The position numbers and the translations under genes were made by a program. Shown one piece after another: positions 1 to 64,000 of a stretch of DNA of 64,000 bases. Position 1 is the stretch's first letter, and every line of letters starts with the position of its first letter. The notes below the pieces were generated by a model. It searched no databases, was not told the origin of the DNA, and saw only the letters and a program-made list of their open reading frames with translations. This stretch comes from Eunapius fragilis (taxonomy: Eukaryota > Porifera > Demospongiae > Spongillida > Spongillidae), in NCBI GenBank assembly GCA_963681505.1, contig OY811991.1, positions 2,550,671 through 2,614,670 of the forward strand. Reading direction: 5' to 3'.

Positions 1-2
1 TT

Positions 3-560
3 CCATTTCTGAGTCCAGCAGCTAGTCCTTGTGCAGCAGCTGTACATGAGGGTCTAAGCAACATGAACATAGCATGTCCTGAAAGCAAAGAAGGCATCAT
101 CGCTCTATCTGTCTTCGCAGACGTCACAGTTCCAGCTCCGGATCGCGACGGTCTCTCATCTGATCGCCTGCTCTCCAGCGAGATAGGAAGTGCAAATAAC
201 CTAATTATGTGAGTATGTGAGCTTTGATCACCTTCAGACAAGGCCATACCCGACCAACCAGTTGGGCACATAAAGCGAAAAAGCAAGGGGTTGGTATGCA
301 ATCTTAGGAGCTGGTTAGAAGCCTGGCACACGTTCATGGTCATTCGCATTCAAGTGGCGCCAGGAACTGCACTTGAACTGACCAAATACCAGGCAATAAT
401 GTGCCAACTCTTCTCTGCATACTCTAAGATGGGACAAGCTGTTCAGACAGGTTGCAGCTAGGAGTAAGTCTTCAGTTCTCAAGTGGGATGTTCTCAAGGA
501 AGACATCTTGCTTTGGTGCTCTGCACCCAACAGCAGCATTAGCAGCAGAAACAGCAGTCA
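3..560 (+). mobile_element. DIRS-like retrotransposon, decayed gag-like region
   Basis: Frames are open in pieces. Bases 3-211 are open with no clear motif. Bases 300-425 read as a segment with the pattern W-x2-AW-x8-Q..ALEL.KYQ, and from about 438 in another frame comes LFRQVAARSK followed by KWDVLKEDILLW. This succession resembles the first ORF of DIRS-type tyrosine-recombinase retrotransposons of cnidarians and sponges, as I remember the family. At least one frameshift and several stops break it. The RT-like piece at 960-1095 is probably from the same insertion. Assignment is from motif memory and is moderate. Confidence 0.5.
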
Positions 561-864
561 GGGCACCCGTCACGGACCAGCTGACTATCTCCATCTACCA
601 GGTTGTGGAGGGGATCATCCTGCAGCAGCATCTTGTCCCCACCCACGTGAGCTCCAGCGAGTATGAACATTTAGCTGGGCTGGGGGCTATCCCAAGAAGA
701 GAATGGAAAGTGGCAAGTCATCATGCACCTGTCAGCACCAGAAAGCATCATTATCAACTGCTTTATTAATAGATTATTATTATTCAATAGTGGTTGCCAT
801 GGTCACCAGTGAGGAAGAGGACGTATGCATGAGACCTCCTCAAGGTTGCTTTCCATATGTTGTT

Positions 865-971
865 GCTGAGGAGTAGGATCTACTGGACGAGGAGGTACTT
901 GACTATCCTTTGGCCTCTGCTGAGGAGTAGGATGTACTGGACGAGGAGGTACTTGACTATCCTTTGGCCTC
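865..971 (+). repeat. 53-54 bp unit tandemly duplicated
   Basis: Two adjacent, nearly identical units start with GCTGAGGAGTAGGAT and end with CTTTGGCCTCT. They differ by about one base. The repeat lies between the gag-like and RT-like parts of the DIRS-like remnant. Confidence 0.8.
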
Positions 972-1095
972 TGCTCAGCCCCAAGCATTTAAAAATCAAT
1001 TTGCCTCATCCATGCACTGGATCATGGCCAACAACTATGGAGCAGACGTTCTCCATTACTTAGACGACTTCCTATTAGTCAGTTGCATGGCACCA
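960..1095 (+). mobile_element. DIRS-like reverse transcriptase fragment with YLDD box
   Basis: One frame reads a short stretch ending ADVLHYLDDFLLVS. The HYLDDF form of the RT active-site box (motif C) is typical of DIRS/Ty3-type RT rather than of the non-LTR copies elsewhere in this window, which have WYLDDG. Only about 40 residues are recognisable, so this is a relic. Confidence 0.6.
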
Positions 1096-1099
1096 CAAG

Positions 1100-2462
1100 G
1101 GGATGTTGTATGGTTTTGTTTAGGTAGCAGATTTTGTTTAGTGTTTGTGGGATTCTGCCATCTCTGAACACACCACCTGCCTGTTGATAAGCATCTACCA
1201 CCACTGACCACTAAAGGGTCCATCACTGCAACTAGCATAACCACCCAAACTGGTCTAGTGATCTGGTTTGATGCACCATGCATATATAACTATTGAGACC
1301 AAGGTAGTAGGGTGACTCAGTCATAAGCCAGTGGCAGTGCTGAAGTCACTTGACCCACGCCAGTTCTGTACGGCACATTCTTGTACATACGTATCATTTC
1401 AATTCGTGACCGTGGGGCTTCTACCCCAATAGCCACCAAAACCATGGTCAAGATCATGGTTTGGAATGCAGGCCAACGATATGGTAGCCAGTGCTTACCA
1501 CTGGTCCCTGCTGGTTTGGTTAGCGATCACCCAGGTGTGGTAGCTGCCTGCTCCTCAGTGGGCAAGCAAACCTTTAATGTCTGGCACCGCATTTTGTCTG
1601 TAATTTGTTTGTAGTGTAATAAATTACAGAAAAATAAATAAAAGAAATCTGGTATTTTTGGCGATATCGCACTGTGTGTATCGGGCCTTAGTCTGCTTAG
1701 TGTCTGGGAGTACATGTGCACATCACAGGGAGCAATCAAAGGAAAGGAAGCATTAATTTCAAATTGTGATAGGTTCACTGGCCATCCCTTGTGATCGGTT
1801 CACTGGGCCATCCCTCGTGATTGGTTAACCGGACCACCTTGGAGCAGTTCCTTACTAGTCTGGAGTCCCAACCGATCTGTTTCACATGTTAGCCACATCA
1901 ATGTTTTGGTGCCCCTGTCATACACTTTCTGTCACATATTCAAGGTGGAACTATAACGTCACGCTTCTTAATTGTGCAATTGCAAAAAAAGAAACCTGAC
2001 TAGCACTGCGGTGCATTTTTGTCTAGACTTTTGGCCTACAGTACTACTGCTTGTTTATGACCAACTTTTATATTTGGCTCTGTGTAGCACAGAACAATTC
2101 AAATTGGAGAAGTGTCTTACACAAACTATACCCAATTCAGTAGTACTCAATAAATGATTAATGTCACTGCAAACTTGATTACACCCCTAAAGAGGTGTTG
2201 GGGGTGTGGTTCTCATTTTTATGCCCATTCCACTTATTGCTTGTGGAAGTGAGAGCATTGAGACATACTTCTAGATTGTAGCTCCTGTTCTGTTTCCAAT
2301 ATATATAAGTTCAAATAATAAAGGCTTGTTTGCTTGTCATGATGTGTAAATCATTGAGAAAACATCAGTTGTTTATCAAAATTTGTGATAGAGAGATATT
2401 GTTCCTTATCCGTGTGTATTAGTATATTCATATTTCTCCCCTTTCTGTTGGTTGCTTTGCAG
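1100..2462. other. Non-coding stretch upstream of the PITP exons
   Basis: I see no convincing exon here. A three-fold degenerate repeat of about 27 bp (GGTTCACTGG-CCATCCCT) lies at about 1768-1835. The last 60 bases are the pyrimidine-rich end of an intron leading to the acceptor at 2461-2462. Earlier PITP exons must lie outside the window. Confidence 0.5.
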
Positions 2463-3157
2463 GATGCCTCACAGCCAATAATGTGTGCTTACAAGCTGGT
2501 CACGTGTGAGTTCAAGTGGTTTGGCCTTCAAGGAACTGTGGAGAGTCGAATCCAGAAGGCCTATCCCCGTCTTTTTCGCAACTTCCATCGCCAAGTGTTC
2601 TGCTGGCTCGATCAGTGGTATGGGCTAACCATAGATGACATCAGAAGACTTGAAGAGCAGACCAAAAAGGAGTTAGATGAGGTTTGTTTTAGTCACGTTC
2701 AGAAACGTTGTGGGTTCTCTAGTTGTACTGTAAAGTCGCGATTAGATGCCATGGTCTCTGATCGGGACAAAAAATACCCCTGCAGAAAACCCAGCAGTGT
2801 CGTAGCGGCATACCATGGCCTCGTCAGGTTTTTAGATTGCAGTCCTCAATGGTCCAAGCATGTATGCAGTCTTTAATCGCGATTACAGTAGTGCAGGTAT
2901 TTCCATGGGAAGTGTTCAAGTCATCCACACTAGCATAATTTGTAGTCTGAATAAGCATCCAATTGCAGGTTTGCAATATGTTTGGGAAGATTATAATACT
3001 AGTACTGTTTACTATGTAGTAATCATTAGGTGTAGATAATTAGACTTTGCTGTGGCTTAGCGGTAGCTGACATTTCTCTGTGCACGTTATTAATTGTGTC
3101 AATCATTCACTTCAGCAAAGGCATCAAGGTGAGGTGCGTGGCACAAGTGAACAGTAG
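2463..3157 (+). CDS. PITPNA: Class I phosphatidylinositol transfer protein, last two exons (partial)
   Basis: Exon 2463-2681 (phase 0, acceptor TTTGCAG, donor GAG/GTTTGT) codes for [15 protein letters not shown], then a run matching the C-terminal third of PITP alpha/beta: [17 protein letters not shown] and [14 protein letters not shown]. The final exon 3116-3157 (acceptor CACTTCAG) adds 13 residues, including EVRGTS, and a TAG stop; this matches the short C-terminal tail of PITP beta. The family carries phosphatidylinositol and phosphatidylcholine between membranes in the cytosol. The exposed Trp-Trp pair used by vertebrate PITP alpha to dock on membranes is Trp-Phe here. Alpha and beta cannot be told apart from this part; an invertebrate may have only one class I gene. 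N-terminal exons are upstream of the window. Confidence 0.92.
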
Positions 3158-3639
3158 TAGCTGATAAAACCTAACATTATAATGTTGAGAAATTATGTTC
3201 AGATGAATGTTTTGTACTTACAAAGGGCTTTTTTTTCTCTCCTGGTTTTGTATGTGTGAACTCATCAATGATTATATTAATTTACTTGTTTGTGTCAAAG
3301 GGAATCAATGTCGATTGTATCAGTTGTTTGCAATACACTTGAAGGATTGAAGCCTACGTTAATAGTACAACAAGGGGGGGGGGGGGGGGGGGGGAATAAG
3401 CATCAATTTTGCTGGTTATTTCATATTTCTTTCAAACAAATTCAATGTAATATTTCAAACAACAGCTCACAAGATCATGCATGGTAACAATAACTTATGT
3501 GAACATCAGATTGGACAGGTCAACAGTTCATGGGCGGAGTGATTAAAAAATTAACTTCATGATTTTAATGTATATTCATCAAAGCTAATGATGACAAACA
3601 TGAGCAGCTCATAGACGACCGCATCCAATTTTTCGCATA
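3158..3639 (+). other. PITP 3' UTR / downstream region with G21 run
   Basis: No gene is seen. A run of 21 G occupies 3374-3394. AT-rich sequence follows; the true poly(A) site cannot be fixed. Confidence 0.5.
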
Positions 3640-3868
3640 GGGCTGTGGCTAATAGTAGGAACTCCCTGACCAGGATGGTTCTGGCGATGGAATGAACCAG
3701 GGCCATATTCAACCCGCCGTAAATCTGAAGACTTGGGGGAAGACTGGTGCATGGCCCAGGTAGGACACCTGCTTGAGAAGGTATCATGTGCCTGCTTGCC
3801 CCAATTATCATACGTCTCCACTGTCAATGGAATACATGACCAGCCCAACTCTTGGCATTTGGGTTGGG
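3640..3868 (-). mobile_element. Family A RLE retrotransposon, 3' fragment (A1)
   Basis: Read on the minus strand it encodes the conserved C-terminal domain found in every family A copy: W-CIPL-VE-Y--WGKQAHDTF, then YG-LN--LV-SIARTIL. It is shifted between two frames. Closest in reading to copy A25 at 55.2 kb (both have GKQAHDTF). Its 5' side runs straight into a G24 run at 3866-3889. Confidence 0.75.
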
Positions 3869-3889
3869 GGGGGGGGGGGGGGGGGGGGG
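3866..3889 (+). repeat. G24 homopolymer
   Basis: Uninterrupted run of 24 G bases, next to the truncated 5' end of retroelement copy A1. Confidence 0.97.
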
Positions 3890-4419
3890 TTCATCGCTAA
3901 CCTTTACCAAATAAGGTAAAGGTCAGCCATGAAATAATTTTTGGAAACGCCCCTTACCTACGGCCATGTGCAAGGGCACTCACTCTATATGGCAGAGCAG
4001 AGAGTGGTGAAGTGATACACTAATCACAAGGCATTACCTAAAATCCATGGACCTATGCGCATGCATTTAAGAACACAGAGTGTTCTCCAGCTGGAGCAAC
4101 AACAAATTTACTGGCCGCCTCGTTGACACATTTCAAGCTGAGTTTTGTTTTTGGGCACTTCTCTCGGCGGCAAGGTTTGCTTCTGCGTGGGTTGTCATAC
4201 CGTTCCTTTTAGCAGCTAGCTCTGGCACTGGATTTTCGTGATAACGTACGCACAGTGTACCCTCTTTGTGTTTCTCGAGAAGCACCATAGCTATTGTGTA
4301 CATTTAATTATCACCATATATGGTATTGTCAGTGCCAGTGATGAAAAATTCTATTCCCCCGGGATTCCCCCCACCTCCCGTTTAATTTAATACGCTATCG
4401 TTATTAAACGAGGGATCGG
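3890..4419 (+). other. Upstream region of the 428-aa membrane protein gene
   Basis: No coding exon is seen. The stretch should contain the promoter and 5' UTR of the gene starting at 4420. I see no clear TATA box at the expected distance; the nearest TA-rich words are at about 4312-4325 and 4381-4395. Confidence 0.4.
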
Positions 4420-5706
4420 ATGCCTTGTATTCCGAGGCGGTGCCATAAATATATACGGCGGGTAACGCTGACTGCTTTATTGATTCAAGGACTAACAACT
4501 GTTCTATTTGCCAATTTTGGAAATCTCAGATGCCATTGCAAAACAAATGCGGCCATTCCAGCACCTAGAGGTAACATTGAGCCGCTGATTGAGCACGAAG
4601 GAAACACGATCCACTCGCAATCGAAAGTGTCCGAGGAGAAAAGCTGGAACATTACCGACGAAGGAAGAGAAACACCGACTCTGTCGATATCGTTGGACAG
4701 TGTTCCAAATGTAGATCTACGTATACGTGAAAATGATAAAGAAAAATTAAGCGATGAAATGGTGCATATTGCAGAAAAACCTGGCGACCCGAAAGAACGG
4801 AAAGATATGACAAAAGGAGCATTATACGAGAAGCCTTATGTCAATAAAGAGCTTGTTAAAAATGGAGACGATCACATACTCACATGGTTAGTTCAATTAT
4901 TTCCGCGCATATTTGTATTGGTTTTGTGGGTCGCAGTGAGTTATGCCTTCATGATATGCGTAGAAAAACTGCGTTGCCCTTGGTTCAAATATAAGCAGGT
5001 AGTGGCATGCTTATTTGCTATTCTTTTTGCCCTTACGTATACCCTGTTTGAGAGCTACTATTTCGATAAGACGGATTGTATAATCGTGACAAAAGCCAAC
5101 CAGCAAATAGACACACTAAAAGCGAACATCAGACAAAAAGAAATGGAGTATAGTCAGTCAATTCACCAGTGCAACATGTCGCTGCGGAATGCTAGTAAGC
5201 GGCTAGGTGAGTATGCTGTGGAGCTTGAAAACTGCACCAAGATGCAAGAGGACTGGTGCAGAGAAAATGTAAAGAAAGTAATTGTCAAAATAACGAATTA
5301 TACAAGAACTGTGACTGAAGAGAATGCCAATATCAGTCGACTGTTATTAAGTGAGATGAAGAGAAACATTTCCCAGCAGGACGAGATGATTTCGCAAAAA
5401 GATAAAGCAATTGCCGAACTCACCAAACAGCAAGAGTCAGAGCTAGGTAAGATGCAGACAGATGTGGAAAAGCTAAAGTTGGACATTAGAAGAAAGGAAA
5501 GTGAGCTGGGTAGCAGGAATAATGAACTGCGATATGTGCAAGATCGTAACGGGGAGCTCAATAATCAGATCATTCAACTGCAGAGGGAGATTAAAAGGAA
5601 GGAAGAGGAACTGCAATGGTTTAAAAATGTACTATATATAATGATGGGACTCGTGGTGCTGCTATGCATATGCTTTTGTTTATCCAGAACAAATGAGCGT
5701 GCCTAG
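4420..5706 (+). CDS. Intronless multi-pass membrane protein with luminal coiled coil, unknown function
   Basis: A 428-residue frame with no introns. Hydrophobic segments lie at about residues 14-34 (after a basic start, signal anchor-like), 161-181, 190-211 and 402-421. Residues 226-402 are a long charged coiled coil rich in K/E/Q with heptad character. Seven N-x-S/T sequons (about N77, 252, 257, 271, 293, 304, 316) lie mostly in the segment between the third and fourth hydrophobic helices, which suggests that this loop faces the ER lumen or cell exterior; the two ends would then be anchored and the coil tethered at both sides. The tail ends NERA. An AATAAA at 5857-5862 lies 150 bases after the stop. 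I do not recognise the family. The intact length and consistent codons argue for a real gene; a retrocopy or lineage-specific orphan is possible. Confidence 0.7.
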   Translation: MPCIPRRCHKYIRRVTLTALLIQGLTTVLFANFGNLRCHCKTNAAIPAPRGNIEPLIEHEGNTIHSQSKVSEEKSWNITDEGRETPTLSISLDSVPNVDLRIRENDKEKLSDEMVHIAEKPGDPKERKDMTKGALYEKPYVNKELVKNGDDHILTWLVQLFPRIFVLVLWVAVSYAFMICVEKLRCPWFKYKQVVACLFAILFALTYTLFESYYFDKTDCIIVTKANQQIDTLKANIRQKEMEYSQSIHQCNMSLRNASKRLGEYAVELENCTKMQEDWCRENVKKVIVKITNYTRTVTEENANISRLLLSEMKRNISQQDEMISQKDKAIAELTKQQESELGKMQTDVEKLKLDIRRKESELGSRNNELRYVQDRNGELNNQIIQLQREIKRKEEELQWFKNVLYIMMGLVVLLCICFCLSRTNERA

Positions 5707-5851
5707 AATTGAACATGTATTACAGCCCTCGCATATTCAGTTTGGATTTTAGCTCTTCAGTGTTCATCATATTCTGTTTAACTGCATGGCTCTATGGCTA
5801 TATATATATATATATAAATGGGACAGTTCACGCTAAAATGTCCCCTCGCTA

Positions 5852-5956
5852 GATATAATAAAAGCTCGCCGTTTGATACGCTATAAAAATGTTTATGTAT
5901 AACTTCCCGAACGATACCGACCTAGTACATACAATTTGCAGTACATCCTACCTCGA
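5852..5956 (+). repeat. 105-bp direct repeat, copy 1
   Basis: Begins ATAATAAAAGCTCGCCG and ends GTACATCCTACCTCGA. A second copy of 107 bp lies at 6950-7056. The two flank a region with a retroelement end and a hairpin. The AATAAA inside may serve as poly(A) signal of the preceding gene. Confidence 0.85.
5857..5862 (+). promoter_or_regulatory. Candidate poly(A) signal AATAAA
   Basis: First canonical hexamer after the stop codon at 5706, 151 bases downstream. Confidence 0.5.
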
Positions 5957-6117
5957 AATATGAAGTCAGAATGCGTATTGTTCGCCACATGAGACACATA
6001 CATAGCGCTCTACTTATAGCCGCATGCTTCCCATTTGACTCTGCCCATTTGACTTTGACCGCTATGGGAAAAGAAAAATGATTATAAATTATTTTATTCA
6101 TTATTGGCAACGTAGAC

Positions 6118-6345
6118 CAGGCCAATGATGAAAAGTGCTCAGCTCTAGGGTGGGTCTCAACCCCTCTAGCAGTTGATTCCTATGGAGCTTGGGGCAAAGA
6201 GGCTTTGTTTTTTTCTTGCACAGGTTGCAGCTAGGCTTGCAATTCACAAGTCCCTGCCAAAGTCACAGGCATCTTTCGACCTGTTCTCTAACTTAAGCAT
6301 TTACTTAATAAGAGCGAATGCCAGAGCCATTCTCTGAAGAGTATA
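6118..6345 (+). mobile_element. Family A RLE retrotransposon, 3' fragment (A2)
   Basis: Plus-strand frames read ANDEKCSALGWV, then DSYGAWGKEA, and later the ECQSHSL-type remnant of the ARAIL end. These are the C-terminal blocks shared by all family A copies, with one frameshift. It is one of only two copies in the window on the plus strand (the other is A23). Confidence 0.75.
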
Positions 6346-6671
6346 GAGCCGAACCTGTCTGTTACTGTATAGGTGTTTGATGTGTATTTATGCTAGTAAT
6401 TTCTGTTATTTTAGAATCATATAATACTAATAAAAATGTTTATTCATTTAGAGTACTGATTTGGTATTGTATTATATACACATTTAAAACTAAGGTATGC
6501 AAATCAATTCAATTAAAAACAGTTCTACACTCTGTGGGATGATGGCTTTTGCTCTTATTAGGCAGATGCTTAAGTTGGAAAAACGTTGCTAGGCAATGAC
6601 AAGTGGCGGGTGAATATGGCTCTAAAGCATGTTTGTGATGATATGTATTATTCTTCGACAAAAAAAAATAT

Positions 6672-6947
6672 AGTGAAAAAACATTCAGTCTCTAATGAGA
6701 AAGTTGGTGGATATGGAATTGGAGGCAAATGTGGTGTAAAAACGAAAAGAACAAGGTTTTGGGAAAAGAAAAATGAGACAAAAATTCTATATTGAGCACA
6801 TGTAGATGCTACAAAAGAAGTGCTGAATATAGGATTTTTGTCTCATTTTTCTTTTCCAAAAACCTTGTTCCCTTCCTTTTTACACCCCCTTTGCCTCCAA
6901 TTCTTATGCCCCATCACCTTTCTCGTTAGAGAATGTTTTTCTTTACT
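6672..6947. repeat. Long inverted repeat (hairpin), 123-bp arms, 30-bp loop
   Basis: Arm 6672-6794 and arm 6825-6947 are reverse complements with roughly 80-85% identity by eye, including a long perfect core around TTCTTTTCC/GGAAAAGAA and CTCATTTTTC/GAAAAATGAG. The loop is 6795-6824. It ends 2 bp before copy 2 of the 105-bp direct repeat. A transcript would fold into a long hairpin RNA; a foldback transposon or MITE is the other reading. Confidence 0.85.
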
Positions 6948-6949
6948 TG

Positions 6950-7056
6950 TATAATAAAAGCTCGCCGTTTGATACAATATATACAGTTTGTATAACTTCC
7001 CGAATGATTAACGCTAACGACCTAGTACTTACAATTTGCAGTACATCCTACCTCGA
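6950..7056 (+). repeat. 105-bp direct repeat, copy 2
   Basis: Near match to 5852-5956, with a few base changes and about 2 extra bases in the middle. Confidence 0.85.
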
Positions 7057-7098
7057 TGGCACATACATTTACCGATATATTTACCGATTATAATTATA

Positions 7099-7366
7099 TC
7101 AAAATCGGTAGATATCCATATCCTATAGCTGTTGGTTTGACCTGTTGGTTAATTTTTACTTCCGGTTGCGAAGATATAGCTGTGCGTGCAAATTTTCCCC
7201 TCGCGCCAGGCAACCCTGTCCCATCACATGTATGCATGGTGGCGGGTGCGTAAATCATTGGCACGAATCGAGCGGGAAAATGTGCACATACTTTGCACAG
7301 CTATATCTTCGCAACGGGTAGAGTAAAAATAGCGACAGGACTCTTCGTATATACCGATTTTGAAGC
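7099..7366. repeat. Second inverted repeat (foldback), ~105-bp arms
   Basis: Arms at about 7099-7206 and 7264-7366. The perfect core is GTTGCGAAGATATAGCTGTG with its reverse complement near 7293-7314; the outer parts match less well (AAAATCGGTA / TACCGATTTT). It directly follows copy 2 of the 105-bp direct repeat. Confidence 0.75.
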
Positions 7367-8061
7367 GATTTGGACTCTCCTGCAGAAGGATATTGAAATA
7401 CAAGTTTTGAAGCCCTTGCCCTTTGTATGTACCGTACGGAGAGGCCCTAAAGGACAGAAACAAAACGTGCCATCGAGAAATAGTGCGGTAGGATGTGCGC
7501 GTATAATCGTTCGAAAGGCACGAAAGAACGCGTACGAACACTTTTATATAACTATAACTCAGGATTGAAATTACTTAAAACAGCTTGATTTCTTTAACAG
7601 TAATTAGCCAAATACCAACAATCCAGTTAGATTTCCCTATTATTGTAAGCGGTTAGGTAATTGTATCCAAACCCTCATCATAAATCAAAACACTCGCGGT
7701 GCTAAAGCTCGCTGACTATTAACAGTTATCAAGTATACAATGAGCGATAATTGATTTTAATACCTACTAATAAATAATAAATAAATAAGATAATTGATTC
7801 TTATACCTACTAATATTAAGTAACACAAGATCTTGATATGCGGTGGAACACACTGATTATAAGTTACTGAGTTATTAACATTTACGACCATACTTCTGCC
7901 TGATGTTAGGAGACATTCCTTTGGTCCACCTAGCTGCCTCCATGTCATATAAGAACACATGTACTGATGGATACCTGGTTCTATGGGAAGAGGGGAGGGG
8001 AGGGGGGATAATTTGCATGAGTTATTAATATTAAGGTTGAAGTTATTCTTTTCTGGATTTT
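7367..8061. other. AT-rich intergenic stretch
   Basis: No gene is seen. A short duplicated AT-rich phrase (ATACCTACTAAT) occurs at about 7760 and 7803. Confidence 0.5.
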
Positions 8062-9090
8062 TTTTTCAGCTATTATTATCATTAACATGAATATACTGTA
8101 ACAACACTGATTAAATACAAAGTTCAGCTCTAAGGTAGACTAGCTATCCTAGAGAGGATAGCTGTAGCATTAGCCCTGACCAGGTGAAGATTCAGTCGGC
8201 CATAGATCTCATTAAGTACGATTGACTTTGGCCGACACATGGAGGTGGCAAGTCTAGAGGTTACAGAGGAGATAATGGCAGTGGCTTCTTTTCCCCAAGC
8301 TCCATAGGTTTTGACGACCATAGGGACACATACCCATCCTAGATCTGAACACTTGGGGTCATTGGCGTGGTGTTTCCTAGACTCAGTGGCCCGGGCAGCA
8401 GCTGTGGCCGACACTCCTGCTTCCAATAAAATAACAGAGTTTAGTGGTGAGGTGATGGACAAATTCAATGCTGCAGTTCTGCCCAAAAACCAGATAGGAA
8501 GGAGTATGTCAGCTGGACGGGTCTTACCGTGGTCTCTACTTAAGTTGTTGCTGACTTCCACCTTAACCCCTATGTGAGCCGGACGACATGTCTCCACCAG
8601 GATGTCCCTAATCATATTATGTCGAGTTACCACGTCTCCACCATACTTGCAAGTAACTGCATGGTGGCCAAAGTGGTCAAGTGTATTACCTGGGCATAGT
8701 GCATATGTGGAGCCCTCTGAAACATCAAGGCCAAGCCACCATTTGATGTCTACCTGGAAAACAGGAGGATCCATGTGAAACCCTAAGCTCTCAGAGGGCA
8801 CAACTGAAAGCCAGGATGCTGCATGGGGAGAGGAAACTGACAAAAGACGTGCTTTGTCTGCTACTGAAGATGAGTTCAGCAGTAAGTTGAAGACATGGTC
8901 ATCTAACTTACCAGAAAGGGATTTCTGATATACTGGTGTAGTGAGGAGAGACTTGACACTGAAAGCTGAGCCTGCTGCCAAGCTGTATCGGATGTGTCAA
9001 CGCCAATGCATTGACAGAAGGACATTCTGATGTCATCATCAATAAGAGCAAAGGCTTTACATGTAAGAGTTGGTGGAATATTATTAAAAC
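8062..9090 (-). mobile_element. Family A RLE retrotransposon, 3' part with open RLE frame (A3)
   Basis: A minus-strand frame at 8130-8981 (283 aa) contains a linker with LLSVSSPHAASWLSVVPS, then WWLGLD, the CCHC-like knuckle (first Cys pair degraded to CPG with an upstream A), GHHAVTC, VVTRHN, and RPADIL followed by LNLSITSPL in place of the usual FD/LD-VTSPL. It then has the conserved C-terminal GWVCVPM-V--YGAWGKEA and YGRLNLHLVRANATAILSR. The acidic residue of the second catalytic block is Asn here, so the nuclease is probably dead. Further 5' sequence to 9090 (DDDIR--F..DTSDTAWQQAQLS) is in a shifted frame. Its tail side is TAATGATAATAATAG at about 8078-8092. Confidence 0.9.
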
Positions 9091-9602
9091 AATACATGTA
9101 AACACAAAGTACACCATGAAAATCAAATAACTTAATATAACTTTAATATGTGTCACTGTCCTCAAAAACAAGACAATATTTGCCAGATGCCCAGGACTGA
9201 GACAGCGTTGCCCCACTGTACAGCAACGGCGAGGCCCTGAAGTAGATAAGAAAAGGACTGCACTTTTAAAATAACCATCACCAATTGTATTAGTGAATAA
9301 AAAACACATTTGATTTGGTAATTGCTTATCTAATGGTGTTATTAGAACTCAGTTAATTAAAATTGTAGTGGTCATTTAAGTTTGATTTGTTGTTTTGAAT
9401 ATTAACTAGTAAAACCATACTTTTTTCAAACTTTCAGTTATTCTGCAATTTATAAATCATGTCATTAGTTAAACGTTGTCAAAAATAATTGCAAGCTATT
9501 TGATTTTATCTTTTGAACTGTATGCGGTTCATATATGACTAAAATGTGGTTATTGTACATTCACATAGATTGACAATCCTATCTACTTTATCCATAGATA
9601 TT
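9091..9602. other. AT-rich intergenic stretch
   Basis: No gene or repeat is recognised between copy A3 and the MITE at 9605. Confidence 0.5.
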
Positions 9603-9604
9603 AT

Positions 9605-10131
9605 AGTAGAGGGATTGGAAACGGCGCACGTGAGCCTAGACGCCTATACTTCATGGAATCTCCTATCCGCGCACTTACTAATTGAGTGTTGATTGAGTGT
9701 CTAGCTATCCTCCCCCTTTGTTTTTTTAGCTGCGTTGAAACCAGTTACAGATGTTGATTCCTTGCTGTGAGTAGGCTTCAGGAACGTTTGTATTTTTGTT
9801 ATATGACGTACAGAAGGGAAGATATGGTATATTTCGCGCATAGCCTCTGACAACAAACTTGCGGGTGTTTCGGCCTAGTAGATTACTTTCGGTGCCTTTT
9901 TTAAGTAAAAGAGATGGTGGTCACGTTTATACACTGCAACGTGTAGTTTTTGCGATGTTTGTTAACTCAATCTTGCCCTAGTAAACCGTCATCTATATTT
10001 TGTCAGAGATCATATATAGGTCTCTGATTTTGTTCACGACCATACTCAGTACTCCAAATATAATAGTGCCCGAATGTGCGTATTGCCGGTGTTAATTAGT
10101 GTTGATTGGGCTCGTTTCCAATCCCTCTACT
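9605..10131. mobile_element. MITE-like element, 19-bp terminal inverted repeats
   Basis: AGTAGAGGGATTGGAAACG at 9605-9623 is the exact reverse complement of 10113-10131. If the ends are taken as GAGGGATTGGAAACG, both sides are flanked by TA, the target duplication of Tc1/mariner elements. It is about 525 bp and has no transposase frame, so it is non-autonomous. Sub-terminal TTGATTG/GTTGATTGGG words occur at both ends. Confidence 0.8.
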
Positions 10132-10714
10132 CTATATGATCCTATTAAGGAATTTTCTTTCGTGGACACTGTATAGTTAAGGGACATTTTCGCGTGAACT
10201 GTCAATAATTATGTTTACTGAGATTCAAACATCCACTCCAATATAATGATGTACGGTAATATGCATGTGGGGTCGAGGCAGCGAAAAGGGACTTAGCGCA
10301 TATTATAAAAATTTTCAGGAAGGAGCATCGAAGTCCACGCGTGCAATAGAAATGTACGGGTAATTAAAAATTCAGGACCCTTAGGCTAATTTCTAGTGCG
10401 TAAGAAATAAGTGTCTTTTTGAATATGAAATAATTTGAAAACTACGCGCTAGGTCTCTTTTCGTTGGCTCGATCCCATGATTTGCAATTTTGACTTGTAA
10501 TAATGCGATTAATATCAGTGTCAGTCGCTATAAAATTTCTTAACTTTGGAAGATGGATAAACATTGTTTGCAGACTCTTACCGAAATCAAATTGCACAAG
10601 GAATGAAATAAGCAAGCACAAAAATAAAATGCACAAGCCAAATTTCTTTAGCAGGTCTCCATTATATCCTCCTGGAGCTCCCTGTAAAGGAAATCATCAG
10701 TCACACTATATAGT

Positions 10715-10717
<3 letters not shown>
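10132..10717. other. Intergenic stretch
   Basis: No gene, RNA or repeat is recognised. Confidence 0.5.

Positions 10718-10799
<82 letters not shown>
10718..10799. repeat. (CA)n microsatellite, ~82 bp
   Basis: Perfect CA dinucleotide array. Confidence 0.97.
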
Positions 10800-10801
<2 letters not shown>

Positions 10802-12128
10802 CTGACTGGCAGAGATAGTGCATTGGCTTCCTTTTGTGGACGCATCACTGGTGTCTCCCCACTATGGGTTTAAAAAAAAAGAATAAATATAAACACATTA
10901 TGAAGGTGATCTCCAACCAAAAAAAAAATTGGCTCGGCAATAGTGGTGTAAAAGGGAAGGAAACAAGGGTAAAATAATAAGGGAAAATGTAATGTTTGTG
11001 TGCGACATATAAGGTATGCTGCCATATTAGAACCGGTTTTTAAACGGACTGTACAAGTCAAACGCATCATCTGGAGGACATTTTAACACCACCAAGTGTC
11101 ACTACTGATGGATGCGCACCATACCATCGTTTTAAAAGTTTTACAGCACCTTTTGTTTTGTATATCCACTTGCACCTCTGAGGGGGGGGGGAGGGGGTTC
11201 GCGATGAGTGCCAAATTAGAACAGAGGGTGTGTTGTAGCTTTTTTAATAGTTTCAATCGTACAGACAACCAGCAACGCCACCAACATATCTAGAAGTATC
11301 CGAAGTGAAGTTCTAAACACACAAAAAAATACATTTGCGTTCTCTGTCTGCAACTATGTAACTTTCTGTTAGTTCGAGGGGTAGTGATTTAAAAAACGCC
11401 ATGCATTGCAAGAGCTAGCAAAAGCCCTCCTTTTCCCCATCTTTCTATTCATAAGTCATGAGACATCGATTTTAAGCTTAAAACTTTGTTATAAGTGGTT
11501 ACGCGGAAGAGCTACTTCAAGTCAAAGAGAGGCTTTGTGACCTCCATTGAAAATTACCGGAAGTGAGTACTAAATGAGCCATAGCTTGCATGGTGGAAAT
11601 TGGCATCGCTAAGTTACGGTTATAACACAAATCCACGCAAGAAAGAATGAGTTTCAAATCCCTACCTCTTCTACAGCCTCCTGAGAATCGCTGGAATTCA
11701 GCAAAACAAAACTTGTTTACCTATACTTGGTTAAATTATTGTACTATTGGAAAATTATTGATAGATGCGCGTATATCGGGTACACAATCGGCTATGATTT
11801 TTATGGCGTTCAGATCAGTGGTGACGTGTCCTGGGCACTGCAGTTTGGCCTTATATTTACCAAATGCTTAGCCTACTTCCTTTGACCCCACAAACGGGTC
11901 GGTTCTGTGGAGCGATATCGTTTACATATGTCCATCGTGACATCATTACTATTAACTGGGATAGGCGCTCTCCCTTTCGCTGCCAGCCATTTCTTCCACG
12001 CTTGGCCTCCAAGAAATAAGAGGTTTACTAACTAGCTTTCGTACGTACGTGAAAACAAATTAACTACTTAGGGGCGTAGTTCGCTAAAGGGTATTATCAA
12101 CTGTGGTTATAGGCTGCGGTTATTCTGA
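10800..12128. other. Intergenic stretch 3' of the minus-strand 17-exon gene
   Basis: No exon is recognised on either strand. A short G-rich patch is at 11179-11197. Apparent small frames have no family features. Confidence 0.5.
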
Positions 12129-12156
12129 CCCCCCCCCCCCCCCCCCCCCCCCCCCC
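12129..12156. repeat. C28 homopolymer
   Basis: Run of 28 C. It pairs in inverted sense with the G28 run at 12370-12397, 213 bp away. Confidence 0.97.
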
Positions 12157-12294
12157 GTGCCAATAAGGCCAACCTGTTCTAATATGGCAGTTTACCTTAG
12201 GACTACTACATTTTCCCCTCTTATTTGACTATTGTTTCCTTCTTTTTAATACCACTATATCCTATATGCCACGAACTTTCTCACACAGAATGCT

Positions 12295-12300
12295 TTTATT
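12295..12300 (-). promoter_or_regulatory. Candidate poly(A) signal of the minus-strand gene
   Basis: AATAAA on the minus strand, about 280 bases beyond the stop codon of the 17-exon gene. The G28/C28 homopolymer at 12370-12397 would lie inside the 3' UTR. Confidence 0.4.
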
Positions 12301-12369
12301 ACTTGTGTAAAAAGATAGCCGGTTACAAGGATATGGGCATTTTAACACAAGCCTATTAATCTTTTTGCA

Positions 12370-12397
12370 GGGGGGGGGGGGGGGGGGGGGGGGGGGG
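12370..12397. repeat. G28 homopolymer
   Basis: Run of 28 G on the plus strand, in the likely 3' UTR of the minus-strand gene (C28 in its RNA). Confidence 0.97.
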
Positions 12398-12580
12398 TGT
12401 GGAGGGGGGTAATAAATGTATAAGAGCACACAATTTTCTAGTTGGACAATGCAATTGAATGCAATATGCCTTATGCAATATGTCTTGTTCATCTCGGGAT
12501 TCATTTTACACATGACCTGGCATGATTCTATAACGTGGCCTAACATGTACACCGTTACAGGGAACACTCTACACATTAAC

Positions 12581-20453
<7,873 letters not shown>

Positions 20454-20647
20454 TGCTGGTAGTAAACGACGTGGCCGTTGCAAAATTCGAGCGGAATAGT
20501 CGACTATACCTAGACCCAACTTCCTACGCTACAAAAGTTTTCACCGGCTATAATGTAAAACACAGACAGTATAAGAATAAGTTAACATAACCAACGTGGT
20601 ACGCCACGTGCGACACAATTAAAGATTTAGGCCTACTCTCCTTTTGA
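20454..20647. promoter_or_regulatory. Divergent promoter between the 17-exon gene and TRMT2A
   Basis: Only 194 bp separate the two start codons, which point away from each other. It contains a perfect E-box CACGTG at 20605-20610, a half-match ACGTGG at 20594, and TATAATG near 20552. It is GC-richer than its surroundings. Both genes probably have housekeeping expression from one bidirectional promoter; the transcription start sites cannot be placed. Confidence 0.65.
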
Positions 20648-23600
20648 ATGCGCATCGCGAGCGTCGTTAGTTTAGGAAGAGTTGCATTGTTGCTGGCACC
20701 CAGATCACTTCGTTCGTCTCAAACGAGCTTAGCGCAACGAGCGCCCGATTTTTACTTCGCCTACCGTCAGGGCCAACGATACGTATCGTGTTCGACCCTC
20801 TTCCGGAATCGAAGTATAAACATGGAAGAGCCAGCAGTCGGCGCGGAACAGCCAGCAGTTTGTGCGGAGCAGCTGGAAGTGGGTTCGCCGTCACAAGAAT
20901 CAGTTACCGAAGCAGCGAATTCGTTGGGAGGAGTCCCTCCCCCGTCGGAAGGCGACCAGGAGGAAGGTATGGATGATACACCGCAGGTGGACGGAAGGTA
21001 CGCATACGTGGACAGAGGCTTCACTTCCGAGCTGTATAAGCTAGAGGTCTTCAATCTTCCGAAGCACATCGGATACCAGGTTTGCACACAGCTGTGTGTC
21101 CGTGTACCAGTTTTGCTGTATAGCAGCATGAAATGTGCCCCACTTTCCCCGTAGTGTGAAAACCTTTTCTTCGTTTCTGCATTGATCGATTTTTGTTTTC
21201 GTAATCCATAATTTGTCTTTTCTCTACACCCAGCAAGTGAAGAAACGCTTTAAAGGCCTAGGGCTGAACCCTGTCAAGGTCAAGATAGGTCCAAGGAATA
21301 GCTGGTGCTTCGTTACCTTTCGCTCCGAGGAAGACAAACAGGTATTTATCGTTGAAGTGGGCATTACACTATCCCGTTTTCCAATCCCGTGCATTCGTCC
21401 TCCCCATGTCTTTATCCAATGTCATTCCATTTCTCCACGTAATGTCATTATGTAATTACGACCTAGGCAGCCATGAAAATTATTAATGTCACAGTGTGGA
21501 AAAAGAATGCACTATCAGCAAAGGTAAACCACTCACCATATGCTCAGAGGAATTGGCCTGGCCTTCATGGTGGCCATTCATCATTGTATACCCTCATCTC
21601 CCAGACAGCAAAACCTGCTATTGACCCCCTCTTTAAGAGGAAACGTAAAGGTAAGCATTAAGGATCTTTGTAGTCTCCCAATTAATGCTTACCCATCGTC
21701 CTTTGGCATCAGCTGCTGCAGAAGAGGAAGTGGAGGGAGGTGCTCAGTGTGATGTAACATCAAATCAGTTGCCCTTGGAAGAGAGGTGTGTCTAATATAT
21801 ATATTATATTTGGAACATCCCGCTTGTGTATCAACATTATATTTAGCTGTTATACAATAACCAGGCCGTCGAGAGACCGTAGCAATACCTCCATGGGCTA
21901 TTATTGCACTACTTTTGCAGCTTGTGTGGCTGACACTTTACCTGAGGCTGCATAGAGATTTAACATACATAGATGTATAGGAGTTGTTAGCTATGTATTT
22001 GAGTGTAGTGAACATTTAAGGCTACTTTTAATAAAACATAGCATCAGTGCACTTGTCTGTCCATTGTGCTTTACCCATGACAAGGCCATTGATATGGAGG
22101 GCACAATATCTGCAGCTTCAGATGGATTGAACTCTATATGTCTTGTGGTCCGGGGTTTATCCGGTGATTATGGGGTTAACTCCAAATATAATTATGGTCT
22201 ACCTTAGCCTTCATTTACTACCAAATAAAAATGAGTGGAACATCATATTTATCTACCTTTGCCTAAGTAAAGTACCGAATTTCATAATAAAAATATGGAT
22301 ATGTGTGTAAAGTTATATTAGCACAGATGTGTCCCCTTTTAAAAGTGTGCATGCGTTGGTTGTGCGTATATTACAATGATGATAACTTGGAAAACTTAAT
22401 AGAACTAGTTCTGCTACTTATGCAAACATTATCTTTTACTCTGAATGCCCCAATTTTAGTGTTTTTAACATTGTTTGATGGGACATTGCTTCTTGGCTAG
22501 AATGTAATTATATTCATTTAAGATTAATTGTAAAAACTGGCTTGAGGTTTAACATGTGACTGACTATTAAAATGGCTATTTGTATGTATGTATGCGGCAA
22601 CTCTCTCCGGCTGGACTCTAATAGCACCACCATGCATAGTAAAAAGCTGCTGTGTTTCCAGAAAACAAGGAATTGCTTGGAAAAGGTTATTTAAGTAAGC
22701 CGGTGAATGGTATCTTGATGGAATACATACTGGAACTGCGACTTAAATACCACTATTTATACGGGTGTACTTCATATACATTTTAATTCCTAGAAATGAT
22801 GTTTAAATTTACTGCGACCGTTTTTATGTCACTCGTATTGTTTGCATAGCCAAATTACGTAAAACAACTGAGCACCTTCTCAACAATGCAGATTTTTAAC
22901 CATTCATGACGGCTAATTATCGTGAATAATATGTACCAGACAGGCTGATAGATTGATCTACCAATAGGTACTTTAGAGTCTGATGTGACTCTGATGTGTG
23001 TTTTGGTGTGGTTATCTCCAAAAAGGCTCTCGAATGCTGTCACCCCACTATTGAAGAAGCCCTATGCGGAGCAGCTGCAGATGAAGGTGGCAGATATCAG
23101 GCATGCTCTGCAAGAAGCAGCAAAGGAGATCCAGAAGGAAAACCCTGTGAGAGTCATTAGGCTTTTTTTGGGGCATGTTCTTATGAGGCAACAGGCGTAC
23201 AATGTTAGGTGGTTCAGTATTTTCGTAAAATGTCCAGGTGACAAGGGAAACTTTATATTGTGTTCAGTGTGTTGGCGTAACATTAGTAGAAGCTTTTTGT
23301 ATGTGATTGGGTTTTGCATTGTTTCTGTAGTGGTTCTCGCAACAAGTTGAGGAGTGCAAGGGGTTAATGTGTGCTCTTGATGACATCCGCCCCTCTGTAA
23401 GTTAAGCTTCCATGGGCATCTATGTAAGTTTACCCTGTGTGACCCTTTCTGTAGCCATTGTTGGTTGGCTACAGGAATAAGTGTGAGTTCACTGTGGGCA
23501 CTGATGCTGAAGGCAAGGCTGGTAAGGATGTGTTACATACTATTATGTGCATATCTTTCGTAATGGCACCATGTGTCTGTGATAACTACTTGCATATGGT

Positions 23601-26600
23601 GGTTGAGTTGGTATATTTTGTGATGATCGGTCGTTAATTACTTGTCTGTACGTAAATGTTTGGTCACTTATGCAATGTCTGCATGCTTTGTCAATTAGTG
23701 GTTAATCTGCCCAATGGAACTTCATAGGGGATATTCTCTTCTGCTTTTAATAATAACTAAGTTGCTTTGGCATGCCTAAGTTACTTTTATTTTCAACCCC
23801 CTCCTCTCCACTTGTCTTGTACAACTGGAGGAGACATCCCTCCATCCGTTCACTTGGAGGCAAGACCATAGACCATCACGCTTAGTTGTGGGACTGCAGA
23901 TACAAAATACCGAACCACCAATGCGTTCATAGCATGTACATGTAGCACAATAGAAAGCCACCCTTTGACCACAGATGAGGCGTGGTTTGCACGACAGGCA
24001 TATGCTGAAGATTTTGTAGGCAGGGAATCTTCCTTTTGCTTCTACATGTAGGTTATAGTGCTACCTGAGGTTTCAATGTGTGCAATACTATCAGTAGCGA
24101 TGTGTGCAATATAACACTGACACTGATAAGTATCACTCTTGGCATCTGCACTTGTCCTTCGACTGCCATTGTTACTGATGTAGCGCTCACGTAGTTCTCA
24201 AAATCCCTTTTTGAATGCACCGTATATCCAAGTACTAGACTAATTATTACATATGGTTCTCCTCTAGTGAAGCTTGACCTTGAGCTGCAGATCCAACACT
24301 CAGAATCATGTGCAGAACCGTTGCAGTTTCTTGATCCTTTTTTGCAAGCTGTACTGGTTTGTATTGCTCTCTCTATTACGGTTGACCTCACCATTTACAC
24401 TGTTTGCCTCTGGCTCATAATTCCCCAAGTTATTCTCCCGAAAGAGCAATGTGCCTTGGTGCATTAGTTCTCCACTTGAACTGGGACTATTGCACCGGTA
24501 CGGGACAACAGACGGAGTGATGTGACTAGTCTCACTGTCACCCGAGGAACTTTCACTTCTTTCACCAACAGCGAAGCCTTATTCCCTCCTCTCCATGGCT
24601 CTGCAAATGGGTTGTATGATATGATCCCTAACTGCCTGCAGACTCCTTCGGATAGCAACTGGTCGTGTGCATCCCTCTTAAGGTATATAGAAGTCTTCAT
24701 GACCTTATCACCGAACGACACCTCCAGGTCCAGTCGTCCGTCCAGTGAAAATGGCTGTTTATTTCATGTTCCTGGCACCTTGTCAGTTTTCTTGATGTCC
24801 CTCTTCTTCAACTTGGCTTGTGCAGCAACCCTCTGGAAGAGATCCCCCCACCAATGATGGAGATGTCTGAGCCACTGTCAATGAAGCCTCGCACGGGAAC
24901 ACCTTGGATATCCACTTTTACACAGTGTGAATGGCTCCCAGTGTCCTCCACTCTAACTTACCACGCATCCATTCTCTGTTCCTGCCTGTGATTTTTAGAC
25001 AGTCGGTAAGCTGGTCTCATGCTTTCTGCCCCTGCAGTCCTTGGCAACATGGCCTTCCTTGTTATACAGATAGCAGCGCCTAGATCCAGTACCATTAGTA
25101 CGTTGTGATGACCTATTGCTACGCATGGGCTGTGTTCGTGGGCCTGATCCCACCAGTGTGATCTGGAAGAATGTATCTGTCCCTTCTCCGTGATACCTCT
25201 CACGCCTCTTAAGACTGGAAAGTCTTTTCTCCTCATTTTTTGCTGCAATACTTAACTCTTTATATGTGTTTGCACCTGACACTGCTGGGGGTTTCATCAG
25301 CTTATCCTGCAAACCTTCTTGGAGCTGTCTGTATAAGAGAGCATCTCTTGTCTCCACAGACATGGCCTCCCTCCTGTATGCTATGCAAAAGGTATGCTCC
25401 AGTCTCCGGATCAGTTCATCCACAGACTTCTCTCTCCCTGAGTCAGATGACGAAAATCGTGGACAGCCAATCGTCGAACAAAATCTCTTCCAACTCTCCT
25501 GAGAAGGAATCAATTGGTGGTGCCTTCCCAGACCGTTTACATAAGATATGTTGTCACTGGTGATGGCGATGGGGATCCTCTGTTGCTGGAGACACTACTT
25601 CGCTTCGCACTATCTCCTGGTTCTGACAACTGTGCCATCAGGAGAGCTATTTCCTCGTCCTTGGATTGGATGATGGCATCAAATTTCCTCAGCTGAGCAC
25701 AACTAGCCTTCCACACCTCCTGCAGGCGATTTGTGCTTGTGACAAGAGCTGTCTTTACCTCTTCTAGCTCCTTATTAGCTTCCTTCAGGGCTTCTCAGAT
25801 CTAATCTTCCTCACTTCTCTCTTCTGGGCCTTTGCCGGATCCTGGCTCCTCGTTTAGTGAGGTTTCGTTCGTCTTTGCCATAGGTGCTGCGTCTAGGAAG
25901 ACTCCGTCGGCATTCTATAATTACAGGTGCACTCTGCTCCTATCTTCCGATTCATTCGCCACGACCTGAACATTCGCTGGTTCACGTTCATCTTCCATGA
26001 GTTTACCTTCAATGGTTTGCAGTATTTCAGCTGCCGAAGCTCTCATTAGCTGTGACTATTTGGATAATAAATAAATGAAGGCAATTCATCATTTGGATTT
26101 ATTTCATTGAATAACTTTATAAGGTACCCCAGATAAGTAGCATTTTATTGTCTTGGGGCCAAACCTTTATGCTGCGCACCAAAGTAACAGAGTAATTTTC
26201 CTGTCACTAAGAAGGCGTAACACATTGTATCTAGTGCAGAAAGTATAAAATCTTCTCAGGGACCGAGTCATATGACCTATGAGTTGAGGAGGCTAAGCCC
26301 TGGTGAAAATGCCACATCCAGATTGGAAAGGTCCAATTGCCTATTATTATTATTATTATTAGATACACATTAAGTTGCTAATCTATATCACTTAGTTGGA
26401 CATAACTAAACTTCCTTGTTTCACGCTTTGTCTCCCACATCCAACCTCTTCATTTTCCAGCACACGTTCTTTGACAACACTGGACTAGCTGCGTCCGATT
26501 TTTCGCTGTGAGGATTTAGATAATGGTGGGCAAACTGCATCTGTTGCTTGCGAGTTTTTGAAGAACAAAATCGCAGCACAATCCGCTGTAGGGTCCGAGT

Positions 26601-29600
26601 GATGTTGCTCTTCCATGGCGGTAATCAGCTTGTCAACGCTGACAATGCTCTCCTTGCTTTAACAGCTTCCTTTCTTTTTGCATAATCTCCAGCCCCTTCA
26701 TTGCTCTGAAGTCTAGATACTCATAATTTCTGCCCTTCCGAACTCACACCTTCCTCTTTGTCCTCGCCAATATCCAAACTCTCCAGACTAATGTCAAAGT
26801 TACCTGTGTTTAGAATGGCTTCTAACGCTTTGCACTTTTCCCACTTCTATGGAAAGCCTCCTTGGCTCTTGTCTTGACCCCCGACGAAGAGGAAGGACAG
26901 TAGTAGCGCACCTATTCTTCTGCACGACGCAGAGCTCAATGAGCTGCATTTATTGAAAACATGATTACATACAGGAGTAAACAATTTATATCAGGCTACA
27001 TCGTTATTCTTATGACTAATACACTATATACATATATAGAGTAACTAAACCAAATTGCATGCTCTGCTTAGGAGAGCTCTGGCATTGCACCTCACCAGGG
27101 TTACGTTTAGCCTCCCATAGATGTCTACCAAGAGCTTCGACTCTGGTTTCCTACGCCAAAGGACAGGCGCGAGGCCAAATGGGAAAAAGCAAGCCTGGCT
27201 TCAAGACCCCAGTTCCCATAGCTCTCCACAGCAAGAGGGATGCATTTCCATCCAAGGGTATGACACTTGGGGTCATTGGCCTGGTGCTTCCTCTGCTCTG
27301 CCAGTAGTCCAGCTGTTCCTGCAGTAACGCTTGATTCATGAAGTGACACAGGTGTAAGAGGAGACGTCACTGTTACATCAAAAGCGGCAGAGCTTCCACC
27401 TATCCAATTGTTCACTACGGCATCCGCATTATTAATAAATAATAATGTAGTATTGACACATACACATGGATAGAATCTTAAACATAGCCTATAGTTAATT
27501 CAAAATACATCTGGTGAGGATGGCAGTGGCATTGGCCCTCACTAGACGGAGTTTGAGTCTGCCATAGATGTCTCTAAGTACAGCCGACTTGGGCCTGCAT
27601 ATAAGAGTGGAAAGCTGAGAAGCCAGCTGTGAGAAGGCTTCAACAGCTTCATTTCCCCATGCACCATAAGACTCTGCTACCAGGGGAACACACAACTAGC
27701 CAAGTTCTTTGCATTTTGCATCATTGGCCTTGCCTTATTATTATTATTATTTCTTATAATTATTAATGACAGTTAAACATGGAATATATACACCTACAGA
27801 TAAAAGTTATAAAATATATTAATACATACACACTACCCCTACCCATGCACTATCGTTTCCCCACTTCTCAGCCAGCCTCTTCTGTGCTTTTGGGACCGTA
27901 TCGCTTAACCTTGCAGAGGGAGGATTTAGACAAAGGTGGGCAAACTGTTTCAGAGGCCAGCGATTTTTTGAAGAAATGATTCGTGATGTCGCTCTTCCGC
28001 GGCGGTAATCGGCTTGTCGAAATCGACAACACTTTTCTGCCCTTCCGAGCTCAACCCTTCATTTTTGTCCCCACATATATCTACCCCTTCCAGATTGATG
28101 TCAATATTGCCTGCATTCAAGATGGATTCTAAGGCTTTATACTTTTCCCACTTACGAAAGAAAGCCTCTTTCGCTCTCTTTTTGGCCCCTGAAGATGAGG
28201 TAAGTGAACAATAGAGCACCTGTTCTTCTGCTTACCGCAAGGCTTGCTGTGCTGCAATTTGAATTGCGCGCTCTTTTGGCTCATCCGAATACCAGGCTGT
28301 TCCAGAGTCAGCGAAATCAGGGTCATGTAATAGACCATCATCTCCTTCATCAACATCAGAACAGCCGGAATAATCCCAGAAATCGACCACCTCGTTATAT
28401 TCATCTACCCCAAAATAGTTTTCATCGCCGTTTTCATCTTCACAAGCCGCCATTTTTTAATGACAGTTAATAGATTTCTAATGTGTTATTAAAATAACAA
28501 ATTTTACATACACCATACAGCACACCAACAAAGTCACAGCAGCAACCACCCCACACCCACACACCTCAACCCCTGTCCTCCGAATGCTGAAACCTTGATG
28601 GGAGAGCAAGGCTCTAGCATTGGCTCTCACGAGCGAAAGGCTTAGCCTCTGGTACAAGATGGTGGTAGCCTCTGATTTGTTACATCCCATTTGGATGGCT
28701 AGACGAGCCGCAAGGCGCGAGAAGGATTGTTTTGCTTCCATGCCCCAGCATCCATATGACTCCACAGCTAGGGGAATGCACACCCATCCAAGCTCAGCAC
28801 ACTTAGAATCATTGGCATTATGCTTTTTCGCCTCAGCAACCAATTTAGAAGACCCACACCTCACCCCAGCTTACACCACTCACAAGAACAAAGAACTACA
28901 CTACACTACTCTACACACAAATGTCCTAAAGAACTACTACCCTGCCCATGATGGCCCTGGATATTGATCTAACTAAACACATGTTCATTCTGCTGTAGAT
29001 GTCATACAGGGCAACAGATTTGGGGCGACCTCGGTGGATGGACAGTAAAGATACTAGGCGTGAGAACACGTTTTGGGCCTCCTTCCCCCAATGCCCAAAG
29101 GTCTCTACGGCCAGTGGGATGCACACCCACCCCAGCTCCTGACACCTGGCATCTCTTAAGTGGCAGGAGTGAGGGGTGAAGTGACCATTATATCAAAGGC
29201 AGCCTACCCTGAACCAACACATCAGCTGAACGTGTGTTGATATGATCTCCAGATAGGCCATATCCCACTTCAACCCTTCCAGGTAGGTGGGCTCGGTGGC
29301 AGAGTTTGGCAAAGGTGTCCCTAAGGTGACTGTGACGGGTGATCACATCTCCACCATGCCAGCACGAGATTGAATGGTGGCCAAGAAGGTCAACAAGTAC
29401 GGCTCCAGGGCAGAAGTGGCAAGAAGAAGCGGTTGATGTTTTGAGGCCTAGCCACCATCTGATAGCCACTTGGCACTCTTCTGAATCTAGGTGCATGTTC
29501 AGGTCTTCAGAGGGGATGGCAGAGACCCAAGAACTTGCATGGGGGGCAGATACTGACAACATGCGAGTTTTGTTGGCTGGTGAAACAGAAGAAACTAGAG

Positions 29601-32600
29601 CTTGGAACATGTGGGTGTCAAGTTTTAAAGATAGGGCTTTCTGTTGAGGGGGAGTGTTAAGCACTGCTTCCACAGTAAGAGAATCCTGGGTTAACCCTAA
29701 CCCTAAAGTCACCACTCAGCCAGTTTTCTTCTATGCATTTCTGTAAGCTGTGTATAATCTTCTCTGCCCCTGATTTACACGCAACCCCAAATTGAGAGGG
29801 TTGGAAAAAAGAAGAGAACTTGTCCCTAAGAATGGAACAGATGCATTTCCCTGTCAGTCTGCGCAAGGTTTCTCTAACTGCAATTGGACTAACATCTGGT
29901 GAATCCCCTTCCTTGCCTTTATTGATTATTATTATTATTTAAAAAAATTACATTTATTAGTTGCAGTTACATAATTATTCTACGCGTAAATAAACCCTAG
30001 CCTACGCGTATTCTTTCTCTACCTTCCTACGCATGCTCTTTGAGCGAGCCTTATTAGGTCAGGCCGGGCCTCGTCCAACAGTCGTGGTTTTTGAGAAATA
30101 TCCACGGTGTCATTCAAGGCAGCCTCAAAGTGATCAGCCTCTTGTGTGGCCCTAAGGATCCCTCTCTTCTTGTGGCCACTCGCGAGTTGCACTAGTCAGC
30201 AGTGCCACCTTTGTGCTCATCCCATGTCTTCAATGCCTTCTTCAGATTGCCCAACTTATTTGAGCTACTACGCAGTTAGTCTAGTTCTCTCGCCCTATCT
30301 TCAGGAGCTTCTCAACATATACTATTATTCAACAAGATACTAGAGAGTACATGTATGGGCACATTATTATTATTCTTATTAAAATTATCAAATATACATG
30401 ACATACGAACCAAATACATGTATGTGTAATAAACGTGTTAATTACCTAAATAAAGTTACTATTAGTTACATAAATTCAGCCTGATGGTGGTAGTCTGGAT
30501 AGGATGGCTCTTGACATCTACCTCACCAAGATGATGTTGAGACGTCCATAAATGTCGGCAACCACCGCAGCTCTGGGCTGGGAGAGGCTAATTGACAGGT
30601 GAGATGCCAACCTGGACAATACACCCTGTGCCTCCCTACCCCAATGACCAAAAGTTTCAACAGTCATGGGGATACACATCCAGCCCCGATCCGTGCATTT
30701 GGTGCTGTTAGCATTAAGCTTTCTTAGCTCAGCACCGTTAGCTGCAGCTCCAGAGTGATAACTGGCTCCAGGTAGGATGGCAGGGCAAAGTAATGAAGCC
30801 ACTGTGATGTCCAAAGCTGCATGTTTGCCTCTATCCCCCCAGCAATCAATACACCAGCTGGACGAGTATGGTCATGACCTCCACCACCTTTCTCCTCTGT
30901 TATACTGAGATGGGCAGTGCGGCACAAACTAGCTATGGCTTCACGCAGGAGGTTGTGTTGCCACACTACATCTCCACCATGTCGGCAAGTGACACAATGA
31001 TGACCCAAAGGGTCCAGACCAACTCCTGGGCAGATAGGGCACATTGCAGACCCTGATGTGTCCAAACCCAGCCACCATCGGACAGCCACCTGGTACTCAT
31101 TGGGTTCCAAGTATAAACCAAGTTCAATAGAAGGAACCACTGATAACCGGGCAGCAGCATGGGAGGCTGATTCAGATAAGAGGCGAGCCTTATTATTATT
31201 ATTATTATTTTACATGACATATACATATGAACCAAATACGAGTAATAAACGTGTTAATTACCTATACAGTACACATTAATTATAATTGCAACTACCTAGT
31301 CTACACCCACTACCCTCTACACCTTCCTCTGCAACCTCCTTAACTTGTTTTTACACAAAACCTCTGCTGGTCTAGCCTCATTCAACTTTTTTGGGTTTTT
31401 TGAAAGATTCACGAAGTCGTTTGAGACAGCTTTCAGATGTACAAGCTCTTGCATGGTGTTAATCGGTAGAGGGATCTGGGATCCCTCCCTTTTCACAGCC
31501 ACTCCCGAGTCGCACCCTTCCGCATTGTCACCAGTATGCCCTGCATCCCAATCCCTCAATGCTTTTTTCAGGTTTCCTGCTTTTCTTTCACTACGCGACA
31601 GCAGATCTTGTGCCATTACTCTGTCGTGTGCAACTTCCCATTTCTGGTCTGGCTTAAGGTTAGTTACCATCCAACCAATTGAACGCGTCAAGCTATCAAT
31701 TTCTTCAACCAGATCTGATTGTGCACGAACGTGACGGAGATCACATATAACTCTCTCTTCTTCATACTTAAGTAATTCTACATGTGCACTTTCCTCTTCT
31801 TGTTCGTAAAAAGAAGCTGCTTTTCTCTTTAAACGAGCACCGGAAGGAGTTTTCTCCAGCTTCACTTGCGCTTCTATGCATCAGCACTTGCTCATTGGAG
31901 TGCAATCTGTGGTGACCTGCGGCAGCTGTCTTCACTGTCTAGCCATCTGGTACCGCAACTGGTAAAATCAGGGTCCTTCGCTAGCCCATCCTCTTCCGAT
32001 TCATCTGATTCTTCCGATTTTCCCTCCACAAAGTATCTATCACAAAGTTCCAAAAGGCTTCCTCATCTTCGTCCACCGCCTCTTCCATGCCCGCCATTTT
32101 ATTATTATTATTATTATTATTATTCTCATATATATATAACATTTACAGTTTTAAGCTGCACAATGTTACTAAACAAAAAACAATACACTGGAACGGAGAA
32201 GGTGAGGAGACTAACATCCAGTTGCCATTGAACGGGACAGCAGAGCTCTGGCATTCGCTCTAACTAGGACCAGGTTTAACCTGCCATAGAGAGCCGAAGT
32301 GGCCTGGGACTTGCATCAATTTGATCTAATTGCCAGGCGCGCTGCAAGTCGAGAAAGGTTTGTCTGTGCTTCAGGACCCCAACATCCATAAACCTCAACT
32401 GCCAAAGGTACACACACCCACCCAAGCTCTGAGCACTTTGTGTCATTGCTGGCATGTTTTCTGTTTTCAGCCACCTGAGCAGTTGACCCACTTGTCACAC
32501 TCGCTTCATGTAGAGTAATTGGAGTAAGCGGTGATGTGACAGTTATGTCAAAAGCTGCAGGTTTTCCCAGAACCCAATTAGGAACAAGCACGTCAGCTGG

Positions 32601-35600
32601 CTTTGTACGTCGGGCATCATGTCCCAAACCACTTCCAACTTCCATTTGGCCACCAATACCCGCCTGCCTACAAGACTCAAAAAAACTATCCCGAACCCTA
32701 TTGTGGCGAGAGACCATGTCACCATTATATCGACAAGTTAATGCATGTATAAGTATTTATTTATTTATTATTACACGAATGGGAATAAATGCACCCACAG
32801 GATTATTATGTAACACACTACTAACAGGTGTCTTGAAAGGACATTGGGCGGGACAGCAGAGCTCGAACATTTGCCCTCAGTCTCCCGTACAAACTGGAGG
32901 TAGCCTGGGACTTCGAGATATTGTAGCGTGTAGCAAGACGAGAAGCCAATCGTGCCAGGTGCTGCCTAGCTTCTGTACCCCAACACCCATAGCTCTCCAC
33001 AGCTAGTGGGACACACTTCCACCCAAGCTCAGAACATTTCTCATCATTGGCGTTATGCTTCCGCTGTTCAGCTGCCAAAGCTGCTGACCCTGCTGTCACA
33101 CTCGCTTCAGTAAAGGTACTTGGATTAAGCGGCGATGTGACGGTAATGTCAAATGCAGCTGGTTTGCCTAACATCCAGTCACGGACCAGAACATCAGCAG
33201 GTCATGTACAACGTTGGTCATGCCCAAGACCATTCCCTGCTTCAACACAGGCACCAATGCAGGCTCGCCTGCAAGTCTCCAGAAACATATCTCGAAGCCT
33301 GTTGTGGCGGGAGACTACCTCACCCCTGTACTTGCATGTTAATGCATGATGACCTAAGGGGTCCAGACAGTGTGAGGAACAGAATGGAGAGTTGGCACCT
33401 TGAGAGGAATCAATACCTAACCACCACTTTATACCAGCTTGAAACTCTGATGGGTCAAGGTGGAGATTGAGCCCCGGAGCTGGAACAACCTGGAGCCATA
33501 CAGAAGCATGGGGAGAAGAGGCAGATAGAAGTCGTGCTCTATTAGGCGAAGATAGAGATTGGAAGAGCAGCCTGAATTGATGATCTTATTATTGAATATG
33601 CATTATTGAAATAGGGATACAAGAGAATACATGAATGGGAATAAATGCATATACAAGATTATTATTATTATTATTATTTATTAATATAAATGCATACACA
33701 ATTAATACATATGCTGGTCTGAATAAATGCACCTTAATTATAGTAAAGTCACCTATAACTACAAATCCACACTCCCACCTCAATCCCCCTCCTCCAAATG
33801 AACCCTTGCACGGGAGAGCAATGCCCTTGCATTAGCCCTCACGAGCGAAAGGCTCAGCCTCTGGTACACTGTGGTGGTAGCCTGCGACCTGCTGCATCCC
33901 ATTTGAATCGCTAGACGAGCCGCCAGACGTTTAAAAGTTTCCCGGGCTTCCATGCCCCAGCATCCATATGCCTCCACAGCTAGTGGAATACATACCCAAC
34001 CCAGCTCCTTACACTTCTCATCATTAGCAGCATGCTTCCTAACCTCGGCAACCTGAGCGGATGACCCACATTTCACGCCCGCTTCCGTCAAAGTGGTTGG
34101 ATTAAGCGGAGAAGTGATGGTGAGGTCAAATGCAGCAGGTTTGCCAAGGTGTTAGTTTTTAACCAAGACATCTGCAGGACGAGAGTTATTATTATTATAT
34201 ACATGATTTGGGCAATACTATAACCAGCTATACGCACACAATACACTCAAATGGAAGCTGTCCTTCACCCTTCCACTGCACCATCAGATGTCGAAACAAT
34301 GTGCCAGGTCTAGTCCCGTTCGACTTCGGTGGTTTTTTTTAGAAGATCCACGTGGTCTTCGGAGACAGCTTTGGAGTCCTGTTCCCCTTTCATAGCCCTA
34401 ATCGGTAGAGGAGATTCCTCCCTTTTCGCGGCCACTCCCGGGGTCAACCCCTCAGCCTCGTCACCCAAACGCAAAGTCCAGCCATCCGGAGAGATGTCTC
34501 CCAATAAGAGCGCACTCCGCGCATACATTGTGGCTTCGGCCAAAGATGGCAAGTAGCATGAGGTGGCCAGCCTACACATACCAATCGTAGAGGCAAGAGT
34601 TTGGTCCAAGGGGCGAAGGTAGAATATCCAAGTAGCACCGCTCAACCAACCGTGTGCGGTTCAAAATTATTATTGTTATATGTTTATTATTATATTACAA
34701 CATTACTGCAATGACACACACAAACAACGTCAAGTGGTGCTCCCTTGCCAGGATGGCTGTGGCAATGGATCTAGCCAAAGTGATATTCAACCTGCCGTAA
34801 ATGTCTGCCAAGATGGAAGGTTTGGGAGAGGACATGCTGATGGCAAGGTGGGATGTCAACCTAGAGAAAGTGAGGTTAGCCTCCTTACCCCAGTTGCTGA
34901 ATGTCTCCACCGCTAAGGGAATGCAAGTCCGCCCCAATTCCTAACATTTGGGGCCATTGCTGAGTAGCTTACGGGTCTCCGCTGTTGTAGAAGCTGCACC
35001 AAACATTCAACATGAATCCCTCAGTATGGCTGGGCAGAGAGGTGACGTTACTGTGATGTCAAACGCTGCAGGCTTTCCTCTGTCCCACCCCGCAATGAGC
35101 ACATCAGCAGGTCTGGTGTGGTTGTGGTCCCTGGTAAGACCATGGCCCTTCATCACGGTCACACTTAGATGAGCTTGCCGACCGAAATCAACAATGGCAT
35201 CACGCAAGTGATTATGCCTAACCACCACATCTCCCCCATGCCTGCATGTTGCAGCATGGTGACCCAGGGGATCAAGGGCAACCTCTGGGCAAAAGGGACA
35301 CACAGATCTACCAACACCCACCACCTCATTGCGACCTGGAACTCATTGGGCTCCATTGGAAGGGACCACTGACAGCCATGAAGGTGAATGAGGGGCTGAT
35401 ATAGACCCCAGTCGGACCTTGTTGGCTGGGGAGGATGCTTCTAATAAAGATTTGAATTGCTCCTCATCAATCTTGCTGGAAAGCTCTCTCTGAGGAATGG
35501 GAGAAGCAAGGACAGACTCAACCGTGATTGCATTATGAGAGGCGACTTTGGAGTTATAGGCCGTAACTGCCTGCTGAAGATGGAGATTGTTCAATTTGCC

Positions 35601-38191
35601 CAGACCTGATGAAGAAAGTGAGGAAATGAAGGCGGCAGCATCATGGCATGAGAGAGAACGAAGGCCTAAGCCCCCGAACCTCAAACTAAGCTGAGCCTGT
35701 TTCCAGGCCGTATCTGAGACTTCAATAGCTGAGCTGAGCACAAAACACTGCCTCACATCTTCATCAAACGACACTAGAGCATCAGAAGTCAAACTAGGAG
35801 GAGCGATCCTGGTTAGGTGGACCATTTTGCAAAACCCTCCACACATGCACAGTAATGTAAATGCCACCTGGAGATCAACTCCAGCCACATCCACCAGACT
35901 TGAGAGTAATTTGTTGGATTCAGCGCACTTGTCAACAATAAATTTGGAACAGTGTAAATAGTCACCAACAGGAGCACCAAGAATGTCCATATTTGGTAGA
36001 AGGGAGAACTTTACAGCTGGTGGGAAAGAGGTGTTACCTTTACTGCTGAAGAGCTCACACTTGGCAAAGTTGATGTGCAGACCCAGAGCAGGTCCCATCT
36101 CTTCAATGATGTGCATGGCCCGCAACACAGCTGGACGGTCTCCAGCTAAGACACCATCATCAAGATACCATGCCTAGTAGAGGAGGTCCACACATTCATC
36201 ATCAGCATCCATACTTTCTGCAAGACAAGTGCAAAACGTAAGGGACCCAGGGGATCCCCCTGTTGAACCCCTGATTCAGAACTAATTTGACCTAGGGGGT
36301 GCCATAACAAAGGATGTGACCCATAACACCAAGATACCCATGGCAGAAGTTCAGGGAAAAACGTGGCACATTCATCCACCACCGCCTGTCTGGAGACAAC
36401 ATTAAAAGTATTTTTCATGTCTTCCTTGAACGCTACAAAGTCATCATCACCCCAATGCTCTTCTATACAGATCCTCAACCCATGGGTAACTTTTTCTGCC
36501 CCTGCCTGACATGCCACACCAAATTGCAGAGGCTGAAAGAAATCAGCCGCCTTTACCTTCAACAAAGCACACATGCATTTCCCAACAAGTCTTTGTAAGG
36601 TTTCCCCCACAGCAATGGGCCGTATGTCACGTGCACATCCCCCCTTGTTCTTGTTTAGTGCGATTAGGGTTCCCTCAGCCAGAAACCTTGACCCTAAAGT
36701 GGGGGCCTTCCCTGCTATTGTTTTTTTAATTATTATTATTCAGAGTCAAATTATTATTATTATTCATAATAACATTACAACATTAAACAGTAGCACGTAT
36801 CAATAACATGAACAAAATGACATCACGTGGGAGTCCTAAACTAAAGTTTTTAACCCTCTGGGGTCTGGGTGCCGACACGGGAAAGTAAGGCCCTGGCTAC
36901 GCAGCGAACCAAAGTGAGGTTCAGCCGTTGGTAAATGCTGACCAAGGCTTTGGACTTACTGCAATGTAGCTGTAAGACCAGCCGAGCTGCTACATGAGAG
37001 AAGGAGTCCCTGGCTTCTGTTCCCCAGTACCCATAGGTCTCGACGGCCAGTGGAATGCAAACCCACCCCAAGGCCCTGCACTTGGGGTCGTTGGAGATGT
37101 GTTTGCGCATCTCGGCCATCCGAGCTGCAGAACCACCAGTGACCTTCGCTTCGGGCAAAGAAATAGGGTTAAGCGGAGAGGTCACTGTGATGTCGAAAGC
37201 AGCTGGTTTGCCTGTGGACCAATTGGGCACCAGGTAGTCGGCTGGCCGGCTTCGGGAACCATCAGCCTCAGTCCCACCTCGAGTTGACCACCCAGGCAAG
37301 CCCTGTGGCAGAATTGGGCAACGACATCACGCAGGCTGTTGTGGCGCAGGACAGCGTCCCCACCTCCCCTGCACGTTAAGGCATGGTGACCAAGAGGGTC
37401 TAACTGGTGGTCAGGGCAATGAGGGCACCGAAGGTGAGGTGACGTGTCGATGCCCAGCCACCATTTGAGGGCCACCTGGAACTCGGCTGGGTCCATGTGC
37501 AGGTTGAGGCCCCTAGCTGGAATGACCGACAACCAGGATGAAGCATGGCAGGATGCGACTGAGAGCAGGCGAGCACGGTTGGCAGGGGTAGCAGCGAGGA
37601 ACAGCTGGTCAAATTGGTGGTCTTCAATCCTGGCGGATAGGTCTTTTTGACGCACGGTTGAAGTCTGCAAAACTTCCATTGAGATGGAGCATGCAGGGGG
37701 GACCAAGCTGTTGAAAATGGCAACAGTGTGTGCTGTGAACTCGTCAGGTGGGATTGTGCATCCTGCCTTGTTAACGGAGGCCAGGAAGGCAGCCGAACAG
37801 TGCAATTATTATAAATAATAATGTCATTAAACATAACATTACAACATTAAACAGTAGCACGTATCAATAACATGAACAAAATGAAATCATGAGGGAGTCC
37901 TAAACTAAAGTTTTTAACCCTCTGGGGTCTGGGTGCCGACACGGGAAAGTAAGGCCCTGGCTACGCAGCGAACCAAAGTGAGGTTCAGCCGTTGGTAAAT
38001 GCTGACCATGGCTTTGGACTTACTGCAATGTAGCTGTAAGGCAAGCCGAGCTGCTACACGAGAGGAGTCCCTGGCTTCTGTTCCCCAGCACCCATAGGTC
38101 TCGACGGCCAGTGGAATGCAAACCCACCCCAAGGCCCTGCACTTGGGGTCGTTGGAGATGTGTTTGCGCATCTCGGCCATCTGAGCTGCAA

Positions 38192-38229
<38 letters not shown>

Positions 38230-41200
38230 TTTTTAAGGGAATAAATGCTTTTTATTTAGAATACAGAGAATAAAAGCACTATTGCACACAAAAAACACCT
38301 ATAGATGTTCTAAACTACATAGCTTCTACCTAGAATGGATCTAGCCACTGAACGCACCAGGGACATATTAAGGCGGCTGTAGATGGTGTGGAGGGCCCAA
38401 GACTTTGAAGTTCCTTGGTGCATCCCGAGTGCAGAAGCGAGGCGGGAAAAGACACCCTGAGCTTCCATGCCCCAGTTACCAAAGGTCTCCACTGCTAGGG
38501 GGATGCAGGCCCAGCCCAGCTCCTGGCACTTAGCATCATTTGCAGTGTGTTTCCTGCATTCTGCAGCATAGGCTGCTGCCCCAGCAGTGGAACTGGCGTC
38601 TCTCAAGGTGGCAGGGGTGAGGGGAGATGTTACAGTGATGTCCAGGGCAGCAGGAGATCCTCTGTCCCAGCCCTGAACCAGGACATCCGCTGGGCGAGTG
38701 TTAGAGTGGTCACTAGAGAGCCCATACCCAGCTTCCACTCTTACTGAGAGGTGGGCTTGGCGACAGAAGTCAGCAACGATGTCACGAAGGTGGTTGTGTC
38801 TGATCACCACATCTCCCCCATGCCTGCAAGAAGTCGCGTGGTGACCCAGAGGATCAAGAACCAGATCAGGGCAGAAGGGGCAGGGAGAGGCGTCTGAAGT
38901 TTTGAGACCGAGCCACCACCTAATGGCCATTTGGAACTCTGCTGATTCAAGGTGCATTTTCAACCTCGTAGAAGGGATAGCAGTAATCCAAGAACTGGCA
39001 TGGGGAGAAGAAACTGAGAGCATGCGAGCCTTGTTCACTGGGTGCGGGCTTCTCGCCTTTTTTCTCTGCCTCTCCTGGCATATTAGTACTGAAACGCTGG
39101 TTGTGCTAAACCATCGTGTGTTTTATTTTATATACTAGTATGCGGCGCGCACCGCGACCAATCAATTTATTTGGCGGTGCTGGTATTCTTGAATGTCATT
39201 AATAAAACTTCAGTCTGGACGGAGAAACGGATCGCTTATCTCTTTATTGCGATGAAATGTGAGCACAACGATCTCCGTTATACCTTGGTTCTGTGTCATA
39301 GAACGGTATGGATTTAGGTAAACAAGCAATTTCCTGTTTCTTTTGACATGGTTTAGAAGGACGGGATTCCCTCACCTTTATTATTATTATTATTATTTAT
39401 TATTATTATTTTGTATAATTAAAAGCATCATACGGCAAATACAGCAGCAGTAATAGTTATTACATATCATTAGACTACATATAAACTAAGTATGTACTGT
39501 ATGTACAGTTCCACTCTAAAGCTACACTCTTTAACCTGGAACGCATCTTCTAGACAGGATTGCCCTAGCTACTGACCTCACTAATGAAGTATTCAACCGC
39601 CCATAAATCTCTGTCAGGACCTTTGCCTTGGGGCAGTGCAGGGAGATTGAGAGGATGGAAGCTAGTCTAGCGAAGGTGTTCTGGGCCTCTTTACCCCAGT
39701 TCCCATACGATTCCACTGCCAGAGGAACGCATACCCACCCTAGCTCCTGACACTTCGGGTCATTGGAAGAGTGCTTTCGGCACTCTGCTTTGTGAGCTGC
39801 AACACCTGCTGAATTACACGCGTCATGCAAAGTGGCAGGAGTGAGTGGGGAGGTAACAGTAACATCGAAGGCTGCTGGCTTCGCCCTTTCCCATGCATCG
39901 ACTAGCACATCAGCTGGACGGGAGTTACTCTGGACTCTTGAAAGGCCTTGACCAACCTCCACTCTTACCGATAGGTGAGCACGACGACAAAACTCTGCAA
40001 AGATGTTTCGCAGGCGATTGTGTCTGATGACAACGTCCCCACCATGTCTGCATGATACCGCATGATGTCCGAGAGGATCCAAAGTGATATCGGGGCAGAA
40101 TGGGCACACTGATTGAATAGAAGAGTTCATACCTAGCCACCACAACACTGCAATTTGGTACTCGGCTGGATCAAGATGCAAGCCCAAACCCACCGAGGGG
40201 ACAACTGAAAGCCAAGAGCTGGCATGAGGAGCAGAGGCAGAGAGAAGTCTTGCCTTATTGGCAGGAGAGGAAGTCATCAAGATAGACTGAAAAAGATGAT
40301 CATCCAACTTCTTGCACAAGGCATGCTGGGACAGAGGAGAGGACAAAACAGACTCCACTGTGATGACCTCTGCAGGGGACACAAGGCTGTTGAACTTCGA
40401 AATAGCGCTCAACAAGTGGCGATTACTAGCACTACCAAAACCTGAAGAAGACAATGATGAGATGAAGGCAGCACATGAGTGGTAGGATAAAGAACGAAAG
40501 CCAAGTCCTCCAAAGCTAAGGCTAAGTTGCGCTTGCTTCCAGTGATCGTCTGCGATGTCAGCTGCTATGCAAATAGAGAAACAACGTCTTACCTCCTCAT
40601 CAAAGAACTTCAGGGACTCACATGAGAGGCTAGGCGGAGTGGTTCTGGCTAAATGCACTAATTTACAATAACTACCACAAATGCGAAGAAGAGAAGCTGC
40701 AACATGAAGGTCAGCGTCAGCCACCTCTACTAGGGCAGTGAGCAGCACCTTAGCCTTGGAACATTTCTCAGCAATGAAGTGAGAGCAATGCAAATAGTCA
40801 CCTATCGGTACCCCAAGGATCTCTAAGTTAGGCAAAAGAGATGACTTCACAGCTGGTGGAAACAAATGGTTGCCTTGGGGACTGAAAACTTCACATTTGG
40901 AGAAATTGATGACAATGCCAATATGAGGTCCCAGTTCTTCAATAAGATGCAAAGCACGTAGGACTGCAGACCTTTTACCTGCAAGCACACCATCATCTAG
41001 GTACCATGCCTGAAGCAGAAGTTGTAAACATTCATCATCCGCATCAATGGTAGAAATGAGCTTCTGGAGAACAAGAGCAAACAGCATGGGCCCTAGCGGG
41101 TCCCCTTGTTGAACTCCAGATTGTGAACTTAAATGGCCCATGGGATGCCACAATTCTGGGTGAGAGCCATAACACCAAGACACCCAGGGCAGGATTTCAG

Positions 41201-44200
41201 GGAAAAAAGCTGAGCATTCATCAAGGACTGCCTGTCTAGAAACTAGGTTGAAAGCATTTGTCATGTCCACTTTAAATATGACAAAATCCTCATCCTGCAT
41301 CCAATGCTCTTCAATGCAATTTCGTAAACTATGGACAATCTTCTCAGCCCCTGCCCTGCAGGCCACTCCAAACTGTAGTGGCTGGAAAAAACTTGAAATC
41401 TTCTCCTTGAGAGAGGCACAAATGCACTTTCCAGCCAATCTTCTCAGGGATTCTCCCACAACAATTGGTCTGATATCTGGAGGAGAACCTTCCTTGTCCT
41501 TGTTTAGGGCTATTAGCCTACCACCAGCCATGAATTTTATTATTATTATTATTATTATTTATTATTAAATCATAATTATTGATACAGTACAAGCATATAA
41601 ATACATCACACAGACACATGATACGCACAAAAACAAGTTGCTAGCCTACTGAAGTTCAGGAGGTAGTATGGACCTGGACAGGATCGCGGTGGCATTAGCC
41701 CTGACCAGATTCATGCTCAACCTCCCGTACAGCTCATGGATGACCACTGACTTTGACTTTCCCAATGATGTAGCCAAACGGGACCCAAGTTTGGAAAAGA
41801 AATCCCTAGCCGTCAAACCCCACGCCCCATAGGACTCCCCAACAACAGGGACACATACCCAACCCAAATCAGCACACTTGCCCGTGTTGGCTTTAAGTTT
41901 TCTCTCCTCGGTAGCCTTAGCTGCTGCACCAGCCGTCACTCCAGCTTCCAGAAGGGTAAGTGGGTTAAGCGGAGAAGTGACGGATAAGTCCAGAGCCGCA
42001 GGCTTGCCCATGCACCAGTGAGGGATGAGGATGTCTGCGGGACGTGTGTTGCTGTGGTCGGGAGTAAGGTTATGGCCTACTTCTATATGGACACTAAGAT
42101 GGGCACGGCGACAGGACTCGGCCACAATGTCCCGAAGCCTGTTATGGCGATAGACAACATCCCCACCACGCTTGCATGTTGTGGCATTATTATTATTATT
42201 ATTTCATTAATATAAATGCATACACAATTATAACAACAATAATACATTACACACTATGAAGTATATCAATAGTTTAAGACAGGACACATCTGGTGAGGAT
42301 GGCTATGGCGTTGGCTCTCACCAGGTGAAGGTTCAGCCTGCCATAAATGTCACTTAATACTACTGACTTGGGCCTGCAAGTTAAGGTGGCAATCCGAGAG
42401 GCCACCTGGGAGAAAGCTTCTGTGGCTTCCTTTCCCCATGCACCATAAGTTTCAGTAACCAAGGGAACACACAACCAGCCCAGTTCATCACACTTGGCAT
42501 CATTGGCTTTATGTTTTCTATCTTCAGTGGCTCTGGCAGCTGAACCTGCAGACTTATTATTATTTTTTAATTATATATTATTGTCATTATTTCATTACAT
42601 AACACATTAACACACAAACGGATCTAGCTCTATGACAGTGGGATAATTCTAGAGAGGATGGCTGTAGCATTGGCATGAACTAGATGGACATTAAGCCGGC
42701 CATAAATGTCATTCAGCACAACTGACTTGGACTTGATTTTTTTTTGTGTGATACCATATTATTATTATTATTATTATTTTTTTTTTTTTTTAAGTATTGA
42801 ATAATAATAATAATTTCATATCAGAATACATTAATTTAAAACATAAGCACTACAAATAACTAAAAGTCATAGCAAGTGTTTGGTGAGACACATCTGGCCA
42901 AAATTGCCCTGGCATTCTGCCTCATGAGGGTGAGGCTGAGGCGACTGTAGATGCCCGACAAAACCTCATTCAGAAGTCGACAGAGTTGAGTGGCTACCTT
43001 TTTGGATATGGCCAAAAGTACATTGATGGCTTCATTGCCCCATCCCCCGAACACCTCCACAACCAAAGGGATGCATGACCATCCTCTAAGGGCACATGCC
43101 TCATCATTTCTTGAGTGCTTGGCCTCTTCTCCCATCTCAGCTGCATGACCACAGGTTTGAGCCGCTTCTTGTATAAATTGCAAATTAAGCGGATTGATGA
43201 CCTTTATATCAAATGCAGCTGGGCGTGAGAGGGACCAGTTTGGCACTAGGATGTCTGCTGGTCTTGATTGGTCTTTGGGAAGAATACCACTTCCTTTCTC
43301 AATTTGTGGGAAAGGCATGGCCTTGTGGCAGAAGTCAGCAATGCAGTCCCTGAGTTGGTTGTGTCTGGTTATTACATCTCCCCCAGAGCGACAAGTGAGC
43401 ATGTGATGTCCCCAAGCATCCATGTTGTGATGACAAAGTGGGCATGGTGTGCCCTCAGGTGTCAAAGGAAGGCCAAGCCACCATTTTAAAATGACCTGTG
43501 CTTCATCGGGCATCAACGCAAGACCTAACTTTGGTGAAGGCTGCACTTTAAGCCATGCATGGGCTTGAGGCGCAGAGATAGCTTGCAATCTGGCCTTTGT
43601 CACAGTAGTTGCATCAGAAAAAAGTGAACTGAAGTCAGCTTCTTCAATGTGAGAGGATAGTACGTGCTGGCGGGGTGGTACATCAAGTACACTTTCAACT
43701 AAGATGGCATCTGGCTGACTGACCATGGCATTGTACGCATTCACTGCAGCAAGAAGGTAGACCTTTGAAGTCACCGAGCAATTGTCTGAGGGCATTGATG
43801 TGGTTAGAGATGAGATGTATGCGGCAGGTGCGTGGCGATGAAGGGAACGCAGACCAAGGCCACCATGACTCAGGTTAAGTGAGGCCTGTTTAGCTGCTGG
43901 AAGTGTTAGCTCAATTGCTGCAGATAATTCCAAGCAGTGAAGAGCATCATTGTCAAATTGACTAAACACTGACTCTGACATTGGTGAAGGAGGTGTAGGC
44001 CGTGCTAGGTGGGCGAACTTACAGAAACTAGCACATGATCTCAGGATGGTGACTGCAACTTGTGGGTTGCACAGTTGGGGTAGAAGTGATAATAGATGTA
44101 ATGCATCTTTTCTTTTGGATTCGACGTACTGAGCACAATACTCCACACTCCCGATGGGGGCACCTAGTAATTCAAAGTGTGGACAGGCCGAGCATGGAAT

Positions 44201-47200
44201 GTCAGATGGGAACATGGAGAGCTCTTGGGCACAGAATAATTCACATTTACCCAAATTAATATGGAGACCAGTAGTGTCACTGTTGGCTTGCAAAATTTTT
44301 AGAGCTCTGGATACTGCATCTCTTGGTCCTGCCAAAGCCCCATCATCAAGATACCAACAGTTCAGCAGCATTTCTTTGCACTGGGGGTCAGCAGAGATTT
44401 TAAGAATGGTGCAGTGCAGAACGAGAGCAAAAAGAAGTGGGCCTAAAGGGTCCCCTTGTTGGACACCTGATGCCGATATTAACTGACCCATTGGATGCCA
44501 CAACTTTTGGTGCTGTGAATAGCACCAAGTCACCCATGGAAGAAGCTCAGGGAAGTGGATGGCACACTGGTGAAGGACTGCTTCCCGAGACACTAAGTTA
44601 AATGCATTTCGCATATCAACTTTTAAGATGGCAAAATCTCCATTATTCCAGTTGTCCTCAATAACTTGCCTAAGCTTATGCACAATTTTTTCGGTGCCAG
44701 CTGGACAAGCTACTCCAAACTGAAATGGATTGAAGAATTGTGAGGCCTTTTCCTTTGTTAAAATGCAGGCACATTTACCCACAAGGCGTCTCAAAATTTC
44801 TCCTACAGCGATTGGTCGAACATCCCATCCAGTGCCTTTGGATTTCAATAGAGATGTTAGATTTCCGCCAGCAAGATAGGGTGAGAGGGTGGTAGGGGCA
44901 TTGCCAGCGAGCAGAATATTAACCACCTGATGCAGTAGGCTCTCCATTGAGATTGGTAGTCTTGAGTCCAATGCATCAAGTAAATGCTGGACTCTCAAGC
45001 CTGATGGACCACATGCTGTTCCTTTAGGAAAAGTCCGTAGAGTTGCAGCAATATTGAAGGTAGGAGGGAGTTGGATAGCTGGTATAGAGGTAGGCACACT
45101 GGGAATGGTAGGAGGGATGGCATATGGATGTTTAGACTTCAATAATTTAAACATAGTATCATTGTTTGGTGCAATGCCATGGGACGTTAAGATACGACAA
45201 GCTTTTGAAAATAGCCCTTCCTCTGCACATGCAATTGCTGATGCCAGTTTCTTCTTATCAGTATCAGGATCTGAACACAGGTAATCTTTCACGCTGACTC
45301 TGCGCTCACCGCCTTGGCCCATAAAAGCAACTCCTTGCCGTCCTTCCAATCTTGGCACAATGATTCAACTGGAATCATATGCTTTCCCTTTCCCTTTCTC
45401 CTCGAAGATGGCAACACACATTTGGGCAACATAAGTAATCTGGTCCAGGCTTCGACAGAATTTTCAAAAATCACTTGCTTTAGCACTTCAGCGAGTACGG
45501 ACCCGAAGTGTTGACGAGCACGCTTAGGGATGTACTTCAAGGTAGGGCAGCGACACGAAAGGACTTCCTCAATCGACGGATAGGTAGCTTGTTGTATACT
45601 AGGAAGATTGAAGCTTGATTGGGATTGAGTGGATGAGGATGCTACTTCATGTGAAACGGATGTTACACAAGACTGCTTATGGTGAAAAAACCAGGAGATG
45701 GCAACTAGTTTGTTGCACGAAGGGCAGATGCAGAGACGGTTTTCAGCCAACCATTGCTGCGGAACTTTACCTGATCTATAACCAAAGGCATGATCCTGCA
45801 TGTGCTTACGAATGTGATTGGATGGAACTCTTTCACAGCAAGACACACAGCTGAAAGCTGGGACTACTGCCTCTGTTGGCCATGATGATGATATAGATGG
45901 CTCAGTATTTGAAAATGAATGAGTAGCAGCTGCGCAGTTAGGTTGATCAACCACTTCATGGGGGTGTTTTACAGCACTACATGTAGGCTGAGTAGACTGG
46001 GTAGTAGCTATATAGGACGCGGTGACAGTTAAACCGCCAGATGAAAGGTCTGTACCGGTAGTTGGTGGTGCATTATTATTACGGCAGCTTCCATGCCTCA
46101 CAGGGTGGCAGTCCTTACATGGCTTTCCTGCTCTAGCGCATGAGCACGACTTGCAACGTGCATGGGAACCATTGCACCGGCAACTAGGAGGATCTCGTTT
46201 CCGGCTCGGCATACTATTCATCGATCAACTATCACCAGGCCATCTTGAATTATTATCTGAAATTACAATATTCTGATAATGCATAAGATATACCAATAAA
46301 CCTACAGTTCTACTAACCTATCTGGACATCTTTTTTTTTTAACCATTAATTGCACTTCCTCTGTATCCTCCTGAACCTGTTCTTAGAGAGAGAGCCTCTG
46401 GTCTAGCCTCATCCAACTGTTGCGGTTTTTTTTAGAAAACTGTCCACTAAGTCTTTTGAAGCAGCTTCCGGGCAATCAGCCTCTTGCATGGCCCTAATTG
46501 GTAGAGGGGATCCCTCCCTTTTCGTGGCCACTCTAGAAGTGCACCTTTCAGCTTCGTCACCAGTTTGCCCATCCCAATCAATCAATGCCCAAAGCACTGC
46601 GTGCGCTTCTTCGCGTCGACACTTCGCTCGTTGGAACGCAATTTGGATCGAACGGTGGCAGCTGTCATCTCCATCTAACCACTCTGTTCCACAGCTGGCA
46701 AAATCAGGGTCCACCGCTAGCATTTTCTCTTCCTCATCTGGTTCTTCCAAAGAATCCTCATCAAGGCCATCCAAATATTCATCGAAACCTTCAAAAGAGA
46801 ATTCATCCTAAATCCTCTTCTGCCGCTGCCTTGTCCGCCATTTTTATTATATTATTATATTATTATTATTATTATTATTTTTAAAGCGGCAACGGCATTC
46901 CATAATAAAACAATTCATAAACAGTAATAAATGCACATTTATTATCACTATAATAACCTTAAAAATCAGTAGTATAAGGTGAAAAAAAGTGTTCCTAGGA
47001 TGGAGGCAGCATTCCCCCTTTGTACAGCCACTGAAAGACGTTGGAGCAGATAGCTGTAACTTTTTGTGTCACCGGTTGTTGCTGAGAGCCTGTGACCTAG
47101 TTCCTTCAGGAAGATCTGGGAAAGAGGACCAACTACTCCTGATGTTTCATAGGCAATAGGGGTAAAACAGATGCCTGGGTGTCCGTCCAGATATGAGTAT

Positions 47201-50200
47201 TTGATCTTTTTCAGGTCCTCTGCCTGGCTAGCGACAGCACCTGCTGCCAAAGTGGACTGTGCCAGGTGAGATGGGGCATATGTGTCAGAACAGGTGGCAT
47301 CCCAAACCAAAAGGTTCCCGTTCTTCCATGGGACCATGGTGATTCCATCAGGGCGTTTCCCATCTGAGCGGTCTAGGCCTGTGGGTTCTAGTCTGGATGG
47401 GATGTGGGAGGTGGTCAGGGCTCGATGGATAATTTCATTTAGCGCAGCATGACGATAATGATGACCAGTACTAAACCGACAGCTGAGACCATGAAGTCCA
47501 AACTGGTCAACTGTTGCACCACAATGCTGGCAAGAATGAGGGCTACATAGAGCTACTCCAAGGCGAAGACCAACTGCCACTCTAACTGTCTCATTGTCCA
47601 TTCTTAGGCCCAGTGAAGAGTTAGGGACAGCATGAAGCCAAGCACCAGACTCCTTCCTGGAGACAGCCAGTAGGCGAGCCCTAGTGACGGCATCAGAAGC
47701 TTGGTCTAACAAAGCTGCAAAGACAGCCTCTACCCTTGGAGTGTCCCATGCCTTTTATTATTATTTTTTAATCAGACAATTATTATGACAGATATATGAT
47801 ACAGTATGCACAAAACAATCTACCTACAGCATCAACATGCACAGTTTATAGGGAGCGGGATAGGATGGCTCGAGAGTTTGCTCTCACAAGAGCTAAACTT
47901 AGTCTACCAAATAGTTCGTTACACACTAGCGACTTGGGGAGACCCTGCCTGGTGGACAAACGTGTGGCAAGTCTTGATAGTGCCTGAATAGCCTCAGTAC
48001 CCCAACATCCATATGTCTCCACTACAAGAGGAATACAAACCCAGCCTAGTTCACTGCACCTTCCATCGTTAACCCTGTGCTTGCGGATCTGGGCAGCCAT
48101 AGCAGCCGAACCTGCTGTCACACTCGCTTCTTGAAAAACATGTGCATTCAGCGTTGATGTGACAGACAGGTCAAATGCTGCTGACTTACCCAGGACCTAG
48201 TTTGGAACCAGAACATCAGCTGGACGAGTACATTCTCTAGACCACCCTCCCATCTCTAGCTGTGGAGCAAGACAGGCACGGTGACAGAATGTCTCTCAAC
48301 TTGTTATGACGGGAGACGACATCACCCCCCAACTTGCAACACAGTGCATGATGACCATAAGCGTCCAAGGCAGCGTTGCACCGAGTGCAACTTTGACCTT
48401 GAGCAACTGGTATACCAAGTCACCATTTTATTGCCACCTGGAATTCAGAAGGCTCCAAGTGAAGGCCTATGCTAGGGGATGGAGTAACTGATAGCCAAGC
48501 TGAGGCATGAGGTGATGAAATTGACAACAGATGTGCCCTGTCGATTGGAGTGGAGTTACTAAACAATTTTCTTGAACTGACAATCCTCTATTTTGTTTGA
48601 CAGGAACTTCTGGGTGGTGGAGGAACAGCTGTTGTCTACAAAATCTGAAGTGAGTCAGGAGGATCAACAAGGTTGTTGTAAAGGTCTACAGAGTGATGCA
48701 AGTACCTACAAACCTCATAAGATAAGCCTGAATTGACAGCTGAGGCTAAATACGCAGCAGGAGAATGGTAGGACACACGTCGCAAGCCTAGACCGCCTCG
48801 ACTTAAACTAAGTTGCGCCTGCTGCCACGCAGAGTCAGAAGTGTCTACCGCAGTTCACTCTGCAAAACACTGCCGCACCTCATCATCAAATAGACTGAAG
48901 GCATCACCAGCTAAAGAAGGTGGGATAGTTCTAGCCAGATGTATCAGCCTACAAAACCCTCCACATTGACGAAGTAGAAGCATCGCAAGATGAGGATCTG
49001 AAGAACCTACCTGGGCCAATTGCTGGAGCAACTTGGAGGCATCTGTACGCTTTTGAGCAATATACTTGGCACAGAACAAAAGATCTCCTATTGGGGCCCC
49101 TAGTATATCGAAATGAGGCACGTTGGATTTTTTCATTTCATTTGGGAATCTACTGAGATCATTGACACTGAATAATTCACATTTAGACAGGTTGATATGA
49201 AGGCCAAGAGGTCGACCCAAGTCTGTTATGATGGAAAGCACATTATTATTATTATTTTATTATTATTATTGAGTCCATATTATTATTATTAAATTACATG
49301 TCAGTCCTTTTCCTCCAGAAATGAAAAGATCATCTCACCCTAATATTGTTATTTTGGGCATCCCGATTGGTGACAAGGCTTTTTGCGCCACCTTCATTTC
49401 GGAGAAACATGATGAGGCCAAAGCTCTTCTGCTCATACTAGAGGAAGTAAGTGCAGTCGACCCACATGTGGCCTTTTCCCTCCTACGTCAATGTGCGGGA
49501 TTCTGCAGGCTGGCCCACCTTGCTCGTGGCACGCCACCCTCCCAGGCTATATCAGCCCTTGAGGCCTTTGATCATGACATCCGAGCTACCTTCTCCAAGT
49601 GGGTCATTCTATGGCAGATCACCCGATGGAAATGCTATTTTTCCACCACACCCCCTCAGATTTGAATTATAGTTTGCAGATCTGTTTAGTATATTAGGGA
49701 AAGTACGGCCACCAATTATCACATCTGTATCTTTATCAAATCTTGAGAATCTTGATTATTAATTATTCATTTCTTTTTTTACCCTTTCATCTTTAAAATT
49801 CATATCCCTTTAGCCATTGGTCACAGAGTACAGTGCAAGGTATCATTGAGAAGCCAAATCCATGGCAAATTATACTATTGAGTTATTTTAATTATTTCAT
49901 GACGTTTATTAACCATTAAATTGTAACACAAAGTTTGGCAGCTCATGGCTATGAAAGGACAAGCTTTTATTAAAATGTTTTATTTTTCCAGTAAAGCCCT
50001 AACATCATAGAGTATAAAATGTTATAAATTGGACTGGCTAATCTTATTTACAAAAAACTATAAATGTTTGAAGTACAAGCATTTCGTTTTGTATGCACCT
50101 TGATGAGATGGTACATATGGCTTCATCCTTTATATGGTGCATTATCAAAACAAATGAAGTTTTTTATTGTTTCAAATTTGATTTCCCAGCCAAAAATAAT

Positions 50201-53200
50201 CAGTTAACATAGAGGTCTTAACATAAAGGCAAATGTCAGGTCTACATTAAAAAAAGGTACAAGCTGTTTGAGCCTTTGTCAATGATCCATGTGAAATAGT
50301 GTATCCTTTGGGACTGGTCAAGCTAGGTGGGTCAATGGTGCAAAGAATGTCACTTTCCTCAATCCAGCACGTATCATCACTTTCAGGGAAAACAAATACA
50401 AATTGGTTCATACCACCACTGGGGTGCATGAACCTGATTAGTAAATCTCCAAACTCTTCAGAGATATCATTGACTGTACCATACCACACTTTTTTATCAT
50501 ACATACATGCTACATAGTTGCCTTTGACTACATCAGAGATGTCAATTTGCAACGCCTCCACAATGCTGACTACTCTGGCCCTTGGTCCTGAGGAAACTTC
50601 ATGCACTGCCAAAGTAGTTGTGGAGAGTGGAACATATCTATGATACCTCTTGAGTACCCTTGAGAGTGTTGCTTACGATGCGCCATTCAAAAAGCAATGT
50701 AGACTACTGCCACCAACTAATCACAATATAACTACTCAGGATATAAGCTGTATATAATGATCACTTATCAGAAAGAACACTCACACAAGAACCCCCCCCC
50801 CCTTTAAATAGCTGTATTTTAAAAGGTTCAGCAACAGGTCAGATCTAATGAATAGGGTTCTACACCTCACTTCATTTGCCTCCATTCAGTGTAGGGACAA
50901 ACCAAAGCATGAACCTAATTCATGGTCTCATGTAAGGCTTCACACTTTATTGTGTTTACATTGCAACCACAGCATTTCATTGCTGTCATGGAGTGCTCTA
51001 TGTCAATAACCTTTGTCATTTGAAATACTCAATAACCAAATAATTAGCCACTCCTATTTTGATTTTAAATAACTCTATGATGATACAACCTTGTAATGTA
51101 TTATCTCTTACACTGCGAGATTTTGTCCCTTTTTACTGGGATGTGCCGCAAAAATAGAAATTCATGTTCTGGTTAATTAACCTCCCAAATTATTATTTCA
51201 AGTATGTGTTCAGATTGTTTGATGCTTCAACTTCTCAAATATACCTTGCATTAAATTATGTGACTAATCATTACAGAGATATTAGCAGTCAAAGATTTAG
51301 GGTAAAGAAATAAATAAAACAATGATCACACCAAATCTTGAAATCTGATAAAGATTATAATGGGATAATTGATGTAGTTCCTTTCCCAGTCGTGGTAAAC
51401 ATATATACCCAATTTCATCCAAATATGAGACTGTGTGGTGTTATTGACCGGGTGATCTGCCATAGAATGACCCAAGTGCACAGCAGTTGACACCTCCAAT
51501 CAGGCCTGGCAACAGGCAGAACTCAGCTTAGGCAGGGGTGGCCTGGGCATGCGCTCCCTGAGTCGGCATTCACCAGCTGCTTACATCGCCTCTCTGAGCT
51601 CCTCTGGTGCTGGTCCATTGTCCCAAGAACACCTTATCCATGCAGTTGAGTTGTTTAACTCACTTGTACCTTTATCTGAGGCGGTCAGCATAGAGGAGGT
51701 GTTAATATCCCCTTTCCATCAAAAGGTGCTGTCCTGCAAGATTGACAACCATCTGTTTAATACACTCTATGAGCAATCTTCTGCCGCAAATAGAGCACGC
51801 CTTCTCTCTGTCTCCTCCCCTCATGCTGCATCTTGGGTGTCAGTCATTCCCTCCGAGGGGCTAGGCCTTCATCTCCAGCCTTCAGAGTTCCAGGTGGCCA
51901 TTAAGTGGTGGCTGGGCCTAGACACCTCATGTGGCTCAATTTGTCCTCTGTGTCCTGGGAAAGTACTTGATCCCCTTGGCCATCATGCACTCACCTGCAA
52001 GCGTGGTGGAGATGTAGTAACCCGCCACAATAAACTACGTGACACCCTTGCTGAGACCTGTCGCAGGGTGCACCTGAGTGTTAAGGTGGAGGCAGGAAGT
52101 AACCTCTCCAAAGACCATAGCCACACTCGCCCTGCAGACATCCTAGTACCCAACTGGTCTTTGGGTAAGCCAGCAGCCTTTGACTTGTCTGTGACGTCAC
52201 CGCTTAACTCCAATATTTTACTTGAAGCGGGATTCGAAGCAGGTCAGGCTGCCAGAGCTACCGAGGAAAGGAAGCATGAAGAAAATGATGCCAAATGCAA
52301 GGAACTAGGGTGGGTTTGCGTCCCCATGGTGGTTGAGGCATATGGTGCTTGGGGGACAGAAGCAATGGAGTCTTTTTCTCTTCTGGCTTCTCGCCTTGCA
52401 ACTAGCTCCAACAGGGCTAAGGCTGAGGTCCTAGCTGCCTTATATGGGAGGCTGAACCTCATACTAGTTAGAGCCAATGCCACAGCCATCCTCTCCAGGT
52501 GTTTTGTCCCTGTCTAGTACCTATAGTAGGGTGCATTTAATTACCTTACTGCTGTATATTCGTGTATCTATACTCCGTTATATAATTGCAATTATATTAA
52601 TAATAATAATAAATATAAACTACACAAATGCAACAATAACCAGACACAAGTCACAAAACAACATACACACTCAAATGTATTCCTGAAGATGGTAGGAAAG
52701 TCGGCACAAAATAGCCCTCACATTTGCCCTAACTAAATGGAGATTGAGCCGGCCATACAGTTCAGACAGAACCATAGATTTGGGCCTGGATGAAAACGTG
52801 GCTAGGCGAGAGGCCAACATGGAGAACGCCTCCAAAGCCTCCTTCCCCCATGCTCCGTATGATTCCACTACCAGAGGAATACAGACCCATCCAAGATCAC
52901 TACATTTAGCATCATTAGCCTCATGTTTTCGGAGCTCAGTGGCATGTGCAGCTGCTCCAGCAGTTACTCCCGCTTCAGAAAGAATTTTGGAGTTTAGCGG
53001 TGATGTAACTGATAAATTACAGGCTGTAGTTTTGCCCAGAATCCAGTTGGAGATGAGAATTATTAATATATATTCAGTCTTGATAATAACACACTATCAC
53101 TATTGTCTGTCTCAGATAATAAGAGAGTTCATGAATTTATTTTTTCATTAAAATCAGTTGTGACCACGCCCAAAATCATGCACCAATAACCTGTATTATG

Positions 53201-56200
53201 ATTACTATTTGTGATATAATGAAAGAAATGTTTTCAGCAAGTATGTCTCAGTAACAAAAGCGCAGGAAAGACCACTACGTATCCTCTTCGTCTCTGTTGT
53301 GAGAGTTTGTGGCCTCACCATCTGAACTGGAGCCAGTATCGTGACCCGCATCATCCTCATCCTCATCCTCAGATGTGTCCTCACTGTCTTCAAGTAGCAT
53401 TTCATCAGCTTGCCACTGTTGAGTTGCATATTTCCAAGTATGACGATAGGAAGCGCCCCAACTTGCTGCATCTTGCTGTCTGATTTTATCCTCAGCAAGT
53501 TGTTTGATATGTGACATAGTGAATTCTCGATTATTCTCTCGTACATAGCGCTTTATTTGGCCCCACATAAGTTCAATTGGGTTTAACATGGGATGAGCCA
53601 CAGGCAAAATAAGTAGGCGGATATCGGTTCCATTTGCTGCATTATATGCATCAATCCAGTCTTGCACAAGATAGCGAGATTTGGGTGTTAGCTCTTTTGC
53701 AAGAGCATACAGCATTTGCTTTGTCCAGCCTTTGTTTTTTTTGAGGACGACCAGATGGACCAATAACAATCATTTCCTCTGTAAGGAAACGATCTTTCGT
53801 CATCAAAATGCCATTGTGGTCTTTGGCACAATGAGCAACCAGCCAATCAATCAATTGTGCACGCTTCATGCTTGCTGTGGCCGCTTTTGTATCTTCTGTA
53901 AGCATGGTGTGATAAGGTGCACGGTCTATAACAATGCAGCTATTGGGGGATATATAAGGCAACAGGTGCTCATGTAACCAGTGCTGGAAAATCTCACCAT
54001 TCATTTCGGAGTGATAATCTTCAGACTGCACATGACCTTTCCACATCTTCACACTGGCATCAACCCAACCATCCTTGGACCCAGCTCCTATCAGGATCCA
54101 ACGTTCCCCCTTTCCACTTGGTACCTTCAGCTCACAGTCACATGTACCATCCGTCCAACAGTGTGATGGTACCATATTTTTGTTGAGCCAACTTTCATCC
54201 ATGAAGATGAATGCCCGACCTTGCTGTGCATATTCAAAAAAGAACTTGAGATACCACGCACGGCGTTGCACATTACCAGGATCCTCATACATCTGTAAAT
54301 AATGCTTATCTTCACGTCTGCGAAAAGTGATGCCACAACGCTTTGTCAAAGCACGATGAAGTGTGGAACGACTCCACCCCCAGCCAGGGTTATCTTGCTT
54401 TATACGCATCAACAAAGAATCCAGGTGGATAGGCTTCTTGTCGAGCACAAGCGCTACGAGTGCAGGGCGAATTACAGCAGCATCTTCGTCATCCATTTTC
54501 ATTCCTTTGCTGCGCATCTCTTTTTGTCCACCAGTGGGCATCTCACTTTCATTCTTGTTCAACAAACGGAATAGAGAGGCTTTGGATATACCAAGATAGT
54601 GGGCGGCACGATCCCGAGCACGAGGAAGCCCAAAAGTGTTCTGATTACTTTTCTTTTCAGCCTCACATACTTGAGAAACATTCATTACGAGTTTGTGACA
54701 GCAATCCCTAAACACTCGAGTAACCCGTTGTCGTTTAGCAACACAATGACGCTTGGCAGTTTGTACCGCCATGACAGTGCAAAGAGACGTCACGTGATGT
54801 TTAAATGAATAATATTTGTTATCCAAAAAATACATACGTTTTTGTTGTGTTATATTTCTATAACCATACACCGCGCATGCAACGAATATGTTTAATAAGT
54901 AGCAGCAAGCCTTACTTAAATATATGCCAGGTTTGAAGCTAATTGACCAAAGGTTTCTTGAGATAATAAGGTTTCATACTAAGATACCTTTTTGCTTCAT
55001 ATGCACAACCTAATCCTAAAACTTGATAATTTTAATAAACTAGTACATAGAGATGTGCAATAGAAATATGTGGTAAAATATTGGGCAATTAGTTTAATTT
55101 CGTTTGTAAGATACAAATGATATTATGGATGCAAAATAACTCTCTTAGTGCTTGAGATTGACAATAAGTACAATTAAACTACTAATAGCAAGTTAGGAGG
55201 GTGGAAGCTCTCTGGCCAGGATGGCTCTAGCAATGGACCGAACCAGGATCACATTCATCCGGCCATAAATTTCAGCCACAATTACTGCCTTGGGGGAGGA
55301 CTGGTGAATGGCTAGGAAGGATGCCAGTCTGGAGAAGGTATCATGTGCCTGCTTGCCCCAATTGCCATAAGTCTCACTGCCAATGGAATGCAGGACCAGC
55401 CCAACTCTTGGCACTTGGGTCCTTTGGAGTGGAGCTTGCAGGTCTCTGCTGCCAGGGCTGCCGCACCAACCTGGTGACATGATTCACCCAAGATGACAGA
55501 GCAGAGTGGTGAGAGGTAATGGTCAGGTCTAGTGCCGCAGGTTTGCCTCTGTCCCAGCAAGCAATGAGGATGTCAGCAAGTCTGGTGTGGGCAAGGTCTC
55601 TGGTGAGACCATGACCTCTCTCCACACTCACACTCAGGTGGGCACGATGACAAAGGTCAAATACCTCATCCCTGGAAATGATTATGGCGTGTGACCACAT
55701 CCCCCCCCATCCCTGCAGGTCACAGCATGGTGACCAAAAGGATCAAGAGCAGTATCAGGGCAGAATGGGACATGGACCGACCAGAAGTTCTAACCCCAGC
55801 CACCACCTAATAGCCATCTGGAACTCATTCGACTCCAGGCACAAGCCCAAACCAGGGGAAGGGACCACTGATAGCCAAGAGGAAGCATGAGGAGCAGCCA
55901 CTGACAGGAGGCGAGCTCTGTTAGCTGGAGAGGAGGATTCCAACAAGATGTGGAAATGTTGGGCTTGGATCAATCCTGACAAGACCTTGTAGTGAATGGG
56001 AGACTCCAGAGCAGAATTGACTGTAATGGCATTAAAGGGGGAGACCTGAATGTTAAACATTGCCACCGCCTGTTTTAGGTGGATGTTATCAGCCTTGCCA
56101 AAGCCGGAGAATGACAGGGAGGCAATGAATGCTGCAGCATCATGGTGAGAGAGGGAGCAAAGACCCAGACCCCCAAACTTTAGTCCTAGCTGTGCCTGGC

Positions 56201-59200
56201 TCCAGGCATCATTGGTGACATTGATGGCTGAGCACATTACAAAGCACTGCTTGATCTCCTCATCAAAAGACCTTAGAGCGTCTGTGGCCAGGCTTGGTGG
56301 GGTAACCCTTGCTATGTGGACCATCCTGCAGAAGTTACCACACATGCACTATAAGGAAACTGCTACCTGGAGATGGACTGCAGCAGCATCCTCTAGACCA
56401 GAGAATAGCTTCCTAGACTCAGCACACCTCCCAGCGATAAACTTAGAACAGTGTAGATAATCCCCAATTGGAGCACCTAGGATGTCCAGATTAGGCCGGA
56501 GTGAGCACCTCACCTCCGGTGGGAATGATGTGTTGTCCTGCCTGCTGAACATCTCACACTTGGCCAGGTTCACATGTAGGCCCAATGTAGGACCCAACTC
56601 CTCAATCACATGTAAGGCACGCAGTACAACTGAGCGGGTGCCAGCCAAAGCTCCATCATCGAGGTACCATGCTTGGAGAAGGATTTCAGCATACTCCTCA
56701 TCTGCTCCAGGCTAGATACCAACTTAAGGAGGACTAGTGCAAACAGTAAGGGACCTAAAGGGTCACCCTGCTGCACTCCAGACTCAGAGCTGATCTGACC
56801 AAGAGGGTGCCATAGCAGAGGATGGGTCCCATAACACCAAGACACCCAAGGTAGCAACTCTGGGGGAAAAAAGTAGCACACTCATCAAGGACGTTCCTCA
56901 TGTCCACCTTAAGTACAACAAAGTCCTCGTCCATCCAGTGCTCTCCAGTGCATCCCCTGAGAGCATGGGCCACCTTCTCTGCCCCTGCACGACAGGCCAC
57001 ACCCAGTTGCAGGGGTTGGAAGAACTCAGTAGACTTGTCCTTCACCAAGGCACACATGCACTTCCCAGTCAGCCTCCTTATTGTCCCCCACCGTAATGGG
57101 CCTAATGTCAGGTGGGCAGCCCTCCTTAATTCTGATCAAGGCATTCAAGCAGCCTCCAGCCAAGAACTTAGACACAGATGTAGGTACCTTTCCAGCTGCC
57201 AGGATATTGACCAGCTGCCTGAGGGAGGAGAAAATGGATGTGGGAAGTGGGACACTAGCCACATCAAGCAGGTGTTGGACTCAAAGACCAGAAGGACCAG
57301 CTGCAGTGTCCTTGGGGAAGGAACGTAGAACAGAAAGGATATTGAAATCTGGCTCGAGGGTGAGAGAGGCAGAGTGGGACGCTGGAGCTACTGGAGTGGG
57401 ACAGCTGGGATGTTTGGATTTCAACAGATGCCACGTTATCTTATTATTTGGGGCAATACCACTGGACTGAAGGGCTCTGCAAGCTTTTCCAAACATACCA
57501 GATCTGCCTAATGGCACAACTTGGTCAATGACCTTTGTCTGATTGTTGATGGACACACCTCCAGGATGATTTCGATTGGCTGACCAACTCTTGGCCAAAG
57601 ACCAAAGGGCTCCCAGTTTGTCATCTGACCACACGTTGCAGAGAGAATCCACTGGCAGTGGCTTGTCATATCAATTTTAGTCAATGCCAGGTCACACATG
57701 TCCAAGTCTGTATACTCCAGGACAATATAGTCATATAGAACATATACGGATGCCTATCTGCTTAAGGTACCACTAAACATAACCGCTACAGTGCTGAGTG
57801 CCTTCGGAGTGGAATTCAACCCGAATGGCAGTGTTGGATAAATGCCTGACCACTTTACTTAGGTCCTGTGGATGTATAGAGATCAGCGAATATACTGCTG
57901 ATGTCAATCCTTACCAGTAAATGATTATGGTGTATTTGAGCAGCAGTGCTTCTGAACATGGGAATAGATATTAATAAGCTGGATTAGCACAGATCGTATG
58001 TACATGACATGCATGCATGCATGTATAGCAGCTGCACCTAAATGTTTATGGTAAGACACTGGTACTTAATTGACATTGCATGATGGAATACTAAAATGCA
58101 TTTTGAGGGTTAATGTGACTGATGTTCTTTTTTTTTTTCAGTCGTTGGATTTCGACTATCATCCTATGTTGGTGAGTTACAAGTTTGATTATGATATTCG
58201 ATTCTGGAGCATGTGTGGTAATTTAGGTTGCCATTACTTCTGTTGCATATACACCTGTATAGTTGATGTTCATCTGAAGATGAATATGTCCATCATTCTG
58301 AGGATATGTGGTCTGTGGTTAACTAGTGTAGTTAGTGGTGACACGATATCGCCTGCACCCCTAGCCATGGCTATCAATGGGCGTTTTAAATAGTATGGTA
58401 TGTTAATTTGTGTCACCGATTACAGCTTAATCACCTGATCTTCTTTCATAAAGCTGTTTCAGTATCAACCAGATATAGCAAACCTGTATTTTATAAAATT
58501 AGTTGGTAAAGCTTCCCCTGGAGTACTTTCCCCTTGCAATGGGTATCAATTCGAACTGGTTCACCAACAGTTCAGAGGGACAGGCAGCTGCTGCAGCCTG
58601 TTGATTGCTAACCAAGCCAGCACGCACTGGCAGCCATATCGTTGGCCTGCATTAGAAACCGTGATCTTGACCATAGAGGGTGCCACCCAAAAATGTAGTG
58701 TGTACTATCTGCTCCCTTGAATGAGGTTTGAGTGCGAGGACAAGTTGCAAGGTTTCCAAATGTGCCTCTTTGGCTTTGCATTCCTTCTACATTGAGTGCT
58801 TGACCAGGCACTGCCTTGTCTTGAAGGTAGAGCAAATTGTCACAGTTAATGTACTCACCTAGCTTATCTTGTTCACCATCCACCTTGCTGGAGTGGGAGT
58901 ACAGGTGATGGGAGGAGAGTCTGTGGATGACCTGGAAGAGCTGGAGTTGTGGTGCTATTTTGCCTGTGCCTTGTGCAGGTGTGTCAGCATCTGGGTGTGA
59001 GGTTCAGCCTTGACAATGGGCTCAGGTGTAGCTTATTTACTTCGAGGTTCACTGGGAGCCTCGGATCTGGAGGTGGGCTTTGTGTTTCGTAGCTGTGTGG
59101 CTCCTATTGCTTGTCCTCCGCTGTATCTGACTGGCTCTGCCAAGGTCACCTTGTTGCCTGGTATTGTGCTATGATGCATCACGTTGTACACCTATATCTA

Positions 59201-62200
59201 TTGGTCTTAGGCTTGTCCTCCGCTGTATCTGGCTTGCTCTGCCAAGGTCACCTTGTTGCCTGGCATTGTGCTATGATGCAGGACTTTCTATGCCTATTTC
59301 TATTGGTCTTTGTTCCCTAGTTCTTTGCTATGCACCATGATGTGTGCACTGTAGTGGCTGATGACTGAGTGAGATACCCTTACTATGCATATAATTCATT
59401 GTTGCGTCTAGGCCAGACCTTCAAACTGGTTTGTTGGTAGTATAGTTATGCCACATGATAAGGATGGTCATTTGCTTAGCCTAAAGGCATTGCTTAGCTG
59501 ACCTGTGGGCTACATTACACAATGTTTACCTCAACATCTATACAAAACCATACACACACCAACCCTTATTATGGCATTGGCATTATCCCTAACCTCATAC
59601 CATGCACAGTAATGTTGTAGTATTAATATTTTTAACTCACGCTGTTGCCCATTTATTGATGTTTGGGCTTCAAAGTCCACTTTTCTGGAGCAGTTTCAAA
59701 CGAGTTTGATGGTATGTTTAGGTATCCAATAGTGGGTAGCGCAAGCACACCGGCATCTGGTAACAGGCCCGAACATTTCAACATATTTATGTCTCTTGCT
59801 TGTTCTGCCCATTCATACGGTTGACCAAGTAAGGATTGTGTTATATTTCAGCCTAAAATGCCTGCTGCTTGGTCAAATCCAAGACATCGAGCTCAGGTCC
59901 AACACGATGTCATTAAGATGAGACTAGTAATCTCAGATCATTGCATTGACCATACATTGCTGGCACACATTTTGAAGGTGATGGGAGGTAATGGATAGTG
60001 AAGATGGGCATGAATGTGGTCCCATAGATGGATGTTTGTCATCAGGTAAAGTATGTGATGAGCTCAATGCTACTAGGATACATTGGGTGCACGTGCAATC
60101 TGATGCTGAGATATGATAAGTATTTGAAAATATTCAATCAGTTGTAGCTCCCACTAGAGGCTACCGTGGCAGTGAAGACCACTTCTCTTCTGTAAGAAGA
60201 AATTATTGGAAAGATTCTATTTTACACAATTCTGGTTGGGAAGCATCAATATGTACATGTAGGGGTGGGCTAAATCGAAGCCAATTTCCACACTTACAAT
60301 TTCACCATTATTGACAGAGTGATTGATGCTTGCTCCTCTGTCTGATATTTATCTTGTAGGTTAATAACATAATGCACTTTTCGTTGCGAAGGGATTAATT
60401 GTTTTACACTTCTAAGGAGTGCTGGAAGGGGGTGTGCTGCTAGGAAAAGTGGTAAACATGTATAAGGCTGGGTTATTAGGGCTACATTAGTTCATGTTCA
60501 ACTAATATTCCAAAAAGTGATTCCGACAAAACAGGCCTAAAAAACATTCTATATATACTGAACTGGTGTTAAGCAGCTGGCCATGTGATTGAGCCTGTGA
60601 TTCCAAATGGTCATGGAAAAATCAATGAAATGATATGTGTAATTGATATTACATGTCTGTGTTCTTCAGTGGAATTTCTTTTTCTATCAAGGGGGTGATT
60701 TTAGCGTAGTTTCTCCTGAGACTTGTGTACATGTTCCTCAGACAATGAAAGACCTAGCCAAGGTACCATACACACTGTATATGCAAATACCATGTGAAAC
60801 ACCTACACGCCTTAATTACATATGTATATGTACATAGGCATATGCATGTGCTCAAATACATTTAAAATCATTGATGCTGAAGTTCACCACAGATTGCTTT
60901 GTTTTCTGGCCTAGATATTTCAGTTGTACTTCAACCAGTCATCGCTCACTCCATTCAATCCCCGTACTAATGAAGGGTATGTTAATAACATGTCATCCAG
61001 TGCTATTAAGTGCATATGTGTCCGTTTGTATGTAGTTACTGGCGTCAGCTGATGATTCGTTGCTACAGTACAGGAGAGACTATGGCAGGTGTTCAAATAC
61101 ACCCTCAGCAATTGTCAGAGGTATGCCATTTTTCATTTCGTTTTCAACTTCTTGATGTTATTCATGTAATTACTAGTAATTAATCTGGCTTGGCCTATAA
61201 CTAGTTAACAGGTGCTAAATATAGGTTTTTCTTTACATTAGAACTTGTGAAAGCAAGTTCAATGTGTTATAAACCTTGATATACTCTATCACCAACTTTT
61301 CTTTTTTATCTACTTGTTTTTCATGTGTAAAAAATTAAATTGTCAGGTTTTTAAGGGTTTCTTATCTATTCCCAACAGTCGGAACTGGCTTCAGAGAAGA
61401 GCAAAATGGTGTCATTTTTTACTGATGGCGATGGTTCAAAATACTCACCAACTTCACTATACTTTCAGTGTTTCAGCAGAAAGTACGCAATTATTATAAT
61501 ATCAGAATTAATTTGCAAGGCTGGAGGATATTTATTCTTATGCACCAGTGGTAGTAAACTAGTTTACAAAAGTACATTTCAGCATTGAGGAAGTAAAAAT
61601 AAAAGCCACTTTTTAAAAATTAAAGGTGTCTTTGGGGTTTGAATAGTGGGTGCGATGTATTATTATGTGTAGACCAATCTGTTTAACAAGCAAAAATTCA
61701 GTGAGTTGAATAATACTGAACACTATTATTCATGAAAGTAACAAGTAGCACATATAATTCAGAAACTGTACCAATTAACGCTAAGCAAACTATGGAGCCA
61801 CAGTTAGTTTAGTAAGTTGTTTAGTTTACACAAGGTAAGAGGATTATAAAGATGGTGCAAGTAATGAGGCAAAAATGTTAAGGCTGTATTTTTGAAAACC
61901 TAAAAGACAATATTCAAGCAGAAAATGAGATTTTGTGTATTTAGTTATTCTGTGCATTGCACATAGAACCAGAATATGTTGTTTTTTTTTTGGATGCGGT
62001 ACAAAAAATTAAATAAATATATATTTAAGTACCCCTCTTAACATGAAATTTTTGACTAGATGTTAGGTTCCCTTTTACAGTTTACATAGCTGGTAGATTA
62101 CTGGTATACTGGATTTTGGTTAAATGATACATTACTGAAGTGCTTCATTGAAGTAATCTATTAACAGTTAACTGGATGCAAAATACCCTTGTGATTTTCC

Positions 62201-63408
62201 CACAACGTAAAGTATCATATATAAGTGTCTGCCCCATCGGGGAAAAAACTGGCTTCTGTTTAAATGTGCATATCTCCGTGACCGCAAATTGCATGCCTTT
62301 TTATCTACATATTGTTTTCTGAAACGTTCGAATGAAACAGTCGCAGAAGCGTTCACGAGATACAATCAGATACAATAATTAAAACATTGGGGGAGGGGGG
62401 GGGGAGGGGCTTATATGCCCCTTCATAAGCTGACAATCTACCAGCGCATTTTAATTTTGTCTTGTGTTTTCATGGACTCTAATAGCTCCCAGCCTTAAGT
62501 ATGTGTTCTCTTTCTTTTTAGAACGCAGGGCAATGACAAGGTTGAATTTGACTTTTTGATGGGGGAAAAGGTTAGTAGAACAATTGTGGTTGGCTTGAAA
62601 TGTTCTTCTGTTATTCGTAGTCATGCCTAATTTTCAATGCTAAGGGTATTGTGAATTAAAATACAATTACAGTTTAATGGCTTTATTCATAAAATTGGTT
62701 CATTATTAAAACAGAATGTAATAACTGTACCTGCAAACAATGCTTAGAGCTGAACATTAACGGTTGATTTGTTGATTGCACTGATCATAAATGGTCAAGG
62801 CAGAAAATTCACAGCATAATTGTCACATATTGAAAGCTTTATGGAAGGAAAATACAGGTAAGATTTGAATAGTGCTACATGTAAATGTGCAGGTTTAACG
62901 ACATACTTATTTGCAATTGGATTCATGATTCAATTTCACTTTCAATTGCATGTGGACCTTTCATTACTGTCTTACTATGTACTAGTTATAGCAGGTGCAG
63001 GTTTTAATGCTTCAATTGAAGGCAATATAAGACCATTGCATTGTAATGCTGTAGTTGTGTATTTGTCAAACAACAAGTTTGATCATAATAGTGCTTCATT
63101 CTTCAGGGAGCTAAAACATGATAAAATACTAGGGTTGAAATTAACATTGCTCTATTCATCCCATGCGTAAATTTCAATTTGGACAACTGCAAATAGTAGA
63201 ATTTATCATTATGTTAAAATGGTGTAGAATTTTATTTGGCTACTTGATTTGACCACAATATTCTTATAGCATGTTCATGAAAACTTGCTCGGGATGAAGT
63301 TTCAGATCTCACCTGATGCATTCTTTCAAACCAATACTGCTGCGACAGAGGTGCTCTATTCCCTTGTTGCTGAGCTCTGCATGCCTTTCAAGCCGGCCAG
63401 AGTTTATG
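20648..63408 (+). CDS. TRMT2A: tRNA (uracil-5-)-methyltransferase homologue A, 15 exons in window, 3' part outside
   Basis: Exons: 20648-21079, 21234-21341, 21467-21523, 21605-21650, 21713-21785, 23026-23146, 23331-23396, 23455-23521, 58142-58171, 60692-60762, 60915-60976, 61036-61120, 61379-61482, 62522-62570, 63270-63408. All have GT-AG borders and keep one frame (503 aa so far; the human protein has about 625). Residues about 125-200 form the N-terminal RRM (LYKLEVFNLPKHIGY, SWCFVTFRSEEDKQ). Then come VTPLLKKPYAEQL, the TrmA-family core YRNKCEFTVG, VGFRLSSYVGGDF, GYWRQLMIRC and HENLLGMKFQISPDAFFQTN. The family methylates U54 of tRNA with S-adenosylmethionine. SAM-binding and catalytic Cys/Glu segments lie beyond the window. 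The first 58 residues are Arg/Ser-rich without acidic residues until residue 34, like a mitochondrial targeting signal; Met at 20822 could start a cytosolic form. Intron 8 is 34,620 bp. Confidence 0.95.
21786..23025 (+). other. TRMT2A intron 5
   Basis: 1,240 bp. No repeat family or gene is recognised. The acceptor at 23024-23025 (CTCCAAAAAG) has a poor pyrimidine tract, so the start of exon 6 is the least certain junction of the model. Confidence 0.7.
23522..24460 (+). other. 5' part of TRMT2A intron 8
   Basis: Donor GTAAGG at 23522. Nothing recognisable up to the Gypsy-like fragment. Short matches to retroelement flanks may be present, but I could not support one. Confidence 0.5.
24464..26045 (-). 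mobile_element. Ty3/Gypsy-like LTR retrotransposon fragment (gag and protease), decayed
   Basis: On the minus strand: an N-terminal gag part from about 26045 with several stops and frameshifts. Then 25513-24995 (172 aa) carries a charged gag region ending in a zinc knuckle, CYLYNKEGHVAKDC, whose second Cys is lost (CCHC consensus needs CxxC). About 24930-24850 reads GFIDSGSDISIIGG, an aspartic protease active site (DSG). 24721-24464 continues with VSFGDKVMKTSIYLK and EGVCRQLGIISY, the downstream part of Gypsy protease domains. No RT, integrase or LTR is seen. It is a broken, non-functional relic. Confidence 0.75.
26046..26340. other. Spacer before the TAA-tailed array
   Basis: No feature is recognised. 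It ends at the (TTA)7 run at about 26342-26362, which is the tail of the first array element. Confidence 0.5.
26341..26935 (-). mobile_element. Family B element copy B1 (5'-truncated)
   Basis: Tail (TTA)n on the plus strand at 26342-26362. Minus-strand frames with stops read VLYCPSSSSGVK-RAKEAF and a Glu/Lys-rich continuation matching copy B2. It is decayed. Confidence 0.65.
26936..27428 (-). mobile_element. Family A copy A4 (3' fragment)
   Basis: Minus-strand frame 27415-27125 has AFDVTVTSPLTP, RKHQANDPKCHTLGWKC and VESYGNWGLEA: the RLE end and conserved C-terminal domain. The 5' end abuts the A5 tail ATTATTAATAAATAATAAT at about 27430. Confidence 0.85.
27429..27735 (-). mobile_element. Family A copy A5 (3' fragment)
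   Basis: Minus-strand frame from 27695: MCVPLVAESYGAWGNEA, then YGRLKLRLVRANATAILTR. The 5' end joins the (TTA)n tail of B2 at about 27735. Confidence 0.85.
27736..28455 (-). mobile_element. Family B element copy B2, 5' complete
   Basis: Starts with an ATG at 28453 in CGGCGGC-type context (reads MAACEDENGDE), immediately after the A6 tail. The acidic N-terminal frame (28453-28232, 73 aa) has DPDFADSGTAW and RAIQIAAQQALR. The frame then shifts into 28219-27950 (89 aa) with KKRAKEAFFRKWEKYKALES. The tail is (TTA)n at 27736-27752. No RT or nuclease motif. Its 3' end shares TTAACTGTCATTAA with the A6 tail. Confidence 0.75.
28456..28877 (-). mobile_element. Family A copy A6 (3' fragment)
   Basis: Frame 28864-28478 reads KCAELGWVCIPLAVESYGCW and QRLSLSLVRANARALLSH. 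The same subfamily as A11 (both have QRLSLSLVRANARALLS). Confidence 0.85.
28878..29925 (-). mobile_element. Family A copy A7 with internal deletion
   Basis: 5' part (29925-29705) encodes the start of the RT domain (RRLTGKCICS, FGVACKSGAEKIIHSL, EENW). It then jumps to frame 29715-29188, which has the region before the nuclease, the CHFC..GHHSISC knuckle, VITRHS and RSADVLVQG. The C-terminal domain is at 29126-28926. The RT palm with the YLDD box is missing. The deletion point carries two telomere-type TTAGGG units (minus strand, about 29693-29706). A second small deletion removes the segment between VTSPL and the QELGWVC block. Confidence 0.85.
29926..30355 (-). mobile_element. Family B element copy B3 (5'-truncated)
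   Basis: Tail ATTATTATTATTATT at about 29928-29942. The decayed minus-strand frame reads VATRREGSLGP, the family B block VA-KREGS-LP. It abuts A8's tail at about 30364. Confidence 0.6.
30356..31191 (-). mobile_element. Family A copy A8 (3' part)
   Basis: Frame 31140-30724 has LGLYLEPNEYQVAVRWWLGLD, CPICPG..GHHCVTC, VVWQHN and RPAGVLIAG (catalytic Asp of RPAD lost). Frame 30814-30518 has GWMCIPMTVETFGHWGREA. The 3' UTR at 30402-30452 shares about 50 bp with copy B4. Confidence 0.88.
31192..32098 (-). mobile_element. Family B element copy B4, 5' complete
   Basis: ATG at about 32097 (MAGMEEAVDEDEEAF) directly after the A9 tail. A shifted frame has DPDFTSCGTRWLDSEDSCRR. Then an open frame 31865-31317 (182 aa) encodes a charged helical protein with VAVKREGSQIPLPI near its end, closing with KLRRLQRKV. 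The 3' UTR 31212-31264 matches the A8 UTR. The tail is (TTA)6 at 31191-31209. No RT or nuclease motif; non-autonomous. Confidence 0.75.
32099..32747 (-). mobile_element. Family A copy A9 (3' fragment)
   Basis: Frame 32717-32316 has MVSRHNRVRD, KPADVLVPNW, AAFDITVTSPLTP and GWVCVPLAVEVYGCWGPEA. Tail (TTA)8 at 32098-32122. Confidence 0.9.
32748..33583 (-). mobile_element. Family A copy A10 (3' part)
   Basis: Frame 33174-32821 has KPAAFDITVTSPLNP, KCSELGWKCVPLAVESYGCW and LLSR. The upstream part to 33583 is shifted but keeps the CCHC and HH-C blocks. Tail at 32757-32773 (TATTTATTTATTATTA). Confidence 0.88.
33584..34183 (-). mobile_element. Family A copy A11 plus a 3'-UTR-only insertion
   Basis: Frame 34091-33780 has RKHAANDEKCKELGWVCIPL and YQRLSLSLVRANARALLSR; RPADVL lies near 34170. 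Two separate tails occur: 33584-33590 and (TTA)7 at 33658-33678. Between them is a 65-bp piece like the A10 UTR (GGGAATAAATGCA), so a very short copy seems to have inserted next to the tail. Confidence 0.82.
34184..34663 (-). mobile_element. Family B element copy B5
   Basis: Frame 34645-34310 (111 aa) ends with GDEAEGLTPGVAAKREESPL and a short Lys/Glu-rich tail, the family B 3' block. The first part differs from other B copies. Tail (TTA)4 at about 34184-34198. Confidence 0.65.
34664..36722 (-). mobile_element. Family A copy A12, RT plus RLE, broken by frameshifts
   Basis: Minus-strand pieces: 36610-36146 (RT fingers and palm: FGVACQAGAEKVTHGL, SGVQQGDPLGPL), 36128-35343 (after a stop near the YLDD region: HINFAKCELFSSKGN, LGAPVGDYLHC, LRFGGLGLRSLS, SPHSPSWLSVVPS), 35324-35007 (CPFC..GHHAATC, RPADVL, AAFDITVTSPL) and 34937-34695 (C-terminal domain). 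It starts in the same stretch as A16 and A7, just before the RT domain. Tail at 34664-34695. Confidence 0.92.
36723..37807 (-). mobile_element. Family A copy A13 (3' part), twin of A14
   Basis: Frame 37805-37182 has ANRARLLSVASCHASSWLSV, WWLGID, CPHCPDHQLDPLGHHALTC, VLRHN. After one shift, frame 37299-36850 has RPADYLVPNW, AAFDITVTSPL and the C-terminal domain. Two tails (36732-36741 and 36753-36768) again suggest a tiny extra insertion. Its 3' 350 bp is nearly identical to A14. Confidence 0.92.
37808..38192 (-). mobile_element. Family A copy A14 (3' fragment), near-identical to A13
   Basis: Frame 38180-37914 differs from A13 by only a few residues and a 3-base deletion (EARDSSRV against EARDSFSHV). 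The UTR and tail are also shared, so it is a recent copy. Confidence 0.93.
38193..39045 (-). mobile_element. Family A copy A15 (3' part)
   Basis: 5'-truncated within SPVNKARMLSV. The coding part is intact (see the entry at 38310-39038). Tail (TTA)9 at 38197-38221. Confidence 0.93.
38310..39038 (-). CDS. Open RLE-domain frame of copy A15 (242 aa)
   Basis: Begins inside the element because of 5' truncation, so it is not a natural start. Order: KARMLSVSSPHASSW; WWLGLKTSD; CCHC knuckle CPFC..GHHATSC; VVIRHNHLRD; RPADVL and LDITVTSPL, which hold the predicted PD-(D/E)xK acidic residues; then the conserved C-terminal domain GWACIPLAVETFGNWGMEA ... YSRLNMSLVRSVARSILGR. No stop or frameshift, which suggests that the insertion is recent. 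Confidence 0.85.
   Translation of the reverse strand: MNKARMLSVSSPHASSWITAIPSTRLKMHLESAEFQMAIRWWLGLKTSDASPCPFCPDLVLDPLGHHATSCRHGGDVVIRHNHLRDIVADFCRQAHLSVRVEAGYGLSSDHSNTRPADVLVQGWDRGSPAALDITVTSPLTPATLRDASSTAGAAAYAAECRKHTANDAKCQELGWACIPLAVETFGNWGMEAQGVFSRLASALGMHQGTSKSWALHTIYSRLNMSLVRSVARSILGRSYVV
39046..39376. other. Unique spacer inside the array
   Basis: 331 bp not assignable to family A or B, with a TATACTAGTATGCGGCGCGC junction-like word near 39130. It may be original intron DNA or a fragment of another repeat. Confidence 0.5.
39377..41536 (-). mobile_element. Family A copy A16 with intact RT-RLE frame
   Basis: 2.16 kb from tail (TTA)6 at 39378-39407 to a 5' truncation at LAGGRLIALN, where it abuts the tail of A17 at 41537-41565. 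The longest uninterrupted family A reading frame outside A20. Confidence 0.95.
39531..41531 (-). CDS. Reverse transcriptase and restriction-like endonuclease polyprotein, 666 aa (copy A16, 5'-truncated)
   Basis: RT: RPIVVGESLRRLAGKC (residues 21-36), motif A KVDMTNAFN with D89, motif B SGVQQGDPLGP at 138-148, motif C WYLDDGVL with the catalytic pair at 179-180, then INFSKCEVF and LGVPIGDYLHC. Thumb/linker with LSFGGLGFRSLS. RLE: WWLGMNSS, CPFC..GHHAVSC, VVIRHN, RPADVLVDAW, AAFDVTVTSPL; the layout (CCHC, then R-P-x-D ... D) follows the endonuclease of R2/R4-type site-specific non-LTR elements. The last 100 residues are the domain common to all copies (GWVCVPLAVESYGNWGKEA; YGRLNTSLVRSVARAILSR). 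The N-terminal DNA-binding part is missing through 5' truncation, so it is unlikely to be autonomous. No host function is suggested. Confidence 0.93.
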   Translation of the reverse strand: MAGGRLIALNKDKEGSPPDIRPIVVGESLRRLAGKCICASLKEKISSFFQPLQFGVACRAGAEKIVHSLRNCIEEHWMQDEDFVIFKVDMTNAFNLVSRQAVLDECSAFFPEILPWVSWCYGSHPELWHPMGHLSSQSGVQQGDPLGPMLFALVLQKLISTIDADDECLQLLLQAWYLDDGVLAGKRSAVLRALHLIEELGPHIGIVINFSKCEVFSPQGNHLFPPAVKSSLLPNLEILGVPIGDYLHCSHFIAEKCSKAKVLLTALVEVADADLHVAASLLRICGSYCKLVHLARTTPPSLSCESLKFFDEEVRRCFSICIAADIADDHWKQAQLSLSFGGLGFRSLSYHSCAAFISSLSSSGFGSASNRHLLSAISKFNSLVSPAEVITVESVLSSPLSQHALCKKLDDHLFQSILMTSSPANKARLLSASAPHASSWLSVVPSVGLGLHLDPAEYQIAVLWWLGMNSSIQSVCPFCPDITLDPLGHHAVSCRHGGDVVIRHNRLRNIFAEFCRRAHLSVRVEVGQGLSRVQSNSRPADVLVDAWERAKPAAFDVTVTSPLTPATLHDACNSAGVAAHKAECRKHSSNDPKCQELGWVCVPLAVESYGNWGKEAQNTFARLASILSISLHCPKAKVLTEIYGRLNTSLVRSVARAILSRRCVPG
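41537..42187 (-). mobile_element. Family A copy A17 (3' fragment, open frame)
   Basis: Frame 42187-41646 is uninterrupted: CKRGGDVVYRHN, RPADILIPHW, LDLSVTSPL, GWVCVPVVGESYGAWG, YGRLSMNLVRANATAILSR. Tail (TTA)8 at 41537-41565. Confidence 0.92.
42188..42553 (-). mobile_element. Family A copy A18 (3' fragment)
   Basis: Frame from 42553 to 42274 reads KANDAKCDELGWLCVPL, YGAWGKEA and YGRLNLHLVRANAIAILTR. Closely similar to A5. Tail at 42187-42202. Confidence 0.9.
42554..42738 (-). mobile_element. Family A copy A19 (very short 3' fragment)
   Basis: Only the last 33 codons remain: KSVVLNDIYGRLNVHLVHAN, ATAILSR. Tail TTATTATTATTTTTTAATT near 42553-42572. Confidence 0.85.
42860..45358 (-). CDS. RT-RLE part of family A polyprotein (A20, 832 aa)
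   Basis: The region before the RT has SKACRILTSHGIAPNN and TACGPSGLRVQHLLDAL (residues 51-130). RT: DVRPIAVGEILRRLVGKC at 179-196; motif A KVDMRNAF, Asp248; motif B SGVQQGDPLGP 297-307; motif C WYLDDGAL, catalytic Asp338-339; HINLGKCELF 366-375; LLGAPIG 397-403. RLE: CPLC (639-642), HH at 651-652, C656, ITRHNQ 663-668, RPADIL 699-704 with D702, and FDIKV with D717 as likely metal-binding acids. The final 80 residues are the family C-terminal domain. All catalytic residues are present. The first ~19 residues before RVSVKDY are probably not natural, since the frame arises from an indel near 45300. Confidence 0.92.
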   Translation of the reverse strand: MPRLEGRQGVAFMGQGGERRVSVKDYLCSDPDTDKKKLASAIACAEEGLFSKACRILTSHGIAPNNDTMFKLLKSKHPYAIPPTIPSVPTSIPAIQLPPTFNIAATLRTFPKGTACGPSGLRVQHLLDALDSRLPISMESLLHQVVNILLAGNAPTTLSPYLAGGNLTSLLKSKGTGWDVRPIAVGEILRRLVGKCACILTKEKASQFFNPFQFGVACPAGTEKIVHKLRQVIEDNWNNGDFAILKVDMRNAFNLVSREAVLHQCAIHFPELLPWVTWCYSQHQKLWHPMGQLISASGVQQGDPLGPLLFALVLHCTILKISADPQCKEMLLNCWYLDDGALAGPRDAVSRALKILQANSDTTGLHINLGKCELFCAQELSMFPSDIPCSACPHFELLGAPIGSVEYCAQYVESKRKDALHLLSLLPQLCNPQVAVTILRSCASFCKFAHLARPTPPSPMSESVFSQFDNDALHCLELSAAIELTLPAAKQASLNLSHGGLGLRSLHRHAPAAYISSLTTSMPSDNCSVTSKVYLLAAVNAYNAMVSQPDAILVESVLDVPPRQHVLSSHIEEADFSSLFSDATTVTKARLQAISAPQAHAWLKVQPSPKLGLALMPDEAQVILKWWLGLPLTPEGTPCPLCHHNMDAWGHHMLTCRSGGDVITRHNQLRDCIADFCHKAMPFPQIEKGSGILPKDQSRPADILVPNWSLSRPAAFDIKVINPLNLQFIQEAAQTCGHAAEMGEEAKHSRNDEACALRGWSCIPLVVEVFGGWGNEAINVLLAISKKVATQLCRLLNEVLSGIYSRLSLTLMRQNARAILARCVSPNTCYDF
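45289..46221 (-). CDS. N-terminal DNA/RNA-binding part of family A polyprotein (A20, 310 aa)
   Basis: Residues 14-46: eight cysteines in the pattern CxC-x6-C-x2-CxC-x6-C-x2-C-x7-CxN, similar to half of the CXC/CRC (tesmin/TSO1) DNA-binding module. Residues 125-144: C-x2-C-x11-H-x3-H finger. Residues 166-185: C-x2-C-x10-H-x4-C finger. Residues 217-270 are helical (VLSCRCPTLKYIPKRARQHF). R2- and NeSL-type elements also carry N-terminal zinc fingers and use them for target recognition; the cysteine cluster in front of them is what I have not met in that group. The frame ends with ESLCQDWKDGK ... AES, which in copy A25 continues without a break into the RT part. Confidence 0.85.
   Translation of the reverse strand: MNSMPSRKRDPPSCRCNGSHARCKSCSCARAGKPCKDCHPVRHGSCRNNNAPPTTGTDLSSGGLTVTASYIATTQSTQPTCSAVKHPHEVVDQPNCAAATHSFSNTEPSISSSWPTEAVVPAFSCVSCCERVPSNHIRKHMQDHAFGYRSGKVPQQWLAENRLCICPSCNKLVAISWFFHHKQSCVTSVSHEVASSSTQSQSSFNLPSIQQATYPSIEEVLSCRCPTLKYIPKRARQHFGSVLAEVLKQVIFENSVEAWTRLLMLPKCVLPSSRRKGKGKHMIPVESLCQDWKDGKELLLWAKAVSAESA
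46247..46846 (-). mobile_element. Family B element copy B6, 5' complete
   Basis: First ATG at about 46844 (MADKAAAEED) sits directly at the A21 tail. The open frame 46774-46409 (121 aa) reads: acidic start; DPDFASCGTEWLDGDDSC; RSIQIAFQRAKCRREEAH; VATKREGSPLPIRAMQEA; KDLVDSFLKK. Best-preserved member of the b-type. No RT or nuclease. The end sequence next to A20 is GAATTATTATCTG. Confidence 0.75.
46847..47756 (-). mobile_element. Second RLE lineage, copy A21 (3' part)
   Basis: Tail ATTATATTATTATATTATTA at 46848-46885, as in family A. Its protein belongs to a different branch (see the CDS entry). The 5' end abuts the A22 tail at 47757. Confidence 0.88.
46966..47712 (-). CDS. RLE-domain frame of a second non-LTR lineage (A21, 248 aa)
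   Basis: ARLLAVSRKESGAWLHAVPN is a common motif of another group of invertebrate non-LTR proteins, as I recall them. Then a CCHC-type knuckle CQHCGATVDQFGLHGLSC, HYRHAALNEI, KRPDGITMVPW and LLVWDATCSDT. Here the catalytic block is the classic K/R-P-D rather than the R-P-A-D of family A. The C-terminus (FTPIAYETSGVVGP ... LLQRLSVAVQRGNAASILG) aligns in layout with the family A end domain. Open without stops, but 5'-truncated. Confidence 0.85.
   Translation of the reverse strand: MLDQASDAVTRARLLAVSRKESGAWLHAVPNSSLGLRMDNETVRVAVGLRLGVALCSPHSCQHCGATVDQFGLHGLSCRFSTGHHYRHAALNEIIHRALTTSHIPSRLEPTGLDRSDGKRPDGITMVPWKNGNLLVWDATCSDTYAPSHLAQSTLAAGAVASQAEDLKKIKYSYLDGHPGICFTPIAYETSGVVGPLSQIFLKELGHRLSATTGDTKSYSYLLQRLSVAVQRGNAASILGTLFFTLYY
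47757..49245 (-). mobile_element. Family A copy A22, RT end to RLE, several frameshifts
   Basis: Frame 49241-48855 has HINLSKCELFSVNDLS, FDILGAPIGDLLFC and LLLRQCGGFCRLIHLART. Frames with stops continue over the RLE (48700-48200). 48121-47846 is the open C-terminal domain with GWVCIPLVVETYGCWGTEA. The 5' end at 49245 meets (TTA)n runs at 49245-49258 and 49264-49287. Confidence 0.88.
49601..51473. mobile_element. DNA transposon with 25-bp perfect TIRs inserted in A23
   Basis: TIR at 49601-49625 starts GGGTCATTCTATGGCAGATC; its exact reverse complement ends at 51473. The target duplication reads either AAGT (TIR GGGTCA) or CAAGTG (TIR GGTCAT), because the bases overlap. Length 1,873 bp. It contains one 121-aa minus-strand frame (50247-50612) and no recognisable transposase, so it is a non-autonomous or deleted element. 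Confidence 0.92.
50247..50612 (-). CDS. 121-aa Tudor/SH3-like module inside the TIR element
   Basis: Reads GNYVACMYDKKVWYGTVNDI, then EEFGDLLIRFMHPSGG and PESDDTCWIEESDILCTI. I have the impression of a beta-barrel module (small Tudor/PWWP-like, with V-W-Y-G-x-V) seen at the C-terminus of many uncharacterised transposon-linked proteins in cnidarians and other invertebrates. It may be the last exon of a lost transposase; I see no catalytic residues. It starts at a Met with no obvious 5' truncation signal. Confidence 0.5.
   Translation of the reverse strand: MAVHEVSSGPRARVVSIVEALQIDISDVVKGNYVACMYDKKVWYGTVNDISEEFGDLLIRFMHPSGGMNQFVFVFPESDDTCWIEESDILCTIDPPSLTSPKGYTISHGSLTKAQTACTFF
51549..52517 (+). 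CDS. Open RLE frame of copy A23 (322 aa from first Met)
   Basis: The frame in fact continues from 51474. Blocks: MRSLSRHSPAAYIASLSSSG; ARLLSVSSPHAASWVSVIPS; WWLGLDTS; CPLC..GHHALTC; VVTRHNKLRD; RPADILVPNWSLGKPAAFDL; the C-terminal domain with YGRLNLILVRANATAILSR. All predicted nuclease residues are present and there is no stop, so the copy was probably young when the DNA transposon hit it. Confidence 0.9.
   Translation: MRSLSRHSPAAYIASLSSSGAGPLSQEHLIHAVELFNSLVPLSEAVSIEEVLISPFHQKVLSCKIDNHLFNTLYEQSSAANRARLLSVSSPHAASWVSVIPSEGLGLHLQPSEFQVAIKWWLGLDTSCGSICPLCPGKVLDPLGHHALTCKRGGDVVTRHNKLRDTLAETCRRVHLSVKVEAGSNLSKDHSHTRPADILVPNWSLGKPAAFDLSVTSPLNSNILLEAGFEAGQAARATEERKHEENDAKCKELGWVCVPMVVEAYGAWGTEAMESFSLLASRLATSSNRAKAEVLAALYGRLNLILVRANATAILSRCFVPV
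52614..53062 (-). mobile_element. Family A copy A24 (3' fragment)
   Basis: Frame 52868-52671 has VESYGAWGKEALEAF and YGRLNLHLVRANVRAIL. Sequence upstream to 53060 reads LNSKILSEAGVTA and KCSDLGWVCIPL in line. Its 5' end lies at ATTATTAATATATATTCAG, the likely tail of A25. Confidence 0.88.
53101..55166 (-). mobile_element. Tc1/mariner-IS630-like DNA transposon, TA target duplication
   Basis: The left end TTGTCTGTCTCA (from 53103) and right end (reverse complement TTGTCAATCTCA, ending 55164) match in 21 of 27 positions, and both are flanked by TA (53101-53102, 55165-55166). Length about 2.07 kb, with one transposase frame on the minus strand. It sits between the tail and the coding end of copy A25, so it inserted into that copy's 3' UTR. 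Confidence 0.85.
53275..54772 (-). pseudogene. IS630/Tc1-like transposase with one frameshift
   Basis: The first frame starts at Met 54772 (MAVQTAKRHCVAKRQR), has a helix-turn-helix-like part (ARDRAAHYLGISKASLFRLL), then the catalytic region: FIFMDESW (first Asp) and CIVIDRAPYHT (second Asp). Near 53730-53745, at a run of eight T, the frame must shift to the second one (53769-53275), which has GWTKQMLYALA and HPMLNPIELMWGQIKRY (third acidic residue, Glu). A very acidic tail (SEDEDEDDAGH) follows. All three acidic residues are present, but the homopolymer shift splits the gene. If that shift is a sequencing error, the transposase would be intact. Confidence 0.85.
55167..57670 (-). mobile_element. 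Family A copy A25, nearly complete RT-RLE with many frameshifts
   Basis: Minus-strand blocks from 5' to 3': DSLCNVWSDDKLGALWSLAK continuous with GKACRALQSSGIAPNN (57652-57281); FSSLRQLVNILAAGKVPT; FQPLQLGVACRAGAEKVAHA; SSESGVQQGDPLGPLLFALV; HVNLAKCEMFS; LGAPIGDYLHCSKF; FGGLGLCSLSHHDAAAFIAS; RARLLSVAAPHASSWLSVVPS; the nuclease region (shifted frames) and the C-terminal domain 55480-55193. The largest copy after A20. Its 3' UTR and tail are split by the Tc1-like element (53063-53100). Confidence 0.9.
57671..58141 (+). other. 3' end of TRMT2A intron 8
   Basis: No repeat or gene is recognised. Ends in a strong pyrimidine run (T10) and CAG acceptor at 58139-58141. Confidence 0.7.
58142..58171 (+). 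other. TRMT2A: 30-nt microexon (exon 9) of TRMT2A
   Basis: Between TTTTTTTTCAG and GTGAGT. Phase 1 on both sides, coding VGFRLSSYV plus split codons. It fills exactly the gap between EGKAG of exon 8 and GGDFSVVSP of exon 10, matching the TVGCRLGKYKGG stretch of human TRMT2A in position and character. Confidence 0.9.
58172..60691 (+). other. TRMT2A intron 9
   Basis: 2.5 kb with no gene recognised; holds the 102-bp tandem duplication at 59110-59312. The acceptor is TTTTTCTATCAAG; an alternative AG at 60668-60669 would add seven codons in frame and cannot be excluded. Confidence 0.6.
59110..59312. repeat. 102-bp tandem duplication in TRMT2A intron 9
   Basis: Two adjacent copies begin CTTGTCCTCCGCTGTATCTG and share CTCTGCCAAGGTCACCTTG, with about 85-90% identity by eye. 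Confidence 0.88.
61483..62521 (+). other. TRMT2A intron 13
   Basis: No gene or repeat family is recognised. A short G-rich patch is at about 62389-62408. Confidence 0.6.
62571..63269 (+). other. TRMT2A intron 14
   Basis: 699 bp, nothing recognised; the 101-aa frame inside has no family features and lies between well-supported exons. Confidence 0.6.
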
Positions 63409-64000
63409 GTATGTTGAACTGAATTGGTCCGTGCGTTTATTTATAATGGGTGCGTGTCATCGTTCATTATTTTATGCCAATGAGTACACACATAGGGAGC
63501 ATTCAGATATACAGTTTTGAAAACCAAGTGAGGCCGGCCCCATTTAACAGTATGGGTCGCTGTGTACAAGTAGTGATCCCATCTATCAGCCATTTACATG
63601 TATGTAACCGTACAAGTTCTGTATTATAGTACGAGTTATTTATTTTAATAGGTGTTCAATACTTGTTTTCCGAGTATTTTCAAACTTGATTCTACCAATT
63701 AGCCATTTTCCAAAACGCTTACCTGCAATTAAAATTTAGACTCTTATATAATTTTATTGATCACAACTGACCTTACAGTTAGGTGTTTGAGTTCTCCAAG
63801 TCTAGCTGTCCCTCAGTACAATTGAGTTGTCACCAATGGGGTTCCAACGCTTATCAGAGTGTAAGGGATCGCTGAGGAACATGTATTGAGTCTATTATGG
63901 CAGTGAGAAGGGGAATGCTGCTTCACCTACCTAAACTCTATTTTAATAGCCTGCAGCTATTCCATGGCATATGTGTCTCATTATTTGCAATACATGTATG
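63409..64000 (+). other. Start of TRMT2A intron 15, runs out of the window
   Basis: Donor GTATGT at 63409. The next expected coding block (the SAM-binding D-x-C-C-G-T-G motif) is not found before 64000. Confidence 0.7.

Follow-up and report, generated by a model that had tools for sequence, protein, structure and literature searches.

Retroelements of the restriction-like-endonuclease (RLE) type include Dong, an element of the R4 clade from Bombyx mori, as well as MoTeR and FoTeR of fungi, and RLE enzymes are already in use as tools for targeted gene insertion. The genomic target of Dong is reportedly (TAA)n, a finding ascribed to Xiong and Eickbush in 1993. Head-to-tail chains of non-LTR elements are familiar from Drosophila, where HeT-A, TART and TAHRE build them by successive additions to chromosome ends. 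There are also half-LINEs of the HAL1 type, which lack a reverse transcriptase (RT), carry an ORF of their own and depend on an autonomous partner. In MoTeR1 and MoTeR2 of Magnaporthe oryzae, tandem copies, some of them truncated, are always arranged head to tail with the target repeat between them, and MoTeR2 probably relies on the RT of MoTeR1 (sections of PMC7367193). Truncated copies with telomeric repeats are likewise described for the MoTeR-related FoTeR of Fusarium (sections of PMC12857005). Among other RLE elements with repeat targets, Togen is specific for (TG)n, the HERO clade includes microsatellite-specific families, and Utopia-1_NVit forms occasional tandems in U2 genes (sections of PMC4640811); those sections report no self-generated arrays for these elements, and neither that paper nor a second one mentions TAA in its main text. 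Dong has been assayed with seven TAA repeats upstream of a self-cleaving 5' ribozyme at the junction, and the same sections of PMC3774820 contain no report of self-stacked Dong arrays.

Our analysis concerns an array of TAA-tailed retroelements in a 64,000-nt stretch (the window) of the genome of the sponge Eunapius fragilis, one of several such arrays that we observed in this genome. Dong and the fungal MoTeR arrays are the closest known systems. The link to Dong is confined to the RLE and to a (TAA)n target, which is a preference here. Dong may differ in its ribozyme at the 5' junction: two full-length copies of the recent lineage described below have their ATG almost directly after the TAA run, and Rfam at the gathering threshold gave 0 matches in nine sources that included the 5' ends of these two copies. 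With MoTeR, the sponge arrays share head-to-tail copies with the target repeat between them and a second, presumed partner element, but MoTeR targets telomeric repeats at chromosome ends. In the sponge the elements target a microsatellite at interstitial positions, which they appear to supply themselves, and the arrays are internal both in the window (2.58 of 5.79 Mb on contig C21) and on contig C1 (8.0 of 25.0 Mb). The growth of chains recalls HeT-A, TART and TAHRE, except that these attach to chromosome ends, whereas here insertions are into internal TAA repeats, as with one copy that lies within such a (TAA)n. In the part of the PMC literature that was covered, self-stacked (TAA)n arrays at interstitial positions are not described. 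With such arrays, the idea of a transposon that builds its own target becomes countable inside ordinary chromosomes, beyond telomeres.

The array in the window

Searching the window with element proteins (tblastn, with manual grouping) revealed 21 pieces of an RT/RLE non-LTR family, family A, between 27057 and 57547. Adding a diverged RLE piece (46966-47754) and excluding tiny 3' fragments brings the A-type pieces to 22. A second family, D, contributes six copies, four covered by protein matches and the other two (1 and 2) linked by mutual DNA similarity. Every A piece lies on the minus strand except that at 49309-52511, and the segment 39050-39377 contains no recognisable element sequence (Table 1). 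These results bear out the initial annotation, which had counted at least 22 family A copies (21 by the present grouping, 22 with the diverged piece) and six copies of a family B (our D), all but one copy sharing one orientation.

Table 1. Features of the array and of its probable host gene (window coordinates)
Feature	Position	Strand	Basis or remark
Probable host exon, RRM-like (weak match)	21231..21338	+	structure-sequence and Pfam matches
Complete array of retroelement copies with TAA tails, head to tail	26341..57670	-	sense strand is minus
D copy 1, 18-nt TAA tail	26341..26925	-	DNA similar to D copy 2
A-family 3' piece	26926..27433	-	tblastn
A-family 3' piece	27434..27733	-	tblastn
D copy 2, 5' end ATGGCGG, 15-nt TAA tail	27735..28458	-	DNA similarity to D copy 1
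Two A-family pieces (28601-28870, 28935-29923)	28459..29923	-	tblastn
D copy 3	29925..30320	-	protein match
A copy, 3' end resembling 3' end of D copy 4	30363..31190	-	tblastn, DNA similarity
D copy 4, longest D of the window; ORF piece 31320-31880	31191..32098	-	protein match, open frame
Three A copies and tiny 3' fragment (33586-33656), TAA tails	32099..34185	-	tblastn, tract scan
D copy 5	34186..34662	-	protein match
Four A copies (34664-36728, 36750-37803, 37805-38189, 38191-39050)	34664..39050	-	tblastn, tract scan
A16, copy of very recent origin, RT+RLE frame open (39531-41558)	39378..41536	-	at least 24 near-identical copies elsewhere
Three A copies; 21-nt TAA tail of the first abuts A16 5' end	41537..42730	-	tblastn, tract scan
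A copy from a different lineage, almost full length; RT+RLE frame 42860-45364	42757..46225	-	tblastn, open frames
N-terminal Cys-rich frame of the preceding copy	45289-46224	-	open frame
D copy 6	46330..46843	-	protein match
C, diverged RLE-family copy	46844..47754	-	tblastn; 26% identity to A16
A copy	47755..49238	-	tblastn
Sole inverted A copy, split by TIR DNA element (about 49600-51470)	49290..52615	+	tblastn
A copy, tail to tail with inverted copy	52616..53062	-	tblastn, tract scan
Later DNA transposon, DDE_3-like frame 53651-54973	53063..55150	-	open frame, domain match
Last (5'-most) A copy	55150..57670	-	tblastn
Probable host exon, part of uracil-5-methyltransferase	63276..63380	+	NCBIfam match

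Of 28 junction or tail spans chosen by eye, 20 contain three or more consecutive TAA units (9 nt or longer) in the sense of the array. The remaining spans are those at 26925, 27425, 28455, 28865, 37800, 46215, 52585 and 53055; at 52585 the inverted copy has its tail, and the span at 53055 is broken by the DNA transposon. Thus, the 'almost every junction' of the initial annotation comes to about 70%. TTA tracts of at least 12 nt number 20 within the array vs 1 in the remainder of the window, and TAA tracts of that length number 2 vs 0.

Copies in the window are mostly dissimilar. Identity above 90% is confined to a single pair of segments (361 nt, 96.7%), and the other listed pairs reach 70-78%, so the array does not consist of a single unit duplicated in tandem. 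Across copies, identity is mostly about 60-78%, that pair excepted, and copies this different would not have been joined by identity during assembly. Together with the recurrence of the same architecture at many loci, this makes an assembly artefact scarcely credible, although mirrored hits at C8:4.466-4.511 Mb may be an artefact of that kind.

The array is probably contained in a single intron of a TRMT2A-like gene, a name taken from weak single-exon matches. The methyltransferase frame had no Pfam match, and its matches to the NCBIfam RlmC/RlmD models, with E values of 1e-4 to 0.03, fall well short of the model cut-offs. For the RRM frame, weak matches were to 7pv5 'FI05218p' (E 0.015), which we take to be fly TRMT2A, to hnRNP D0 (0.11, 0.14) and to human TRMT2A (7ntn, 0.34), while Pfam RRM_1 gave E 0.16, under the cut-off. 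The PF05958 profile, used to place host exons, had no match anywhere in the genome, and beyond these matches the resemblance to TRMT2A is presumed.

Target sites across the genome

The survey of genomic copies suggested by the initial annotation was carried out with A16, which we took to be the copy given that name there. The best 40 of 103 candidates were scored and yielded 41 matches, of which 25, including the window copy, were used. Of the 16 others, 14 belong to other lineages (75-86% identity), and two are a 51-nt piece (C4:6786687) and a second piece (C8:7681252). The lineage has been recently active, with at least 25 near-identical copies, 24 of them outside the window, among the matches listed. 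These copies were truncated independently: their 5' truncation points differ, the two full-length ones excepted, and their neighbours also differ among the 25 loci.

The 5' flank (40 nt scored; 65 nt at loci L017 and L024) carries a TAA run of 9 nt or longer in 16 of the 25 copies vs 31 of 20,000 random 40-mers (0.16%), drawn from 9.5-26.0 and 57.8-63.9 kb of the window only. For 17 copies, another copy is no more than 350 nt away, and 11 sit directly behind a 3' end in the same orientation, where a rough density estimate would give 0.6%. The preference is not absolute, since nine insertions are without such a run and eight are without a recognised neighbour. All 25 flanks consist of TAA or other, mostly A+T-rich, DNA, those of the nine ranging from 55 to 98% A+T. 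A TAA target is thus preferred but not obligatory.

The same relationship was evident when we started from the repeat. From 100 of 757 matches to (TAA)8, on C1 and part of C2, we obtained 45 distinct sites, which are partly dependent, some being paralogous, two 57 bp apart and some included in the A16 set. A same-orientation copy lay downstream of 26 sites (within 20 nt at 16 of them) vs 1 in the opposite orientation, and a same-orientation copy lay upstream of 21, one of which (C2:4931588) stops short of its ORF end. Both neighbours were present at 18 sites, and 14 sites had no neighbour at all.

For other A lineages we randomly chose 40 copies among 122 hits, the number left when 22 hits of the A16 lineage, 4 in a mirrored arm on C8 and 2 adjoining A16 copies are taken from 150. 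In 31 of the 40, TAA repeats run for 9 nt or longer within 300 nt past the RLE match, the tail being absent by that measure in nine. Downstream neighbours within 740 nt were found for 26 copies, 17 in the same orientation and 9 in the opposite, and in 7 of the 17 the gap from TAA run to next copy was 2-3 nt. For comparison, 34 random draws from ten contigs provided 20 stretches of 800 bases; none contained such an element, which speaks against a chance origin of the window's array, and a TAA run occurred in 0/20 on the tested strand and 1/20 on either strand. Furthermore, the 150 scored hits form 29 neighbouring pairs less than 10 kb apart, against a null mean of 1.0, and 24 pairs are on the same strand.

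It could be argued that these elements have no target preference, inserting into any open A+T-rich DNA and being retained only in a few tolerant introns. The nine A16 insertions without a TAA run, mostly in A+T-rich DNA, fit such a view, but it is contradicted by the excess of TAA runs in A16 flanks, by the orientation bias at (TAA)8 sites and by the gaps of 2-3 nt, and we give it practically no weight.

How the arrays grow

A second array, at C1:8.012-8.041 Mb, has 24 of 24 protein pieces on one strand and 19 TAA vs 4 TTA tracts. It includes several direct repeats of 0.4-2.1 kb with 91-99% identity, some of which share both a truncation point and a complex tail. These blocks look like segmental duplications, and by this measure duplication also appears to build arrays elsewhere in the genome. 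Within one duplicated block we found an empty site (8015796-8015803) and its filled counterpart (8038110-8040150), where a 2-kb copy lies inside a (TAA)n between two copies and is the sole difference of the pair. In principle, the empty site could instead reflect loss of a copy by exchange between the flanking TAA tracts, which would still imply that a copy had earlier inserted there. In addition, behind three paralogous tails in the C1 array stand three different elements, A16 among them.

Given the C1 repeats, and given that MoTeR arrays can extend in this way (sections of PMC7367193), duplication of a few initial insertions at the DNA level, by unequal exchange or break-induced replication, might be the main builder of arrays. 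We consider this unlikely. It is already disfavoured in the window by the near absence of highly similar pairs, truncation points and neighbours vary across the 25 A16 loci, and the empty and filled sites differ by a single copy.

The R2 reverse transcriptase is able to jump between templates, and copying several RNAs in one integration would yield an instant head-to-tail chain of identical architecture. Some A16 copies have chimeric 3' ends, which suggests that template switching or recombination occurs. Yet the copies next to A16 copies on the upstream side come from other lineages (protein identity to A16 about 43-68%), some with broken frames, and the empty and filled sites again differ by one copy only. 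As the origin of the arrays, template jumping is therefore very improbable.

Our results are best accounted for by successive insertion: very probably, RLE elements prefer sense-strand (TAA)n, their tails serve later insertions, and head-to-tail arrays grow. A large group of recently active RLE non-LTR elements would target (TAA)n on their own sense strand, and each insertion would usually add a new preferred target, as a copy usually ends in a (TAA)n tail. Because copies end in the repeat that the element prefers, each would offer the next one a place to land. Subsequent insertions into the tail, whether from that lineage, from others or from the RT-less family D, would keep its orientation and would mostly be truncated at the 5' end, and repeated rounds would produce arrays within chromosomes. 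Pairing of UAA with TTA may prime cDNA synthesis (TPRT), and the element's own RLE presumably nicks the target. The initial annotation had proposed that each tail is the next target and had named a majority of copies at non-TAA sites as evidence against it. The A16 copies show the opposite majority, and the proposal is upheld by their TAA flanks, by those lying behind same-orientation 3' ends and by the empty and filled sites; it has to be qualified in that about a third of insertions are without such a TAA run and that duplication contributes to arrays elsewhere.

More tentatively, the arrays might constitute an autocatalytic habitat, a reading to which we give somewhat less than even credence. 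Retroelements would be a main source of long (TAA)n in this genome, such tracts would in turn be a main landing site, and the insertion rate would rise with local copy number. Arrays would then be self-seeding sinks that spare unique DNA, common to many lineages and exploited by family D, whose conserved protein would serve the shared cycle. Since one genome allows copies to be put in order, dated and set against paralogous sites that are empty, it becomes possible to test how RLE elements choose targets, how they are truncated at the 5' end and how arrays grow. A lineage with a three-base target and recent copies is also of practical interest for gene-insertion tools.

Proteins of the two families

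Family D is without an RT and has its own ORF of ~263 aa, in which it resembles HAL1-type half-LINEs. Pfam gave nothing above the curated cut-off for its protein, in which no similarity to the A protein was detected either. Between the most complete lineages, dN/dS is about 0.2 with dS saturated, and the ORF looks constrained. D is thus a retroelement that has no RT but has a protein under apparent constraint, and it presumably uses the proteins of A.

The A-family frame matches RVT_1 in Pfam (E 6.9e-15), and its RT matched four PDB sequences (E 1e-4 to 4e-3), two named R2 and two named 'reverse transcriptase-like protein', which we assume to be R2Bm. By these matches, the RT is of the R2 type. 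In RLE elements, a CCHC knuckle (CX2-3CX7-8HX4C) sits between RT and endonuclease, and the endonuclease has a C-terminal PD..D/E core with a distant K (KX2KY) (PMC5678591). Frame 42860-45364 has a CX2CX8HX4C knuckle, and in A16 the second gap is nine residues, not eight; the predicted knuckle agrees with that of the RLE non-LTR superfamily (R2/R4/NeSL/HERO/CRE). RPAD-X14-D occurs in A16 and in frame 42860-45364 and RPD..D in the diverged copy C, which, among these three, alone has a strict KX2KY. In nine dereplicated 3' UTRs (from 40), no shared 6- to 8-mer rose above the shuffled maximum, a sample small enough for a weak shared motif to escape notice. RLE elements have a single ORF with zinc fingers at its N terminus. 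The N-terminal frame of the copy at 42757 had no Pfam match. Locus L024 has an open frame of 1169 aa with a Cys-rich N terminus, and finger-like patterns can be seen by eye.

The window array and A16 insertions across the genome

The genome assembly examined here comprises 219 Mb in 24 contigs, and the window covers bases 2550671-2614670 of contig C21. The mitochondrial cox1, on contig C24, is read through 9 TGA codons in its Pfam match and gives a protein that looks sponge-like; the animal is probably non-bilaterian, most likely a sponge. Within window positions 26341-57670, tblastn with the element proteins, followed by grouping of pieces by hand, recovered 21 pieces of family A, the non-LTR retrotransposons with a reverse transcriptase (RT) and a restriction-like endonuclease (RLE), along with a single, more divergent RLE piece (piece C) and fragments belonging to family D, a TAA-tailed element with six copies by count. 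The initial annotation had counted at least 22 copies of A and six of D, which it called family B; the six stand, whereas the A count becomes 21 plus the diverged piece C. All copies except one are on the minus strand; that annotation had likewise given all but one copy a shared orientation. Its claim that (TAA)n occupies almost every junction held for 20 of 28 spans chosen by eye (copy-copy borders or the array end), where a TAA run of at least 9 nt occurs in array sense, and failed for the rest. The array is interrupted by two DNA transposons, a TIR element and a DDE_3-like element (see table). Duplication played a minor part, with one pair above 90% identity. The copy A16 is very recent, and at least one other array copy (38.3-38.7 kb) also has equal-score relatives elsewhere.

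The initial annotation had further proposed that the tail of one copy becomes the target of the next, and a genome search with the 3' 400 nt of A16 (41 matches; 103 candidates, 40 scored) agreed with this proposal. Among these matches, 25 copies were at least 98% identical, window copy included, and their 5' truncation points differed, except in two full-length copies. A TAA run of at least 9 nt was present in the 5' flank of 16 of the 25 (40 nt; for L017 and L024, whose alignments extended into the TAA run, 65 nt), compared to 31 of 20,000 random 40-mers from window positions 9.5-26.0 and 57.8-63.9 kb. Another copy lay within 350 nt of 17 of the 25. Specifically, 11 followed immediately on the 3' end of a copy in the same orientation, in one case a D copy, an arrangement expected for 0.6% from a rough density (7011 first-look candidates, 150 scored). 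The others were head to head (4), had a downstream neighbor only (2), or had no recognized neighbor (8).

A search for (TAA)8, of which 100 of 757 hits were used, gave 45 distinct sites on contigs C1 and C2, not all of them independent. A same-orientation copy ended within about 360 nt upstream of 21 sites, near the ORF end in 20 of them. Downstream copies were in the same orientation at 26 sites (within 20 nt at 16) and in the opposite one at a single site; 18 sites had a copy on both sides and 14 had no neighbor in either orientation. Downstream copies were more common at sites that follow a copy (18/21 versus 8/24; Fisher p 0.0007, with sites partly dependent). Three pairs of sites (C1:9182044/C1:13202389, C1:9803378/C1:10031156, and C1:9958564/C2:12849185) have upstream sequences that are identical or nearly so within each pair and give no RLE match; they represent other TAA-bearing repeats, some with an A copy downstream.

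Similar patterns extend beyond the A16 lineage. When 40 random copies were drawn from 122 hits in other lineages, 31 had a TAA run of at least 9 nt within 300 nt past the RLE match, and 26 had a neighbor within 740 nt (17 in the same orientation, 9 in the opposite). In 20 random 800-nt stretches there was no element, and a TAA run occurred in none on the tested strand and in one on either strand. Across 150 scored hits, 29 neighboring pairs were less than 10 kb apart (against a null mean of 1.0 and at most 6 in any of 2000 draws); 24 of the 29 were on the same strand, or 21 of 26 without one mirrored arm on contig C8. That region (C8:4465658-4511464) holds four equal-score RLE hit pairs mirrored on opposite strands, either an assembly artifact or an inverted duplication on a large scale.

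A second array and the proposed mechanism

In a second array (C1:8012220-8040939), all 24 protein pieces are on one strand, with 19 TAA versus 4 TTA tracts. Some of its repeated blocks are 91-99% identical and others 76-90%. The block at 8013962-8017087 recurs at 8036267-8041444 (97-98%), where a 2-kb A copy interrupts its (TAA)4. In the empty site the order is copy, tail containing a tiny 3' fragment, (TAA)4, and next copy. The filled site keeps this left part as far as two TAA units, after which come the extra copy, (TAA)4, and the right part found in the empty site. The same pattern would result if the copy had been lost by exchange between the two TAA tracts; whichever way the change went, that (TAA)n had received the copy by insertion. 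The array also holds three paralogous tails, and a different element follows each of them, A16 in one case. Together with the repeated blocks and the empty and filled sites, these tails suggest that the array grows both by insertion into tails and by segmental duplication. At C1:8010000-8029300, blocks of 0.5-2.1 kb (77-96% identity) are repeated around a recurring tail, a segmental amplification.

The most likely mechanism is target-primed reverse transcription. The RLE would nick the (TTA)n strand, with which the UAA tail of the RNA would pair; cDNA synthesis would then proceed, often halting early to give 5' truncation, and the new tail would lengthen the target. The target preference, the orientation, and the product of insertion can be read from the copies themselves, and the nick and priming steps are inferred from R2 biochemistry. 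For the arrays as a whole, we consider insertion into tails highly probable, with confidence slightly lowered because the empty and filled sites leave the direction of change unfixed, and with slightly more weight given to the unlikely rival readings of growth mainly by duplication and of an assembly artifact. MoTeR arrays run head to tail with the target repeat in between (PMC7367193), and Dong, studied with TAA repeats at its 5' junction (PMC3774820), has a TAA target. The arrays described here share the logic of the former and the target of the latter, but they are interstitial, supply their own target, and are common to many lineages.

Element proteins, element ends, and family D

The A16 frame matches RVT_1 (Pfam, E 6.9e-15) and four PDB entries, all R2-type proteins (E 1e-4 to 4e-3), two of which we take to be R2Bm. 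Its C-terminal part carries a CCHC knuckle as well as an RPAD-X14-D motif resembling an RLE core, judged against the consensus in PMC5678591. A strict KX2KY motif was found in piece C only. The open frame of copy L024 (C14:2.05 Mb) spans 1169 residues. The start codon of L017 and of L024 comes almost directly after the TAA run, and in a full-length neighbor of L018 some 10-25 nt separate the two. In the near full-length copy of the window array, about 110 nt of non-TAA DNA lie between the A-rich end of the preceding D copy and the ATG at 46212, which speaks against the absence of a 5' UTR as a general feature.

The 25 A16 copies (L009-L032 and L036) have four types of 3' end, represented by 16, 5, 3, and 1 copies. 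The alternative ends start in or beside the same GCTGCTGTAT stretch, with the body still at least 98% identical, and the fourth corresponds by eye to the 3' end of the one inverted copy in the window. These sequences suggest exchange of 3' ends between lineages. Besides TAA, no common 3' motif was found.

Family D, in which no RT was found, has relatives in several lineages (41 matches in a genome search, all 74 candidates scored). Three open copies (L147, L148, and L149) encode 263 residues. L148 and L149 are recent, being 99% identical at different loci with TAA tails on both; the end of L147 is A-rich and shows no notable TAA run. dN/dS was 0.18-0.22 for L147 against L148/L149 and for L148/L149 against the window D copy, 0.33 for L147 against the window copy, 0.36-0.56 for the partial L150 paired with L147, L148/L149, or the window copy, and 0.54 and 0.85 in the two closest pairs; dS was high (0.45-2.6) in all other pairs. 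Although imprecise, these estimates suggest that the D ORF is constrained in active lineages. The 3' end of the fourth D copy is 75.6% identical over 86 nt to that of the neighboring A copy, and the remaining D copies share with A 3' ends short matches around the TAA tail at most, or none. We infer that D is mobilized by the machinery of A.

Probable host gene and other features

Two plus-strand frames flank the minus-sense array (see table), and from these matches the array would be antisense, probably inside a TRMT2A-like gene. PF05958 had no match in the genome. The whole array likely sits in a single intron, in the interval from 21.4 to 63.3 kb between the two frames.

Features in and around the window array
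Feature	Window position	Strand	Remarks
Minisatellite	13757-13988		24-bp units
Minisatellite	15323-15711		31-bp units
Minisatellite	19267-19561		30-bp units
Frame with weak RRM matches	21231-21338	plus	Includes human TRMT2A (E 0.34) and 7pv5 (E 0.015), presumably fly TRMT2A
Open frame	24995-25594	minus	Degenerate zinc knuckle by eye; no Pfam hit
TIR element	~49600-51470		Terminal inverted repeats of 25 nt, perfect (GGGTCATTCTATGGCAGATCACCCG); lies within sole inverted A copy
DNA transposon, DDE_3-like transposase frame	53063-55150 (frame 53651-54973)	minus	Pfam E 4e-4, below cut-off; interrupts array
Frame matching uracil-5-methyltransferase models	63276-63380	plus	E 1e-4 and weaker, below cut-off

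The zinc knuckle just before the array is one we take to be gag-like from its pattern, and the frame that carries it may be left over from an LTR-type retroelement. Elsewhere, at C9:9625139-9675257, cox1 occurs in disrupted pieces, probably mitochondrial DNA copied into the nuclear genome.
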